Positions 1-64,000 of a DNA stretch of 64,000 nt are shown in pieces; positions within the stretch are counted from its first letter, which is position 1; every line of letters begins with the position of its first letter. Origin of the DNA: Diadema setosum (Eukaryota; Echinodermata; Echinoidea; Diadematoida; Diadematidae); assembly GCF_964275005.1 (NCBI RefSeq), contig NW_027307665.1, positions 186,001 through 250,000 on the forward strand, in the 5' to 3' direction. The translations under genes were made by a program, and so were the position numbers. A model generated the notes under the pieces. The model was not told the DNA's origin. It did not search any database and saw only the letters and a program-made list of their open reading frames with translations.

Positions 1-480
1 TATTTGAAATTTAACAGGGCACATGTAATACACACAACATTAAATAAGTTTGACAATTTCTCAGATCAAATCTAGGAAAAGCTCAACACATTGCACATTG
101 GAATTACAAGCTACTGAAGACAGGCAATTTTTTTTTCAAACTAGGGAGTTGTTTCTTTCAAGCTGCTTTATTGCTATTGATGCATTCAATGTTTGTGAAA
201 CATAAACTAAAATGATTCTTACAGGAAATGCTGATGGTTGGCGTCTTGTTCTGGGCCCAAGTCTGGTGGATCTTTTGCATGCCACCTCCTGCGATCCAAC
301 ACTCATGTGCATCAAATTTACAGAATTCTTTCATACTGAGAAGCTGTTTTCAATTAAAAACATTTTGGAAATCAGAGTCCAGTCTCGAAACTCGCGAACA
401 TAAGTTTTGGGAAAATTTCCTGGACATTTACTATTTGATAAAACTATTCTAACACAATCACGTCAATAGCAACCAACAAT
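1..480. other. Duplicated flank, no gene
   Basis: The first ~130 bases match 47.83-47.95 kb. Short plus-strand frames at 212-452 lack any recognisable feature. Confidence 0.5.
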
Positions 481-492
481 ATTATTCATATC

Positions 493-493
<1 letters not shown>

Positions 494-532
<39 letters not shown>

Positions 533-600
533 GAACTTGCAACCAAAAGGCGCTAAATCCATTGGAAATGATGGATTTAGCGTCTTTTGGAAGCAAGCTC

Positions 601-690
<90 letters not shown>

Positions 691-713
691 CACATATGTA
701 TATATACATATAT
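494..713. repeat. TA, CA and TA microsatellites
   Basis: TA run 494-529, hairpin 529-604, CA run 603-632, TA-rich run to 713. Translated Tyr/Ile/His repeats here are not proteins. Confidence 0.9.
529..604. repeat. Short hairpin repeat, copy 1
   Basis: Arms 529-562 and 571-604 pair: TGAAGAACTTGC...CGCTAAATCCAT against ATGGATTTAGCG...GCAAGCTCTTCA. A second copy lies at 25648-25702. Confidence 0.75.
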
Positions 714-3700
714 GGGTCAGAATTTTGAACGATGTACAATTGAGCCAAAACAAGGCAAAATTTAAAAAAATTGGAAATTCTCCAAATTCTTCATCTTACC
801 TGAAAGAGTATAACTCAAGCTTTAATATGAACCCAATTATACTAGGATTTTCCCAGAGGAAAAAGTTTTTATTCACCGCTGAAGTTTACCATGTCCAGAG
901 CAGCGAACGTCCGTGAGGAATAGCACAGCACATACACTTGAATACCACTTAACATAGTTTGCAAAAATCTGATTCAGTTCAAAATCCTAGGAAAATATCT
1001 TAAGGGACATGTGTACGTGCTTGCAGAATATTAAGCTTGTACTCTTAACCTGTACGTAATGGTAGACAACTGATGATTTAACTAAATTCGTCGTTCCTGT
1101 TGAAATATTGCTCTTCCGCTAAACACTTTCTCCACTTTACGCGCATTTTACAGAAACTCAATATTTTGACCTCTTATTTCACTATCCCATACTCCAATCC
1201 CCACTCCCAAGTAATAACATACATTTTTAAGATGTATCTGATCTAGGCAGTCTCTATAACCCAACGAACATAGCATAGTTTTCATCACGGAGGTTCGCAT
1301 GTAGCTCACGGACGTTCGGAACAAACAAGATGCAGCTCTCTTGAGTTGGAAACGCATTCAACTCACAACAAGCAGCAATTTCATGTCGAGAACAAACTCC
1401 TCTGCAAAATCCTGATCAGATATTACCAATTCTCAATTATATAAGCTTGTTTATCTTCTCATACTGAGGAATCAAAGAAAACAATTTTTCCATCTCTCGT
1501 AAATGAACGTACAAACGTAAGTGTAATCTCAGTGACGTAGTCCATCCTTGAGAACGAATATGTTTATCAAAATTTCGTTATCATGAAGTAAAGATTCAAG
1601 TCCTAAATTTGCTATATAAAGTCTACAATGCAAAATTTGCTTATAACGAACATGGTCACAGCTAAAATTATGACAAAGAATTAACATAGAAAGACAACAG
1701 AAATGTGTTCCGTTATAGAAATACGAAGTTTAGCTGGGGAGGGCAAACGAATACGTTGGAAAGAAATCCCTCTATGTTTGCTCCTTGTGTTACACACAGT
1801 TACCGAGGAGAATTTGTATTATTATATCAGTCAGAAATGATAATAGGTTTGATACTGCGAAGTTTCGTCATAACAAGACACAATAAGTCCATATTACTTG
1901 GATGGATGTCTGTGACTTCGATATTATACAATATGGTTTGTTATAACAGACATTTTGTAGCGCGTCATTTCGGAGGCTCGTTACTCATACAGTTTGTCAA
2001 TACGAAAATTGATAGAGTTCGTATAATTATGAAGCTTTCTTATTCGGTAAATGATAGGAATCTCCGAAGGTTAATCGAAAGGTTTATTAATTGGAACATG
2101 AAAAATCATGTTCGCTTATCCAAATGTGGAGAAACAAGTTAACAACTAAAATCCTCCAAATTTCAAAACCTCATAATAACCGTTTTCACCTAAACGAATA
2201 TCAGGCCCTTTCCACTTTTAGAAGAACGGACCTAAAATAATGATCCTTAATAATTATTTTTCGGACTAACAAACTTTCGGAATAAGAAAATTTGTAATAA
2301 CAAACCTCCTTAATTAACTACAAACTTTTTTTTTTTCATTTTCGGAATAACAAACCTTTGGACATCGGAGTAACGGATCTTAGGAAGAGCGAACGTATTA
2401 AAGTGCAACCTTAAACCTATTCTTAATCATTACTTTTTTTTAACATGTGTTTTCAAAGTAAGCACAAAAGCACAAACAAATTGACGATCTCTCTGTCTCT
2501 TAAATGTAAAATGAAAAAAAAAAATCTTGGAAAGAATTACAAATGAACATTGCTTTTCATTGATGAGTATAAAACAACACCATGTGATGATAAGCGGAGG
2601 ATTTGTTTGTTTTCATCAGACAATATCTGTATACTGCATTATTTTTGTTCGCTTGTGACGGCATTTCGATGAATAAAAAAAACATAAACAAACAAACAAA
2701 AACTTCTCCAGAGGAATTTGGTACAATGGAAGTGTACTGGCAATTCTTTTCTCTGTGTGTTGGAGCTCGATCCCTTCTCTGTTTCACAGTCATTTTTATT
2801 CAACTGCTTCCACGTCCTTTTGAAACTTTTCCATTTTTTATTCAACACATGCCCATTACAGACAGTCTGCAATGACGGAAGAAGTCACTTCTTCCGTCGT
2901 TATCCTGCATGTGATTACGTAGCACTTTTCGGATTTGTTTTGGTATGTTTTGTTTTGTTTCTGTTTTCTGTTTGGTCACAGCATGTCCAGGCTATTGAGG
3001 GAATGAGAGAAAAATCGTCATGAAGAGAAAAATAAGAATGAAACAAGGCATTTAATATCATGACAATTACAGCGAACGTCCGTTATGGAGGCCCAAACTG
3101 GATGTGTTCTGTTTGAGACGGCAGCTACCATACTCAAAAGATAAACACTTGGCGCACCTGTCACTAAAAAGTGGCACTGATCCTCTTTCTCCTACTATGT
3201 AATCCATTGACTTACTCTACCAACGAACATCCGTGACCAAAACGTTTTCCTTTTGTTATTACAAGTAAATTGAGTGCTGAACATTATTCACTTTTGGGTA
3301 TGAGCGGCTCGGTGATTTGGTAATATTTTCAACTAACATTAACTTTATGTGCAGTGATATATTTGTAATTATCAGCAATTTGCTTTCTCGGACAGAACGT
3401 CCGTGAGAGAAACTTTCAGAACCTGTAACAGTACAAATTGTCTCCAGATCCTCATTAGAAAGAAATTTAAATGCACAGAAATTACAGATTACGCAAAATT
3501 CCATTTTCCTATAACTTTGTTTTCAGTGTTTAGCTGTTTTTGTATAATTAGAGGGAAAACAAGCGTAAAATTGTGAGTAAATTTTCAACTGTTTCTTCAT
3601 CATGATCACATAACGCCTTAAAAATTCTGAAACTACTGCCCTAAACCCATGGTTTACTTTGTAAAACTTTATTTGTGGCCATTGGAGCTAAAAGTTTTAA

Positions 3701-4906
3701 AGAATGCAGGACACTTTCGGGACAAGTTATCCCTATCGAAGGGATTGCATACGTCACGGACGTTCGCTGGAATTGTCACGGACGTTCGTTCTACTGATAG
3801 GGTCATGTTCCCGGACGGATAACTAATCGGCATAGAGTACCTAGCCTTCCTAACTCTTTCAAAAATTTGAAAAGGTATTGCCAATGCAAATTATAAGAAA
3901 TTTGATATCCTTACAACATATGTATTGCTCAGAGGGGGATCAGGAGGTGAATTTTCAGCGAAAATATTAATTATTTGCTTGGTTTTCGGTGAATTGCATG
4001 GTCCAAAAACTGCGGACTAGCCTCAGTCCGCTCCAAAAATAACATACAGCTCCTCGGCTAGAGAGCCAAAGGTAAAATGCACCTTCGTCATCAAAGCAAG
4101 ATGGTGTCCCACTCGAAAACGTTTTAATCATCACGGACGTTCTTTTTTTCTCGGAGGTTCGTCTAAAAATATAATTTCGGTTCCTATTTGACAAAGGATG
4201 GACAGAAACTCAAAACAAACATATTATCGTGTGGCTAGATCTTAGTTGTTTACGACTCAGAACAATACCACCAATAGCGTTTAATGGGATACGATCTTTA
4301 TTAGAAAATAGCGGAAGCACGTCCGTGACGAAAACTGAGTATAATTTTGCATAAAAGAATATTACGTCCCATGTACAGCCAGCAGACGTACAATTTTTGC
4401 AGGATATGTTCATTAGGTGGAACACCAAATTTTCGTATGCATTACAATTGGGACAACAAAGTAGAATTTGCAGCAGCGATAGAAATAAAAGCACCACGGA
4501 CGTTCGTCTGTTTAGGACTTTGATATTTCACTTGTTCTCTGTGATTTTATACGTGCCCATAAAGTTCTTATAATTTTGTGGTTCATACCCATGATATGTC
4601 AGATCCAGAACATGGTCAGATATTAGATGCCACGAACGCTTAAAAATGCACATCGTTAGTTTGAAAAACAAAAATTATTGTGAAAATAGCGTTTTTACCG
4701 TATTTTTACGCTTTAAGTCCTTGCCAAATGAAAAATATGAGGCAAAAGTCAACCAAACCATATATTTCCTGAGAGGAAATTTACCAATCTTTGAGATGAC
4801 ATGAAAAAAAAAAACTGGTTTCTTAGATCATCCTGGCGTGTTCTAAGGGAAAGAATGTCATAAAGTGCGAAAATTGGCAATTGTACATCGTTCGAAATTC
4901 TCACCC
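714..4906. mobile_element. 4.2-kb element with 29-bp inverted ends and dispersed CGAACGTCCGTGA motifs
   Basis: Left end GGGTCAGAATTTTGAACGAT (714-742) and right end, inverted, GGGTGAGAATTTCGAACGAT (4878-4906) agree at 27 of 29 positions. Both ends abut TA repeats, consistent with a TA target. Gene B's flank lacks it. Inside are about eleven copies of a 13-base motif in both orientations. The longest frame (145 codons, 1705-2142) is not recognisable and falls in TTATAACGAA-like repeat sequence, so the element seems non-autonomous. Confidence 0.65.
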
Positions 4907-4910
4907 ATAT

Positions 4911-4912
<2 letters not shown>

Positions 4913-4965
<53 letters not shown>
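4913..4965. repeat. TA microsatellite
   Basis: About 26 TA units bordering the right end of the 4.2-kb element. Confidence 0.95.
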
Positions 4966-4966
<1 letters not shown>

Positions 4967-5199
4967 CATTTGAGTTGTCTGCCTCTTTTTCAAGAAGTTT
5001 TGCCTCATTGAAATATTCCTTAGGGTTCTTTATCTCTTTATTTCTTCCTTTATATGTTATAACACCCTTTCATTCCTCCTTTTGGGCAAACTATTCCATT
5101 GGGAACAAGATTAGTCATCAATCCAATTCATCTTTCTTAGTTTCAATGTTGACGCTATGTTTAATAGATAACACAGACAAAGATTTTGCAAATTATGCA

Positions 5200-5711
5200 A
5201 AGTAATGTAAGCAAACGTCCAAATTGGTCTTTATTATTGAATGAGAATGCGACCTGTGGGAAACACTGATAAGAATTGAGACATAATTACAGAGCGTTGT
5301 GAGTAGTGGAGAAAAAAAGAAAGACGATAAAAACACCAAAAAGGGCCACCTGGGCAAATTCAAATTACTTGGTGAATGTACCCAAAAAGTTCAAGTACTA
5401 CAATAAAAAATGGTAATTTAACTCTGGCTGTCCGTCTGTTCAAGCACGGCTTATAACGGCGGCCCTCTGCATCATATGTATATATTATATATTGTACTGT
5501 GAATCAAGTCATTATTGGCCATATAAACATTTTGTATGTTATTTAACGTTTCATTTGTCTTTATATACAAAATATGACTTACTATGTAATATGTCAATAA
5601 TTTTCAGAATTGAATTTGTGTAATTGAACCTGCCTTTGTTATTTTTGTATTCTGAAAGAAAATATGAAATGCAGAAAATAAAATCTTTTCAAAAAAAAAA
5701 AAAAAAAAAAA
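5200..5711 (+). mobile_element. Retroposed non-coding sequence with poly(A)
   Basis: Ends GCAGAAAATAAAATCTTTTC followed by 21 A residues; AATAAA at 5677-5682 sits at the normal distance. The left boundary is not clear. Not present in gene B's flank, so it is an insertion rather than a local 3' UTR. No frame was recognised. Confidence 0.5.
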
Positions 5712-5749
5712 TCACTGGTAACCATTTTAGCACAGCATGTCATAAACAT

Positions 5750-7534
5750 GTCCTTATGTGATTTCACTTAATTAGAAAGAATGAGAAAGAAGATTGTTCA
5801 GTAGCGACAACCATTTTTGTTGGCTGGTAGGGCTCATCGCTTCGCAGATGCAATGGATACTAGAAATAATGAAAAGAAAGAAAATACAAAAAATAACAAC
5901 AAATGAAACAGTTTTCTTTGTTTTGGTGATTGCTTGATTGACCCTCATCGACACACTGTGAATACTGGATCTTGATTCAAAGCACAGCCCACGGCATTTG
6001 GGCAATGACTTCCAAATTCCCAATATCTCTGTTTTGCTCCTAGTATACACAAACGTTATGCGATGAATTAAAAGATGCTTTTAATGAATCTTAGTCCATC
6101 GCAGTAAATGTAAGAAATACGAGAAACTGTGTTTTAGAGCGTAGCCTTTTTGGTGTTTATTTTTTCAGAGTGAATCTAAAATGTTTGGAATATTCTGATA
6201 TAGCATTTATGATACATAATTTCACTGATGTGTATGATTATTACATGTATATGAATATGAAATAAAGATGACCGTAATGTCAATTTGTGTGATTGATTTT
6301 CTTATGCATATTTTTGTAAACTGGTTTATTATTTACACTCATGTTTATGATATGCGTACTTTGATAAGTTTCTATTACTTTTGTAGGTTTTGATATTGCT
6401 CTTGGAAATTGATCGAATGCAAAAGTGAAAATGTTAAAAAAAGATCAAAAACACACACACACACACACACACGCACACATGAATGATAACAAGTGAACAA
6501 AAAGTCTGCAATCTTATCCAACTTTTCTTTGAAATGCAGGTCGGATTTTACCATAATTGCTGAACACAGCTTTCCCGTTTACGCACACACATGCACACGC
6601 ATCACATTACACATATAATATTATCATAAGAGAGAGAGAGAGAGAGAGAGAAAGAGATATCATACAGAACTAACATTCTGTTTGGAACAAGCCAAAAATG
6701 ACCTCAAACACAACGCAGTTGACGAGAAATTGAACATAATTTAACATAAACACATTTAACACTAACCTATTTGTATAGATGACAGCGGTAAGTTGAGGAA
6801 GGAGTGTCATAATCTGGTACTGCAGACATAGCGTACATCTCTTTGGAAACTTCCCAAATTGTAATTTTCGTCCTTTTTTTTCCTACATGGTTTCCATCAT
6901 AACCATATCATTTGACTGCAAACTGCGAATAGACAGAAATGTAAGTGTACAAAATACATTTGCCTCAACATTATTACAACCGTTTTTTCTTTTTCTTTTT
7001 TTTTTTGCCCTGCCTCGGTAATGTGTAATAAGTATGTCACGATACTATAAAACACACACACACACACAGACACAAACGACTTAGTACGAGACATTCTCGA
7101 CTAGATGAAAACACATTAATGAAACCAAACGAGAGATAGAAGGCATCAGTCTCAATCTTTATCGCCACTTCTCTTTACTGGGTAACATGCTTTGTCCAAT
7201 ATGTATAGGCTACATCAATGTTACAGGATTTGGTTAATCGGTTGCGAAACAAGACTGAAATCATGTAGTGATTAGCCAAAAATAAAATCTTACTACTAAA
7301 CTAACCATAACTTCTTCTCTTATCAACATTGCTGTGAATATACCAATAGGTACTAAGACAGGGCTGGTGAAATGGGGGGGGGGGGGAAGCTCCCTCCACA
7401 CTTTTTTTTTTTGCAGAACATAAATTGTGTGACGTTTTGCCCCTCCCCCCCAACTTTTTCGTGAAATATTGGGTTTGGTGTGGTTTTTTTTTTTCTTTTG
7501 GTTTTTGTTCCTTGGCCCCTTTCGCAGAACATAA
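5750..7534. other. 3' flank of gene A, no gene
   Basis: Matches 47.95-50.27 kb. Contains CA (6452-6478), GA (6631-6650) and CA (7053-7069) repeats and G, T and C runs at 7374-7500. No exon was seen. Confidence 0.55.
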
Positions 7535-8192
7535 TGTGACCGTGCATCACAAAACCAACAAAAAATTGCACTCTTGATTTTACGTGGGGACTCATAAAAA
7601 AGGTGAAACAGGTCGACCAAGTCTTTTTCAGTTTTCCATACTTTCTGAAAGAACTATTCTTCTTCTATTTTATTTTTGAGGTTAGAATCATAAAATCAAT
7701 GGAAAAGTTGGTTTTCGACAGTTTTCTATGAACCCCTTTTGATAGAGCTGTGAGATCAGGTACATCTTACAGGCCCCTTTTCATTTCTTGAAAAATCTTT
7801 CGCACATTCTCCACTATCAACTTTTGAAAAGATAATGCTACTGCTTTGAAAGTTGGCGTTAATTATGGACAGAATGTGTTAGAAGAGCATGCTCAATCCA
7901 TCATCGTTGGTGCTACGGTGATTTACATTATTTTTTTTTTATCCCATACATCACACACCTAGCAAGGTTTGGTAAAGATTAAGCGCTTGAATACACCCTG
8001 TACTTCAGAGCCTCTTTTCTTGATTCACACTTTTCCAAAAAGTGTGCTTTCTTTCCAATAATTACATAGGTTAGGAAAGTCCATTTGAATTGAGTTATAC
8101 ATTAAAGCTTAGAGCCTGCTCTTTCAGAATCCACCCTCAACTAAGAATTAATGTCTGGCTATTTTTTGTTGGTTTTGTGGTGCAGTGTCACA
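7535..8192. mobile_element. TGTGACC-type MITE, copy 1
   Basis: Inverted ends TGTGACCGTGCATCACAAAA and TTTTGTGGTGCAGTGTCACA, about 31 bases. Non-coding interior. It lies in the 3' flank of gene A at a position shared with gene B. Confidence 0.8.
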
Positions 8193-8773
8193 GATGGTGT
8201 GACTTTTTGCCCCAACCAACTTTCCATTAAAATAGATAAGGGTCTGTCGTGTTTTTTTTTTTATGCTGCTTCTCACTCGATGTAGGAGAATTTGGGAGGG
8301 AAGTGGCAGCAAAACGTCGCAGCCAGTTCTGAAAACGAATCGACATCCATGTTCCAATAAAGTCGATAAATTGATAAGTTGATAGAAATACATACACATA
8401 GATATATGCTAGCTATGACAGAAAATTTATCGATTTAAACCTAAAACTTTCAAAGTAAGTCACAATTGCATATATCTATGAAAACAAGCTAATCGCACGA
8501 AACCTACATTGGCAATACAGTAATCGAAACTTCCTGTCTTACATTGTTATGTAAATCCGTGGTTTTTTAAAAAGCAGGATTAGAATAACAAGCAAATGTA
8601 GTGTTCAATTAAAAAAAAAACATGAGGGAAACCTAAAAAGTATCTCATTATAAAAAGAGGAAAAATAGATTGAATATAAGAAACGTAGATTGAAAATCAA
8701 AGTTCAGCTTTTCTCAGTGGACTCAGGAAAGTCAGGAAAAGACGACTGGAATGTATTACAAGGCGTTTAATTA

Positions 8774-8910
8774 TCAAAAGAGACTAATCTCTCTCCTCTT
8801 CACGATCACTGTCGCACAGGTCAACAACGACAGGAAGAACACGGCGACGAGCAGGGCGTACGTGGTCGACGGCTGCTGAAGAACTCCTCGACGAAGACCA
8901 GCAATTGGAC
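8774..8910 (-). CDS. Gene A last exon: transmembrane helix and short tail
   Basis: The acceptor CTTACAG precedes the exon, which opens in phase 1 and reads through a short stalk into a membrane segment (TYALLVAVFFLSLLTCATVI), then KRREISLF and a TGA at 8774-8776. The helix has no charged residue and the Lys-Arg-Arg stop-transfer cluster follows at once, giving a type I topology. The tail has no tyrosine, so it carries no ITAM or ITIM. The copy in gene B (51765-51901) has the same length with about five base differences and one changed residue (Gly to Ser in the stalk). Signalling, if any, must come through a partner. Confidence 0.85.
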
Positions 8911-9312
8911 CTGTAAGACATGACCAGATATTAAGGGAGTAAAAACTTATTTCGACATAACAGAAAAAGAATCACAAAGACGTTATGGTTAAATTTCACT
9001 CCGAGTCCAGACAGTAAGACCCCAGATTTCTCGTCAACAACTGGTCGTATCATCTACAGGATGTAATAATGTTTGACACTTTCTTTGAGTGTTTCTTAGA
9101 AGTAAAATTTTAACTGATAAACAAACACAGAGATTCCTGGCTTCGAGTGACTTTTACTATTAGAACATGTCTTACAAAATCGAGGCAAATTGGCTTAATA
9201 GATTTAGAGTTATGAATACACGGTGACTCCTTGTTCGATGTAAAAATATATTTATCTCTTCGTTTATTGAACATTGAGTCATCATCAGAGTACCTCGAAC
9301 TGACTTTAATAC

Positions 9313-9606
9313 CTTTCTCCAAGCCAAAAGATGGACAGTGTTCAACACTGGTGAAGGTCCAACCAATCCCGTTAGTACCAGAGCACGTGACATTGATGCA
9401 CCTGTTGCCTGGGCGTGGTCTGAAGAGAGCCGAGGCGCAGCTGGACGAGGAGAGCGTGGTGTTGTCGACTCCGATGGTGTAAGTGTGGAGGTGTGGGAAC
9501 GGCTGGTCTTCAAGACTGACGTGACACGTGATAACGAGAATGACCTGGTTTCCTTCGATTTCCTGGGTCTCGATGGAGAGGATGTCACTCGCCGGAGGCG
9601 CATGAC
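9313..9606 (-). CDS. Gene A Ig-like module 6 (membrane-proximal)
   Basis: A 294-base exon, phase 1 at both ends: acceptor CTCATAG, donor GAGAAAG/GTATTA. It encodes 98 residues starting HAPPASDILSIETQE, with the first core Cys in LVITCHVS, the module's DQPFPHL stretch in place of an Ig strand-C Trp, then RCINVTCSGTNGIG, which resembles an Ig F-strand (C-x-x-x-N-x-x-G), and a last Cys in EHCPS. N-linked sites are present in NTT and NVT. After the last Cys it has a longer stalk (FGLEKG) than other modules. Splicing to the next exon restores a Gly codon. The plus-strand open frame across it is a shadow. Confidence 0.85.
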
Positions 9607-9954
9607 CTATGAGAGCAAAGAACAAAATGACTGATTTATCTTCATTTCAAAGGAAAGCAACAGTGATCACAACAAGCCTCTCTTTGACAAATTGTGTCAA
9701 AACAGAAAATCAATCATGTAATTTGAACCAATCTTACTTAAAAGCAGATATCGATTCAAACATTTCATTCTAATTTTCGCTGTTTTCTTCTTCTATAACC
9801 TGCACAAAGACACGGATTATGCAGAGCACAAAAGCAAAATAAAGATGACCGAGAAAACTAGAAGAGTTAATATAAGCATATTAATACATTAAAACACATA
9901 CTTTCAGACATTCAAGGTATACTGTTACCATTTTCTAAATAACCACAACTCATA

Positions 9955-10712
9955 AATTTAGCTTAGCTTCATTCGTAGTTATCTGACCAGAAACCCAACA
10001 GAACAGCTTGTCCACGCTCTCATCTCTTCTCGCCTTGACTTTTGTAACTCTCTCCTCCTCGGCCTTTCCCAACGACAGCTCTCCAAACTTCAACGCCTCC
10101 AAAACTCTGCAGCTCGACTTGTCACCCTCACTCAGAAATCCTGTCACATAACTCCCGTTCTTCAGTCACTTCACTGGTTACAAGTTGAAAAGCGTATCAT
10201 CTTCAAAGTTCTCTTACTGGTTTACCACACAGTCCATGGATCCTCGCCACTCTACCTCCAGAACTCCATACATTTATATCAACCCCCTCGTAGACTCCGT
10301 TCAGCTGGTACTTCACTTCTCCATGTTCCTCGATCCTCTCACTCTTGGGGAGACCACAGCTTTTCCCACGCTGGTCCTTCTCTCTGGAACAATCTTCCCC
10401 TTTCTCTTCGTCAGGCTTCCTCAATCAATTCCTTTAAGCAACTCCTCAAAACACATCTGTTTAATTCCAAATCGTGAATGAACGTGATTGTTATTTGAGT
10501 CGTTTTGTACACTGTATAAGTTACTGTATAATTTGAATATGAAGGGTTTTTCTTATGTTCTGAGATTGATTTCGTTATGTATAGTAAGCATCTTGTTTTT
10601 GTTTGTTTTTCATTCGCTATTTCATATGTAAGAGCGCCATGAGCATCATCATTGATGGATTTTCAGCGCTTTATAAGAGGCCACTATTATTATTATTATT
10701 ATTATTATTAAA
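9955..10712 (+). mobile_element. CR1/L2-like LINE 3' fragment in gene A intron
   Basis: A frame stays open from about 9962 to a TGA at 10475 and reads as the C-terminal part of a non-LTR reverse transcriptase. Diagnostic stretches are LISSRLDFCNSLLLGL, LQRLQNSAARLVT, ITPVLQSLHWLQVEKRI and LWNNLPLSLRQA. A short 3' tail follows, ending in a TTA repeat (10683-10712), as expected of L2/CR1-type tails. It is 5' truncated. The same intron in gene B (about 53.08 kb) has no insert, so it landed after the duplication. The frame is intact over about 170 codons, suggesting relative youth. Confidence 0.85.
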
Positions 10713-10778
10713 AAAACCTATACCTGTACTCCGTGGCAGTATCACCATCTTTATAATCAGAACCCATAAGAAACCTAC

Positions 10779-11057
10779 CTGTTCTCAGTGGACAATAATT
10801 CCGCATAGAAACCGTCTCCCCGAATTGATTGATACCGGTGCATGATATATCGATACATCGGTTGGGTTGATCTTCCATGATTGTTGAAGATGCGTTGGAT
10901 CTTGACAGAATGTCACCATCCGCGGTGATTTCGAACACACCGATCGGTGGAAACGGTTGGTCGATCGGATCCACGTGACACGAGATATTGAGACTCGTTC
11001 CCAAGTTATTCTCGTCTACTTCTACCTTGATAGAGATGATATCAAGTGCAGGTGGAT
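10779..11057 (-). CDS. Gene A Ig-like module 5
   Basis: A 279-base exon, phase 1-1: acceptor ATTCCTCAG, donor GAACAG/GTAGG. It encodes 93 residues beginning PPALDIISIKVEVDEN, with core Cys in LNISCHVD, the DQPFPPIG stretch, then RCIDISCTGINQFG and a final Cys in RNYCPLRT. N-linked sites appear in NIS and NAS. It belongs to the second module subtype, together with the 19.3-, 55.9- and 59.9-kb exons. The gene B counterpart is 53162-53440. It could be described as a divergent C2-type Ig fold lacking the strand-C tryptophan. Confidence 0.85.
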
Positions 11058-11697
11058 CTGAGGAATAGAGAAAGATGTGGTCGAAGATGAATTGATTTTA
11101 TCAAAAAAAAAAATTCACAATCAAAGTTTTACAAGTACACAATAGATTGTTTGTTAATCAAATTTATATTTGTGTATAATTCTTCGAAGCTCAGCCCTAA
11201 CTTCTGGCCAGTGGTGGTCTGTTCGGGCCAATAGAATGCTTAAATCTATGATTTGTTGGCTCGTGAAATATAATAATTTGTCCAAAATAAAAGCAAACGT
11301 AATGTGAATCTAAGTTGCCCGATTGAATAATTAAATCATGTTAATGCAGGCCTATAATATACATTTATATTTGCATGTAATATGTATGAATACTAAAGTA
11401 ATGAGTAAGATGTTTTAAGCAGATCAACGAATTTATTTGCATGACTTTCATTGTAAATGGCATCCGTTTGCAATCACAAACATTGTTGGCTTTTTTTTTG
11501 CCCGAATTGTACTGACAAATGGGGAAAAGATCACCATACCGAAAAGGAATAGAATTCGGTAAATCACAGAGATTCCCCGACTCTAAATTACTACAAATCA
11601 TTGAAAACATTGTTCCAAAATACAGGTTGAAGCATAATTGTATGACAAACAGACCATGGGAGAGAGATAATTTTTTTTTTTATTTCCTAAGGCTCAC

Positions 11698-11985
11698 CCC
11701 TCGGACAGTGTTTTGCCGTAGCGGAAGTAATTCCGACGCCATTAGTTGCGGAACACGTGACATTAATACATCTATTTGGGCGTGGTCTCAAGACGGCCGA
11801 GGTCCAGCTCGCGTTGGACAGGATGGTCCCATCAACTCCAATTGAATACGAATGGAGGTACGGGTACGACTGGTCGCTCAGGTTTGCTCTGCACAGGATA
11901 AGTAGATTCATCTGACGGTCTCTGTCCAGAAACTCCGAAGTCTTGATCGACAAGATATCAGCTGCTGGAGGCTCGCCACTGGTTT
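11698..11985 (-). CDS. Gene A Ig-like module 4 (KTSEF type)
   Basis: A 288-base phase 1-1 exon; acceptor TACACGTAG, donor CCGAGGG/GTGAGC. It encodes 96 residues starting TSGEPPAADILSIKTSEF. Core Cys lies in LLILCRANLS, followed by PYLHSYSIGVDGTI, SNASWTSA, RCINVTCSATNGVG and KHCPRG. N-linked sites: NLS, NAS, NVT. It is one of three near-identical exons in gene A (with 13064-13351 and 14101-14388), all embedded in similar introns, so exon and intron were duplicated together. Where an Ig domain would have Trp it has Tyr/His-rich PYLHSY; the Trp present (ASW) sits elsewhere. Confidence 0.88.
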
Positions 11986-12631
11986 CTACGTGTAGATAAA
12001 GACATCCGTAACAATGATAGGGAGAATGATGTTCCAGAGATCGTTAAAGGAATGACAGTTACTATAGAAGTATGCTAGCGGTATACTTAATTTTCGCATT
12101 TGGAGCACAACAGTGACACTAATAAAAATTGTACAACTCATTATGGGGATGAAAGCCGTCATCAAATAAAAGTTTCGAAGGGTGTGGCATGTGGTTGCCT
12201 TGTACGGTATTTTACGTACCTCGGAGACATCGGATTTCTTCAAAACTTGTAACGATTTTGATACTGCATGGTAAATTGTTAACATCGTTATCACCGTCAT
12301 CATTTTGTTTTTGATAGTTTACGTGGACACACAAAGTTAATCTATTATTTTTGTTTGGCTCGAAAAATATATCTAATGGAGTATAATGTATAAAATAGAA
12401 CAACGAATTGATCGTTTGCATGGCTTTTAAGTGTAAAAGGCACCCTTTTTTGCGTATTTAGCCATTTTTTTATTGGTAAATAGGGAAAAGATCAAAGTAC
12501 TGGAAAGTAATACAGTTCAGTAAATCACAGAGATTCCCCGCAATCCCGACTCAACCAAACAGTTCTAGATTATTACAAATCATTGCAAACAGTGTTCCAA
12601 AATACAAAAGCATGTCCCGCCCTGGATTTAA

Positions 12632-12998
12632 AGAGATGGTACAGTATTGGTGGAGATGAGAGTTGGGCTTATTACTTTTTGCGAGATACCAAGAATAGTA
12701 CAGAACATACCATTAAAGAGGAATCCAAAGTTTATTTGATGAAAATCGGGTTTAGAATGACTGAAAAATCCAAAAACAAAGTAAAACAAAGCGATCATAA
12801 AAAGTGTGGGTCACACACTTTATTAGAATTGCTCTTTTTTGGATATCTCAGCCATTTTAAAACCGATTTTCATCAAATAAACGTTGAATTCCTCATAGCA
12901 TTACATGTTCTTTCATATTTCATAAGAGGTTTCTCATTATCTCACCAAAAAATGTTAGAAGCCTGAAATTAGGTCTCAACTAAAACTATACGATCCCT
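12632..12998. mobile_element. TTAA-targeted foldback MITE in gene A intron
   Basis: Flanked on each side by TTAA (12628-12631 and 12999-13002). The ends are inverted, reading AGAGATGGTACAGT at left and AGGGATCGTATAGT on the opposite strand at right, and the inner arms continue as an imperfect hairpin (GTTTATTTGATGAAAATCGG in both). The sister intron unit at 14.02 kb has a single uninterrupted TTTAACAACTT, which is the empty site. TTAA duplication points to the piggyBac or Kolobok type of target choice. The 127-codon frame across it is not a gene. Confidence 0.85.
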
Positions 12999-13063
12999 TT
13001 AACAACTTGAAGCATAATGGGGGGGGGGGGGGGAAATTAATTTCTGAATTTCCCATCGCTCAC

Positions 13064-13351
13064 CCCTCGGACAGTGCCTCGCCAAAGCGGAAGTAATTCC
13101 GACGCCATTAGTTGCGGAACACGTGACATCAATACACCTGTTTGGGCGTGGTCTCAGGACGGCAGAGGTCCAGCTCGCGTTGGACAGGATGGTCCCATCA
13201 GCTCCAATTGAATACGAATGGAGGTACGGGTACGGCTGTTCGCTCAAGTTCGCTCTGCACAGGATTAGCAGATTCATCTGGCGGTCTTTGTCCAGGAACT
13301 CCGAAGTCTTGATCGACAAGATATCAGCTGCTGGAGGCTCGCCACTGGTTT
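13064..13351 (-). CDS. Gene A Ig-like module 3 (KTSEF type)
   Basis: A 288-base phase 1-1 exon with the same borders as module 4: acceptor CACGTAG, donor GGG/GTGAGC. The product differs from modules 2 and 4 at only a few positions (for example NLSEQPYPYLHSYSIGADG, CIDVTC, TSALARHC). Four Cys and three potential N-glycosylation sites are kept. A poly-C run (minus strand) lies about 30 bases past the donor, as in the 14.1-kb and 55.0-kb units. The low divergence among the three copies implies recent expansion or gene conversion. Confidence 0.88.
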
Positions 13352-14100
13352 CTACGTGTAGATAAAGACATCCGTAACAATAATTGGGAGAATGGTGTTC
13401 CAGAGATCGTTAAATGAATGACAGTTACTATAGAAGTATGCTAGCGGTATTAACAATTTTCGCATTTGGGGCACAACAGTGACACTAATAAAAATTGTAC
13501 AACACGTTATGGGGATGATACCCGTCATCAAATAAAAAGTTTCGAAGGGTGTGGCATGTGGTGACCCTGTACAATATTTCACGTATCTCGGAGACATCTG
13601 ATTTCTTCAAAACTTGTAACGATTTTGATACTGCATGCTATTAGAACGATAAATGGTTAACATAATTACCATCGTTATCACGTCTTTTTTTTTTGTTGAT
13701 AGTTTACGTGGACACACAAACTTAATTTATAATTTGTGTGGCTCGAGAAATATATTTAGCGTATCATAATGGTTAGAGCAGAACAACGAAGTGATTGTTT
13801 GCATGGTTTTAAGTGTAAAAGGAACCCATTTTCAATAAAAAACATTGTTTGCGTATTTGGCAAATTTGTATTGATAAATAGGGGAAAGATCACGGTACTG
13901 AAAAGGAATAAAGTTCAGTAAATCTATTCCCCTTAATCCCGACTCAACCAAACAGTTCCAGATTACTACAAATCATTGCAAACAGTGTTCAACAATACGA
14001 AAGAATGTCCCGGACGGGATTTAACAACTTCAAACATAATAAGGGGGGGGGGGAGGGGAAGGGGGAGGGAAGATACATCTCTGGATTTCCTATCGCTTAC

Positions 14101-14388
14101 CCCTCGGACAGTGCCTCGCCGAAGCGGAAGTAATTCCGATGCCATTAGTTGCGGAACACGTGACATCAATACACCTGTTTGGGCGTGGTCTCAGGACGGC
14201 CGAGGTCCAGCTCGCGTTGGACAGGATGGTCCCATCAACTCCAATTGCATATGAATTGAGGTATGGGTACGGCTGGTCGCTCAGGTTCGCTCTGCACAGG
14301 ATAAGTAGATTCATCTGACGGTCTTTGTCCATGAACTCCGAAGTCTTGATCGACAAGATATCAGCTGCTGGAGGCTCGCCACTGGTTT
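14101..14388 (-). CDS. Gene A Ig-like module 2 (KTSEF type)
   Basis: A 288-base phase 1-1 exon: acceptor ACCCTTAG, donor GGG/GTAAGC. It encodes the same module as 11698-11985 and 13064-13351, with differences such as SEFMDKDRQ, YPYLNSYAIG and TNGIG. YPYLNSYAIG also occurs in gene B's 57.9-kb module, which suggests mosaic exchange between modules. The flanking intron (14.39-14.8 kb) contains a second, partial repeat of its own sequence (about 14.39-14.50 against 14.51-14.6 kb). Confidence 0.88.
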
Positions 14389-15198
14389 CTAAGGGTAGAT
14401 AAAGACATCCGTAACAATAATTGGGAGAATAGTATTCCAGAGATTGTTAAATGAATGACAGTTACTGTAGAAGTAATATGTATGCTAGCAGTATTATTAA
14501 CTAATGGGTAGATAAAGACATCCGAAACAATTATAAGGAGAATAATATTCCAGAGGTTGTTAAAGGAGTAACATTTACAAAAGACGTTTGCTGGTATCAT
14601 TCTTGTTTGCATTATTAGCACAGCAGTGACACTCATAAAAATTGTAAAACTCATTATGGGGATGACACCCGTCATTAAATGAAAAGTTTCGAAGGGTGTG
14701 GCATAATGTGACCCTGTACGGTATATCACGTACCTCGGGGATATCGGATTTCTTCAAAACTTGTAAAGATTTTGTTACTGCATGCGTTTGAAAACTGTAA
14801 ATACATAACATCATTATTATCGCTTTCAGGTCTTTTTTTTTTACAGTTTTCGTGGATTCCTAAAGTTACAGACTGTCAATCACCAAAAAAAAAAATCTAT
14901 GTAGGACCTTTCCAGTTTATCAAATTTATTTTTATTTTATTTTTTCAAGTCTGCTAGAAGCATGAAACTCGTGGCCTTGGATTCAATCTTATGTAATGCT
15001 TTCCTCAATAAAATGTCTCTTCCGTAAGCCAATTTGATAAGAACTAATCATCTCAGTCAATTTTTTTCTTTAGCTTTTGAGCCAGAAAATTTGCTAAAAC
15101 TTTGTAGGTTTAATCAGTGTGCAAAATAAAGGTTGGTCGTTGATTTTTTTCTTTTTGAAAAGTACAGGTCCTTAATTTTCTTCGGAATGAGACGACTA

Positions 15199-15449
15199 TG
15201 AAGGGGTCGGTGCAATATAGTGCTAACCCACACTTTTGTCAAAATTGAGTTACATGCATTTTCATAATCCTTACTCTTCATTCTAACCTCTGTGACAATA
15301 TCATATTTGAATTCAACCAATAAGATGGTAAAAAATGCATGCATTCACGTTTTATTAACGTACAATGTATGTACTTTCCAAATATTCAACAGCAATTATC
15401 TCAAAATGACTATTGTGTGGGTTAGCACTATATTGCACCGACCCCTTCA
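15199..15449. mobile_element. 251-bp MITE with perfect 35-bp inverted ends
   Basis: The left end starts TGAAGGGGTCGGTGCAATAT and the right end is its exact reverse complement over 35 bases (15415-15449). The interior is non-coding and AT-rich. Gene B lacks it at the matching intron position. No convincing target-site duplication was seen. Perfect ends imply recent activity. Confidence 0.8.
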
Positions 15450-16785
15450 ATTGTTTTTCATTGATCCGAAGCTAAAACCAAAACAGATGTTTAAACTTTT
15501 CAGCAGCACTTCTCCCACATCTTTAAAGAAAAAAAAAAAATCCCCCTCAAAAAAAAAAAGAACTTTCAAAGAAAGAAAAAAAAAAGTCCTACAGAACGTT
15601 GCGAAAATGATAAAAATCGGATACGAAATGAGAAAAATATACATTGAAATTCAAACTTCTTTTCAAAGAAATCCTGACCATAACTCAAATCAAATCAAAC
15701 CATAAGAGTAAAAGCTCATTTGTATTGGAAATTCAACTAAAATTGGTGTTCGACTTTTGATCTCAATGACAGCTGAAAAATCAGGAGGTAGATATCTTGC
15801 ATGCAGATCAAAAGTTTAACACGCATTTCATTTCTTTACCAGTCCATACGATTATGTAAATGAGCGAGTTGATGAAGTCATGCTCTTACAATATTTAGCA
15901 TGTATGTTATATATGAAGTTTAGCTATAAATGCAGATCATAGCATAATCCCATAAGGAGATATATCTGAGGTAAGATTTTTTTTTTTTACTTTATTTAGG
16001 TGTGTTTAAGGCAGGTTTTGTATTTATACAGCGGAGACATAAGAGTTGAATTATTTTGTATAAATATGAAATGTAAAATACTGTGAATGCATATAATTAA
16101 ATTGCTGATGTGAAAATTCATAACAAATGGTCAAACAGTCTTCTCCAGATTTTTTTTTGAAATTTCAAAGCGTCTTAACGTCCTTACTTTTCATCCGATT
16201 TTGATCATTTTTACACTGATTTGCAGAGATTTGTTTTTCTCTTTCTTATGAAATAATACATTTTGGTGTAGATGTCTTCTTAAAACAGCAACAAAAATGA
16301 AATATTCACTAGGAAGCCTTACAAGTCCTAGAGTTTGTATTCTTTTCATAGATTAAGATTATCTAAACTCTCATTGAGTGTGAACAAACTTTCACATTTA
16401 TCTTTTGCCTTCTGAGACAATTTTACACTCTGAATATCTATGGTGACAAATTGTCAAACTCTGTATATTAATGTATGATTATCTTTAACAGTATAAACAC
16501 AAAACATCTTAGACTGATGAAACTATTTTATCATCATTGTTAATTTTCCTAAAAAGTGTGTATCTTTAAGAAATGTTTTCCCAGTGGTGAGAATAAAGCG
16601 TATTCTTCTCGCCATTTTCAACCCGATTTGCTCTCACTGCATCTGGCCATGACATGGTGGTGGCAATATGGATATTCACATTAAAGATATTGACCACACA
16701 GAGGTTATATCAAAACAACTCTTTTTTATGTATTGAGCAATGTCACTTATTACCTACATTTCATTAAGAAATAAAATATTTTTTT
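15450..16785. other. Gene A intron, no coding signal
   Basis: AT-rich sequence with A- and T-runs. The part from about 16.40 to 16.75 kb aligns with 59.08-59.42 kb in gene B, confirming it is ancestral intron. The frames at 15.3-15.7 kb are low-complexity Lys-rich translations of A-runs and are not supported. Confidence 0.6.
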
Positions 16786-16786
16786 T

Positions 16787-18790
16787 TTCAATTCAATTCA
16801 AAGTTTATTTCATTTTGCGACAAAACATATGTTTCACTTCTTTTGATAACAGAGAATGAGGTAAATAGAACATAGTGAAGTGAAAAGACTGTACAACAAT
16901 TGAGGACCTATAGTAATCATACATAGTATAGTACAAAAGAAACAGAAGTGATCAAAGTGAAGTACAGTATAGCGTTGCATAAAGTGCGAAAAATGGAGGG
17001 ACCCACTAAAGAGACAGAGCTTGTAGTATGTGGGCCCCTCTGAAAAAGAACATCGATGGAAAGATGAATTGAATCATCGTAGATACAAAAAATAACAAAG
17101 TGGAAGAAGTCTGGAAGCCCACTAAAAAATTAGATTACCAGATATACACTTTCATAGACGCGAACAAACATGAAACAGGACTAGACAACAAGATAAATAC
17201 TGAAGAAAAGATTGTACAGGACAAAACGGGATGGACAAGACTGACAAACTGAAGACAAAATAGCAGACAAGAATGCACAACACAAACAGAAACAGAACAA
17301 CAGAAACAGCGATCTTCGGCAGAAGCATGCCAAGAGAAACAGAAGATAGTTGTGGGGAAAAAGTAATATTTTGACGCCTGAAGAAAAGACAAGGAAATAG
17401 AAAATAGGGGGACGTATGAACAGGAGTAACATACGGAAAGTCAACTTCAAGACGCTATGGGCAAAATGGCATAGATGACAACATTGCGAACATCCAGGAA
17501 AAATTACCATTAATTTTACGAAGAGGCATAGATGACAACATTGCGAACATCCACAAAAAAAAAATACCATTAATTCTACGAAGGGGGGACAAAGTGAGCA
17601 TATCAGTATGTAAGAAAAAAGGCCAAATGGTTAATTCGTAATTACAGAGTCATACGATTGCAATAAAAAAGACTTCAGTCTCCTCTTAAAAGAATATATG
17701 GATGGAGCGTTTTTTATGTGATGATTCAAAGAATTCCAATAATTTGGGCCTACATAAATAAGTGTGTTTTTAGCAAAATCGTTCTTAAAAGAGGTAAATG
17801 AAATTCACTGGAACGCCTAGAGGGATATTCATGAAATGATTGATTTTTGAGGAACATAGAATCAAAAATAGACGGAAGCAAGTTATTACAATACTTGTAC
17901 ATAAATTGCCCTAAATTGAACAAAAACATATTTTTAATCTGTAATTTTTAAGAGCTTGTTGAAGGGAAACAACATATTTGTATGAAGACGTACGGGGAAT
18001 AACAGATAACACGGAGGGCTTTCTTTTGTAAAAGGAACACTCTCTTTAATTAGTTCTGATGCGTGTTGCCCCAAACTAATATTCCATAATTAAGATAAGG
18101 GAATATTAACGACGAATATAACATAAGTAATGATTTTTGTGGAAAATGAAATTTCAATCTATTTACAATGCCTATATTACGTGAAATTATATTGCAAACA
18201 TTATCAACATGTGATTTCCAGGAAAGTTTGTCATCCACAATGACACCCAAAAATTTGATATGTGAGACTCTTTGTAGGTGAGAGTCATCTAATACTATAT
18301 TTGTACTTAGACTATCAACAGTATTACTAAAAAGCATTATATTTCGTTTTTTGTGCATTAAGTGATAGCCTATTGGCCCTGACCCAGTTTGTCACTTTTT
18401 TTTCAATTCAATGTTAATTTTATAAAGAAGAAAATCAACATCATTATGGGCCAAAAATACATCAGTGTCATCTGCAAAATGAATAAAAGAGAGGTCGTAG
18501 GATACGCGACAGAAATCGTTGATATAAATAATGAACAATAATGGCCCTAAAAGACTTCCCTGTGGGACGCCACATTTTACTTCTCTGACAACGGAATCAT
18601 TGTTATCAATTGTAACAAATTGTTTTCTATCAACTAAATAACTCTTGAACCACTCCAAGGCCTTCCCACATATTCCATAATGGGATAACTTATAAAGTAA
18701 AATATCATGATTGATAGTGTCGAAGGCCTTGGAGAAGTCTAAGATGTCAATATCACGAAAGTAAACTGCTGTTCCCTCCACACTCGCCAC
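16787..18790 (-). mobile_element. 5'-truncated CR1-like LINE (reverse transcriptase and 3' UTR)
   Basis: On the minus strand, 18790-18392 encodes reverse transcriptase motif A (DFSKAFDTINHDILLYKL), motif B (GVPQGSLLGPLLFIIYIND) and the catalytic FADD box. After a frame break the thumb region follows (FLGVIVDDKLSWKSHVDNV, 18358-18050). The rest to 16787 is 3' UTR ending in an AATAAA-like signal and a short TTGAA-rich tail. The 3' UTR matches the 37.2-38.17-kb LINE on the plus strand (shared GGGCCC and GTGGGTCCCTCC-like blocks), so it is the same family. Gene B has no copy here. Frame breaks and truncation make it inactive. Confidence 0.85.
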
Positions 18791-18794
18791 TTAT

Positions 18795-18957
18795 CCTCAA
18801 TCACAAACTTTGACTTTTATGTGTATTATTTTGGTAATGATTATTTGTCTGTATATACATTTTGTTAGGCTTACATGAAGTCACATTGATTTCATTTTCT
18901 TTCTTTTTTATGAGATGTGGAAAATAAACTTGAAACTTGAAACAGATTATGTCGAAT
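18795..18957 (+). mobile_element. Short retroelement 3' tail
   Basis: Sequence abutting the LINE in the opposite orientation and ending in AAAATAAACTTGAAACTTGA, a poly(A)-like signal followed by a short repeated tail. The unique gene A intron resumes at about 18958 (CTCTTCAATC..., matched at 59.52 kb). It looks like a second 3' end of a related retroelement. Confidence 0.55.
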
Positions 18958-19187
18958 ACTCTTCAATCAATGTAGACAGATATACCACAACTGAAACAGA
19001 CAAATTGAAATTGACGTGGAGAAAATTCAAAAGGTAAAGTTATAAAATTTTCTATTGCACGTTTAAACACTGAATCGTTTTTATGTATTATTTATTTCTC
19101 CCTCTTGAAGATGACGTCTTTCTTTCGGATCTCTTGATATCCTGGTGCATATCGTACGAAGATTTGTAATTGTACATATTCACTTAC

Positions 19188-19469
19188 CACAGCTCCTCAC
19201 ACAATGAGTCCGTGTAGTGGTCGTCCTACCGATCTCATTAATACCAGTGCAGGAGATTTCCACGCATCCGCTGGGAAGAGGGTCAAGGGTCACTGAAGGC
19301 GAGCTTGAAGATGACTGAATGACGTCATCGATTGCAATCTCGTATGTCCCGATTGGTGGAAATGGCTGGTCACAGGAGTTGACGTGACACGTGATCCTGA
19401 GGCCATTAATTTCTCGTCCATCCTCGTTGTCAAAGATATTGATCGAGATGATATTGTCTGCTGGAGCGT
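19188..19469 (-). CDS. Gene A Ig-like module 1
   Basis: A 282-base phase 1-1 exon; acceptor CACGTGACAG, donor TGTG/GTAAGTG. It encodes 94 residues beginning APADNIISINIFDNEDG, with LRITCHVNSCDQPFPPIG, YEIAIDDVI, a Ser-rich run, GCVEISCTGINEIG and THCVRSCG. It has six cysteines rather than four: extra ones in HVNSC and VRSC could pair with each other. Its gene B orthologue is 59762-60046. An in-frame read-through upstream of the acceptor is intron. Confidence 0.85.
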
Positions 19470-19687
19470 CTGTCACGTGACCAGGGTTAAAAGCAAATTT
19501 ATATTCAAATAAACCAAGACTAAATTTCAGTTCAGGGTATGTTGCCTTAACATTTGCGTGACCTTGTATTACAAACCTCACACTGTCCCTCGGGATTGTG
19601 AACTCAATGAGTGTGCCAACTTTTACATTGATGTGACAATCCTTTCATACTAATTTTATGGAGTTTTAGATCCCAATTGTGTATTTG

Positions 19688-19688
19688 G

Positions 19689-19720
<32 letters not shown>
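19688..19720. repeat. TG dinucleotide microsatellite
   Basis: About 16 TG units in the intron just left of the foldback element at 20.05 kb. Confidence 0.9.
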
Positions 19721-19721
<1 letters not shown>

Positions 19722-20052
19722 TGTGTGAGCTGTATTCAGAGAGGGAGCTACAGAACCAAAAACGGTAGTGCGCCTAGAACGACCTTGAAGAGACTATGAG
19801 TGCTATGCAAATGCATGGTGACTTGTGACGTTTCTTCAGATTACTTGGATACGCCCCCCCCCCAAAAAAAAAAAAAAAAATTCTGCCACTGACATCTCTC
19901 TCGCTTGTTTAAATGTTACTACAATAATTAGCAAATGACGTTGCAGGGAAACATCCACGTCATGCTCGTCTATGGATGGGTGCATTCCAACATTCATGTT
20001 TGTCTTTTTTAATCAAGTTTACACTGTATATAATTAGTGGTGGGCTATAAAT

Positions 20053-22406
20053 GGTTGATGTTTCACAATCCTTAGGTTCCCTGCTTATTAATGATGGGGG
20101 GGGGGGGAGGGGGGTCCCAAAATCGCTGTCCCCCATCGGGCAAAAATATACTGAAAAAATCATAAATTCACCATCCAAAGGTGTATGAAGATGATTCAAG
20201 TGTCCAGATATATGTTTTTGAAGAAAGTTTCGGCCCATTTCCAGTATTCCAGTCACCCAACGTGCACTTTGTCATCTTCCAGTTGTTGTCACAGATTTAT
20301 AAATTTGATGATAATGAAGAAACGACAGTAGAATTGAGGTCCAGAAACTGATTGCATATGTGTTTTAAAGCCCTAATTTACTATAGAAAGCATTCCTTTT
20401 TTTTGGGGGGGGGGTTAGTGGTGGGGTAGACTCTAAGTTTCATAGTATTTTCTGGCCATAGATGACCCATCTCGAATGTGTAGACTGCAGATTATGATCA
20501 CAAGTTGCAAAGAAACTAATTCAACATTACTTTCACTGATAATATCAAAGGGAGAGTGAACACCCCTTGTTGTTAACTTCAGCAAAGTTTCAGCAGTGGA
20601 CTATCTTTCCATCTTCATCCTCTATCACATGGCGTAGAAACTAGGCAGGACATCACAAGGTTGTAGGTTAAACAACACAAATTTTGAGAAGTTGATGAGA
20701 GATTCTATTTCTAAGAATCTCCACACTGAATAATCTGTTGCAGGAACCGAATTTTGTGGATTTGGTTTACCTACAATGTATTCTACAGTTTCTCAACATG
20801 GAGAAGGCAACTGAAGAAGAACCTGTTCAAATTCTTCCACAACTTCACAGAGATCTAGCAGATCAGAAGGTGAATACTCTCTCAGACCTTCATGTGACAT
20901 TCTAGTTATTTCAACCAGAAGAACCAACATTGGATGTTGAGAAACATCTCCTAAATGTATTTACAGTACTGTCTGTGAATGCTGTGTCTGTGGTGCATTG
21001 CAACAAGGTCGCCAATATAGATTTGGGGCACAGTTTGATCGTACACCGCACGCAACATCTCTCGATACCCTAAATGATGAGAAGCGTGAAGGTCTACAAA
21101 CTAACAATTTGGATTGTGAGAGAGATCTTGCAAAGTTTGACGAGCTGGCAGCAAGATCCGGATCCTGCTCATGCATTCGAACTGGAGTGTTGTACAGAAG
21201 GCGCATGTCTCAATATGATTTCCAAGCACGATCTCACTTCTACAAACTTAACCAGATTTCAGTAACAGACCTGAAATTTGTCTGACCCTCATTCATACTT
21301 CAGAGTCAGCCACAATCAATGAATTGTCGGACATGCCCATGGAAGAGGATATGCAACTGATTGTGAACATCACTGAGGTTCATCCAGCATCTTCAAAGTC
21401 GAAAGTTGCAAGCGACGCTGCTGAACCAGATATTGCGGTCAATGAACCTTGTGCCATTATTTGGGATATTAATAATGTCACACAGCGGTACCTCTATATA
21501 TGCCAAAATGACAATGGAAAGGGCACATATACATACACGTGTAGTAGAACATCTTAAAGTGTTGTGATCCTGATAATGGGTTACGTTGGAGACACCAAAA
21601 GCAACATGACATACAGACTGTAAGTGTCCAGCAAATTATACCATGGAACAGCATCGGACCATGAGACCTCGAAAGTGCACCATGATATTTCTGCTTGACA
21701 ATTACCACACAATAACTTTGCTGATGCCCTGTACAATTCTCATCATTCTATTGAGAAGAGAAGAGAATAGTCACATCATTATGGCAAGCAAATGCAAGTT
21801 GTTAACAAATGGAACTTAAATGTTGTAACTTTTTACAGTGGTATGTGGTGTCCTAGTGTAACTGATGCTGTTACATTTTTCAGAATTTGGATTGCTTAAA
21901 AGAGCACAACATACCCTTCCTATATCTACTGTCGTTTATATCTTTGTAACTATCATCACAAAAGCCAGCGACTACAAAATTTTGGAAGATGGCAAAGTGC
22001 ATACGTTGGGTGACTGAAATACCGCAAATGGGCCGAAACTTAGCCCTACGCCCCAACCCCCCGGGGGGGGGGGCAGAATTTGAGAATTTGAATGCTTTCT
22101 ATAGTATATAAAGAGTTTCTGACATTTCCAATCAATTTCTTGACCTCAAAAAAGATATATCTGGACACTTAAATCATCTTTATACTCCTTTGGATAGTGA
22201 ATCTATGATTTCTTTATTACTATATTTTCATTGATGCGCGACAGTAATTTGCCCCCCCCCCCAAAAAAAAAAAAAAAAAAAATCAGTTTTTTGGGCCGAC
22301 TCCATCTCATTTCTTCAACCGATTTTTTAATGAAAGGTGTCAAAATGCTCAGTACGATAAGCTGCTTCAAATAAGCAGGGACCCTAAGGATTTCGAAACA
22401 TAACCC
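20053..22406. mobile_element. 2.35-kb foldback element with coding remnant
   Basis: The ends are inverted: left 20053-20090 and right 22369-22406 share TAAGCAGGG and CCTAAGGAT blocks. The arms continue inward for about 300-500 bases (for example GTGTCCAGATATAT at 20200 against 22150, and the AAGTTTCGGCCCATTT block at 20226 against 22025). The centre (about 20.75-21.6 kb) holds broken plus-strand coding pieces, such as LDTLNDEKREGLQTNNLDCE near 21062 and CQNDNGKGTYTYT near 21507, with stops between. I do not recognise the protein; a decayed transposon product is likely. Gene B lacks the whole interval. Confidence 0.65.
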
Positions 22407-22439
22407 TTTTTAACCCCCTGCCTAGAAATTCGACAAAAA

Positions 22440-22790
22440 GACAATGAAATGGATTTCGTTTATCCAAAAATTTATGGCATTATTCCGAAGGTTCGCTAAA
22501 TTCGAAAATTAAATAAGCGTCTTTATGTTGGCGGTTCGTAAATCCGAAAAAGAAAAAAACATACAAACAAAGAAAAACAAACAAAAAGCCTTCTTCGAAC
22601 CTCCGATATTACGCACCTAATTCCCTTTTTGGATTAAAAAAAAAAAAAAAAAACCTTTCTCAGTGATAATAATTATTTGAATTTTCGATTAACGAACCTT
22701 CGGAGTAACGGACCTTATTCTATTTTGAGGATGAGCAAACCTCCAGATTAACAAACTTTTTGAACAACAAACTGTAACGTCACGAATGTT
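22440..22790. repeat. TTCGGAATAACGAACC-type short repeats
   Basis: Repeated fragments of the form TTCGGAGTAACGGACCTT and AACGAACCTTCGG in both orientations. Similar sequence lies at about 2240-2400 inside the 4.2-kb element, so the two share a repeat ancestry. Confidence 0.45.
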
Positions 22791-23329
22791 ACACATCAAA
22801 GTCGCAGATATTGTGAAATGGTAAACAGTTTGATGTTTGATAACTACCGTGTGTTAGATTTTTTTTTTTTTTTTTGGGGGGGGGGGGGTTTCGAGGAGTT
22901 TCGAGGAATTATAAATGAAGAATTATGTTTGTTTTTTTGTGTTTTTTTTAGGGTATTCTTACATATGACAGATCTGGAGTTATTATGAGATGTCTATAGT
23001 CGTGAGGCACATATCATTCAAAATCTAATTAATACACCCGATAAATATATCATATCGTAGTTCCCGTGTGTGCATGAGCAGAAAAAAAAAAGTATTCTTT
23101 TCATAATAGTAGTATGCTGGTGTTTAAATTCATTGAGATAAGGATAAAATGTTTTGATTATTCATGTAATCTTCGTTACTAGTGCTTGCCAGCACAGCCA
23201 CCTGACATCAACAGTGTTTTTATTAAAGCTTTGTTTTTGCAATTATAACCGAAAAGTGAGTTAATGTTTCAAATCAACGGATGCTTTGTTTATTTATGGG
23301 CCTTTTCGGTCAGTTCAGGTCAGTTCATT

Positions 23330-23690
23330 TTAGGTTTAATTCAATTTGTGTTTTTTTTTTCCATAATAATAATATATAAACATAAATCTCACTTTCTTTG
23401 GTGACAAAAATGATAAATGTATATTTCTACAAAAAAAAAAAATAAAACTTACAGTAAGGATATAATGCAATGGTTCCTAAAGCAACAAAATTGAAATAGT
23501 ATAATGCATTGCATAATATGAACAAAAAATGAAGACACCCAATAAAAAGATAGAGTTTGTAGATTTTGGGCCCCTCTTAGATAAGTTTTGATGCAAAGAT
23601 TGATCGAAAACAGCAACTAAGCGGCTCATAAGGATTGGGAGTACACTGAGAGATGAACGGACAAACAATTACACACAAAACAACAGCACC
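23330..23690 (-). mobile_element. LINE 3' UTR fragment
   Basis: Minus-strand remnant related to the 16.8-17.1-kb 3' UTR: the block around 23537-23580 (AGATAGAGTTTGTAG then GGGCCCCTCT) matches 17010-17040. No coding sequence remains. Gene A intron resumes at about 23700, matched at 60.21 kb. Confidence 0.6.
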
Positions 23691-24034
23691 TAGGTCACCA
23701 GATCAACGCACGTTATTTCTTTGTTTGAATATGAATTCCATTACTTGATACATTGAGTAAGCCTATAACGGCAATATGTTGCATCGGTAGTGAGTGAAAT
23801 GCATATTCATCAGAGAGAGAGAGAGAGAGAGAAAGAAAGAAAGGTCATTTCTAAAATGCACACAAGAGCTAACTATACGAAATGGCTCATTGTGTCATCG
23901 TGTGTGTGTGTGTGTATGTGTCAATGAAATATCCTTTGAAAACAATACTTTTACGTCAATTCATGAGCAGCCAGTGAAGGCGAAAAGTGAAGGCAAGAAA
24001 TGACAGCTGGTCTCCCCCTCCATTTTTGTATTAC

Positions 24035-24590
24035 CATTCCAATACCTGATTACCTGATAATCAATTAGGTAAACTACAAAGGGTGCAAAATGCATGTGTT
24101 AGATTAGTTTGCAATTCTCCTCGTTTTTCTCATTGTAGTCCATTACTTCGTGCATTACAATGGTTGCCTGAAAAGCAGGGAATCATATTCAAAACTCTGT
24201 TAATTGTATGTAGAGCCATTCATGGTACAGCACCAGTGTCATACAGGAACTTGTAGAGTGTGAAAAACATTATTCCAAACATCTTATCACCTCCGAAGTT
24301 CAAGGGATCAACCATTATTGAAATATCCATCAGGGAAATCAAAAGTTACTATTGGTGACAGGACATTTTTGTATGCTGCAATTAAAACTATGGAATAATC
24401 TCCCTTTGTCTGTAAGACAAGCAGTTACAATTAATGAGATTAAGGTCAGTTTAAAAAGTCATCTCTTGAAGTAATACATTTTCTGTTTGAATTTCTTGTA
24501 TATATCTTATTTTGTAATGCGCAGTAGAGTATATTATTATAGTAGCTGCGCAATATAAATGTCCTTTGTTGTTATTATCATTAATAGGAG
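24035..24590 (+). mobile_element. CR1/L2-like LINE 3' fragment
   Basis: With frame shifts, the plus strand reads as the reverse transcriptase C-terminus: LQRVQNACVRLVCNSP, HCSPLLRALQWLPEKQGI, VCRAIHGTAPVSY and LWNNLPLSVRQAVT, ending in a stop after SHLLK. The tail is CGCAATATAAATGTCC followed by TTGTTATTATCATTA. It interrupts sequence that is contiguous in gene B near 60.42-60.48 kb. It is a relative of the 9.96-kb fragment but more decayed. Confidence 0.75.
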
Positions 24591-24813
24591 AGATATTCAG
24601 AGTTATATATGTGATAAGCATATCAAAGTTCTTTATTTCGTTATAATGATTGTAACTGCAAACAAGCACACAATTTTGATTGAGTAAATACTTCCCAAAA
24701 CCAAACTTAAAAAAGACAACCTGCCGGAGAAGGAAGCATACATACAAAAGGAGCACGTATGACAATGATATTATTGGTACAGCCTGTTCCTCAAGATAGA
24801 TTATGTTACTTAC

Positions 24814-24942
24814 GTTGCACCTGTAACGTTCTAGACTGCTGACTGCTGAGAAGTTGGCACTGAAGGACGCCCCCATGGTCAGCTACCGTCGGACTTAATG
24901 TCAGCTCGCTACGAACGTTGTACGTATCTACGTTGGCGGTTC
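24814..24942 (-). CDS. Gene A Ig domain, second-half exon
   Basis: A 129-base phase 1-1 exon: acceptor CTGTTTTAAG, donor GTGCAAC/GTAAGT. It encodes 43 residues, TANVDTYNVRSELTLSPTVA then DHGGVLQCQLLSSQQSRTLQ. This is the E-F-G portion of a conventional Ig domain: S-x-L-x-L, then the D-x-G-x-x-x-C signature. The half carrying the first Cys and the strand-C Trp must come from an upstream exon; the best candidate in the window is 45181-45369. Gene B's copy is 60689-60817. Joined to module 1 the border codon becomes CAC (His). Confidence 0.85.
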
Positions 24943-25647
24943 CTTAAAACAGAGAAAGGAACCAAGATGATATTGGCTGTTTGTTTTGCCAATATTTCAA
25001 TTTCGTAGAAACTTTATAATGGTCATCGATATTAGCGAAAAAACACACACAAAAATAGATATATGTATCAAAGGTTATGAATGTATTATAACGCATACAG
25101 GCTTGTCCAAGGCACAGTGTGAGTCAAGACACTATAATCCAAGCCCACGTTTAATGGCGGATCAATTATATACATGTATATCGTCCTTTATTGTGTGTCA
25201 TACGTAATGCAGAGACAGCGTCAAATCCTCACTAATTCGGCTATACCGTTGCGACGTTTCATTGCATGAATGCACTACTTTGTTGATGCTTACTAAAAGT
25301 TCTAAAATATCAAGGCAAATTTTCTTGTTTCACCACATCTTTTACGTTCATCCTGAGACATAAATCTCCTGTTGTATTTTAGTTTAATCCCTCTCTGATG
25401 AGTATTTTCTCTAGTTTTAGACAACTGAGGGATACAAATGATGCAGAGAAGCTGTAGATTATTAATATTCATTGTGTAACAGGTGAAAAATGTAGGGGAT
25501 AATGGGATATGGCACATGGAATTATTTCATGTAATTAACCTCTTGATAAAGAAATCGTTTGAGGAACATAAAAATCTAGACTGAAGACTACCTCATGAAG
25601 ATGCAATGGGATACACATCTCTTTAAATTGCACTATATAACAGCTTT

Positions 25648-25702
25648 CTTCCAAAAGGCGCTAAATCCATGGAAAATGATGGATTTATCTCCTTTTGGAA
25701 GC
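25648..25702. repeat. Short hairpin repeat, copy 2
   Basis: Palindrome with arms CTTCCAAAAGGCGCTAAATC and its inverse around ATGGAAAATGATG. The same hairpin lies at 529-604. Confidence 0.7.
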
Positions 25703-25704
25703 AA

Positions 25705-25960
25705 CGTCTTGATTGTAATATAGGGCCTATATACTACATCAAATGAAACCAAATCTCGTAATTCTTTTTCGTTGTAGGTGAAAGAGCAAATTTTTGACAA
25801 CTAATCAATCGCTGAAGTGACCATGTTCAGTCCCCTCTGAAGGACGTAACAGTGAGGAAAACGGTCTTTGCCTCAGTAGAGCACAACTCTGAGTGTAGCT
25901 GCCATTGCAGAGACTAGAACCAGAAACCTACACGATCTTCATACGAACTCAGCTAATAGT
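25705..25960. other. Unassigned intron sequence
   Basis: No splice-bounded frame was convincing here. Fragments such as GGTTCTAGTCTCTGC (minus strand) resemble a tRNA box B but no partner box A is correctly placed. Confidence 0.4.
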
Positions 25961-26720
25961 CAAAGAGCATTAGTTTTAAAGCTGGATATTTTTGGTAACA
26001 AGCTGATTTTTTCAGGATATGTCCAGAGAAATGTCTAAATTAACATACTAAAAGTCCTTATAAATCCTCTTTGAGCGTTTTCCGCAATTTAATATGGCGT
26101 CCAAAATGTTTGAAGCATAAAAAAAAATCAATAAAACGCATATCAAGAGATGCTGACGAACGCAAGTACCGTAATCCAAGATGACGTTCAAAATGGCCGC
26201 CATTTTCTAAAATTCTTATAACTTTTCAGCCAGGTAACCCAAATACAAAATCTAAATGTCTAAATATATGTTTTGATTATTAAGAGTTGTTGAAGCACGC
26301 ACGTACCGTAATCCAAGATGGCGTCCAAAATGGCCGCTATTTCCTTTTTTTTTCTCATAATTTTGCAAGTAGATTTCAATTGTACACACCTGGAATGTCG
26401 AAATATACGTTTTGAGTCACAAGGAACGAAATAATAATACTTAATCAGAGATTTTGAAACACAAATGAAGCACTGAAGTACTTTCAGAAATCCAAAACGG
26501 TATCCAAAACGGCTGCCATTTCCTGTTTTTTCCTCGTACCACTGCAACTAGGTTACCGCGATAGGCACTTAAATGTATAAAGATATATTTTGAGACATAA
26601 GGAACCCAACGAAATACTTATTCAGAGATCATGAAACACGTAAGTACAAATGAAACCACGTGGGTTCTTCTCGTAAACCAACTGTTGCCCAAAATGGCCG
26701 CCGTTTGTTTATCAAAAATT
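25961..26720. repeat. Left inverted arm of 15-kb block
   Basis: Starts CAAAGAGCATTAG and continues with AACAAGCTGATTTTTTCAGG, then a tandem repeat with period about 150-180 bases whose core is GTAATCCAAGATGGCGTCCA followed by AAATGGCCGCCATTT (near 26170, 26305, 26490 and 26690). The reverse complement of the arm lies at about 40240-40875. Confidence 0.8.
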
Positions 26721-27545
26721 GCTGTTTTTAGCCTGTTTCAAGAGACAAAGAAATTCACTATAATGTTCGAGATTCAACAACTCAGAAGGTCCCGTGGAAT
26801 CTTTCCCTTAAATGTGCACAACACGGGTATAGGTTGGGTTGGATGCACCGCCCCCCCCCCCCCCCCCCTTGGGGAAGGGGGTGGCCTGTACAATCATTAT
26901 CTTCCAAATATTCAACCTAAAGTATATGCACTTTGTCATTGAATTGCAATCATAAAAATGCTAAACGTCCCTCGCTCGGCCCCTTTCCACAGACTTTGTA
27001 CACTTTGAGATCAACAAATTTCCAAACAATATGTCATCAAGAAGTGTGCACTAGATCTTTCACTTACAAAATGCAAAAGTTAGTTCCCTCATATTAGAGG
27101 GTAATTTGCCCTTCCTAACCCTTCCGCCATTCTCTTCCCCAATATAAATCAAATACCCCTTTGAATTGCAATTCCAAAATATTCCATCAAATGTGTGTAA
27201 ATGATATGAAGACCTGAATATAAGAACGACCCAAGTCCAATTTTTGACCAAATTCAGTTTGACATGGGAAATTGTAGCTTATGCATGGACTCATCTTGTG
27301 TATTAATGATAAATCCTAATTACCCCCGGAAGTGCCTGAAATGAATGAGTTAAACCTTATATTAATGTAGGAATGAAGGACTTGGGTCATTCTTACATTC
27401 ATATTATAGCGCCCTCTTTCATCCTTCTCTCATCTCTATAGCAGAATATCATGTATATGAATCAAAGAACGACCCAAATCCACCACACAAAATGGCCTCT
27501 CCACAATTAATGTAAATGCTAACTGTCGTAATAGTGTATGTTCTA
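26721..27545. other. Repeat-derived sequence, no gene
   Basis: Contains a poly-C run at 26851-26870 and several copies of a motif like AAGAACGACCCAAGTCCA (27220, 27465; inverted at 27375 and again near 38360 right of the LINE). No exon was recognised. Confidence 0.45.
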
Positions 27546-27547
27546 AT

Positions 27548-28145
27548 TTGTATATACAACGTTGCCCTCCCATCACAGAGAGCAAGGAAAGGGAAATCGA
27601 TGCGCTCAAATCCCAAATGAGGAAACTACAACAAAGGCTTGACGAGGTTGATGACGAGCTCGACGACCAAGAGCAGTATAGTCGACGACACTGCCTCAAA
27701 ATCCACGGAATAGCTGAGAGACCCAGTGAGAACACCGACGACGTGGTCATACAGTTCGCCAAGGATCAGCTAGACGTCGACATCAAACCAACTGATATCG
27801 ACCGCAGCCACCGACTTGCCCGACAAAATCGACATGGACGCGACGCTCGAGAAGAGAGTCATGGAAAACGAAAATCGAACGCGATCATCGTCCGCTTCTC
27901 GACGTACAACGCCAGAGAGAGAGAGAGAGAGAGTATACAAAGCAAAGGCCAAACTGAAGGGAACGCCATTCTACGTCAACGAATCTCTCACAGCGTACAG
28001 ACAGCAACTCTTGAACAAGGCTCTGCGCCACACCAACGTTCTAAGAACTTGGACATACGACGGAAGGATCACAGCCCTCACGAAAAACATGAAGAAAGTA
28101 GCCATACACAGTGAAAAAGACCTCGAGAAACTTGACAGACTGTAA
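27548..28145 (+). pseudogene. LINE ORF1 (coiled coil plus RNA-binding domain), frameshifted
   Basis: The frame begins with a charged coiled coil (ALKSQMRKLQQRLDEVDDEL), then EQYSRRHCLKIHGIAE and an RRM-like segment with DIDRSHRLARQ and NAIIVRFSTYNARE. This is the layout of ORF1 proteins of CR1/L1-like elements, which bind element RNA. At about 27915-27934 a GA run (AGAGAGAGAGAGAGAGAG) has expanded and shifted the frame; the protein continues in another frame as VYKAKAKLKGTPFYVNESLT and NVLRTWTYDGRITAL. It lies about 270 bases upstream of ORF2 of the same element and is non-functional. Confidence 0.75.
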
Positions 28146-28412
28146 GTTTTCCCCTAAAACTTGTGTCGAACATTTAAATAGTTGAAGGACTTAGCATGGT
28201 CTTAAAATACCCATGCATCTCATGTAATCCAACAGTTAAATCAAATCAAAATGCAGTTATGTGTTTCATGTGTAAGAGGTAGATTCACCTGAAGTGTTCG
28301 ACTTTGGATCTGATTTTTTTTTCTCAAGCTCAGACTGGTTCTGTGATATGTGTTTATACGATGAATTGCCATTTAGCGCAAACGACAGTCAAGATTGTGA
28401 TAGTATACTTCA

Positions 28413-29849
28413 GTGTCAAATAATAAGCTCAACCAAGTTAAAACATCATGTGATTTATTGAACGCTCTAAAAACTTATTCTGGCATGAATATTGCACATC
28501 TCAATGTTTGTTCTCTTGTTAAAAATATAGACGAAATTCGACTCATAATGCAAAAATCACATATTCATATATTAACTCTATGTAAAACCAGGCTAGATGA
28601 TTCAATTAGTAACGAAGAGATAGGAATTCCGGGCTTTAAGATAGCCAGGAGAGACAGAAATAGACAAGGCGGCGGTGTAATTATGTATATTTGTGAGACG
28701 TTAAACTTCATCATTAGAGAAGATCTGCACATCGAAGGATTAGAGTTATTGTGCATTGAAATTAGTTTGGAAAAACAGAAACCATTTTTAATCATGTCAT
28801 GGTACAGACCCCCGACTCATATGCTCATATATTCGATTCGTTTGAAACAGTTCTGCAGACTATCGAAGTGCAACAAATTGAATATCTTTTGATTGGAGAT
28901 CTCAATTGTGATCTATTATCAGGAAAATTATCACACAGTAGCAAACGTTTACTTGAATTGATGAAAGATTATAGTTTGAAGCAATATGTTACTGAGGCCA
29001 CACGTGTGACTGAAAGCACTGCAACAAAAATAGATCTCGCACTCGCGCCATGTGATAAAATCTTACATTGCAACGTTATTCAAGTAAGTTTGAGTGATCA
29101 TTATATGATTGCAGTGACATGGGGGAAATGTAAACCTCATATGCAAAGAGATCACAATTATATTTGTTCACGTAATGTTAAGAAAATTGATGTTAATACA
29201 CTGATAAGATATCTGCAGGAGTATTTCGTGAATGATGACCTTGAAATGAATGATACTAAAAAGGCTTATGAGAATTGGGTTGAAAGATTTAAAGCCGCCC
29301 TAGATACACAGGCTCCTGTTAAAAGGAAAAGAGTGCGAAAACAGAAGTCTCCATGGATGAATAAACAAATACTGGACACCATGCGAGAAAGAGATAATAT
29401 GAAAAATAAAGCCAAAGAATCTGGAGTACCTGCTGATTGGCAGCGATATAAAAAAAAACTTAAAAACCGTGTAACTTCTCTGATTCGTTCAGCAAAACGT
29501 GTGTATGTTGTAGACAGTATTTGTAAGAGTAAGGGAAACTCCAGTGCTATATGGAAATTAGTACGATTTTTGATACCAGGCAAGAAGACATCTAATATTC
29601 AAAAGGTAAAATCAAATGGTGAAGAAATAACAGATGGTAAAATTATAGCAAATGTGTTTAATGATCATTATGCTGATCCTGTAAGATGTAGAAAGGCATC
29701 GACTAATTTCCAGGCAAATCCTGAGCAATTTCTCAAACCAATGTCACGTGATATTTTATTTTACTTCACTCCCGTTACTGAGAAGGATGTGTCGAAGATA
29801 GTAAAGGAAATACCCAGGAATAAAGCAACAGGACTTGATTATATTTCTG
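28413..29849 (+). pseudogene. LINE ORF2, endonuclease and start of reverse transcriptase
   Basis: The APE-type endonuclease begins NIAHLNVCSLVKNIDEIR. The position that normally holds the catalytic Glu of S/N-E-T-x-L-D reads LCKTRLDD, so Glu appears replaced by Lys. A frame shift occurs near 28810, after FLIMSWYRPP, in a C-run; the next frame carries LLIGDLNCDLL and SLSDHYMI, the D-x-N and S-D-H catalytic motifs. The region before the reverse transcriptase fingers ends at NKATGLDYIS (29849), where a 5.3-kb element begins. The rest continues at 35136. Confidence 0.8.
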
Positions 29850-30156
29850 CCCCCCCAAGGAAAAACGCAGTATCTACATCCAGCTCCATTTCTCAACAAC
29901 CGAGATATTCACCATTTTATGTTTTTGCCAAAGCCCCTGGAAAATATACTCTTCTGAAAAATTCCTTCATTGTGGAATTTCAGTCTATCTATCTACCAAT
30001 TTTCCTGGAAAATATCATTTTGTGTTTTTGTTTCGTTTTTAAGTTATTAATGGAAATGTAGATACTTTGGGGAAACCCCATGCAATTGACTGATTTCCCC
30101 AAGGAAAAACGCAGTATCTACAATGGAACAAATTTCCCCAAGGAAAAACGCAGTAT

Positions 30157-30549
30157 GGTTGAGGGGTCTAGATATCGCGCACGAAAATTTGAAATGCTCT
30201 TATAATAGAAGTTATTCCATAATCGTACCTGAATTTCTCAATGAATATCACGAAAATGCAGAAAAATCACCTCCCAGAATCTCCTGATGATACGATGACG
30301 GAGTAGTGCGCTGTCGCCGTTTGTATGTCGGACTTTTTTTTAATGCGCTCAATTTCTCGGGGTATGTAAAGATCGCGCAGCTGCCCTCTGTAGTTTCATG
30401 CGTGAACGTGTCTGCCCCTCTGCGGCTGTAGCTGTAACGTGCTCCGCCGGCTTTCATAGAATATTTTTTCACTTGATATTAAATTTGTCCCTGTTAAGCA
30501 ACAGCAGTTTTACCTAACTTGTGTATATTATTGTTATTATTATTATACG

Positions 30550-30586
<37 letters not shown>

Positions 30587-30856
30587 GTTGTTATTATTAT
30601 TATCATTATTACTATTATCACCACCACCATCATCGATCATCATAATCATCATCATCATTATCATTTTCATTATTATTATTATCTCACTTCCACCACCATC
30701 ATCATTTTATCATTCTTATTATCATTATTTTTATCATTGATATTTTCATAATCGTTAATGATTTTCATTTATAAAGTTTTCTTACAATATTTCTAATCAC
30801 TTTAGGCAATAATATACACGTAATATAAAATGGAAAAAAGTAAAATATGAACATAT

Positions 30857-30887
<31 letters not shown>

Positions 30888-31522
30888 TTGTGTGTGCTTA
30901 CCCATTCGTCACCCTCTCATTTTTGTCACCCATTTGTCACACTCTCATCTAATTTGTTTTCTTCAGTATCATTATGGCCCTCCCCTGTCACAAATATATC
31001 ACAAGTTAGCGCAAGAAATCGCAAGCAAATTCAAATTGAAATCACACTTCAACTTCGATAGACTGAAATATTTATTCCTTTGTAATATCATAATCGTTGT
31101 GTTAAGATTTGACTTAAAACAACATTTATTAACAGTATTTCAGCTTAGCTGGCAGCATACATTGTTCTTGTGTATGATGACGTCACGTGGTAAACGATCG
31201 ATCGAATAAATTACGAATTCTATCGACTACGAACGAGACAAGCGAGACGACACGTCTAGGCTACAACATCCTTAGAACTGATTTTAAGGGAAGGTAGGTT
31301 TGTACAAGGTAAAAAATTGGAAATTTAGTGGAAAATTTGTTGGAAATCAAAATTTCTTACCTGCTTCCTTCTCATGTTGAGCGGTAAGTCAGGTATGTTT
31401 ATTCCATGGGCGTATCGGCAAATTTTGCGCTTAGTCCTACGCGTAATATCGCTTGCTATACGCAGTTACGCTATGCGCGATCATTAGGTCCCTGCGCGAG
31501 ACCTAGTACCCTTACTATATCT
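30157..31522. repeat. Internal direct repeat, copy 1
   Basis: From TATGGTTGAGGGGTCTAGAT to GAGACCTAGTACCCTTACTA it is nearly identical to 32517-34118, apart from one insertion and microsatellite length changes. It includes TTA/ATC repeats (30525-30740) and a TG run (30861-30887). No coding sequence was recognised. Confidence 0.85.
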
Positions 31523-31529
31523 ACAGCGG

Positions 31530-32515
31530 AATGACTAGGGCTGTAATGTGATGCTACATGGCCTAGCCGCTAACTAGCATCTAGAATACTAGATCTAGAT
31601 CTGTACAGTCTAGGCTAGAGTCTGTCTAGACCAAAATAAATCTAAATCGGATGTCTGGACCTAGATCGATCTAGACTAGCTCTAGTTTTTATATCGTTTA
31701 TTCTAGGCTGGCTACGTAGCAGGCTACACGAGTCTACAGCCTCAGGCTATGCACGATACTCACAGAAAAAAAAAATAGCCTAACGTTAGAACTGCAGAAG
31801 GTTTAGTCTAAGCCCTACACAAGACAGGACTCTTTAATTAGAAAAAAATAAATCTAGAACCGGTCTAGATCGAAGTGACATCCGCTCTCTAGGCCTAGGG
31901 GTCATCTATTCCTCCTGGATTGAACCTAAGTTTGTTATGTCATGTAAATTTGTAATGTAACTTTTTTACTTGTAACGTTAAGTTGTAGAATGCAGCATGG
32001 AATCATGTACGCATTTTACGCAACCCAGTCTCACTAGGGTCTAGACACTGTCTAGATCCGATAAGAATTGAAATACAACTTATTCTTAACTGTCTCTATT
32101 TTGTCCATTTACCGTGGGTAGGCCCCTACCTATTATTCACATAGGCCTAGGCCTAATCTATTTTCAACTAGATCGCTGTCTATGTAATTATAAGACAGTA
32201 TGGTATGGAGTAGATAATTGAACATTGACACTTCACTAGCGGTGATAGAGTTAGGAATAGGATTCTGAGTGGTTAAGTTTTAGTCTTAGACTTCTTTCTT
32301 AGTTTTATAAACAGGCCTGCCCTAGAGTAGGCCTATTCTAGTCCTACACTACATCTTTCTCTAGACTTTCGGAATACGGACCCTGAAAGTTCTGATTAAC
32401 GTTAGGTCTAACGTTAGAAAAGAGACGCAAGACTCAAACGTTACTGTGTAGACAAGTCTTAGACTTGGACTTGGTTCTAAATAGAGTCTATAGGGTCTAA
32501 CAATAACATGTTAGT
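31530..32515. other. CTAG-dense, gene-free core
   Basis: About 1 kb packed with CTAG and overlapping palindromes such as CTAGATCTAGATCT, TCTAGAC and TAGGCCTAGGCCTA, plus repeated CTAACGTTAG. No frame, promoter or RNA was recognised. Composition is unlike all neighbouring sequence; only 34140-34175 has the same flavour. Confidence 0.6.
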
Positions 32516-32516
32516 A

Positions 32517-34118
32517 TGGTTGAGGGGTCTAGATATCGCGCACGAAAATTTGAAATGCTCTTATAATGGAAGTTATTCCATAATCGTACCTGAATTTCTC
32601 AATGAATATCACGAAAATGCAGAAAAATCACCTCCCAAAATCTCCTGATGATACGATGACGGAGTAGTGCGCTGTCGCCGTTTGTATGTCGGACTTTTTT
32701 TTATGCGTTCAATTTCTCGGGGTATGTAAAGATCGCGCAGCTGCCCTCTGTAGTTTCATGCGTGAAAGTGTCTGCCCCTCTGCGGCTGTAACGTGCTCCG
32801 GCTTTCGTAGAATATTTTTTCACTTGATATTAAATTTGTCCCTGTTAAGCAACAGCAGTATTATTATTGTTATTATTATTATTATCATTATTACTATTAT
32901 CACCACCACCATCATCGATCATCATAATCATCATCTTTTTTCTCTTTTTTTTTATGAAGCGATGTCATGCTGAAAGTACAGCTCGATTCTTTTTTTTTTT
33001 TTCCTTATGAATGCACTGTCATGCTAAAAGGACAGCTCCATTTGATTGTAATGAAAGTAAGTAAGGAGTGTATGTTTTTTTTTTTTTCGGTGCATTGTAT
33101 ATTCTTTACGAATGCACTGTTTCTGCTGAAAGTACAGCTTGGTTTGATTTCATTATAATTGTGTTTTGTTGAATCGTGGATTCTATGATACATGTGATTT
33201 GATTTATCATGAAACTGTATTGAATATGGAATCAATAAAAGATTATGGAAAAAAAAATCATCATCATCATTATCATTTTCATTATTATTATTATCACTTC
33301 CACCACCATCATCATTTTATCATTCTTATTATCATTATTTTTATCATTGATATTTTCATAATCGTTAATGATTTTCATTTATAAAGTTTTCTTACAATAT
33401 TTCTAATCACTTTAACCAATAATATACACGTAATATAAAATGGAAAAGAGTAAAATATGAACATATATTTTGTGTGTGTGTGTGTGTTTGTGTGTGTGCT
33501 TACCCATTCGTCACCCTCTCATTTTCGTCACCCAGTTGTCACACTCTCATCTAATTTTTCTTCAGTATCATTATGACCCTCCCCTGTCACAAATATATCA
33601 CAAGTTAGCGCAAGAAATCACAAGCAAATTCAAATTGAATCACACTTCAACTTCGATACACTGAAATATTTATTCCTTTGTAATATTATAATCGTTGTGT
33701 TAAAATTTGACTTAAAACAACATTTATTAACAGTATTTCAGCGTAGCTGGCAGCATACATTGTTCTTGTGTATGATGACGTCACGTGGTAAACGATCGAT
33801 CGAACAAATTACGAATTCTATCGACTACGAACGAGACAAGCGAGACGACACGTCTAGGCTACAACATCCTTAGAACAGATTTTAAGGTTAGGTAGGTAAA
33901 TTACAAGGTAAACAATTGGAAATTTAGTGGAAAATTTGTTGGAAATCAAAATTTCTTACCTGCTTCCTTCTCATGTTGGGCGGTAAGTCAGGTATGTTTA
34001 TTCCATGGGCGTATCGGCAAATTTTGCGCTTAGTCCTACGCGTAATATCGCTTGCTATACGCAGTTACGCTATGCGCGATCATTAGGTCCCTGCGCGAGA
34101 CCTAGTACCCTTACTATA
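32517..34118. repeat. Internal direct repeat, copy 2
   Basis: Second copy of 30157-31522, about 2.36 kb downstream. It differs by an insertion at about 32937-33256, shorter microsatellites and scattered substitutions. After 34118 the copies diverge (TGATATAACGCG here, CTACAGCGG in copy 1). Confidence 0.85.
32937..33256 (+). mobile_element. Retroposed sequence with poly(A) tail
   Basis: Inserted in an ATC repeat of copy 2 and absent from copy 1. It ends GGAATCAATAAAAGATTATGG followed by nine A residues, so it has an AATAAA signal and a tail. It contains three related segments around GAATGCACTGT...GACAGCT (33010, 33110 and a start near 32970). It could be a SINE or a copied transcript; no protein was recognised. 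Confidence 0.65.
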
Positions 34119-34316
34119 TGATATAACGCGACGTTTATCCGATACAACACAAATAGATCTAGACCTAGGTCTATTGGCATTGCCTTTCGACGAAACTTTC
34201 AGATTTGGAGCCATAGGAATTTTGACAAGGGTCTGGGCCTATCAAAGTTACTTCACAACAAGTTAATATTGAAATAGTACGGAAGATGTTCATCATCGAG
34301 GTAGAATATGAAAGAA

Positions 34317-34443
34317 AAGCTGATCGTTAATCACACGAAGCGAGGTAAACATGCGTTTGTGTTTAGAACTCTAACGTTACCTCGCTTCGTGTGACAAACA
34401 TGCATTTGTGTTTACCTCGGTTCGTGTGACAAACGATCAGCTT
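34317..34443. repeat. Hairpin with nested repeats
   Basis: AAGCTGATCGTTAATCACAC at left is answered by GTGTGACAAACGATCAGCTT at right, with a repeated CGAAGCGAGGTAAACATGC-like segment within. It lies inside the 5.3-kb element. Confidence 0.7.
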
Positions 34444-35214
34444 TATTCTTTCAATATTGAAATAGTTTTGAATTACTTACTCATTATCTGCAGATAAATT
34501 TTTCTTGAGGGCTAGGCTCACGAGTAATTTTCCCCTCGACAACATTTTGTTTAATCCAAGACAAGTACACACTCACACTGTATGCTGACTAGCCGGCCGG
34601 GCCCTGTGCTGACTGCATGCTCAGTGCAGCTAATCTATACAATGCAAGCTGTCAGTGTTGTGCTGTATTGTTTAATGTGCACTCGGTTAGTCTTAATCTC
34701 ACACAGTGTTTTATATTAAGATCACGATCTCATCAAAATATGTACTAATCAGTATTGTTCGGTTAGATATTTTGAACATTATGTTTTATTATTGAGCAAG
34801 TATATCTAAAGAAAGTAATTTACGTTCAAATTACAGAACAACCGGCAAAGTATTCACATATATAAATAACAGTGTCTGGTAATTAAGACTAGCTTTGTAG
34901 ATACTGCGTTTTTCCTTGGGGAAATATTGTAGATACTGCGTTTTTCCTTGGGGAAAGTGCAAGTTAAGTGTAGATACTGCGTTTGGCAGTTACGGAAAAG
35001 TAGCTTTCCAAACATTTTTTCAAAAATCTGAATATGTCATATGAAGAAGGATTGCCCACTGACTACATTTATGCAAAAAAGTGAAAATCGCCAAAAATGT
35101 TAGATACTGCGTTTTTCCTTGGGGGGGGGGGGGGGCAGATTTCTTGCAGTGTAATCAAGGACTCAATTGAATGCATTGGTAAATCGTTGACACATATAAT
35201 AAATCTCTCATTAA

Positions 35215-35772
35215 AGGGAAGGTAAACCCAAAAAGCAATGTGGATTGAGTGAAAGCAGCAACATTAGTAGAACACATCAGTGAAAGTTTGAGGAAAATCG
35301 GACAGTCGATGCAAAAGTTATGAATTTTTAAAGTTTTAGTGTTGAAACCGCTGGATGAGGAGACTACTAGAGGATATGACGTATGAGTGGACAACAATAC
35401 AAAGAAAATATGAAGGAAATTCAACAAAAATCCACTTTTCTAGAATTATGAAAGAGCAATGGACCAACCTCTTTCAGAAAGCAGGGGGAATAATTGCTAC
35501 CCCTAACATATGCCAATATCAAGTTGATGGAATTTGTAATTTTCATGAAAAATGGATTTTTGTAGAATTTTCTTTATATTTTCTTGGTATTGTTGTCCAC
35601 TCATACGTCATAACCTCTAGTAGTCTCCTCGTCCAGCGGTTCCAACACCAAAACTTTAAAAATTCATAACTTTTGCATCGATTGTCCGATTTTCTTCAAA
35701 CTTTCACTGATGTGTTCTACTAATGTTGCTGCTTTCACTCAATCCACATTGCTCTTGGGGTTTATCTTCCCT
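35215..35772. mobile_element. 558-bp TTAA foldback element with about 215-bp arms
   Basis: TTAA flanks it at 35211-35214 and 35773-35776. The left arm begins AGGGAAGGTAAACCC and the right arm on the other strand AGGGAAGATAAACCC; homology continues for about 215 bases with few mismatches, leaving a small loop near 35440-35550. Removing it with one TTAA rejoins LINE codons as NLSLMEGHVPDEWK, the normal reverse transcriptase sequence. A transcript would form a very stable hairpin. Confidence 0.92.
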
Positions 35773-35776
35773 TTAA

Positions 35777-37164
35777 TGGAAGGACATGTTCCTGATGAAT
35801 GGAAATTAGCTCGGATAACTCCCGTGTTTAAAAATGGAGATGTTTGCGATCCTCGCAACTACAGGCCGATTTCTGTGTTACCCGTCCTATCGAAGGTAAT
35901 TGAAAAAGTTGTTTTTAAGCAGACTTACACATATCTCACGGAGAACGATATCTTGTGCCCGAATCAATTTGGTTTTAGGCCAAACCACTCGACAAGCCTT
36001 GCACTCTTAGAACACACTGAAAATATAAGCACCGCCATAGACAATGGTTATGTTGTGGGTTTGGTAACCTTGGACTTAGAAAAAGCATTTGATATGATTT
36101 TCCATGATATCTTGCTCAAGAAACTGAAATTGTACGGTTTCAATGATGATGTATTAAAATGGTTCAAATGTTATTTTTCTGTTCGTAAGCAAGTAACTAT
36201 TATAAATGAACATACGTCGACCACATCATTTGTCACATATGGGGTACCCCAAGGCAGTTTACTAGGGCCATTGTTGTTTATTCTATACATGAACGATCTA
36301 CCTCGTGTCGTCCATCATTGTACTGTATCTCTGTACGCAGACGATACTTGTCTATACGTAGCAGCTAAAGACCCCTATGAGCTTGAAAGAAAGTTGAATG
36401 ATGACTTAACCTCAGTAGTGAACTGGCTGAGCCATAACGAGTTACTATTGAATGTAAAAAAGTGCAAAGCTATGCTGATGGGATCACAAAGGAGATTATC
36501 CCGTTTTCGTAACGTGTCTTTCTGTATTCAAACTAGCAAGCTGGATTTTGTCTCGGAATGTAAATACCTTGTTGTTATTCTCGATAGTCATTTGTCCTAG
36601 AATCCACAAATAAGTCATGTTAAGTCAAAGAAATTAAGTAGTTTACACGTGTTAAGACGCACACGCGCATTCATTGACCTAGATACCGCGATCTGATTGT
36701 ACAAAAGCATGATACAACCCCATTTTGACTACTGTAATACAATTTGGATGCATTCAAATTCTACCGCCATACGGAAACTCCAGGTCGTTCAGAATAGGGC
36801 ACTGAGAATAATCCTACAAGTAAATGGTATGTATAGTCGAAAGCTACTGTATGAAACCTTACATATAGACTGTTTGAATGTGAAGTTAGAAAAAGATCTG
36901 GCTATATTGGTTTTCAAACTACTACGCAAACTTGTTCCTAGGGAGATTTCTGCTATATTAACAACAAAATCCTCACATTACCAGCTGAGAAATAACGTAT
37001 CCAAAGTTTCCCTCCCAAAGCCAAACACAAATCTCAAGAGAAACAGCGCATTGTATGTAGCGTCAAAAGTTTATAACAGCCTTCCGATTAATCTCAGATG
37101 TGAAACTCAGTCGAATAGATTTGTGTCAAACATTAATTGTATCATTTTCCAAACTCGGTTTTAA
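35777..37164 (+). pseudogene. LINE ORF2, reverse transcriptase to C-terminus
   Basis: Continues the same element: HVPDEWKLARITPVFKNGD, NYRPISVLPVLSKVIEK, QFGFRPNHST, LDLEKAFD (motif A, with MIF where NHD precursors usually have TVNH), GVPQGSLLGPLLFILYMNDL (motif B) and LYADDTCLY (catalytic YADD). A TAG at 36598 and an in-frame TGA near 36693 interrupt the thumb. The C-terminal part (YKSMIQPHFDYCNTIW, LQVVQNRALRII) is otherwise open to 37164. Family and layout match the minus-strand fragment at 16.8-18.8 kb. Confidence 0.88.
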
Positions 37165-38168
37165 TATGGTAATTTTCAGATTTGTATTATTTATTTTTTT
37201 GTCTAGATTACTTTTCGCCCTTTGTTTTTTTGTATCTATATCTTGTTTTTTTTTACCCTTATCAAACTTTGTTACTGTATTTTTGTTTTGTCAATATGTT
37301 TCTTGTCGTGTTTGTGAATGCTGTTTTTGTTTTGTATTTTATTTTTATTGTTTTATACCATGTATATTCTATATTTTCATTTAAAAGGAGATTAAAGTTG
37401 TTTCTATTGCAATGTTATGTTCCTACAGAAGTAAATCAGCCTGTTGGCTCATTTTAATTTTTTCCGAAGAATTATGATTACCAATAATATACTCTCACAT
37501 ATTCTCTCGTCCCTGTTGTCCTGAGACTCTTACTGAGTTGATTCAATTCTACTTGTAGTAACTCCGCATCTATTTCTCTCTATTTTTCCATATTTATGTA
37601 TCCCTTCCTCGCATCCCAATATTTTTTCGACATAGTTCTGTCGAGGATCGCTGGATCTGTTTTTCCTTTCTGTCCGCTGTATTGTCTTCCTATATGTCAA
37701 CCTTGTCTCGTTCTGTCTTGTATTGAAGTCCCCTTTCATAAGTTTTGTCGTCTCAGTCTCGTTTAATGTTCATTCGCCTGTGTATGTGTGTCTGTCCGTT
37801 ACTCTGTCTTCTTATTGGGCTTCCAGACCTTTTTTTTTAATCTGACTTTATTCCCGATCTTTTTTCCCCTTTTTGCATCAGTTCGTTTTCTACTGACATT
37901 CTGTACCTGAGGGGCCCACATTCTACAAGCATTGCCTTTTTAGTGGGTCCCTCCATTTTTCGATATTTTGTGTAATGTTATATCGTCTATATCACTTCAG
38001 TCAATTTTCATTACAACATTATTTGTTACTTCAAGGTTCCACAATTATGTTCTCTTTTCAATTTTACTTTGTTTTGATTATGTAATCTTATTCTCTGTTA
38101 CCAATGAAAGTGAAATGTTTATGTTTTTTTTCGAAAAATGAAATAAAGTTTGAATTGAATTGAATTGA
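37165..38168 (+). mobile_element. LINE 3' UTR and tail
   Basis: T-rich 3' UTR containing GGGGCCCACATTCTACAAGC and GTGGGTCCCTCCATTTTTCG, shared with the minus-strand copy at 16.97-17.04 kb. It ends AAATAAAGTTTGAATTGAAT with a short TTGAA repeat rather than poly(A). Confidence 0.8.
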
Positions 38169-38243
38169 AATATTGATATATACGGACTCACTGAAAAACA
38201 GCCCTGAGGCTGATAGTGGGTTTTTAAAACCGTATTGAAATAA

Positions 38244-38275
38244 ATAAAACAAACAAACAAACAAACAAACAAACA
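38244..38275. repeat. AAAC tetranucleotide repeat
   Basis: About seven AAAC units just beyond the LINE tail. Confidence 0.85.
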
Positions 38276-38739
38276 GTTAAATAGAATATTATTGGACAAA
38301 TAAAAAAGATACGAAGTTTTTTTGTTCTTTTTTTTAGTTTACTCGAAATGGTCTTCCATGGACTTGGGTAGTTCTTATATTCATATACTCATATGATTAT
38401 TTTCATTTCAAGTCAAGTGTAAAACTGAGACTATGAATTATCTACTCTTTGAGGATGGACAATATGCACTTGGCCGGTTGATGGCGATCATAGAAATGCA
38501 AAATTCCCTCCAGTCGAAAGGGACCCCCCCCCACATCCTCTACTAGCTCATTGCCTTGAATATATTAGTTTTTATTCTTCTAAGGTTTTTTTAATAGAAA
38601 CAAACATCTATATAGTATTTCATCAACAGTCCGCACCATGAAACCACTCACTTCATGGTAGACATCAAATGCGTTGGTAATAAACAAGGCAATCGCCAAA
38701 TTGTGTCTCGCCCATTAATATTTTTTATAACTCCCAGAA

Positions 38740-39960
38740 GTTAATTGACCTGCTTATGACCTTTGACCTTGTGGTGACCTTCAACATTATAAGGGACATT
38801 TACATTTATGTACTATCCAAGTTTGGTCACAAACGGACAAAGGGATCAAAAGTAACGAGCCATAATCGAAACGCGCCATAAAAACTTAACATTGGGCCCT
38901 AAAAATTTGTTGACCCCTTTCTGTGACCTTTGACCTTGTGATGACCTTTAACTTCGCAAGGGACATCTACCGTCCAAGTTTGGTCCCAAACGGACATAGG
39001 GATCAAAAGTTATGAGCCACAATCAAAACACGCCCTAAAAACATAACATTGGGCCCTTAAAGTTTGTTGACCCCTGTCTGTGACCTTTGACCTTGTGACG
39101 ACCTTCACCTCTTCAAGGGACATGTATCTTCCATCCAAGTTTGGTCACAAATGGACAAAGGGATCAAAAGTTATGAGCCATGAACGAAATGCACCCTAAA
39201 ATCTTAACATTGGGCCCAAAAAGTTCGTTGACCCCTGTCTGTAACCTTTGACCTTGTGGTAACCTTCAACTTCCCAAGAGACATCTACCATCACCAAAGT
39301 TTGATTGCCATTGTAGCAACATGTGCTGAAGTACGTATGATAAGAGAGTCTTGCAGGTAAACTTTAACGTATGACCTCAAATGACCTTTGACCTTATCAT
39401 GTGACCTCTTTCGGCACCATAACATGAAGGTACCCCCAGTGCATCCATCACCCTAGTTTGATTGCCATTGTAGCAACATGTGTCCAGTTACATGTGATAA
39501 GAGAGTCTTGCAAGTAAACTTTAACGTATGACCTCAAATGACCATTGACCTTATCCTGTGACCTCCAACGGCACCATGACATGAAGGTACCCCCAATGCA
39601 TCTATGACCAAAGTTAGGTTGTAATCCAAGCAACTTTTGTGAAGTTATTTGTCAAAAGAGAGTCTTGCAGGTAAACTTTAACATAGAAAAGAGAGTCTTG
39701 CACATACTCTTTAATATATGACCTCAAATGACCTTTGACATCATCACATGACCTCTGACAACACCATAACATGAAGATACCCCTAGTGCTTCTATCACCC
39801 AAGTGTGGCTGCCATTGCTGTAATAGTTGCTAAGTTATGCATCATAAGAGAGTCTTGCAGGTAAACTTTAACATTTGTGACGGACGACGGACGACGGACG
39901 GACGACGGACGGACGCCATTTGGATCCCTTAGTCTCGCCTTCACCTCCGGTGGGCGAGAC
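38740..39960. repeat. Two-part tandem repeat with TGACCTTTGACCT motifs
   Basis: Four units of about 160 bases (starts near 38743, 38909, 39063 and 39226; marker GGGATCAAAAGTTATGAGCC) are followed by four of about 157-187 bases (near 39298, 39455, 39612 and 39799; marker AAGAGAGTCTTGCAGGTAAA). Both types contain TGACCTTTGACCT-like sequence. The tract ends in a GACGGACG run (39876-39918), then TCTCGCC...GGCGAGAC, which forms a small terminal hairpin. No coding sequence was seen. Confidence 0.8.
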
Positions 39961-40239
39961 AAAAAGGGCTAGCCTTTAATTTTCATCTCATGTGCTTGAG
40001 GTGACGAAAATAGACCATGTGGTAAAAAGATATTGCCTTCTAGTAGGCTCTCTGTTTAGTAACAAATCTGATGGTGAAATATTTCTCTCGTAACAAGGAC
40101 ACACTACTTGAGTTTAACATTCAAATGTTTTTATTTGTATACTTTACATATAAGAACTGCGTTTTAAATAAAAGTATTTTATAAACTATTATGACATTTA
40201 TTTACATAATTGTTAGATAAAATTGTGACTGTCTGCCAT

Positions 40240-40875
40240 TTTGCACGCCATTTTGCATTTTAGGAAGAGCTCAAGCAGTTTAATCGATACATTACCATCT
40301 CTTAATGTGTATTTTATTGAGTTCTTCATGTTTCGAAACATAGACACTTAAATTTTGTATTGGGTATTGCCTAGTTGAAAGGTTATACAAATTTCAGGAA
40401 TTTTCAGCCATTTTGGATGCCATCTTGGATTATGGTACTTGTGTGTGTCAACATCTCTTGATATGTATTTCATAGAGTTCTTCATCCTTCAAAACATATA
40501 TTTAGACATTTAAATTTTGTATTTGGGTTACCTGGCTGATTTATAAGAATTTCAGAAAATGGCGGCCATTTTGGACGCCATCTTGGATTACGGTACTTGC
40601 GTGCGTCAACATCTCTTGATATGTGTTTTATTGAGTTCTTCATGCTTCAAAACATTCAAATTTTGTATCTGGGTTCTCTGGTTGAAAAATTATAAGAATT
40701 TCTGGAAATGGCGGCCATTTTGGACGCAATCTTGCATTGCGGCGGAAAACGCTCAAAGAGGATTTATGAGGACTTTTAATATGTTATTCTTGACATATTT
40801 CTGGACCTACCCTGAAAAAATCAGCTTGTTACAAAAAATGTCCAGGTTTAACCCTTTTTTGACCTAATGCTCTTG
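40240..40875. repeat. Right inverted arm of 15-kb block
   Basis: Reverse complement of the left arm: CTGAAAAAATCAGCTTGTTA near 40812, CTAATGCTCTTGG at 40863, and three to four units containing ATGGCGGCCATTTTGGACGC. The two arms enclose 13.5 kb of LINE, DNA-transposon and satellite sequence. It may be one foldback element or two independent copies in opposite orientation. Confidence 0.8.
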
Positions 40876-40937
40876 GACTAAAAAAACCGGAATGAAGGTT
40901 TTCATTGCCAATGTTTCAAACAAATCTTGAAAACACA

Positions 40938-40939
<2 letters not shown>

Positions 40940-40995
<56 letters not shown>
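40940..40995. repeat. CA dinucleotide microsatellite
   Basis: About 28 uninterrupted CA units immediately right of the inverted arm. Confidence 0.95.
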
Positions 40996-40997
<2 letters not shown>

Positions 40998-41285
40998 TAT
41001 CCCGTCCTCCTTGGTATGACGCTTATAAGATAACTATCGTGGGATGTAAAAAAAAAGAATCAACGATCTGTCCTGCGTTATTCAAGTAGTGATCCATCAT
41101 TTCAATTTTTTTTTCTCTTCAGTCATTATCATCTAAGTTGAGCCATTCAATCACAATTGGACGTTCATGTAACCCCTGTATGGATTAGCAGTTTCATAGA
41201 TATACTACATGAATACTTTTAAGTTTTTGAATGATAATGTAGACCTCTTTACTTCATTTTGTATGAATTAATGAATCAAACTTAC

Positions 41286-41594
41286 GGTCTCCTTCACATC
41301 TCACTCCGACGTCTTCATTGTGAACACAGGCATGGCATCCCCACGGCCCATGTCGGCATTGTAGCAGAGAGTTTTCCGTTCCATGACAGCAAACAGAGTC
41401 ATACCATATTTGTCCAGATCCCGCCCCAAAGTGGGCTTCACTGTAATGAGCTGAGGCCGAGGAGTAGCCGAGGTCTCTACACACCACGTGTGCATCGCTG
41501 ATATCCCAACTATCGTCACAAACCGTGCCCCACTGCCCGTTACAACTTATCTCAACTCGGCCTTCATTTTGGGTTGATCCACCAACCAACCTCA
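41286..41594 (-). CDS. SRCR domain exon (probable gene A)
   Basis: A single 309-base phase 1-1 exon: acceptor GTTCTTCTAG, donor GACC/GTAAG. It encodes a full scavenger receptor cysteine-rich domain of about 103 residues: RLVGGSTQNEGRVEI, WGTVCDDSWDISDAHVVCRD, LGYSSA, GSGQIWYDSVCCHGTENSLL, QCRHG and GVRCEGD. Cys positions fit the group B pattern with an extra CC and a CHAC pair. One exon per SRCR domain is also seen in group B families. SRCR domains bind polyanionic or microbial ligands in known receptors. Upstream, the strong GTGAGT donor at 41991 would restore the usual VRLVGGS start. Joined to 24942 it gives an Arg codon. Confidence 0.9.
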
Positions 41595-41990
41595 CTAGAA
41601 GAACACAGTAAGAGATACATGTATTATCGTAGACCAGTCATATTCACACAACACACAACATGACAAGCAAAAAAACACGAAGAAGGTGAATAAACACATG
41701 CATAGTTCAATGTGATGTATTATCCTGCCTTGTTTACCAAAGTTACATACAAAAAGTGTTTTTTGGCAAACTAAATGATTACTATACTAAGAGTGAATCG
41801 TGTGCACGTGGTTGTTTTTATGGTTTATTAATATCATTAAACACTGGATGAAAGCTTGCTATATAGGCAGAGTTTATCTACTAACCATGATGGAGGATGA
41901 AAAAGGATAACTAATGTCTGTTTCTCTTTGCCCTGTATGTTTGTTGTGGATTTTGGAACGTTGTCAAGATATCAAGCCGCATGTACTCAC

Positions 41991-42063
41991 CCGCATAGCC
42001 AGGGCACGTAGTTGTACCACTGCTACAGCAATTTAGAATGGCCGCTGTACTCTTGCATTTCGT
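41991..42063 (-). CDS. Possible small Cys-rich exon before SRCR
   Basis: A strong donor (TATGCGG/GTGAGTA) ends a frame reading KCKSTAAILNCCSSGTTTCP then GYA; joined to the SRCR exon it yields AVRLVGGS, exactly the expected domain start. The 5' border is uncertain: either GACAAAGGCAG at 42064 (73 bases, branch-point-like CTAAC nearby) or TTGCTGTAG at 42023 (32 bases). Domain identity is unclear; the CC...C...CPGY spacing recalls EGF-like modules. Confidence 0.4.
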
Positions 42064-42076
42064 CTGCCTTTGTCAG

Positions 42077-42340
42077 TTAGTGTTGCTGCTCATCCATATC
42101 ATAAGGCAACATCTTCTTATCAAGTTTAAATGGCGATTTCTTTGAGAGTATGTATGGAGGGAAATAATCGGGATTCATCTTTACCATTGATTTACTGAAA
42201 TAGTTACAATAATTGTTTATAGCGTCATATTTATTAACAAGAACTCTAAGGAAACAAGGACTGCCATTTCCGTCCTTCAGGAAATTAAACCTGTCCTGGA
42301 AAATCAGATACTGGTCAGTGCATCTGTCATAATTCATTTC
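42077..42340 (-). CDS. Hypothetical terminal exon or remnant, 88 codons
   Basis: A frame preceded by a good acceptor (TTTTCTGTAG) reads EMNYDRCTDQYLIFQDRFNF and ends ...PYDMDEQQH with TAA at 42077. Its composition is mixed and protein-like rather than low-complexity. I do not recognise it. It overlaps nothing in the receptor reading frames and could be an exon of another gene or of a transposon. Confidence 0.3.
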   Translation of the reverse strand, partial: EMNYDRCTDQYLIFQDRFNFLKDGNGSPCFLRVLVNKYDAINNYCNYFSKSMVKMNPDYFPPYILSKKSPFKLDKKMLPYDMDEQQH

Positions 42341-42344
42341 CTAC

Positions 42345-43820
42345 AGAAAATTATCATAATTGCTTCTGTTAACATCTGCAGTTTGAGGAAACACGCAAGA
42401 CTTGCGTGAGACAAGGGATCAAACATGGAACACTTGCTGTAGTTGGAAATGGCAGAAAATAAACCTGAAAAGACGATTTCATTGTATCATTTGTCTTATC
42501 AAATGTCATCGCTTCCACCATTAAGATTAGTGAATTATATATTGAGTCGCATTTTTAGACAAGGAAGACATCAAACTGTGAAATAGAGCAAAAGTAATCA
42601 TAATGCAGTCTTTCTACGCTATAGGTATAGTGGGGACGATATATCATGTCACACATTACTCTCCCTTCACGTTCTATGTCGGAGAATGGCAAAGTTACTC
42701 ATAAATCCAAAACTACACTCCTGATGGACTTATATCACTTCAGGTAAGATGAACAAATATTTAAATGCCAGACGCCTTCTATTGATGAATAAAAAAATTA
42801 CCCTTAAAGGGTGTTAAACAGCTTGTTTCAGTGACTACTCGTTATTGTAGGTGAAAGTTCACTTCCGCTTTCAGCCGCCAATGCTTTTCCACTTTCATGT
42901 AGAGTGATTGACAACTTTTTCATTGTGCTCATTTCGACGGCATAAGTATTCATTGAGCTTGCAGTAGATTTCCTATATGTTACACACTAAGTATCCCATC
43001 GATTACTTTTTCCCCCGTTTGTTTTTTAGATCTTCAGACTCTGAACTGATCGTTTTTTGTAACCTCAATAATACGACGTTCGTCTTGTACAAGAATGTTT
43101 ATTGTAACCTTTATAAGGAATGGGCAGAAACCGAATGATTCTCAACACCAATGACGGCCATTTTATTCAACACTTTGCCAGTCTTTCAATTTTCAGGTAC
43201 TACGTCCTCATGGTCTAAACTCCAAGCATTCTCAGCACTGGCTCGTAGGCATTTCTCTTTTTCTTTGAATATTTTTGCGGTCAGTCTATACATCGTAGAG
43301 GGTCCGTTATGAAAGCCTCATAACCTGTCAAACGTCTCACTTGAAATTATTTACATCCATGCCTTAAAGGAAGGAGATTTTTCATGATTCTGAATACGGG
43401 AATGGCAAAAAATACTGTATTATTCTGAAGATGGATTCTTTAGAGCCGGGTTGCCGTATAAATCAAACGGAAACAGCGTTCCGGAAGATGAGAAACTGTT
43501 CCGTTTTATTTCTCTCTCTCGATGTCGGTCAAAGTTCACTTCCGATCAACCTGCTCATTGGATTCCAATATATGGATAAACTCATTATCATTGTGGGCGG
43601 GAACGGAAATTTGATTGGCAGTGTCAGTTCTGATAATCATTCACTACGCGCTGTGTCTTGGAGAAGGAAAACAGTGATTCATGCATGCCACTGATCAGCA
43701 ACTTTCTTCTTTATCTTTCTCAATGGTTTTTGTTTGCGTTTTATTCATTCAATACATGCTTTGTCTATTTGTCATATTCTCATTACACATAAAAGAGTGA
43801 CACCTTCTAAACGCATAAAG
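42345..43820. other. Intron or intergenic, nothing recognised
   Basis: AT-rich unique sequence. The plus-strand 87-codon frame at 43431 lacks splice or start context and no known motif was seen. Confidence 0.45.
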
Positions 43821-43827
43821 GGGGATG

Positions 43828-44278
43828 ATCTCTAAAAAAAAGTCGAGTAAAAATGTTTACTCTTAAAGGAGTGAATAACATAAAAAAGTGAATTTAGAGT
43901 GAAATTGGAGTGAATTTTGAGTGAAAATTTCCATTTTCACTCCTTTTATATTAACTTCAGGGATCACTCGAAGATTTTTGAGTGATCCCTGAGGCAGAGG
44001 CGGATCGGGGACGGAGGCGCAACCGGCGCATTCCCTCCTTTATTTTTCGTAAAAAACAAAAGAAATAAAAAGAAGAAAAGTAAATGAAAAACGGAAGTGG
44101 CACCAAAAATATTAGTTGGGCTCCCCCCTCCTTTACAGAATGTCTGGATCCGCCACTGCTGAGGTCAATCCAAAATGAATGGAAATGAACATTTTATCTC
44201 AAAATTCAAAAATCTTTTCTGTTATTCACTTCTTCAGGAGTGAATATTTCCACTCGATTTTTTTTTAGATAGTAAAAA
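43828..44278. mobile_element. Nested foldback element
   Basis: Outer arms CTCTAAAAAAAAGTCGAGTA (43831) and CTCGATTTTTTTTTAGATAG (44254) are inverted and carry repeated GGAGTGAAT motifs. Inside is a hairpin AGGGATCACTCGAAG/TTTTTGAGTGATCCCT (43960-43991), and inside that a second inverted pair, AGGCGGATC (43997) and GATCCGCCACTGCTGAGG (44147), marking a second insertion. Confidence 0.65.
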
Positions 44279-44631
44279 AAGTTGTTGATTCAATATGTTC
44301 CCATGATTGTTTACAACGCGGTAAGTTCTATTTGTTTATTATGTATGCTCTTATACAAGAAGTTGAACATCTTCAAATATTGTATTCCTTGCGAAGTTAA
44401 AAATGCTATTATAATCATCAATATTGTGTAAGATTTCTACATAAAAAAAGGACAATGTGTTTCAAGGATTTCAGAATAGATGCACTGCTGATAGATGGAA
44501 CGTGCTTAAAATCTTGGTTAAAAGGGTAAAGAAGGCACGTCATGATTTTGTTTTTGATGGTAAGGGGATCGGGAGATAGTTGTAAATTTTAGTTGAAGAT
44601 TAGCGAAGTCGTGTTTTCGCTGCAGAGATGT

Positions 44632-44636
<5 letters not shown>

Positions 44637-44666
<30 letters not shown>
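44637..44666. repeat. GA microsatellite
   Basis: About 15 GA units followed by a G-run. Confidence 0.9.
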
Positions 44667-44676
<10 letters not shown>

Positions 44677-45180
44677 GAGAAATGATTGTAAATAAGTGTG
44701 GATGGTATTATAAAGTATTTCATTTTTGCACTAGACAGAGATCCTAGTGAAGTGTATGCGCTGATTTTGTACGATAGATTGTTTATTTGAGTTTAAGCTA
44801 GAGAAGGAGTATAATAGACATACATGACTGATTTGACATAAGAAAAATAATTACTCCACTGCCAATACTGATGGGCGTTTTCTTAATAGGATTGCGATAT
44901 CGGATACTTCAGGGGTTGCCAAGCCACGCCCACTCTCATACTGCCAGCTGAATCTTCTTGCATTGTTTTGGAGCTGACAAAATTTCTTATGATATCAATT
45001 ATCCAAAAGAAGACGAAATGTCAGTCCATTTTTCTTATCTATTTTCATTAATAATCTATCGCCCGTAATCAATACGATAAATATTAGGGTACAGTTTGAT
45101 TTCGTACACCTTCCTCGTACGTTTTCTTGTAGATGGTGTTTCTTGGTAATTTTTCTCCCATTTTCATATCCTCCCTACAC

Positions 45181-45369
45181 AGTCGCATTGGGGTTGCACT
45201 ATATCTTGGACTATGGCACTGCTAGCGGTGGTGAACCCCTCTGTGATTTGGATGCCATTCAAGTGCCAAGTCACACCCAAGCTCGGGGCATCATTTCCTG
45301 TACACACTGCGGTGACTTCACGGCCTGCCCGTAGAGGCAAGGGTACCTCGAGGTTCAACGTTGTCCCAG
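45181..45369 (-). CDS. Gene A Ig domain, first-half exon
   Basis: Acceptor ACTTTTGCAG; the exon opens in phase 1 and reads GTTLNLEVPLPLRAGREVTA, VCTGNDAPSLGVTWHLNGIQ, ITEGFTTASS. This is the A-B-C part of an Ig domain with the B-strand Cys and the invariant strand-C Trp. The 3' border is uncertain: GT sites follow 45220 (A/GTGCCA, phase 1), 45181 (T/GTGTAG, phase 1) and 45179 (phase 0), none strong. The chosen end gives 63 codons in phase 1-1. That end joined directly to 24942 would make TGA, but joined to the SRCR exon it reads Leu. Confidence 0.65.
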
Positions 45370-45683
45370 CTGCAAAAGTAATGTAGGAAGATCGGTTGAC
45401 AGATCCCAGAAAAATTGAGCATGACAAAGTGACGAAAATGTTTTCCAATAAGTTTACAAAATATGATATACATTTGGTTGTTCGCACCCAATGAAACAAC
45501 AAGATGTTTTCGCGAGTTTGAATATCTTTATGCCATATAAACTTTATTATAATAAATTTGAAGCAGATCTTATCACCCTGCTTTTACAAACTTTGTGGTG
45601 ATACACATACATACCTACCAAAACGACGAAACGTGTGCAATAAGGCAGAAGAAGAAATAAACAATGTCTTAAACTATGCTTAC

Positions 45684-45744
45684 CACCCATGTGAATACTT
45701 ATGAAAAGAAGCCCCAACTGCACCAACATTCGGTTGTCAATCAT
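45684..45744 (-). CDS. Gene A first coding exon: signal peptide
   Basis: Begins ATG (45742-45744; a second ATG at 45727-45729) and encodes MIDNR then MLVQLGLLFISIHMG, a short hydrophobic signal peptide. It ends at a good donor, GGGTG/GTAAGC, in phase 1. Joining it to the next exon at 45369 makes an Ala codon, so secretion signal and Ig domain follow directly. I prefer the second ATG because it gives a tighter signal peptide, though the first is in frame. No TATA box was recognised. Confidence 0.65.
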
Positions 45745-47521
45745 TGTGAGTAGATTCCGGTATGATATGAAAATCCTGGTGGATAGAATCGGAAAAATCA
45801 GTCAAGCAATCAATTCAGCAATGACAATACGAATTAAAACAAACGAGGCATTAAAAAAAACTATCAAAAAAAAAAAACAACAAAAAACATATATTCAATT
45901 TACATGGTTTTACGAGGAGTCGATGATATGCCTAAAGTGAATATTAATATTCCGAAGAGAAACAAAAGTCTGCATTGGTTAATATATTTCCTCACACCTA
46001 TTCTCGAATATGCGTCTCTGAAAAACGAGGAAGAGCTGTAACCGTGAAAAGTTTCCAATGTTCAGACATAAACTTGTCTACCTTGTTTACCACAAAGATC
46101 GAATTAAATCTAGTTCAATACCTTGCATTCAAGATGTCTGTTTTTTATTGAGTCAGGGGAAGGTACGTGCACATGAAAGAGGCTACTCACATGATGAAAC
46201 CCGCAAGATTCATCCGCGCAACGTGATGAGTCATTTGTTTCCTGCTTCAAAAGCTAACACATTTTTTTTTTTTTTTTTTTAATGGGACCTGGTTCTTATA
46301 TTTCGCTTCAAATGGATTTCATTTGATGACCTCTTCATCTTACAGCTTCAGTGAAGGATATCAGATTTAGATTGCACATTCTTGTCTCTCTTACACTCAT
46401 ATTACATGTGAGCAATTTACTATCAAATATTATAAAGTGTAGTTGGAATATATCGAGAAAGTGTCACTTTCGGCAACTTCGACAAATTCCCTTGTATTTT
46501 AGAGAATAAATGTAACCTGTCTTCTGCAGCTTAGAGAGACAGAAAAAAAGATCAAGCTATTTTGCACTGGTGGTGTAATCAGCGTGTGAAGTGTCTCGTG
46601 GATTTAAATTGCAGGACGTTTCTTAACAAGCTAATGGTATTTAGATTTGGAAACCGTGTAACACAAATCAAAACACCGGGGTAAGTTTGTATGAATGAAA
46701 AAAAAAAAACTAGAAACAAGACATTCATTTACGATGGTACGATTGTATAATGAGTCCTTGCATTTCTATAAGGGATTTTCGAAACAAAATTTTCACATCT
46801 CTGAAAACGTCGCGATCTTCAAGCACATTCAAGAGTCACTTCGAAGTGCATTTGATGTGAAAAAAAAAGAAAGTAAAGAGAACATATATTTACCTTCTAA
46901 ATAATTTGAAAGGGATGAGTTCAATACGAATGTGATCGATTAATGCCGCAAATTATAAACGTACTCAGACATTTTTTTTTAACTCTCAATTGTATTAGAA
47001 GGTTCCTGTACTTTAACAACATCCGTTTCATTCATTTAGCTATACAAGATGAAAGAAAATTAAGAAGAAGGTTTTGTAAATGAATATACCTTATAAAATT
47101 TGAGTAGCGACATCATGGGGATTTTAATGCTTCGATATCGAGAAGACGAGTTGTCCAATGCTGGGAAACAAAATATTTCCTGTCAGTCCTAGATCATGTA
47201 GCTTCTTAAATCCTACACTAGCTCTCCCTGTCTATTGACATGATACTTTATTCTTGTACCATCTCATGTATCACTAATCTTGTTTTCACTGCTCGTCATA
47301 TTACCAGTTTTTGTTGACTTTTGTCATTCTCAGATTCCTTGACGTGAATAATCTCATTGTACTTCCTCCATTAATTATACACGGTACCATATATGATAGC
47401 CATCAGGCGCAATAAATGTGTACGCGGATACAGGGATCAACTTTCACACGAAGACCCTTGAAATGCATGCACTCATATTAAATGCGTTCATGAATGTGAG
47501 TGCATGTATCTGTGGATACAA

Positions 47522-47562
<41 letters not shown>

Positions 47563-47799
47563 TTAGATATAAAGTACGGACTTGATTGTTATGCTGTTCA
47601 CGTAGAAAAATAAAAAGGAGAAAAAAAAAATACTGTTATTTGAGTCTTATCAATCTCTCTTATTCGTTTGTTTCCCCGAGGCAAACCAGGCAAATATTCT
47701 AAAATATGTGACGAAAATGCATATGAAGCAGCTGGTAACGCGTACGAAGAACTTTTATTATATCAAGCATGTTTTCAAACATGTCTATATTCCTGACTC
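45745..47799. other. Upstream region of gene A, no gene
   Basis: Unique AT-rich sequence with a T-run (46261-46280) and a TA repeat at 47522-47560. If gene A starts at 45.74 kb its promoter should lie in the first part. No core promoter motif was convincing. Confidence 0.5.
47522..47560. repeat. TA microsatellite
   Basis: About 19 TA units followed by a T-run, near the left edge of duplication copy B. Confidence 0.9.
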
Positions 47800-50145
47800 T
47801 TTTAAAGGCATTAATTTGAAGTCTGACATGGCGCATGCAATACATGTATGTTCAAATAAGTTTGATAATTTCTAAGATTTGTGAAAAGTTCAACACATTG
47901 CATAAAAAGGTAAGTTGCCTGTCTGCACATTAACCCTAAAATCCACTGAAGGCAAGTTTTTAAACATATTATGTAATGGATACTAGAATTGAGAAAAAGA
48001 AAAAGAAATACATAGAACATGCCAACAAAACATTCACTTTTTTGTTTTGGTGATTGCTTGATTGTCCCTCATAAACACGTTTTGAATATTTGACTTTCAT
48101 TCAAAGCACAGCACACGGTATTATTATATCGCAGCCGTTTTGTTTTTCTCAAAGTGAATCTAAAATGCTTAGAGTATTCTGATATAGGAGTTAAGATACA
48201 TAATTTCACTGATGTGTATGACGATCATAATTTATGATCGTATGAAATAAAGATTTCTTTAATGCAAGTTTGTGTAATTAATTTACTTTTGCATAAATTA
48301 GGGGTGAATTTGTATAAGATATATACACATATGTACATGTATATATATATATATACATATATAGTTATATATAAATATATGTGTATATACTCATATGCAT
48401 TACTTTGATTCGTTACTATTACTTTTCTAGGTTTTGATATTGCCATTTGGAATTGATTGAATGTAAAAGTGAGAATGTAAAAAAAAAAAGAACTCACACA
48501 CACACCACTAAGTAAACAAAAAATCTGAAATCTCATCCAAATTTTCTTTGATATCCAGGGTGGAATTACCATCATCGATGAACACAGCTTTCCTCTTTAA
48601 TACGCACACATTATGCTCACGCATCACAACTCACCTCACACATATTGAGAGAAAAAAAGGAGACATCCTACAAGACTTACATTCGGTCTGGAAGAAGGCA
48701 GGAATGACCGCAAACACAACGCAGTTGACGAGAAATCACAGAAAAGATTTAACACAAACATAGATAACACTTACGTATTTGTATAAATCATCAAAGGGGA
48801 AATCCACTCCAAAAATAAGCTAGTCTGCTATTAAGAAAGAATTAAAAAAAAATACGATTTCAAGGGTTAAAATTTTGATCGAAACGAAGTTATGGCAATT
48901 TGAAGTTTTGCTAACTTTTGAGGAAACAGTTTTGAAAGGTCAATATGAATATGCAAATGGAAAAGTGAGCATGCCATCCCCTCACACCTTGCCATATAGT
49001 TGTTACTTCAAATTTTGAAATTTCCAGTGTTTTTTCATTCAAACGCAATTGTGCCGCGAGGCTCAAATCCTGATATATGTAACTGATCACTATTCTAAAG
49101 TTATCTAACCAGGAATAACATGTTTCAGACTGCAATGACAGAAACATTGAATTTTCGTCATTTTTAGCACACGATCAATGGAAAATTGTGAGGTAATGGC
49201 AAGGTCAGTCCACTCATTTGCATATTCATATCCACTGTACTACAACTGTTTTGAAAAAAAAAATAGCAAAACTTCAAAATGTCATACATGTTTTAACTTC
49301 CTTATTTTTTTTCATCCGATTTAAGTCAAATTGTTACATTTGAACTCGTAAGATTTAACTCTTTTTTTTTTTTTATCAGACTAACTTATTTTTGGACTCG
49401 ATTTCTCATTTAAGTTTAAGATAGAGTGTTATAATTTGAGACTGCAGATGCAAAGGGCATATCACTTTTGAAACTTCCCAAATTGTAATTTTCGGCAATT
49501 TTTACACAATTTCCGACACAATCATACCAAAGGACTGCAACTTGCGACAAGACAGAAACGTAATTGTACAAATAAAGGTATTACAAAATTCAGAAATGCC
49601 CTTACTATTCCTCATTGTTATAACCCTTTCTTTTCCATGGGTCGGTATTGTGCGAGAAGTATGTCATGATACTGTAAACACACTGATACACACACACACA
49701 CACACACAAGCACGCACAAACACACACATTCACACAAACGAACCAATATGAGGCATTCCTGGTAATATAAAAACACATTAATGAAATGAGACGAGAGATA
49801 CGAGACATCAGTCTCAATCTCTACCGCTTAGTATACTCTTTACTGGGTAACATACTTTCTCCAATATGTATAGGCTACATCAATGTTAAAGGATTAGGTT
49901 CATCGGTTACGAAACAAGACTGGGGTCATGCAGTGATTAACCAAAATAAAATCTTACAACTAAACTAACTGTAACTTGTTCTCTAATCAACATTGCTGTG
50001 AAATGAGAACTAATACCAATAGGTATTAGGTCTAAGGCAGGGCTGGTGAAATGGGGGGGGGGGGGGGGAGGACAGCCCCCTCCACACATTTTTTTTTTTT
50101 TTTAATTTGCAGAATATAAATGGTGTGACTGTTTGCCCCCCCCCC

Positions 50146-50178
<33 letters not shown>

Positions 50179-51764
50179 GAAAAAAAAGAAAAAAAAAGAA
50201 ATCACGACATATTAGGTTTGTTTTTTTGGTTTTGGTTTTTGTACCTTGGCTCCTTTTGCAGAACTTAAATGAGTCCGTGCCTCACAAAACCAACAAAAAG
50301 TCGCACTCCTTGATTTTACGTGAGGACTCAAAAAAGGTGTAACGGGTCGACCAAGTAATTTTTTATTTTTCCATATTTTCTGAAAGAGCTATTATTCTTC
50401 TACGCTATTCTTGATTTGGGATCATCAAATGAATGGGAAAGTGGGTTTTCAGCAGTTTTTCTACGACCCCTTTTATTGGTAGAGTAGTGTGTTCAGGTAT
50501 GTCCTACAGGCCCCTTTTTATTTCTTGAAAAATCCTTTGCACATTCTCCACTTTCAACTCTGATAACTTTTGAAAGCAAAATGATACTGCTCTTAAAGTT
50601 GGCATTAATCATGGACAGAATGTGTTCATAGAGCATGCTCAATCATTGTGTTTTTTCCCCATTTATTGCACAGGTAGCACCGCTTACTTAAGATTAAGCG
50701 TTTGCATATACCCTGTACTTCAAAGCCTCTTTTCTTGGTTCACATTTTTCCAAAGTGGGTGCTTTCTTTCCAATAGTTAGATAGGTTAAGAAGGTCAATT
50801 TGATTGAAGTTATACATTATTTTAAAGCTTAGAGTCTGCTCTTTCAGAATCTGCCCTTAACTAAAAATAATGTCTGGCTACTTGCAGGATTACAATTGGT
50901 ATGACTTTTTGTCAACCCCCTCCCCTTTTTTCCATAAAATATATAAGGGTCTGACTTTTTTTTCGGTTTTTGCTGCTTCTCAGTCGATGTGGGATATTTT
51001 TGGAGGGAAGTGGCAGCAAAATGTCGCAGCCCATTCTGAAAACGAATCGACATCCATGTTCCAATAAAGTCAACCCAACACTTCGAAAAACGTAGCACCG
51101 CCCCTGTAAGCACATTCGACAGGGTTCTGAAATACAGGTATCAGTGCTATTCAACGGTATTACTTAGAGAAGACGAAAACAATAATTAACATTGGTTTAA
51201 GCGATGAAAATAAAGACGTTTTTTTTTCCTTTTCTCCATTTTATTCATTTATTGTCCTTTTATTTAAGTTCAGAAGCAATGGGGACAAAATGTAACACGA
51301 CTTGCAAACATTGAGAAATCCTACTGTTACATATTTCAAGCAAGTGACAAATTGATAAATTCATTTAGATACAAACACATGGATATATGCTAGTTATGAT
51401 AGAAAATGTATTGATTTCAACCTGAAACTTTCAAAGTAAGTCACAATTTTTCTTTGAAAAGAAGCTAATCGCATGAAATCTACATTTGCAATCCAGTAAT
51501 TGAAACTTCCTGTCTTAAATAATAATAAATCTGGGGTTTTGTGATAAGCAGGATTAGAATAACAGGCAAATGTAGTGTTCATTAAAAAAACATGAAGCAC
51601 ACCTAAAGCATTTCATTAAAAAAAAAGGAAAATGAAGAAGAACAGTTATCCCTTTTCAATTTAAGAACCGTAGATTGAAGACCGAAGTTCAGCTTTTCTT
51701 AGTGGACGCAGTAAAGTCAGGAAAAGACGAGTGGAATGTATTACAAGACGCAGTCGTTTCATTT
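47800..51764. other. 3' flank of gene B
   Basis: Duplicated counterpart of 1-200 and 5.75-8.77 kb. Contains TA-rich tracts (48320-48400), a CA repeat (49686-49708), homopolymer G/C/A/T runs at 50053-50178 and one decayed MITE. No exon was found. The 3' UTR of gene B must lie in the right part. Confidence 0.6.
50271..50884. mobile_element. TGTGACC-type MITE, copy 2 (right end lost)
   Basis: Same element as 7535-8192 at the paralogous position, so inserted before the duplication. The left end is degenerate (GAGTCCGTGCCTCACAAAAC) and the right inverted end has been deleted after GTCTGGCTACT. Confidence 0.65.
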
Positions 51765-51901
51765 TCAAAAGAGAGAAATCTCTCTCCTCTTCACGATCAC
51801 TGTCGCACAGGTCAACAACGACAAGAAGAACACGGCGACGAGCAGGGCGTACGTGGTCGACGGCTGCTGAAGAACTCCTCGACGAAGACTAGCAATCGGA
51901 C
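51765..51901 (-). CDS. Gene B last exon: transmembrane helix and short tail
   Basis: A 137-base exon with acceptor CGTTTTAAG, phase 1. It encodes PIASLRRGVLQQPSTT, then the membrane helix YALLVAVFFLSLLTCATVIV and KRREISLF followed by TGA at 51765-51767. Near-identical to gene A's exon. The strong conservation of a tail this short suggests that membrane anchoring, rather than cytoplasmic signalling, is what selection has kept. Confidence 0.85.
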
Positions 51902-52487
51902 CTTAAAACGGGACCAGACATGAATGGAGTGAAAAATTATTTGGACACAACAGAAAAAGGATATACAAATACGTTACCGTGTAATTTCACTCCGAGTCCA
52001 AACAGTAAGACCCAAGATTTCTGGTTCATAACGGGTTGTATCACCTACAGGATGTAATAATGTATATGTGTGACACCGTCTTTGAGTGTTTCTTAGAGGT
52101 AAAGTTTCAACTGACAAACACTCACACACAGATTCCTGGTTTCCAGTGACTTTTTCTATTAGAAATGTCTTACAAAATCGGGGCAAACTGGCTTAATAGC
52201 TTTAGAGTTATGAATACACTCCATGACTTCTTCGATGTAAAATATATTCATCCCTCCGTTTATGGCTAATCATATGTAAATGTGAAAAAAGTAAAATTTT
52301 TTTTTCTTCATTCTGGTGCTCATTATCACATGTATTTTGCGTTTCTGCAATTATTACAGATATGTTGTGCTTATATATTGTATATAGTTTTTTCTGTTTA
52401 TTTGATGGTAATGAAAACAAATTTAAACTTTGAACGTTAACTTGAACGTTGAATAATCATCAGAGTACATCTCGCTGACTTTAATAC

Positions 52488-52781
52488 CTTTCTCTGAGCC
52501 CAAAGTTGGACAGTATTCAACGCTGGTGAAGGTCCAACCAATCCCGTTAGTACCAGAGCACGTGACATTGATGCACCTGTTGCCTGGGCGTGGTCTGAAG
52601 AGAGCCGAGGCGCAGCTGGACGAGGAAAGCGTGGTGTTCTCAACTCCGATGGTGTAAGTGTGAAGGTGTGGGAACGGCTGGTCTTGAAGACTGACGTGAC
52701 ACGTGATGACGAGAATGACCTGGCTTCCTTCGATCTCCTGGGTCTCGATGGAGAGGATATTACTTGCTGGGGGCTCGTGAC
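52488..52781 (-). CDS. Gene B Ig-like module 6
   Basis: A 294-base phase 1-1 exon (acceptor CTCATAG, donor GAGAAAG/GTATTA), orthologous to 9313-9606. Encodes HEPPASNILSIETQEIEG, VILVITCHVSLQDQPF, a Ser-rich segment, RCINVTCSGTNGIG and EYCPT. The plus strand also has a long open frame here, which is a shadow of the exon. Confidence 0.85.
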
Positions 52782-53161
52782 CTATGAGAGCAAAGAACAG
52801 CATAATTGATTTGTCTTCATCCCAAAGCAAAACAACATTTATCACAACACGCCTCTCTTCGACAAGTTGTGTCAAAACATACCATCAATCATGTAATTTA
52901 AATCTAACTTAAAAGCAGATATCGATTCAAACATTTCATTTAATTTTCGCTCTTTCCTTTTCCCATAATCTGCACAAAAAACGGACTATACAGAGTACAA
53001 AACATATAAAGCATATACATACATTTAAACAAAGACTTTCAGACATTCAAGATAATATATGCTGTTACCATTTTCTATATAACCAGAACCCATAACAAGC
53101 CTATACCTGTTCTCAGTGGCAGTGTCACCATCTTTATAATCAGAACCCATAAGAAACCTAC

Positions 53162-53440
53162 CTGTTCTCAGTGGACAGTAATTCCGCATAGAAATCGTCT
53201 CCCCGAATTGATTGATACCGGTGCAAGATATATCGATACATCGATTGGGTTGATCTTCCATGATTGTTGAAGAGGCGTTGGATCTTGACAGAATGTTTCC
53301 ATCAGCGGTGATTTCGAACACACTGATCGGTGGAAACGGTTGATCGATCGGATCCACGTGACACGAGATATTGAGACTCGTTCCCCAATTATCCTCGTCT
53401 TCTTCTACCTTGATAGAGATGATATCAACTGCAGGTGGGT
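53162..53440 (-). CDS. Gene B Ig-like module 5
   Basis: A 279-base phase 1-1 exon orthologous to 10779-11057: ISIKVEEDED, LNISCHVDPIDQPFPPIS, SRSNASSTI, RCIDISCTGINQFG and RNYCPLRT. A tandem repeat of the exon's last bases lies 55 bases downstream, creating a second donor-like GAACAG/GTATAG at 53107. Its use would change the phase from 1 to 2 and so shift the frame into the last exons. Confidence 0.85.
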
Positions 53441-53736
53441 CTGAGGAATAGAGAAAGATGTGGTCGAAGATGCATTTGATTTTATCACAAAAAAAAGTTC
53501 ACAATACAAGTTTTAAAAGTACGCAATAGATTGTTTGTTAATCAAATTTATATTTGATTATTTATAATTCTTCGAATCTCAGCCTTAACTTTTTGCCTCT
53601 GGTGGTCTGTTCGGGCCAATAAAATCCTTAAATCTATAATATGGGGGCTCGTGAAATATATTTAGCGGTCCAAAATAAAAGCAAACGTAATGTAAATTTA
53701 AGTTGTCCGGTTGTAAAATGTAATGTAGGCCTACAC

Positions 53737-54688
53737 CGCCCTACTTTGGCAAAAGGGAGCAAGTGACATCGAGTACAAGTGCTATAAATGAAGAAAATAT
53801 GTTTAGGGTAGGCCTTCCAATATGGAAATCTGTGATGAGAACAAATGTCAGTATTCGTGCAAGTCATATGGTGATGCATTTATGACAATTCGGAAAAAAA
53901 TTGATATTCCCATAGAAACTGATTATTATGTAACTCGCTTCCTTTTGTCAAAGTATTGTCGATTTGTAGCAAACATGAAAAATCTGGCAAAAGAAATCAT
54001 GTGACAATCATATCATGAGTATATTACTTGCTTCCTTTTGCCAAAGTATTATAAGTTCGTAGCAAACACAAGAAATGGCAAAAGGAAGCAAGTGACAATC
54101 ACATCATAAGGATGTCACTTGCTTCCTTTTGCCGAAGTATTTTAGACTGTGTGCAAATATAAATAACTTGGTAAAAGGAAGTGACTATCATATAATGAGG
54201 TTGTAACTTGTTTCTTTTTGCCAAAGTATTTCAGATTTTTAGCAAACATGAAAAATCAAGGAAAAGGAAGCAAGCGACAATCAAATCATGAAAATGTTAT
54301 ACTTGCTTCCTTTTGCCATAGTATTATATATATTTTAGCAAACATTAAAAAAATGGCAAAAGGAAGCAAGTGACAATCATAACCATAAGGATGTTACTTG
54401 CTCCCTTTTGCCAAGGTATTTTAGATTGTGTGTAAATATAAATGATTTGGCAAAGGGAAGCAAGTGACAGTCATATCATGAGGTTGTAACTTGCTTCTTT
54501 TTCCCATTTTTTTTTGCATGCAATTGTGTGCACTTGCTTCCTTTTGCCTTCCCGAATATCTCAGAAATGGGCAAAAATTCTAACTTTTGGATTTTCAGTT
54601 AAATAGAGCATGCTTCAAATATGCCAAATCAAGAAAAGTCAATATCCATGAAAATGTCACTTGCTTCCTTTTGCCAAAGTAGGGCATT
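53737..54688. mobile_element. Foldback element built of an alternating 20-bp motif
   Basis: The outer ends are inverted: GCCCTACTTTGGCAAAAGGG near 53737 and TTGCCAAAGTAGGGC at the right end. Inside, CTTGCTTCCTTTTGCCAAAG and its reverse complement alternate about 15 times (near 53936, 54029, 54075, 54117, 54205, 54303, 54355, 54398, 54449, 54533 and 54660), roughly 40-50 bases apart. Gene A has an empty site at 11.35 kb (AGGCCTATAATA). No coding sequence. Confidence 0.85.
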
Positions 54689-54971
54689 ATGATAATTATA
54701 TATGTATATTTGAATATGTTTTAAGTAAAACAACGATTCTTTGCATGGATTTCATTGTAAGTGGCACAGTAGAAGTCGGTAGAAATCGGATTCCTCTACT
54801 CAACCAAAGTTCTAAATTACTACAAATCATTGCAAACAGTGTTCCAAAATACGAAACTATGTCCCGACAGGATTCAACAAGTTGGAGCATAATTGTATGA
54901 CAAGCAGACGATGGGGGGGGGGGGGGGGGAGGTGGAGAGAGAGATACATTTCTGAATTTCCTATTGCTCAC

Positions 54972-55259
54972 CTCTTGGACAGTGCCTCGCCAAAGCGGAA
55001 GTAATTCCGACGCCATTAGTTGCGGAACACGTGACATTAATACACCTGTTCGGCCGTGGTCTCAGGAGGGCTGAGGTCCAGCTCGCGTTGGACAGGATGG
55101 TCCCATCAGCTCCAATGGAATACGAATGGAGGTACGGGTACGGCTGGTCGGTCAGGTTCGCTCTGCACATGATTAGCAGATTCATCTGACGGTCTTTGTC
55201 TAGGAACTCCGAAGTCTTGATCGACAAGATATCAGCAGCTGGAGGCTCGCCACTGGTTT
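54972..55259 (-). CDS. Gene B Ig-like module 4 (KTSEF type)
   Basis: The only KTSEF-type exon in gene B; 288 bases, phase 1-1, acceptor TACCCGTAG, donor AGAG/GTGAGC. Encodes TSGEPPAADILSIKTSEF, LLIMCRANLTDQPYPYLHSY, SNASWTSALL, RCINVTCSATNGVG and RHCPRG. It is very close to the three gene A copies, and its flanking intron matches theirs. Confidence 0.88.
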
Positions 55260-55787
55260 CTACGGGTAACAATGATAGGGAGAATGATGTTCCAGAGATC
55301 GTTAACGGAGTAACATATATTAGAAGTATGCTAATACTGTTATTAATTTTTAAATTAAGAGCACAACAGTGACAATCATAAAAGTTATAAAACTCATTGT
55401 GGGGATGATACCCGTCATCAAAGTTTCGAAGGGTAGGACATGTGGTGACACTGTACGGTACTTCACGTATCACGGAGCCATCGGATTTCTTCAAGACTTC
55501 TAAAGATATTGATAGTGCATACTATTAAAACTGAATATTGTTTACATCATTACCATGGTTATTACGTCTTGTGTGTGTGTGTGTTTTATAGTTTTGTAAT
55601 AAACCACCTAAAACCACAGACTTAAATCTGCGAAAAATCTGTATAACCAATATTCGATCAATAAAAAATATATATATAAATTGATCGAAACACACACACA
55701 CACACACACAGAATTGTGTCGAACTAGCGAGACGAACGTTAACACTATGCGAAGATTTTCACCCTAAGATCACACATACTGACTTAC

Positions 55788-56069
55788 CATCGTTCCTTGG
55801 ACAGTATGTTTCTGTAGTGATCGTTCTACCGATGTCGTTGATGCCGGTGCAGGAGATTTCCACACATTCACTCGGACGGGTCTCAATGGTCACGGAAGGG
55901 GAGCTTGAAGCTGACTCGATGACGTCATTCACTGCAATTTCGTATGTCTCAATTGGTGGAAATGGCTGGTCACGTGGGTTGACGAAACACGTGATCTTGA
56001 TGCCATCTATCTCCTGCCCATTCTCGTGGTCAGCGATCTGAATCACGATGATATCGTTCGCCGGAAGAT
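55788..56069 (-). CDS. Gene B Ig-like module 3, no counterpart in gene A
   Basis: A 282-base phase 1-1 exon: acceptor TTTGTCACAG, donor GATG/GTAAGT. Encodes LPANDIIVIQIADHENGQ, IKITCFVNPRDQPFPPIE, YEIAVNDVIES, ECVEISCTGINDIG and ETYCPRND. It is of the 19.3-kb subtype, so it arose by exon duplication from that type, or gene A lost its copy. All core Cys are kept. Confidence 0.85.
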
Positions 56070-56138
56070 CTGTGACAAAAATTACCAGCAATAGACTTAT
56101 TATTAGGGAGTATTACTTTCTTGTATATAATATTTATA

Positions 56139-56825
56139 TGTGACCGTGCACCTCAAAACGAACATAAAGTCGCACACACTGATTTTGCGTGAGGACTGAA
56201 AATAAGTGAAATGGGTCAACCTTGCCGAACTTGACTTTTTCATATTTTCTGAAAGAGCGGGTCTTCTTTTACATTATGCTAAAATTTGGTATCATAAAAC
56301 GGGCAGGAAAGTGTGTTTTTTTAGCAGTTTATCTCGAACATTTTTGGTAGAATAGTGTGATTAGGTGTGTCTTTAGAATCCCTTTTTCATTTCTGAAAAA
56401 CCTTGTCCACACTCTTCACTTTTAACTCTAATAACTTTTGAAAGGATAGTGCTACTGCTTTGAAACTTGGCATTAGTTATGGACAGAATGTGTTAGTGAG
56501 GCGTGCTTAATATCAGTTTAATCTGATTATCCCTTCATTGTTGTTACTCTGGTGGTTTACTTCCTGTTTTTTGTCCCATTCATCGCACAGCCAGCACTGT
56601 TTGGTAAAGATTAAGCGCTTGACAAGACACTGTACTTCAGAGCCTCTTTTCTCAGGTCACACTTTTCCTGAGTTTGTGCTTTCTTTCCAATATTTAGATT
56701 GGTTAGGAGAGTCCATTTGATTTGAGTTATACATCATTTTAAAGCTTAAAGTCTGCTCTTTTAGACTATGGTCTTAACTAAAAATTCATGTCAGGCGACT
56801 TTTTGTTTGTTTTGAGGTGCAGGGT

Positions 56826-56829
<4 letters not shown>
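56139..56829. mobile_element. TGTGACC-type MITE, copy 3
   Basis: Inverted ends TGTGACCGTGCACCTCAAAA at left and TTTTGAGGTGCAGGGTCACA at right. Inserted beside a TA repeat. Interior matches 7535-8192 and 50271-50884 (for example GTGCTTTCTTTCCAATA). This copy is unique to the gene B intron. Confidence 0.85.

Positions 56830-56876
<47 letters not shown>
56829..56876. repeat. TA microsatellite
   Basis: About 24 TA units between the MITE and a tRNA-derived sequence. Confidence 0.95.
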
Positions 56877-56882
<6 letters not shown>

Positions 56883-56979
56883 CGAGGAAGGAAGGAGAGA
56901 ACGGTTCATAGCTTTGAAATTATTATTCCTCATACTGACCCTCCTTTTCGGAGAAAAAGTGCAAGAGTTGGAAAAATTG

Positions 56980-57051
56980 GTCTCCGACGGGAATCGAACC
57001 CGGCTCTTTGACATGGAACGCCCACGCCTTAAATCGCTCGGCCACGGAGAT
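56980..57051 (-). pseudogene. tRNA-like sequence, probably head of a SINE
   Basis: The minus strand carries an A-box-like TGGCCGAGCGATTTAAGGC and a B box GGTTCGATTCC, with arms TCTCCG and CGGAGA that pair as an acceptor stem. The anticodon stem does not form five pairs and no class II variable arm is present although the A box is Leu/Ser-like. Further minus-strand sequence to the TA tract (56877) could be the SINE body. It is not a functional tRNA gene. Confidence 0.6.
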
Positions 57052-57454
57052 GTCAGAGCGGTTCAGGCAACCCAGCTCGATTACCCGACGGACCATAGAC
57101 TTGTAATGGTAGGTATGCAGTTTCCGTGACTTTATTTATCATACTCATAAAACTGATTACACTTATAACAATATAAGAACATATTTTGACTTATTCGGGT
57201 CTTTTTTGTTTACGCGTTGATTCCGGTCTTCTTGATAACCCTAATATCATAGTATATTTAGTAGGTGCCCGTTTATTGTATACGTGATTCAGGAATAGTA
57301 GGCCTACTTCATCAAAGGGGAATCTTCGAGATCATCAAAATCCCAGACGCTCATAATTATACGCCACAGAGTTCTCAGTTTCTGAAAATCTTATAAAAGT
57401 TTTCACAGACATACAGATGACTACAGATCTTACACAAGATGCTGGTAAAGACGT

Positions 57455-57789
57455 ATGGAAGCTTTTAAGTGTCATTCTACTTGACGACATGGCGAGATAA
57501 ATTATTTGTCAAATCGACTTGGCGTGATAATCTATGTCGCTATGTCGACATCTATTTATGAAGAAGTCGAATTGGGAAAATGATGTATGTCGATATGTCT
57601 ACACACGACTTTTAGGGAAGTCAACTTTGCGAGATGATATATGTCGCCAGTCGACATACACTATGTTGGTAAGTCGACATGGTAAGCAACATATCTTGAT
57701 ATGTCGACATGATATAAAATAATAAGTCGACTTGACAAAATGAAATATCTCGCCATGTCGTCAAAGAGAATGGCGCTTAAAAAGCTTCC
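57455..57789. mobile_element. Foldback element with GTCGACAT repeats
   Basis: Ends TATGGAAGCTTTTAAGTG and, inverted, TACGGAAGCTTTTTAAGCG, with homology running about 45 bases inward to GACGACATGGCGAGATA. AAGACG flanks both sides (57449-57454 and 57790-57795). The interior is a degenerate array of GTCGACATGGCGAGAT-like units in both orientations. Confidence 0.8.
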
Positions 57790-57878
57790 GTAAAGACGAG
57801 AGGAAACCATATTGTTACAAAAGGAATGGGACAAAATGTAAAGAAAACGTTGAATCACTAAATTTCCCCACTGCTCAC

Positions 57879-58169
57879 CCCTCGGGCAGTGCCTTTCCCA
57901 CGTGGAGGTGATACCGACACCGTTCGATGCGGAGCACGTGACGTCTAAACACCTGTTTGGGCGTGGCCTAAGGATGGCCGAAGATGAGCTCGTGTTGGAC
58001 AGGATGGTCCCATCAATTCCAATTGCATATGAATTGAGGTACGGATACGGCTGGTTGTTTCTGTTTAAGCGGCAAATGATTAGCAGATTCATTGTACGAT
58101 CTCTAGCTTGGAAATCCAGAGTCTCGATAGACAAAATGTTCGCTGCTGGAGGGTTGCCGCTGGTTGTCC
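57879..58169 (-). CDS. Gene B Ig-like module 2 (ETLDF type)
   Basis: A 291-base phase 1-1 exon; acceptor ACCTTTCAG, donor AGGG/GTGAGC. Encodes TTSGNPPAANILSIETLDF, LLIICRLNRNNQPYPYLNSY, SNTSSSSAIL, RCLDVTCSASNGVG and RHCPRG. It is a diverged member of the KTSEF group: the Trp of NASW is replaced by Ser. It occupies the place of one of gene A's extra KTSEF modules. Confidence 0.85.
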
Positions 58170-59761
58170 CTGAAAGGTAAAGAAGGCAGATGCAGTGTTA
58201 AGTGTAGTGATATTAGTGTCGTCATTGCAGAAATCTTGCTTCAAACGTGACACATGCAATAAGATGGATATTTGTTATTAAAGCAGCATGAGACAGCATG
58301 GGAAAAAAAATCTTTTTCCAATGAACGAATTCTTGAGCATTTCTTGAAGCATTAGACAATCCAAGAACGGATGAATGGATACAAAATTACGTCCAAAAAA
58401 GAAGAAAAACAAAACAAGGAAAACAGACAGACGCACACATACTCACACAAACACCCCCATAAGTATACTATTTTCATCTTCCCCTAATTTGCTCCCGACA
58501 GTAGGACATCAACATCTACGTGAAGATCGTGACAGAAAACAGAAGCAGAAACAAAACACAGCTTCGTGTGTCCTGGTATGAAAAGATCCAATCCTGCTGA
58601 ATTCAGCTTAGATAATTATATTTGTCTCCAGTAACAACCAAACAGAGTTTACACTCGTGCCGTTTCATTATCAATCTTTTCTGTGCTTTTAGAGTACCGA
58701 TTGGCGCAGAAAATGCCATAGCATAATACTATAGTACACACCGCCCAAAGTTCCCGGCACAAAAAAAAAAAAGAAAAAGATGACTGAAGGAAGACGAGTG
58801 AGTGATAATACATCCTTTTTATCCGGGAAGATGTATTACCTTCATTGAAAACCGTGGCCGCATAGTCAGTAATATTTCATGTTTTAACCAATGAAATGTC
58901 CCTTCATGAAACCGGTCTGATCAGAACTAATTATCTCAGCCTAAACATTGCTATAATCATTTTACCGAAAGCTTGTAATCTGTGTTCTGAATAGGGATGG
59001 ATCGCCAACTCTTCGATTATAATCGATTATGATTTTTCTTCGGAATAAGATGAATGATTCCTTTTCGTTGGTTTGCATTCTGAGACAATTTAACGCCCTG
59101 AGTATCATTTGGTAAAAGCTTGTCAAACTCTGCTTATGGGGGTCACAAGAAGTGTATATTTATTTACAACAATCTTTAGCAGCATTTAGAATACCTTCAG
59201 TTGATTGTGAGCTTTCCTAATAAGTTTTTGTCGTTAATTATTTTTCCCCAGTAGAGAGAATACAGCGTTTTTTTTCCCGCCATTTTCGATCCAATTTGCT
59301 CTAGATCTAACCATGACACCCTACCAGAGTGGTCATTGATGTTCGCATGAAACACACCGAGAACACGGATTATATCAAGTTATATTCAGACATTTTTTTT
59401 ATATATATATATTGAGGAATGCCACCCATTACATGTAATTCATCAACAAGTCAACGTAAAAAAAAAGAAAGAAAAGAAGATAAAAATGAAAATATCAGGA
59501 AATCATAATTATTGCCAACACTCTTCAATCTACACAGATCTACCAAAACTAGAACAGACTTTGCGACAAATTGGCGAGGACTAAATTCATAACATAAAGT
59601 TATAAATTCATCTATTGTACGTTTAAAGACTGACCGGTTGGAAAACACTTTTTTCTTTCTCTCTCTCTCTTAAGATGAAATCTTGCGGATTTCTTGATAT
59701 CCTTTCATTCTAGATGTGAAAAGACTTGGTGCATATCGTACAAGATCTATTATTCACTTAC

Positions 59762-60046
59762 CACATCTCCTCACATAATGACTACGGGGTGCGGTGGTCG
59801 TCCTACCAATCTCATTGATACCAGTGCAGGAGATTTCTACGCATCCAGTGGGAGGAGGGTCAAGGGTCATTGAAGGGGAGCTTGAAGATGACCGGATGAC
59901 GTCATCAATTGCAATCTCGTAGGTCCCGATTGGTGGATATGGTTGGTCACTGGGGTTGACGAGACACGTGATCCTAAGGCCATTAGTTTCTTGTCCGTCC
60001 TCGTCATCAACGATCTCGATCGAGATGATATTGTCTGCGGGAGCGT
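59762..60046 (-). CDS. Gene B Ig-like module 1
   Basis: A 285-base phase 1-1 exon, orthologous to 19188-19469: APADNIISIEIVDDEDGQ, LRITCLVNPSDQPYPPIG, YEIAIDDVIRS, GCVEISCTGINEIG. The C-terminal end is altered, reading APRSHYVRRCG where gene A has THCVRSCG, so the fourth core Cys is Tyr. The extra Cys of gene A's HVNSC is also absent. Remaining Cys in RRC may substitute. Confidence 0.85.
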
Positions 60047-60688
60047 CTGTCATGTAACCAAGAGGTTTAAGCAGATAAGTTATTTCAGTAACCCTAGATT
60101 AAAGGCTAGTTAAGGGTATATTGCCTACAAAAATATGCATTCGTGTGACCTTGCATCACAAACCTCACACTATCGATCGGGACTGAATGCTTTATTGATT
60201 TACGAATCCTTTCCTTCACCAGATAAACACAAGTTTATTCTTTGTTTGAATATAAAGTCCATTACTTATTACATTAGGCAAGCGTATGCAGTATGTCGCA
60301 TTGATAGCGAGGAAAGTATTTAACCATCTGAGAAAAAAAAAAAGTCATTTCCAAAGTGCGCACAATAGCTAACTGCGAAATGGCTTAATGTATAATTGAT
60401 TGTTTGTTTATGACGGTCGGTTCTCCCCCCCCCCCCCCCACACCCATACACACACTTTTTGAATATCAATCGGGGAAATATTCAGAGTTGTACCTAAGAA
60501 GATTGGAGTTCTTAACTTATTTACGTATGTTAACGTATATTGTAACCGGAAGCAAACACGAAATTTGGGTGGAGTAAATCTTTTCCAAAAATAAGCTAAA
60601 AAAAAGCTGAAAAAGGGAATCACAAGAAGCATTTATATTAGTGATATCATTGGCACAGCCTGTTCTTGAAGGCATTTTTGTTGCTTAC

Positions 60689-60817
60689 GTTGGACTTGTA
60701 ACGTTCTAGACTGTTCACTCCTGAGAAGGCTGCACTGTAGCACGCCCCCATGGTCAGCTGCTGTTGGATTTAATGTCAGCTCGCTACGAACGTTGTACGT
60801 ATCTACGTTGGCGGTTC
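60689..60817 (-). CDS. Gene B Ig domain, second-half exon
   Basis: A 129-base phase 1-1 exon: acceptor TTTTAAAG, donor CCAAC/GTAAGC. Encodes TANVDTYNVRSELTLNPTAA then DHGGVLQCSLLRSEQSRTLQ, orthologous to 24814-24942. The first half of the domain is expected beyond the window. It confirms that the exon order upstream of the modules is shared. Confidence 0.85.
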
Positions 60818-61932
60818 CTTTAAAAGAAAGAAAGGAACCGAAATAACATTCGCGGTTTGTTGTGTCAACAATTCAATTCGGTTGTAACTTGATCACGGGC
60901 ATGCATATAAACGACAAAAAAAAAAAAAAGAATTGAAAAGAAAATAAATGAGAGTAATATAATGTAGCCTTGTCCAAGGCAGAGTCTGAGTCACGACACT
61001 GAAGCCCACTTCCAACGCCGGGTCAACACGTGCATGTGTACTAGACTTTTCAATATTGAAAAGCAGAAGCAACTTCAAACCGCTCACTAATTACTAGTAG
61101 ACTATACCGTCTCCTCGCCGCGCTACGTCTTATTGCATGGACCCATTACTTTCATGATGATTACTGGAAGTTCTAAATATCAAGGTGGACAATTCTTATC
61201 TCTTTTGTTACGTTCATCCTGAGACCTTAAATTTTCTGTTGTTGTATGTTATTCTAATCACTCTTTGCTGAGTGTTTTCTATAGTTTTAGCCAACCGAGG
61301 GATGTGAATGATGAAGTGAAGCAGAAAATCAATGTTATCTTTAGATATGGTACGTGATGATGTGATATAGCACATAAAATCATTGCATGTAATTAACCCA
61401 TCAACAGTCAGTCGTCACGCCGTATGCAAATTAGGCATAATGAGGTTCCGTGTGCCAGTGTTTACTCAATGCGCATGACCGTCTCGCGAATTTGAGGTTT
61501 CACGGGATTTTGCGAGACTCTGTACAAGCTCCAATACAGTTGCCATGCAGTTAGCGCTAGTGTATACGATTTTGACATGGTGGGGTGAGTCCAATTACCC
61601 GTTTCGTACTCTTCATTTTGATATAAAATTTGTCCATACTTAAAAATATCTTAAATGTTTAATCCCTCATTAAATTTACCTTATATTTTGCTCGTAGTTT
61701 TGATGTGTTCGAAACATAAACCTCTATTTTGCTGGATCCTGGCTGATATAAAACTTTTCATACTCTATTTTATTTTTTTTTTTGATTCGGCAGAAGAAGC
61801 ATATACCGATACTTGTTTTAAAAATCGAAAAGATGCAATATCTGTAAGTTACTTAACAATTCGTTCAAAAGCTGACTAAAAAGAGACTCGCTCCGGAAGT
61901 TGCGATCGCCGAAGTCAAGATATTCACATTAT

Positions 61933-62133
61933 TTACACCTTGATGGATGAATTGCACATGGTTTGTGCACATTGTGTACCTCTTTTACATTCCATGTATT
62001 CCTCTGTACTTCTGTGGTGGCATTGTCCACAAATAGAAAAAAACTTGCTTTTTTCTAAACTCTTCCTCACAAGTTTATTATCATATCTAGGTTTCTTCCT
62101 CTTTAGCTTGATTGTGTAGTCAAACATATTCAC
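61933..62133 (-). pseudogene. Cys-rich remnant, possibly transposase C-terminus
   Basis: The reading frame ends KKPRYDNKLVRKSLEKSKFF then SICGQCHHRSTEEYMECKRG, TQCAQTMC. The C-x-x-C ... C ... C ... C spacing loosely recalls the C-terminal zinc-binding region of piggyBac-type transposases, and a TTAA-like target (TCAA) would fit. The match is weak and no catalytic Asp region was found. Confidence 0.25.
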
Positions 62134-62486
62134 TAATGTTTGTTGCTGTGTGAGGGGAGTGTTTGTTCATGTTCCTTCTCCCTTTCTCTCTCTCTCTGAG
62201 ATGTGTGTGTGTGTGTGTGTGTGTGTTTTTTTTTTTTGGGGGGGGGGTTGTTTGGATTCATAATATAGAGCTGCCAACATTTAAATGCAATTATCAGGGA
62301 GATTGTTCAATGACATGCTTCTGATTCTATGCTGGTTCATAATTGTTCATTTCCAGAGAGTCTTTTGTGGAATCGGGGTCCCCCCCCCCACCACCACAAA
62401 AAAGGGGGAAATTAACATCTTAAATAATCACTCTGAAAAGAAAACGAAACTGCTTGCTTCATGAATCCAGGCCTTCGGGCTCTAGA

Positions 62487-62492
62487 ATAATG

Positions 62493-62544
<52 letters not shown>

Positions 62545-62565
62545 TAATAATAATATAATGATAAT
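62487..62565. repeat. TAA microsatellite
   Basis: About 25 TAA units following CCAGGCCTTCGGGCTCTAGA, which looks like a LINE or SINE tail. Confidence 0.9.
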
Positions 62566-62913
62566 AAAAACATGTGGTATGAATAATAGTTCATCAGATT
62601 ATTCAAGATTTACATTCATGCAAATCACCAGTAGTCCCTACCTGCAGCTTCCAAGTTCCAGTTAAAAAAAACAAACAATTAGAATAAAAAAAAATAAATG
62701 GATGAATCATAATCTAGCGGACATAAATCATCAAAACCAGAAATATAATTTTAAGGAGTGAGAATGTCCAAGGAAACAAACAGACGCAAAGTTATTTTGT
62801 TTATCAAACCGTAACTTGCAAGACAACTTGATGCAAAACTAAACATGAAAAGAAAATCACAAAGGAACATTTCAGAAAAGAAAAGACATGAGAAACATCG
62901 TAACATAAATGAA

Positions 62914-63153
62914 GAGTTTGTTGGCAAAAACCGATAAGTCCATATTTGCCAAATGGAGACATTTGCAATTAAAGGTCAAGAAAAATAAAGAGAATAATAA
63001 GAAAATTTTTGCTTCTTTTGACCATAACTTTGAAAATGTACCTTTATTTGTAGTGACCAATATATCATTTAAAAGGTATTATTTTGTACTTTATGACAAA
63101 GACAGTACTTCAAAATCTTCAAAAATGGACTTATCGGTTTTTGCAAACAAACT
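62914..63153. repeat. Foldback with 30-bp arms
   Basis: GAGTTTGTTGGCAAAAACCG at left and CGGTTTTTGCAAACAAACTC at right enclose 180 bases of AT-rich sequence inside the 2.5-kb transposon. Confidence 0.8.
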
Positions 63154-64000
63154 CGTCAAATATTAGTATACGGGACTGAACCCAAGTGTTGTTTGTTTTT
63201 TTTTGTTTTTTTTTTTTTTACATGTGAAATTGCTAACGTGTTCGTATCTGCAAGTAGTCAAATAAATGACAAATCCATTCGAACACAAAGTGGCGATAAC
63301 GAATCCTTAAATGATCATCTACGAAATTTTGACAGAATATGACAGAATAAACCTATTATATACACGTTTAAGCCGATTTTCAGTCTTCGAGACCCGACAC
63401 AGGAAGTAAAAAAACGACAGTAGCAGACAATGTGATAATGTGATGCTACCGTCGTTTCTGACCAATCACGATCCACCATTGTACGAATGCGCTAATGGAC
63501 GATTTCGAACAAAGAGCGATGTGACATACTGTTGTAATTTGCTGGATCCCATGAGGTATAAATTTGATTTTTCCATATTTTGAGAATAAGATATTCAAGT
63601 ATCCTACTTATTTAGTTTGAAAGAGATGCAAGGTGGTTAAGAACGTATTTGACCCACTTCTTTCGGATTTAAATCTTATAATTTCAACGCGCGAAATTAC
63701 TCGTATTTTTACCCTAATTCCCTTTCAGTATTATCAAATCATTGTCATTAAATTAGACCTTGAGCTTTCTTCTTTCATTTATTGTAAAAATGAGCTGTAA
63801 ATGTTATGCTGGGGCTGCACAACGGTAGTTTAAAAAGAACACTGCCAGCTAATTATGTATTCATGACCGCTCCGAGCGTGCATACGTCCTCTGCGCTCTG
63901 TGCGAGATTCGCACACCGTGACGACTGATTGTCAAAATGATGCCATTCGAGGAACACAAACTGAGTCTTAGAAAAATTTAGACTGAAGACTATTTGAAGA

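Follow-up and report, generated by a model that had tools for sequence, protein, structure and literature searches.

An SRCR exon lies between the two halves of a split immunoglobulin domain in a clustered family of predicted Diadema receptors

Two tandem minus-strand genes, A and B, occupy the window, the whole stretch of 64,000 nucleotides of Diadema setosum DNA (contig C39) that was analyzed here. Their short exons raise the question whether they are freely exchangeable receptor parts, as had been predicted from the DNA, and what kind of protein they build. All fifteen minus-strand exons of the original prediction, which we took as SRCR, half2 and six modules in gene A and half2 and six modules in gene B, are present with phase 1 on both sides and AG/GT borders (Table 1). 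The predicted three KTSEF exons of A against one in B were recovered, as was the extra module of B (T2). Tandem paralogues of symmetrical 1-1 exons with differing module content were thus correctly foreseen, and we read them as multi-module type I membrane proteins with a variable number of K modules.

Table 1. Coordinates in the window of the exons of genes A and B and of the paralogue-switch junction
Gene	Feature	Position	Strand	Phase	Remarks
A	Exon 1, start codon and signal peptide MIDNRMLVQLGLLFISIHMG	45684..45744	-	0-1	donor GTAAGC
A	Exon 2, half1, N-terminal half of C2-type Ig domain	45200..45369	-	1-0	homologous to P0010, P0057, P0058
A	Exon 3, Cys-rich linker	41991..42063	-	0-1	homologous to P0057/P0058 linker
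A	Exon 4, single whole SRCR domain, between Ig halves	41286..41594	-	1-1	PF00530, splice sites
A	Exon 5, half2, C-terminal Ig half	24814..24942	-	1-1	with half1 clears Pfam C2-set_2 cut-off
A	Exon 6, Ig-like module T	19188..19469	-	1-1	
A	Exon 7, module K (KTSEF), copy 1	14101..14388	-	1-1	
A	Exon 8, module K, copy 2	13064..13351	-	1-1	
A	Exon 9, module K, copy 3	11698..11985	-	1-1	
A	Exon 10, module S	10779..11057	-	1-1	
A	Exon 11, module H	9313..9606	-	1-1	
A	Exon 12, one transmembrane segment, tail KRREISLF, stop	8774..8910	-		98% identity to B over 46 translated codons; full ORF
B	half2, C-terminal Ig half	60689..60817	-	1-1	
B	Module T	59762..60046	-	1-1	
B	K', divergent K module	57879..58169	-	1-1	
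B	T2, second T module	55788..56069	-	1-1	
B	Module K	54972..55259	-	1-1	
B	Module S	53162..53440	-	1-1	
B	Module H	52488..52781	-	1-1	
B	Last exon, transmembrane segment and short tail	about 51765..51901	-		same exon as in A
A	Paralogue-switch junction relative to C3	45181..45186	.		about 14 bases into intron after half1

Gene A is complete inside the window. The half1 and linker exons had been absent from the prediction; together with the signal exon they complete a gene of 12 exons and 865 codons in one open frame, from the signal peptide (45744) to the membrane anchor (8774). Exon 1 was located by tblastn with signal peptides from annotated Diadema models, and a signal exon was found upstream of half1 in all 12 genes examined. 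An end of half1 at A/GTGCCA was rejected, since the annotated model P0058 and the linker exon lead to the phase-0 donor ATA/GTGCAA. The expectation that any module can be skipped without frame damage holds for eight of the ten internal exons of A (SRCR, half2, T, the three K copies, S and H), but in the full gene model skipping of half1 alone or of the linker alone breaks the frame. Gene B runs past the window, and its SRCR, linker, half1 and signal exon lie at C39:265.3-278.6 kb. When K' of B is counted, both genes have six full modules. The T-K'-T2-K layout of gene B recurs in a gene at 44780 kb on contig C3.

The exon order half1, linker, SRCR, half2 means that the SRCR exon interrupts the coding sequence of one Ig domain, with the exon for the N-terminal half on one side and that for the C-terminal half on the other. 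The SRCR of gene A passes the Pfam cut-off (PF00530, E 3.8e-32, 111 bits versus a cut-off of 26.1); it is encoded by one exon and holds nine cysteines by count in the sequence. Group B SRCR domains are defined by their eight cysteines and by each domain being encoded in a single exon. When the whole gene A protein is searched, only the SRCR passes and each Ig half alone stays under the cut-off; no Ig domain above the Pfam cut-off was found in this protein or in model P0010. Joined computationally without the SRCR, half1 and half2 reach 28.6 bits for C2-set_2, and half1, linker and half2 reach 21.8, versus a cut-off of 21. C23, W35 and C85 are invariant among seven joined half1-half2 sequences, and the SRCR is placed between Ig parts matching strands B-C' and E-F. 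The profile of the joined halves matches CD22 and the constant domains of antibodies and T-cell receptors, with a best whole-chain E of 2.7e-5 that sums weak stretches. Judged by profile, the joined halves belong to the Ig superfamily, with a match over strands B to F, the two core cysteines and the core Trp. The split may be the reason that the Ig domain is overlooked in annotation, as it falls below the Pfam cut-off in both the gene A protein and P0010.

This arrangement is not restricted to the window. The order half1-SRCR-half2 was read in genes A and B, in a gene at C39:170 kb and in the nine C3 genes that are complete within the fetched 200 kb, and it was seen on eight of the nine contigs holding half1-half2 pairs. 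Genome-wide, among the matches listed, exactly one SRCR and never more lies within 78 of the 81 pairs outside contig C12 (shifted-interval control: mean 18, maximum 30); the three exceptions are two pairs on C3 and one on C17. The count used 115 SRCR places from two partly overlapping queries with at least 150 matches each, dropped 21 of 148 half1 rows that were weaker than E 2.9e-4, and set aside SRCR places where the contig or region has no Ig halves. The 78 pairs include some allelic copies, on C39 and C3. A reading of the C17 pairs as lacking the SRCR was rejected, because a second SRCR query located SRCR exons there. On C12, no SRCR was found in 23 half1-half2 pairs among the matches listed, one of which was checked directly.

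In the window and the fetched neighboring stretches, 80 of 84 homologous exons have AG and GT in phase close to the matching edges, a count that accepts sites up to about 40 bases from the edge and stands without a chance rate. Of the four failing exons, one is cut at the edge of a stretch, one is decayed and two contain in-frame stops. Since the splice-site script is this tolerant, purifying selection and homology between genes argue more strongly for real exons. Pooled dN/dS, calculated like the module tree without exons that have stops or lack either splice site, is 0.24 for half1 (55 pairs, 11 sequences), 0.28 for SRCR and 0.21 for half2, and spans 0.21-0.36 over eight exon classes. Both Ig halves are under purifying selection, and overall positive selection was not seen in any of the eight classes. 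Some copies are degenerate: three of the nine C3 genes have in-frame stops in SRCR, T or the anchor, and one half2 has decayed.

How regularly the exons are used together is a separate matter, on which the annotated models, themselves predictions, speak in different ways. By best match, SRCR is followed by half2 in 36 of 65 models, and half1 precedes this SRCR in five (P0010, P0014, P0015, P0057 and P0058), with half1, SRCR and half2 joined in P0010 and P0057 (D. antillarum) and in P0058 (D. setosum). The other 31 count against constant use of half1, and P0017 joins a signal peptide directly to SRCR. One could thus argue that half1 is mostly unused, with the signal peptide spliced straight to SRCR and half2 a mere spacer, the more so as omission of half1 and linker (243 bases) leaves the frame intact. 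We consider this unlikely: half1 is present, open and adjoins the signal exon in 12 of 12 genes, and its dN/dS indicates purifying selection. Furthermore, the 5' ends of many SRCR-half2 models may be incomplete, as no signal peptide is present in them. Alternatively, the SRCR exon itself might be a splicing cassette that yields an SRCR head when included and a plain half1-linker-half2 Ig head when skipped. Gene A keeps its frame without the SRCR, and relatives without an SRCR between the halves are given by model P0039 and the C12 pairs described above. Yet P0039 may be an annotation error and the half1-linker-half2 form barely exceeds the Ig cut-off, and we regard a cassette as possible but somewhat doubtful.

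The predicted free exchange of modules was borne out only in part. A single SRCR between the Ig halves (78 of 81 non-C12 pairs among the matches listed) and the order T, K, S, H, which is fixed in the C3/C39 cluster genes read, speak against it, whereas some exchange at the same position between paralogues does occur, for example at the chimeric junction of gene A relative to C3. In a tree of 56 modules, T, K, S and H form separate groups, a result partly built in because the labels were assigned by best match. In more distant members of the family the module series are different, and the fixed order thus holds for the C3/C39 cluster. The genes read contain either no Ig-like modules or three to nine, with K copies ranging from zero in two C3 genes to six in another C3 gene, where three are identical. 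That these modules are Ig domains is weakly supported by profile comparisons: among solved structures, the module profile comes closest to an Ig domain of SYG-2 (E 0.0034), one of 21 modules matches an Ig family of Pfam below E 0.01 (Ig_2, E 0.0013), another matches BARF1_ig2 at 0.011, and by eye there is no conserved core Trp. The module profile and the split-Ig profile did not match each other.

Genes A and B probably belong to a very large, clustered Diadema family of predicted cell-surface receptors. The anchor exon as query gave 127 matches in the genome, and relatives were detected only in Diadema; a profile search (A2) was uninformative, returning three relatives and missing most of the profile's own members. 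At the junction in gene A, about 0.9 kb of C3 intron is absent. The between-gene distances of half1, SRCR and half2 are uncorrelated (11 of 12 genes, the decayed C3:44729 being left out), which also points to some exchange between paralogues. Where one region was assembled in two copies, the family apparently differs between them.

Taken as a design, the exons run from signal peptide through half1, linker, SRCR and half2 to the T, K(n), S and H modules and an anchor that is followed by a tail of about eight residues. We think it likely that A and B are Diadema type I receptors with an SRCR-in-Ig head, a module stalk and a single anchor, most likely for surface recognition. All exons would be joined in one mRNA; half1 and half2 would fold as one Ig domain displaying the SRCR at its edge, the two forming a composite membrane-distal head. 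The stalk would change in length through K duplication, and tandem duplication with intronic recombination would reassort heads and stalks between paralogues. No signalling motif was seen in the tails of A or B, and with so short a tail the proteins would need a partner or act as adhesion, scavenging or phagocytic co-receptors. The stronger proposal, that an SRCR in the C'-E region of an Ig domain is a new Diadema head in 78 copies (one assembly, among the matches listed, some allelic), always with a single SRCR, on stalks of variable length, switchable by SRCR inclusion or skipping and reassorted through introns, and serves as a diversified recognition system special to the genus, is put forward tentatively.

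As to the role of such receptors, immune surface recognition of microbes or non-self would be the most likely one, and family size, clustering and domain types make it plausible. A function as ordinary adhesion or developmental receptors would agree with purifying selection overall and with the best module match, the cell-adhesion protein SYG-2. However, a large clustered family that was found in a single genus only, varies in copy number and includes a chimeric gene is more typical of recognition families, and we would give this non-immune function the smaller chance. It could also be argued that nothing is special here, since many deuterostome genes have such 1-1 Ig and SRCR exons, and that these were simply duplicated in tandem. 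An Ig exon of phase 1-1 is indeed ordinary in itself; the accessible part of PMC4284660 reports a 1-1 bias of shuffled and Ig exons for metazoans, and that of PMC10855680 a tandem SRCR expansion in a sea urchin. Exon symmetry alone does not predict one SRCR copy at one place between Ig halves, and this explanation appears quite improbable to us.

Comparison with known systems brings out what is shared. According to the accessible part of PMC10855680, the SRCR superfamily of Strongylocentrotus purpuratus is, like the Diadema family, echinoid, large and tandemly clustered, with SRCR joined to other domains; SRCRs occur there in arrays or combined with domains such as EGF, Sushi and CUB, and no Ig-nested SRCR is described in that part. 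"Diadema" is not mentioned anywhere in PMC10855680. CD163/WC1, mammalian group B SRCR proteins, resemble the Diadema genes as type I membrane proteins with SRCR exons in a multigene family. They carry tandem SRCRs, are not known to have a split Ig domain and have longer tails with signalling motifs. The Sp185/333 (SpTransformer) genes share, in the accessible part of their literature, fast-changing echinoid clusters with repeats, duplications and deletions. Their proteins are different and are not known to have Ig or SRCR domains. KIR/LILR and Siglecs are likewise tandem Ig receptors with variable module number, and the joined Diadema halves resemble an Ig domain of CD22, a Siglec. These receptors are not known to have an SRCR insertion, and their tails often carry tyrosine motifs; the tails of A and B have none.

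In the open-licence PMC literature, we found no description of an SRCR domain inserted into an Ig domain and no Diadema genome paper, the hits for the latter being one on a fly and one on the D. antillarum mitochondrion. If the halves do fold around the SRCR, the family would represent a natural nested-domain receptor in many gene copies and a good system to study how a domain can be inserted without loss of the fold and then be kept at exactly one copy. Diadema has suffered mass mortality, which in D. antillarum was traced to a ciliate, as the accessible parts of PMC10115408 and PMC10206462 report. Being large, clustered, apparently different between two assembled copies of a region and detected in Diadema only, the family is a candidate recognition repertoire and a place to seek differences in survival.

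The fifteen minus-strand exons with phase-1 borders that the original prediction placed in two tandem paralogues, gene A and gene B, exist as described. Gene A is longer than predicted. Four pieces lie 5' of half2 (the exon for the C-terminal half of one predicted C2-type Ig domain), in the order signal exon, half1 (the N-terminal half), Cys-rich linker and SRCR. When its 12 exons were joined, a single open frame of 865 codons was obtained, with phases of 0-1, 1-0 and 0-1, followed by 1-1 until the last exon. The proposal that any module can be skipped without frame damage was borne out for eight of the ten internal gene A exons, skipped singly, and failed for half1 and the linker. The 5' end of gene B lies outside the window, which spans C39:186001-250000.

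Exons upstream of half2 in gene A (window coordinates) and gene B (contig coordinates)
Feature	Position	Strand
Gene A signal exon	45744-45684	-
Gene A half-Ig 1 (half1)	45369-45200	-
Gene A linker	42063-41991	-
Gene A SRCR	41594-41286	-
Gene B SRCR	C39:265646-265344	
Gene B linker	C39 near 266.1 kb	
Gene B half1	C39:278003-277854	
Gene B signal exon	C39:278558	

The window and the neighbouring stretches examined contain 84 homologous exons, of which 80 have in-phase AG/GT sites (1-1) close to the homologous edges, a count that accepts sites within ~40 bases and carries no chance rate. The remaining four comprise one exon cut by the stretch edge, two with stops and one decayed. Pooled dN/dS was 0.21-0.36 across all eight exon classes (exons with stops excluded), and was 0.30 for gene A against its counterpart on contig C3 (five exons) and 0.21 for gene B against its own counterpart (seven exons). 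dN/dS gives the exons stronger support than the splice-site count.

Pfam analysis of the whole gene A protein recovered SRCR and no Ig domain. Alone, half1 (matching Ig_2 positions 9-41) and half2 (C2-set_2 positions 54-85) both stayed below cut-off. Joined, they matched C2-set_2 with 28.6 bits, above the cut-off of 21, and half1-linker-half2, equivalent to an SRCR-skipped form, scored 21.8 bits, barely above it. With a profile of the joined halves, matches were obtained to CD22 and to the constant domains of antibodies and TCRs. The lowest whole-chain E, 2.7e-5, adds up weak segments; individual segments of antibody light chains pass at ~E 0.001. SRCR is thus located between the parts for strands B-C' and E-F, labels which we take from Ig topology.

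The half1-SRCR-half2 order was found in nine C3 genes complete within 200 kb, in gene A, gene B and the gene at 170 kb on C39. Three of the nine contain in-frame stops, one each in SRCR (in the gene with a decayed half2), in a T module and in the anchor, the last exon. Stops in family exons were located at C3:44735210-44735524 (SRCR), C3:44804345-44804479 (membrane anchor) and C3:44831804-44832082 (T): some members are pseudogenes or error-bearing. Genome-wide, we obtained 148 matches for half1 (127 used), 109 for half2 and at least 150 for each of two SRCR queries. Among the SRCR matches listed, 78 of 104 consecutive half1-half2 pairs enclosed exactly one SRCR, 26 none and 0 more. Outside contig C12 these were 78 of 81 pairs, with two exceptions on C3 and one on C17, and on C12 0 of 23, again among the matches listed. 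As a control, the 81 intervals were moved by 3-15 kb in 2000 trials; on average 18.1 of them then contained one SRCR, and never more than 30. SRCR was absent from the single C12 interval read directly with a family profile (positive control E 2.4e-60). Independent loci are fewer than 78, because some C39/C3 pairs are allelic copies (98-99% identity).

Against constant use of half1, it precedes SRCR in only 5 of the 36 annotated models having SRCR then half2. Many of these lack an evident signal peptide, and incomplete 5' ends may explain the missing half1. Signal peptide and half1 are missing from many annotated family models; P0048, P0057 and P0058 are publicly annotated as neurotrypsin-like, galectin-3-binding protein B-like and DMBT1-like.

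In a genome-wide search (912.7 Mb), the anchor query gave 127 matches at E <= 0.01 among 150 candidates scored, the weakest perhaps by chance, on C3, C39, C12, C14, C17, C19, C20 and others among those listed. Relatives came from Diadema setosum and D. antillarum only, in protein searches (58 proteins, 14 and 3) that need an exact 5-residue word in common and could miss others. A 1-1 phase bias in shuffled exons and Ig domains of metazoans (PMC4284660) and the SRCR expansion in sea urchin (PMC10855680) are described. The 1-1 symmetry of the family is ordinary. Our literature search, with many journals outside its reach, retrieved no paper on SRCR nested inside an Ig domain or on a Diadema nuclear genome. 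What is new is that a large family, found in a single urchin genus, keeps the SRCR-in-Ig exon order constant; its function is putative.

Between half2 and anchor lie Ig-like modules of types T, K (KTSEF), S and H. When 56 modules were placed in a tree, types T, K and S each formed a supported clade, and support for the H clade was weaker (81/59). Labels change as few times as is possible for four types on this tree, although they came from best matches and long branches meet. Module order was constant in the genes read here, with different series in other family branches. K copy number varies between 0 and 6; of the six in the C3:44857 gene, three are identical. Full modules are missing between half2 and the anchor in the C39:170-kb gene and in two C3 genes, as in the model P0058. 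Compared with C3, gene A is a chimera: in the aligned parts, 24.5-45.18 kb is mostly nearer the C3:44804 gene than the C3:44780 gene, except for a near tie over a 500-base segment with SRCR, and 45.19-47.5 kb resembles the C3:44780 gene (~96%). The junction lies ~14 bases inside the intron after half1, with ~0.9 kb absent; either gene A or the C3 copy is derived. Distances of half1, SRCR and half2 among 11 genes were uncorrelated (Mantel r -0.04, 0.21 and -0.01; 1175, 316 and 1046 of 2000 permutations equally high), a weak test with short exons, as would be expected if exons reassort. In the genes read here, exons are thus exchanged by position and not freely as proposed.

Over C39:117.8-126 kb and 150-158 kb, C39 and C3 (44.69-44.74 Mb) are ~98-99% identical, but genes A and B are mostly ~75-95% identical to C3 genes. 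This contrast would reflect either haplotypes differing in gene content or an assembly duplicate. At G000:C16:10.32-10.48 Mb a half1-SRCR pattern was seen with no half2 recognised, which may have diverged past detection or been lost. Far from genes A and B, dozens of SRCR exons are packed closely into G000:C12:10728775-10793170; their scores are nearly equal, and many are spaced ~740 bases apart. Tails, where complete, stop soon after KRR(E/K); those of genes A and B contain no tyrosine, and some relatives end in VY. LINE-like endonuclease and reverse-transcriptase fragments lie in gene A introns (window 28766-30061 and 35614-36600, plus strand; 18392-18790, minus strand), the endonuclease match scoring slightly below the Pfam cut-off, and these fragments account for part of the 16-kb SRCR-half2 intron. 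Direct repeats of ~1.4 kb, 94-99% identical in pieces, occupy window 30152-31520 and 32513-34119, and short-period tandem repeats at 38757-39874 and 53927-54507 lie in introns or between modules.
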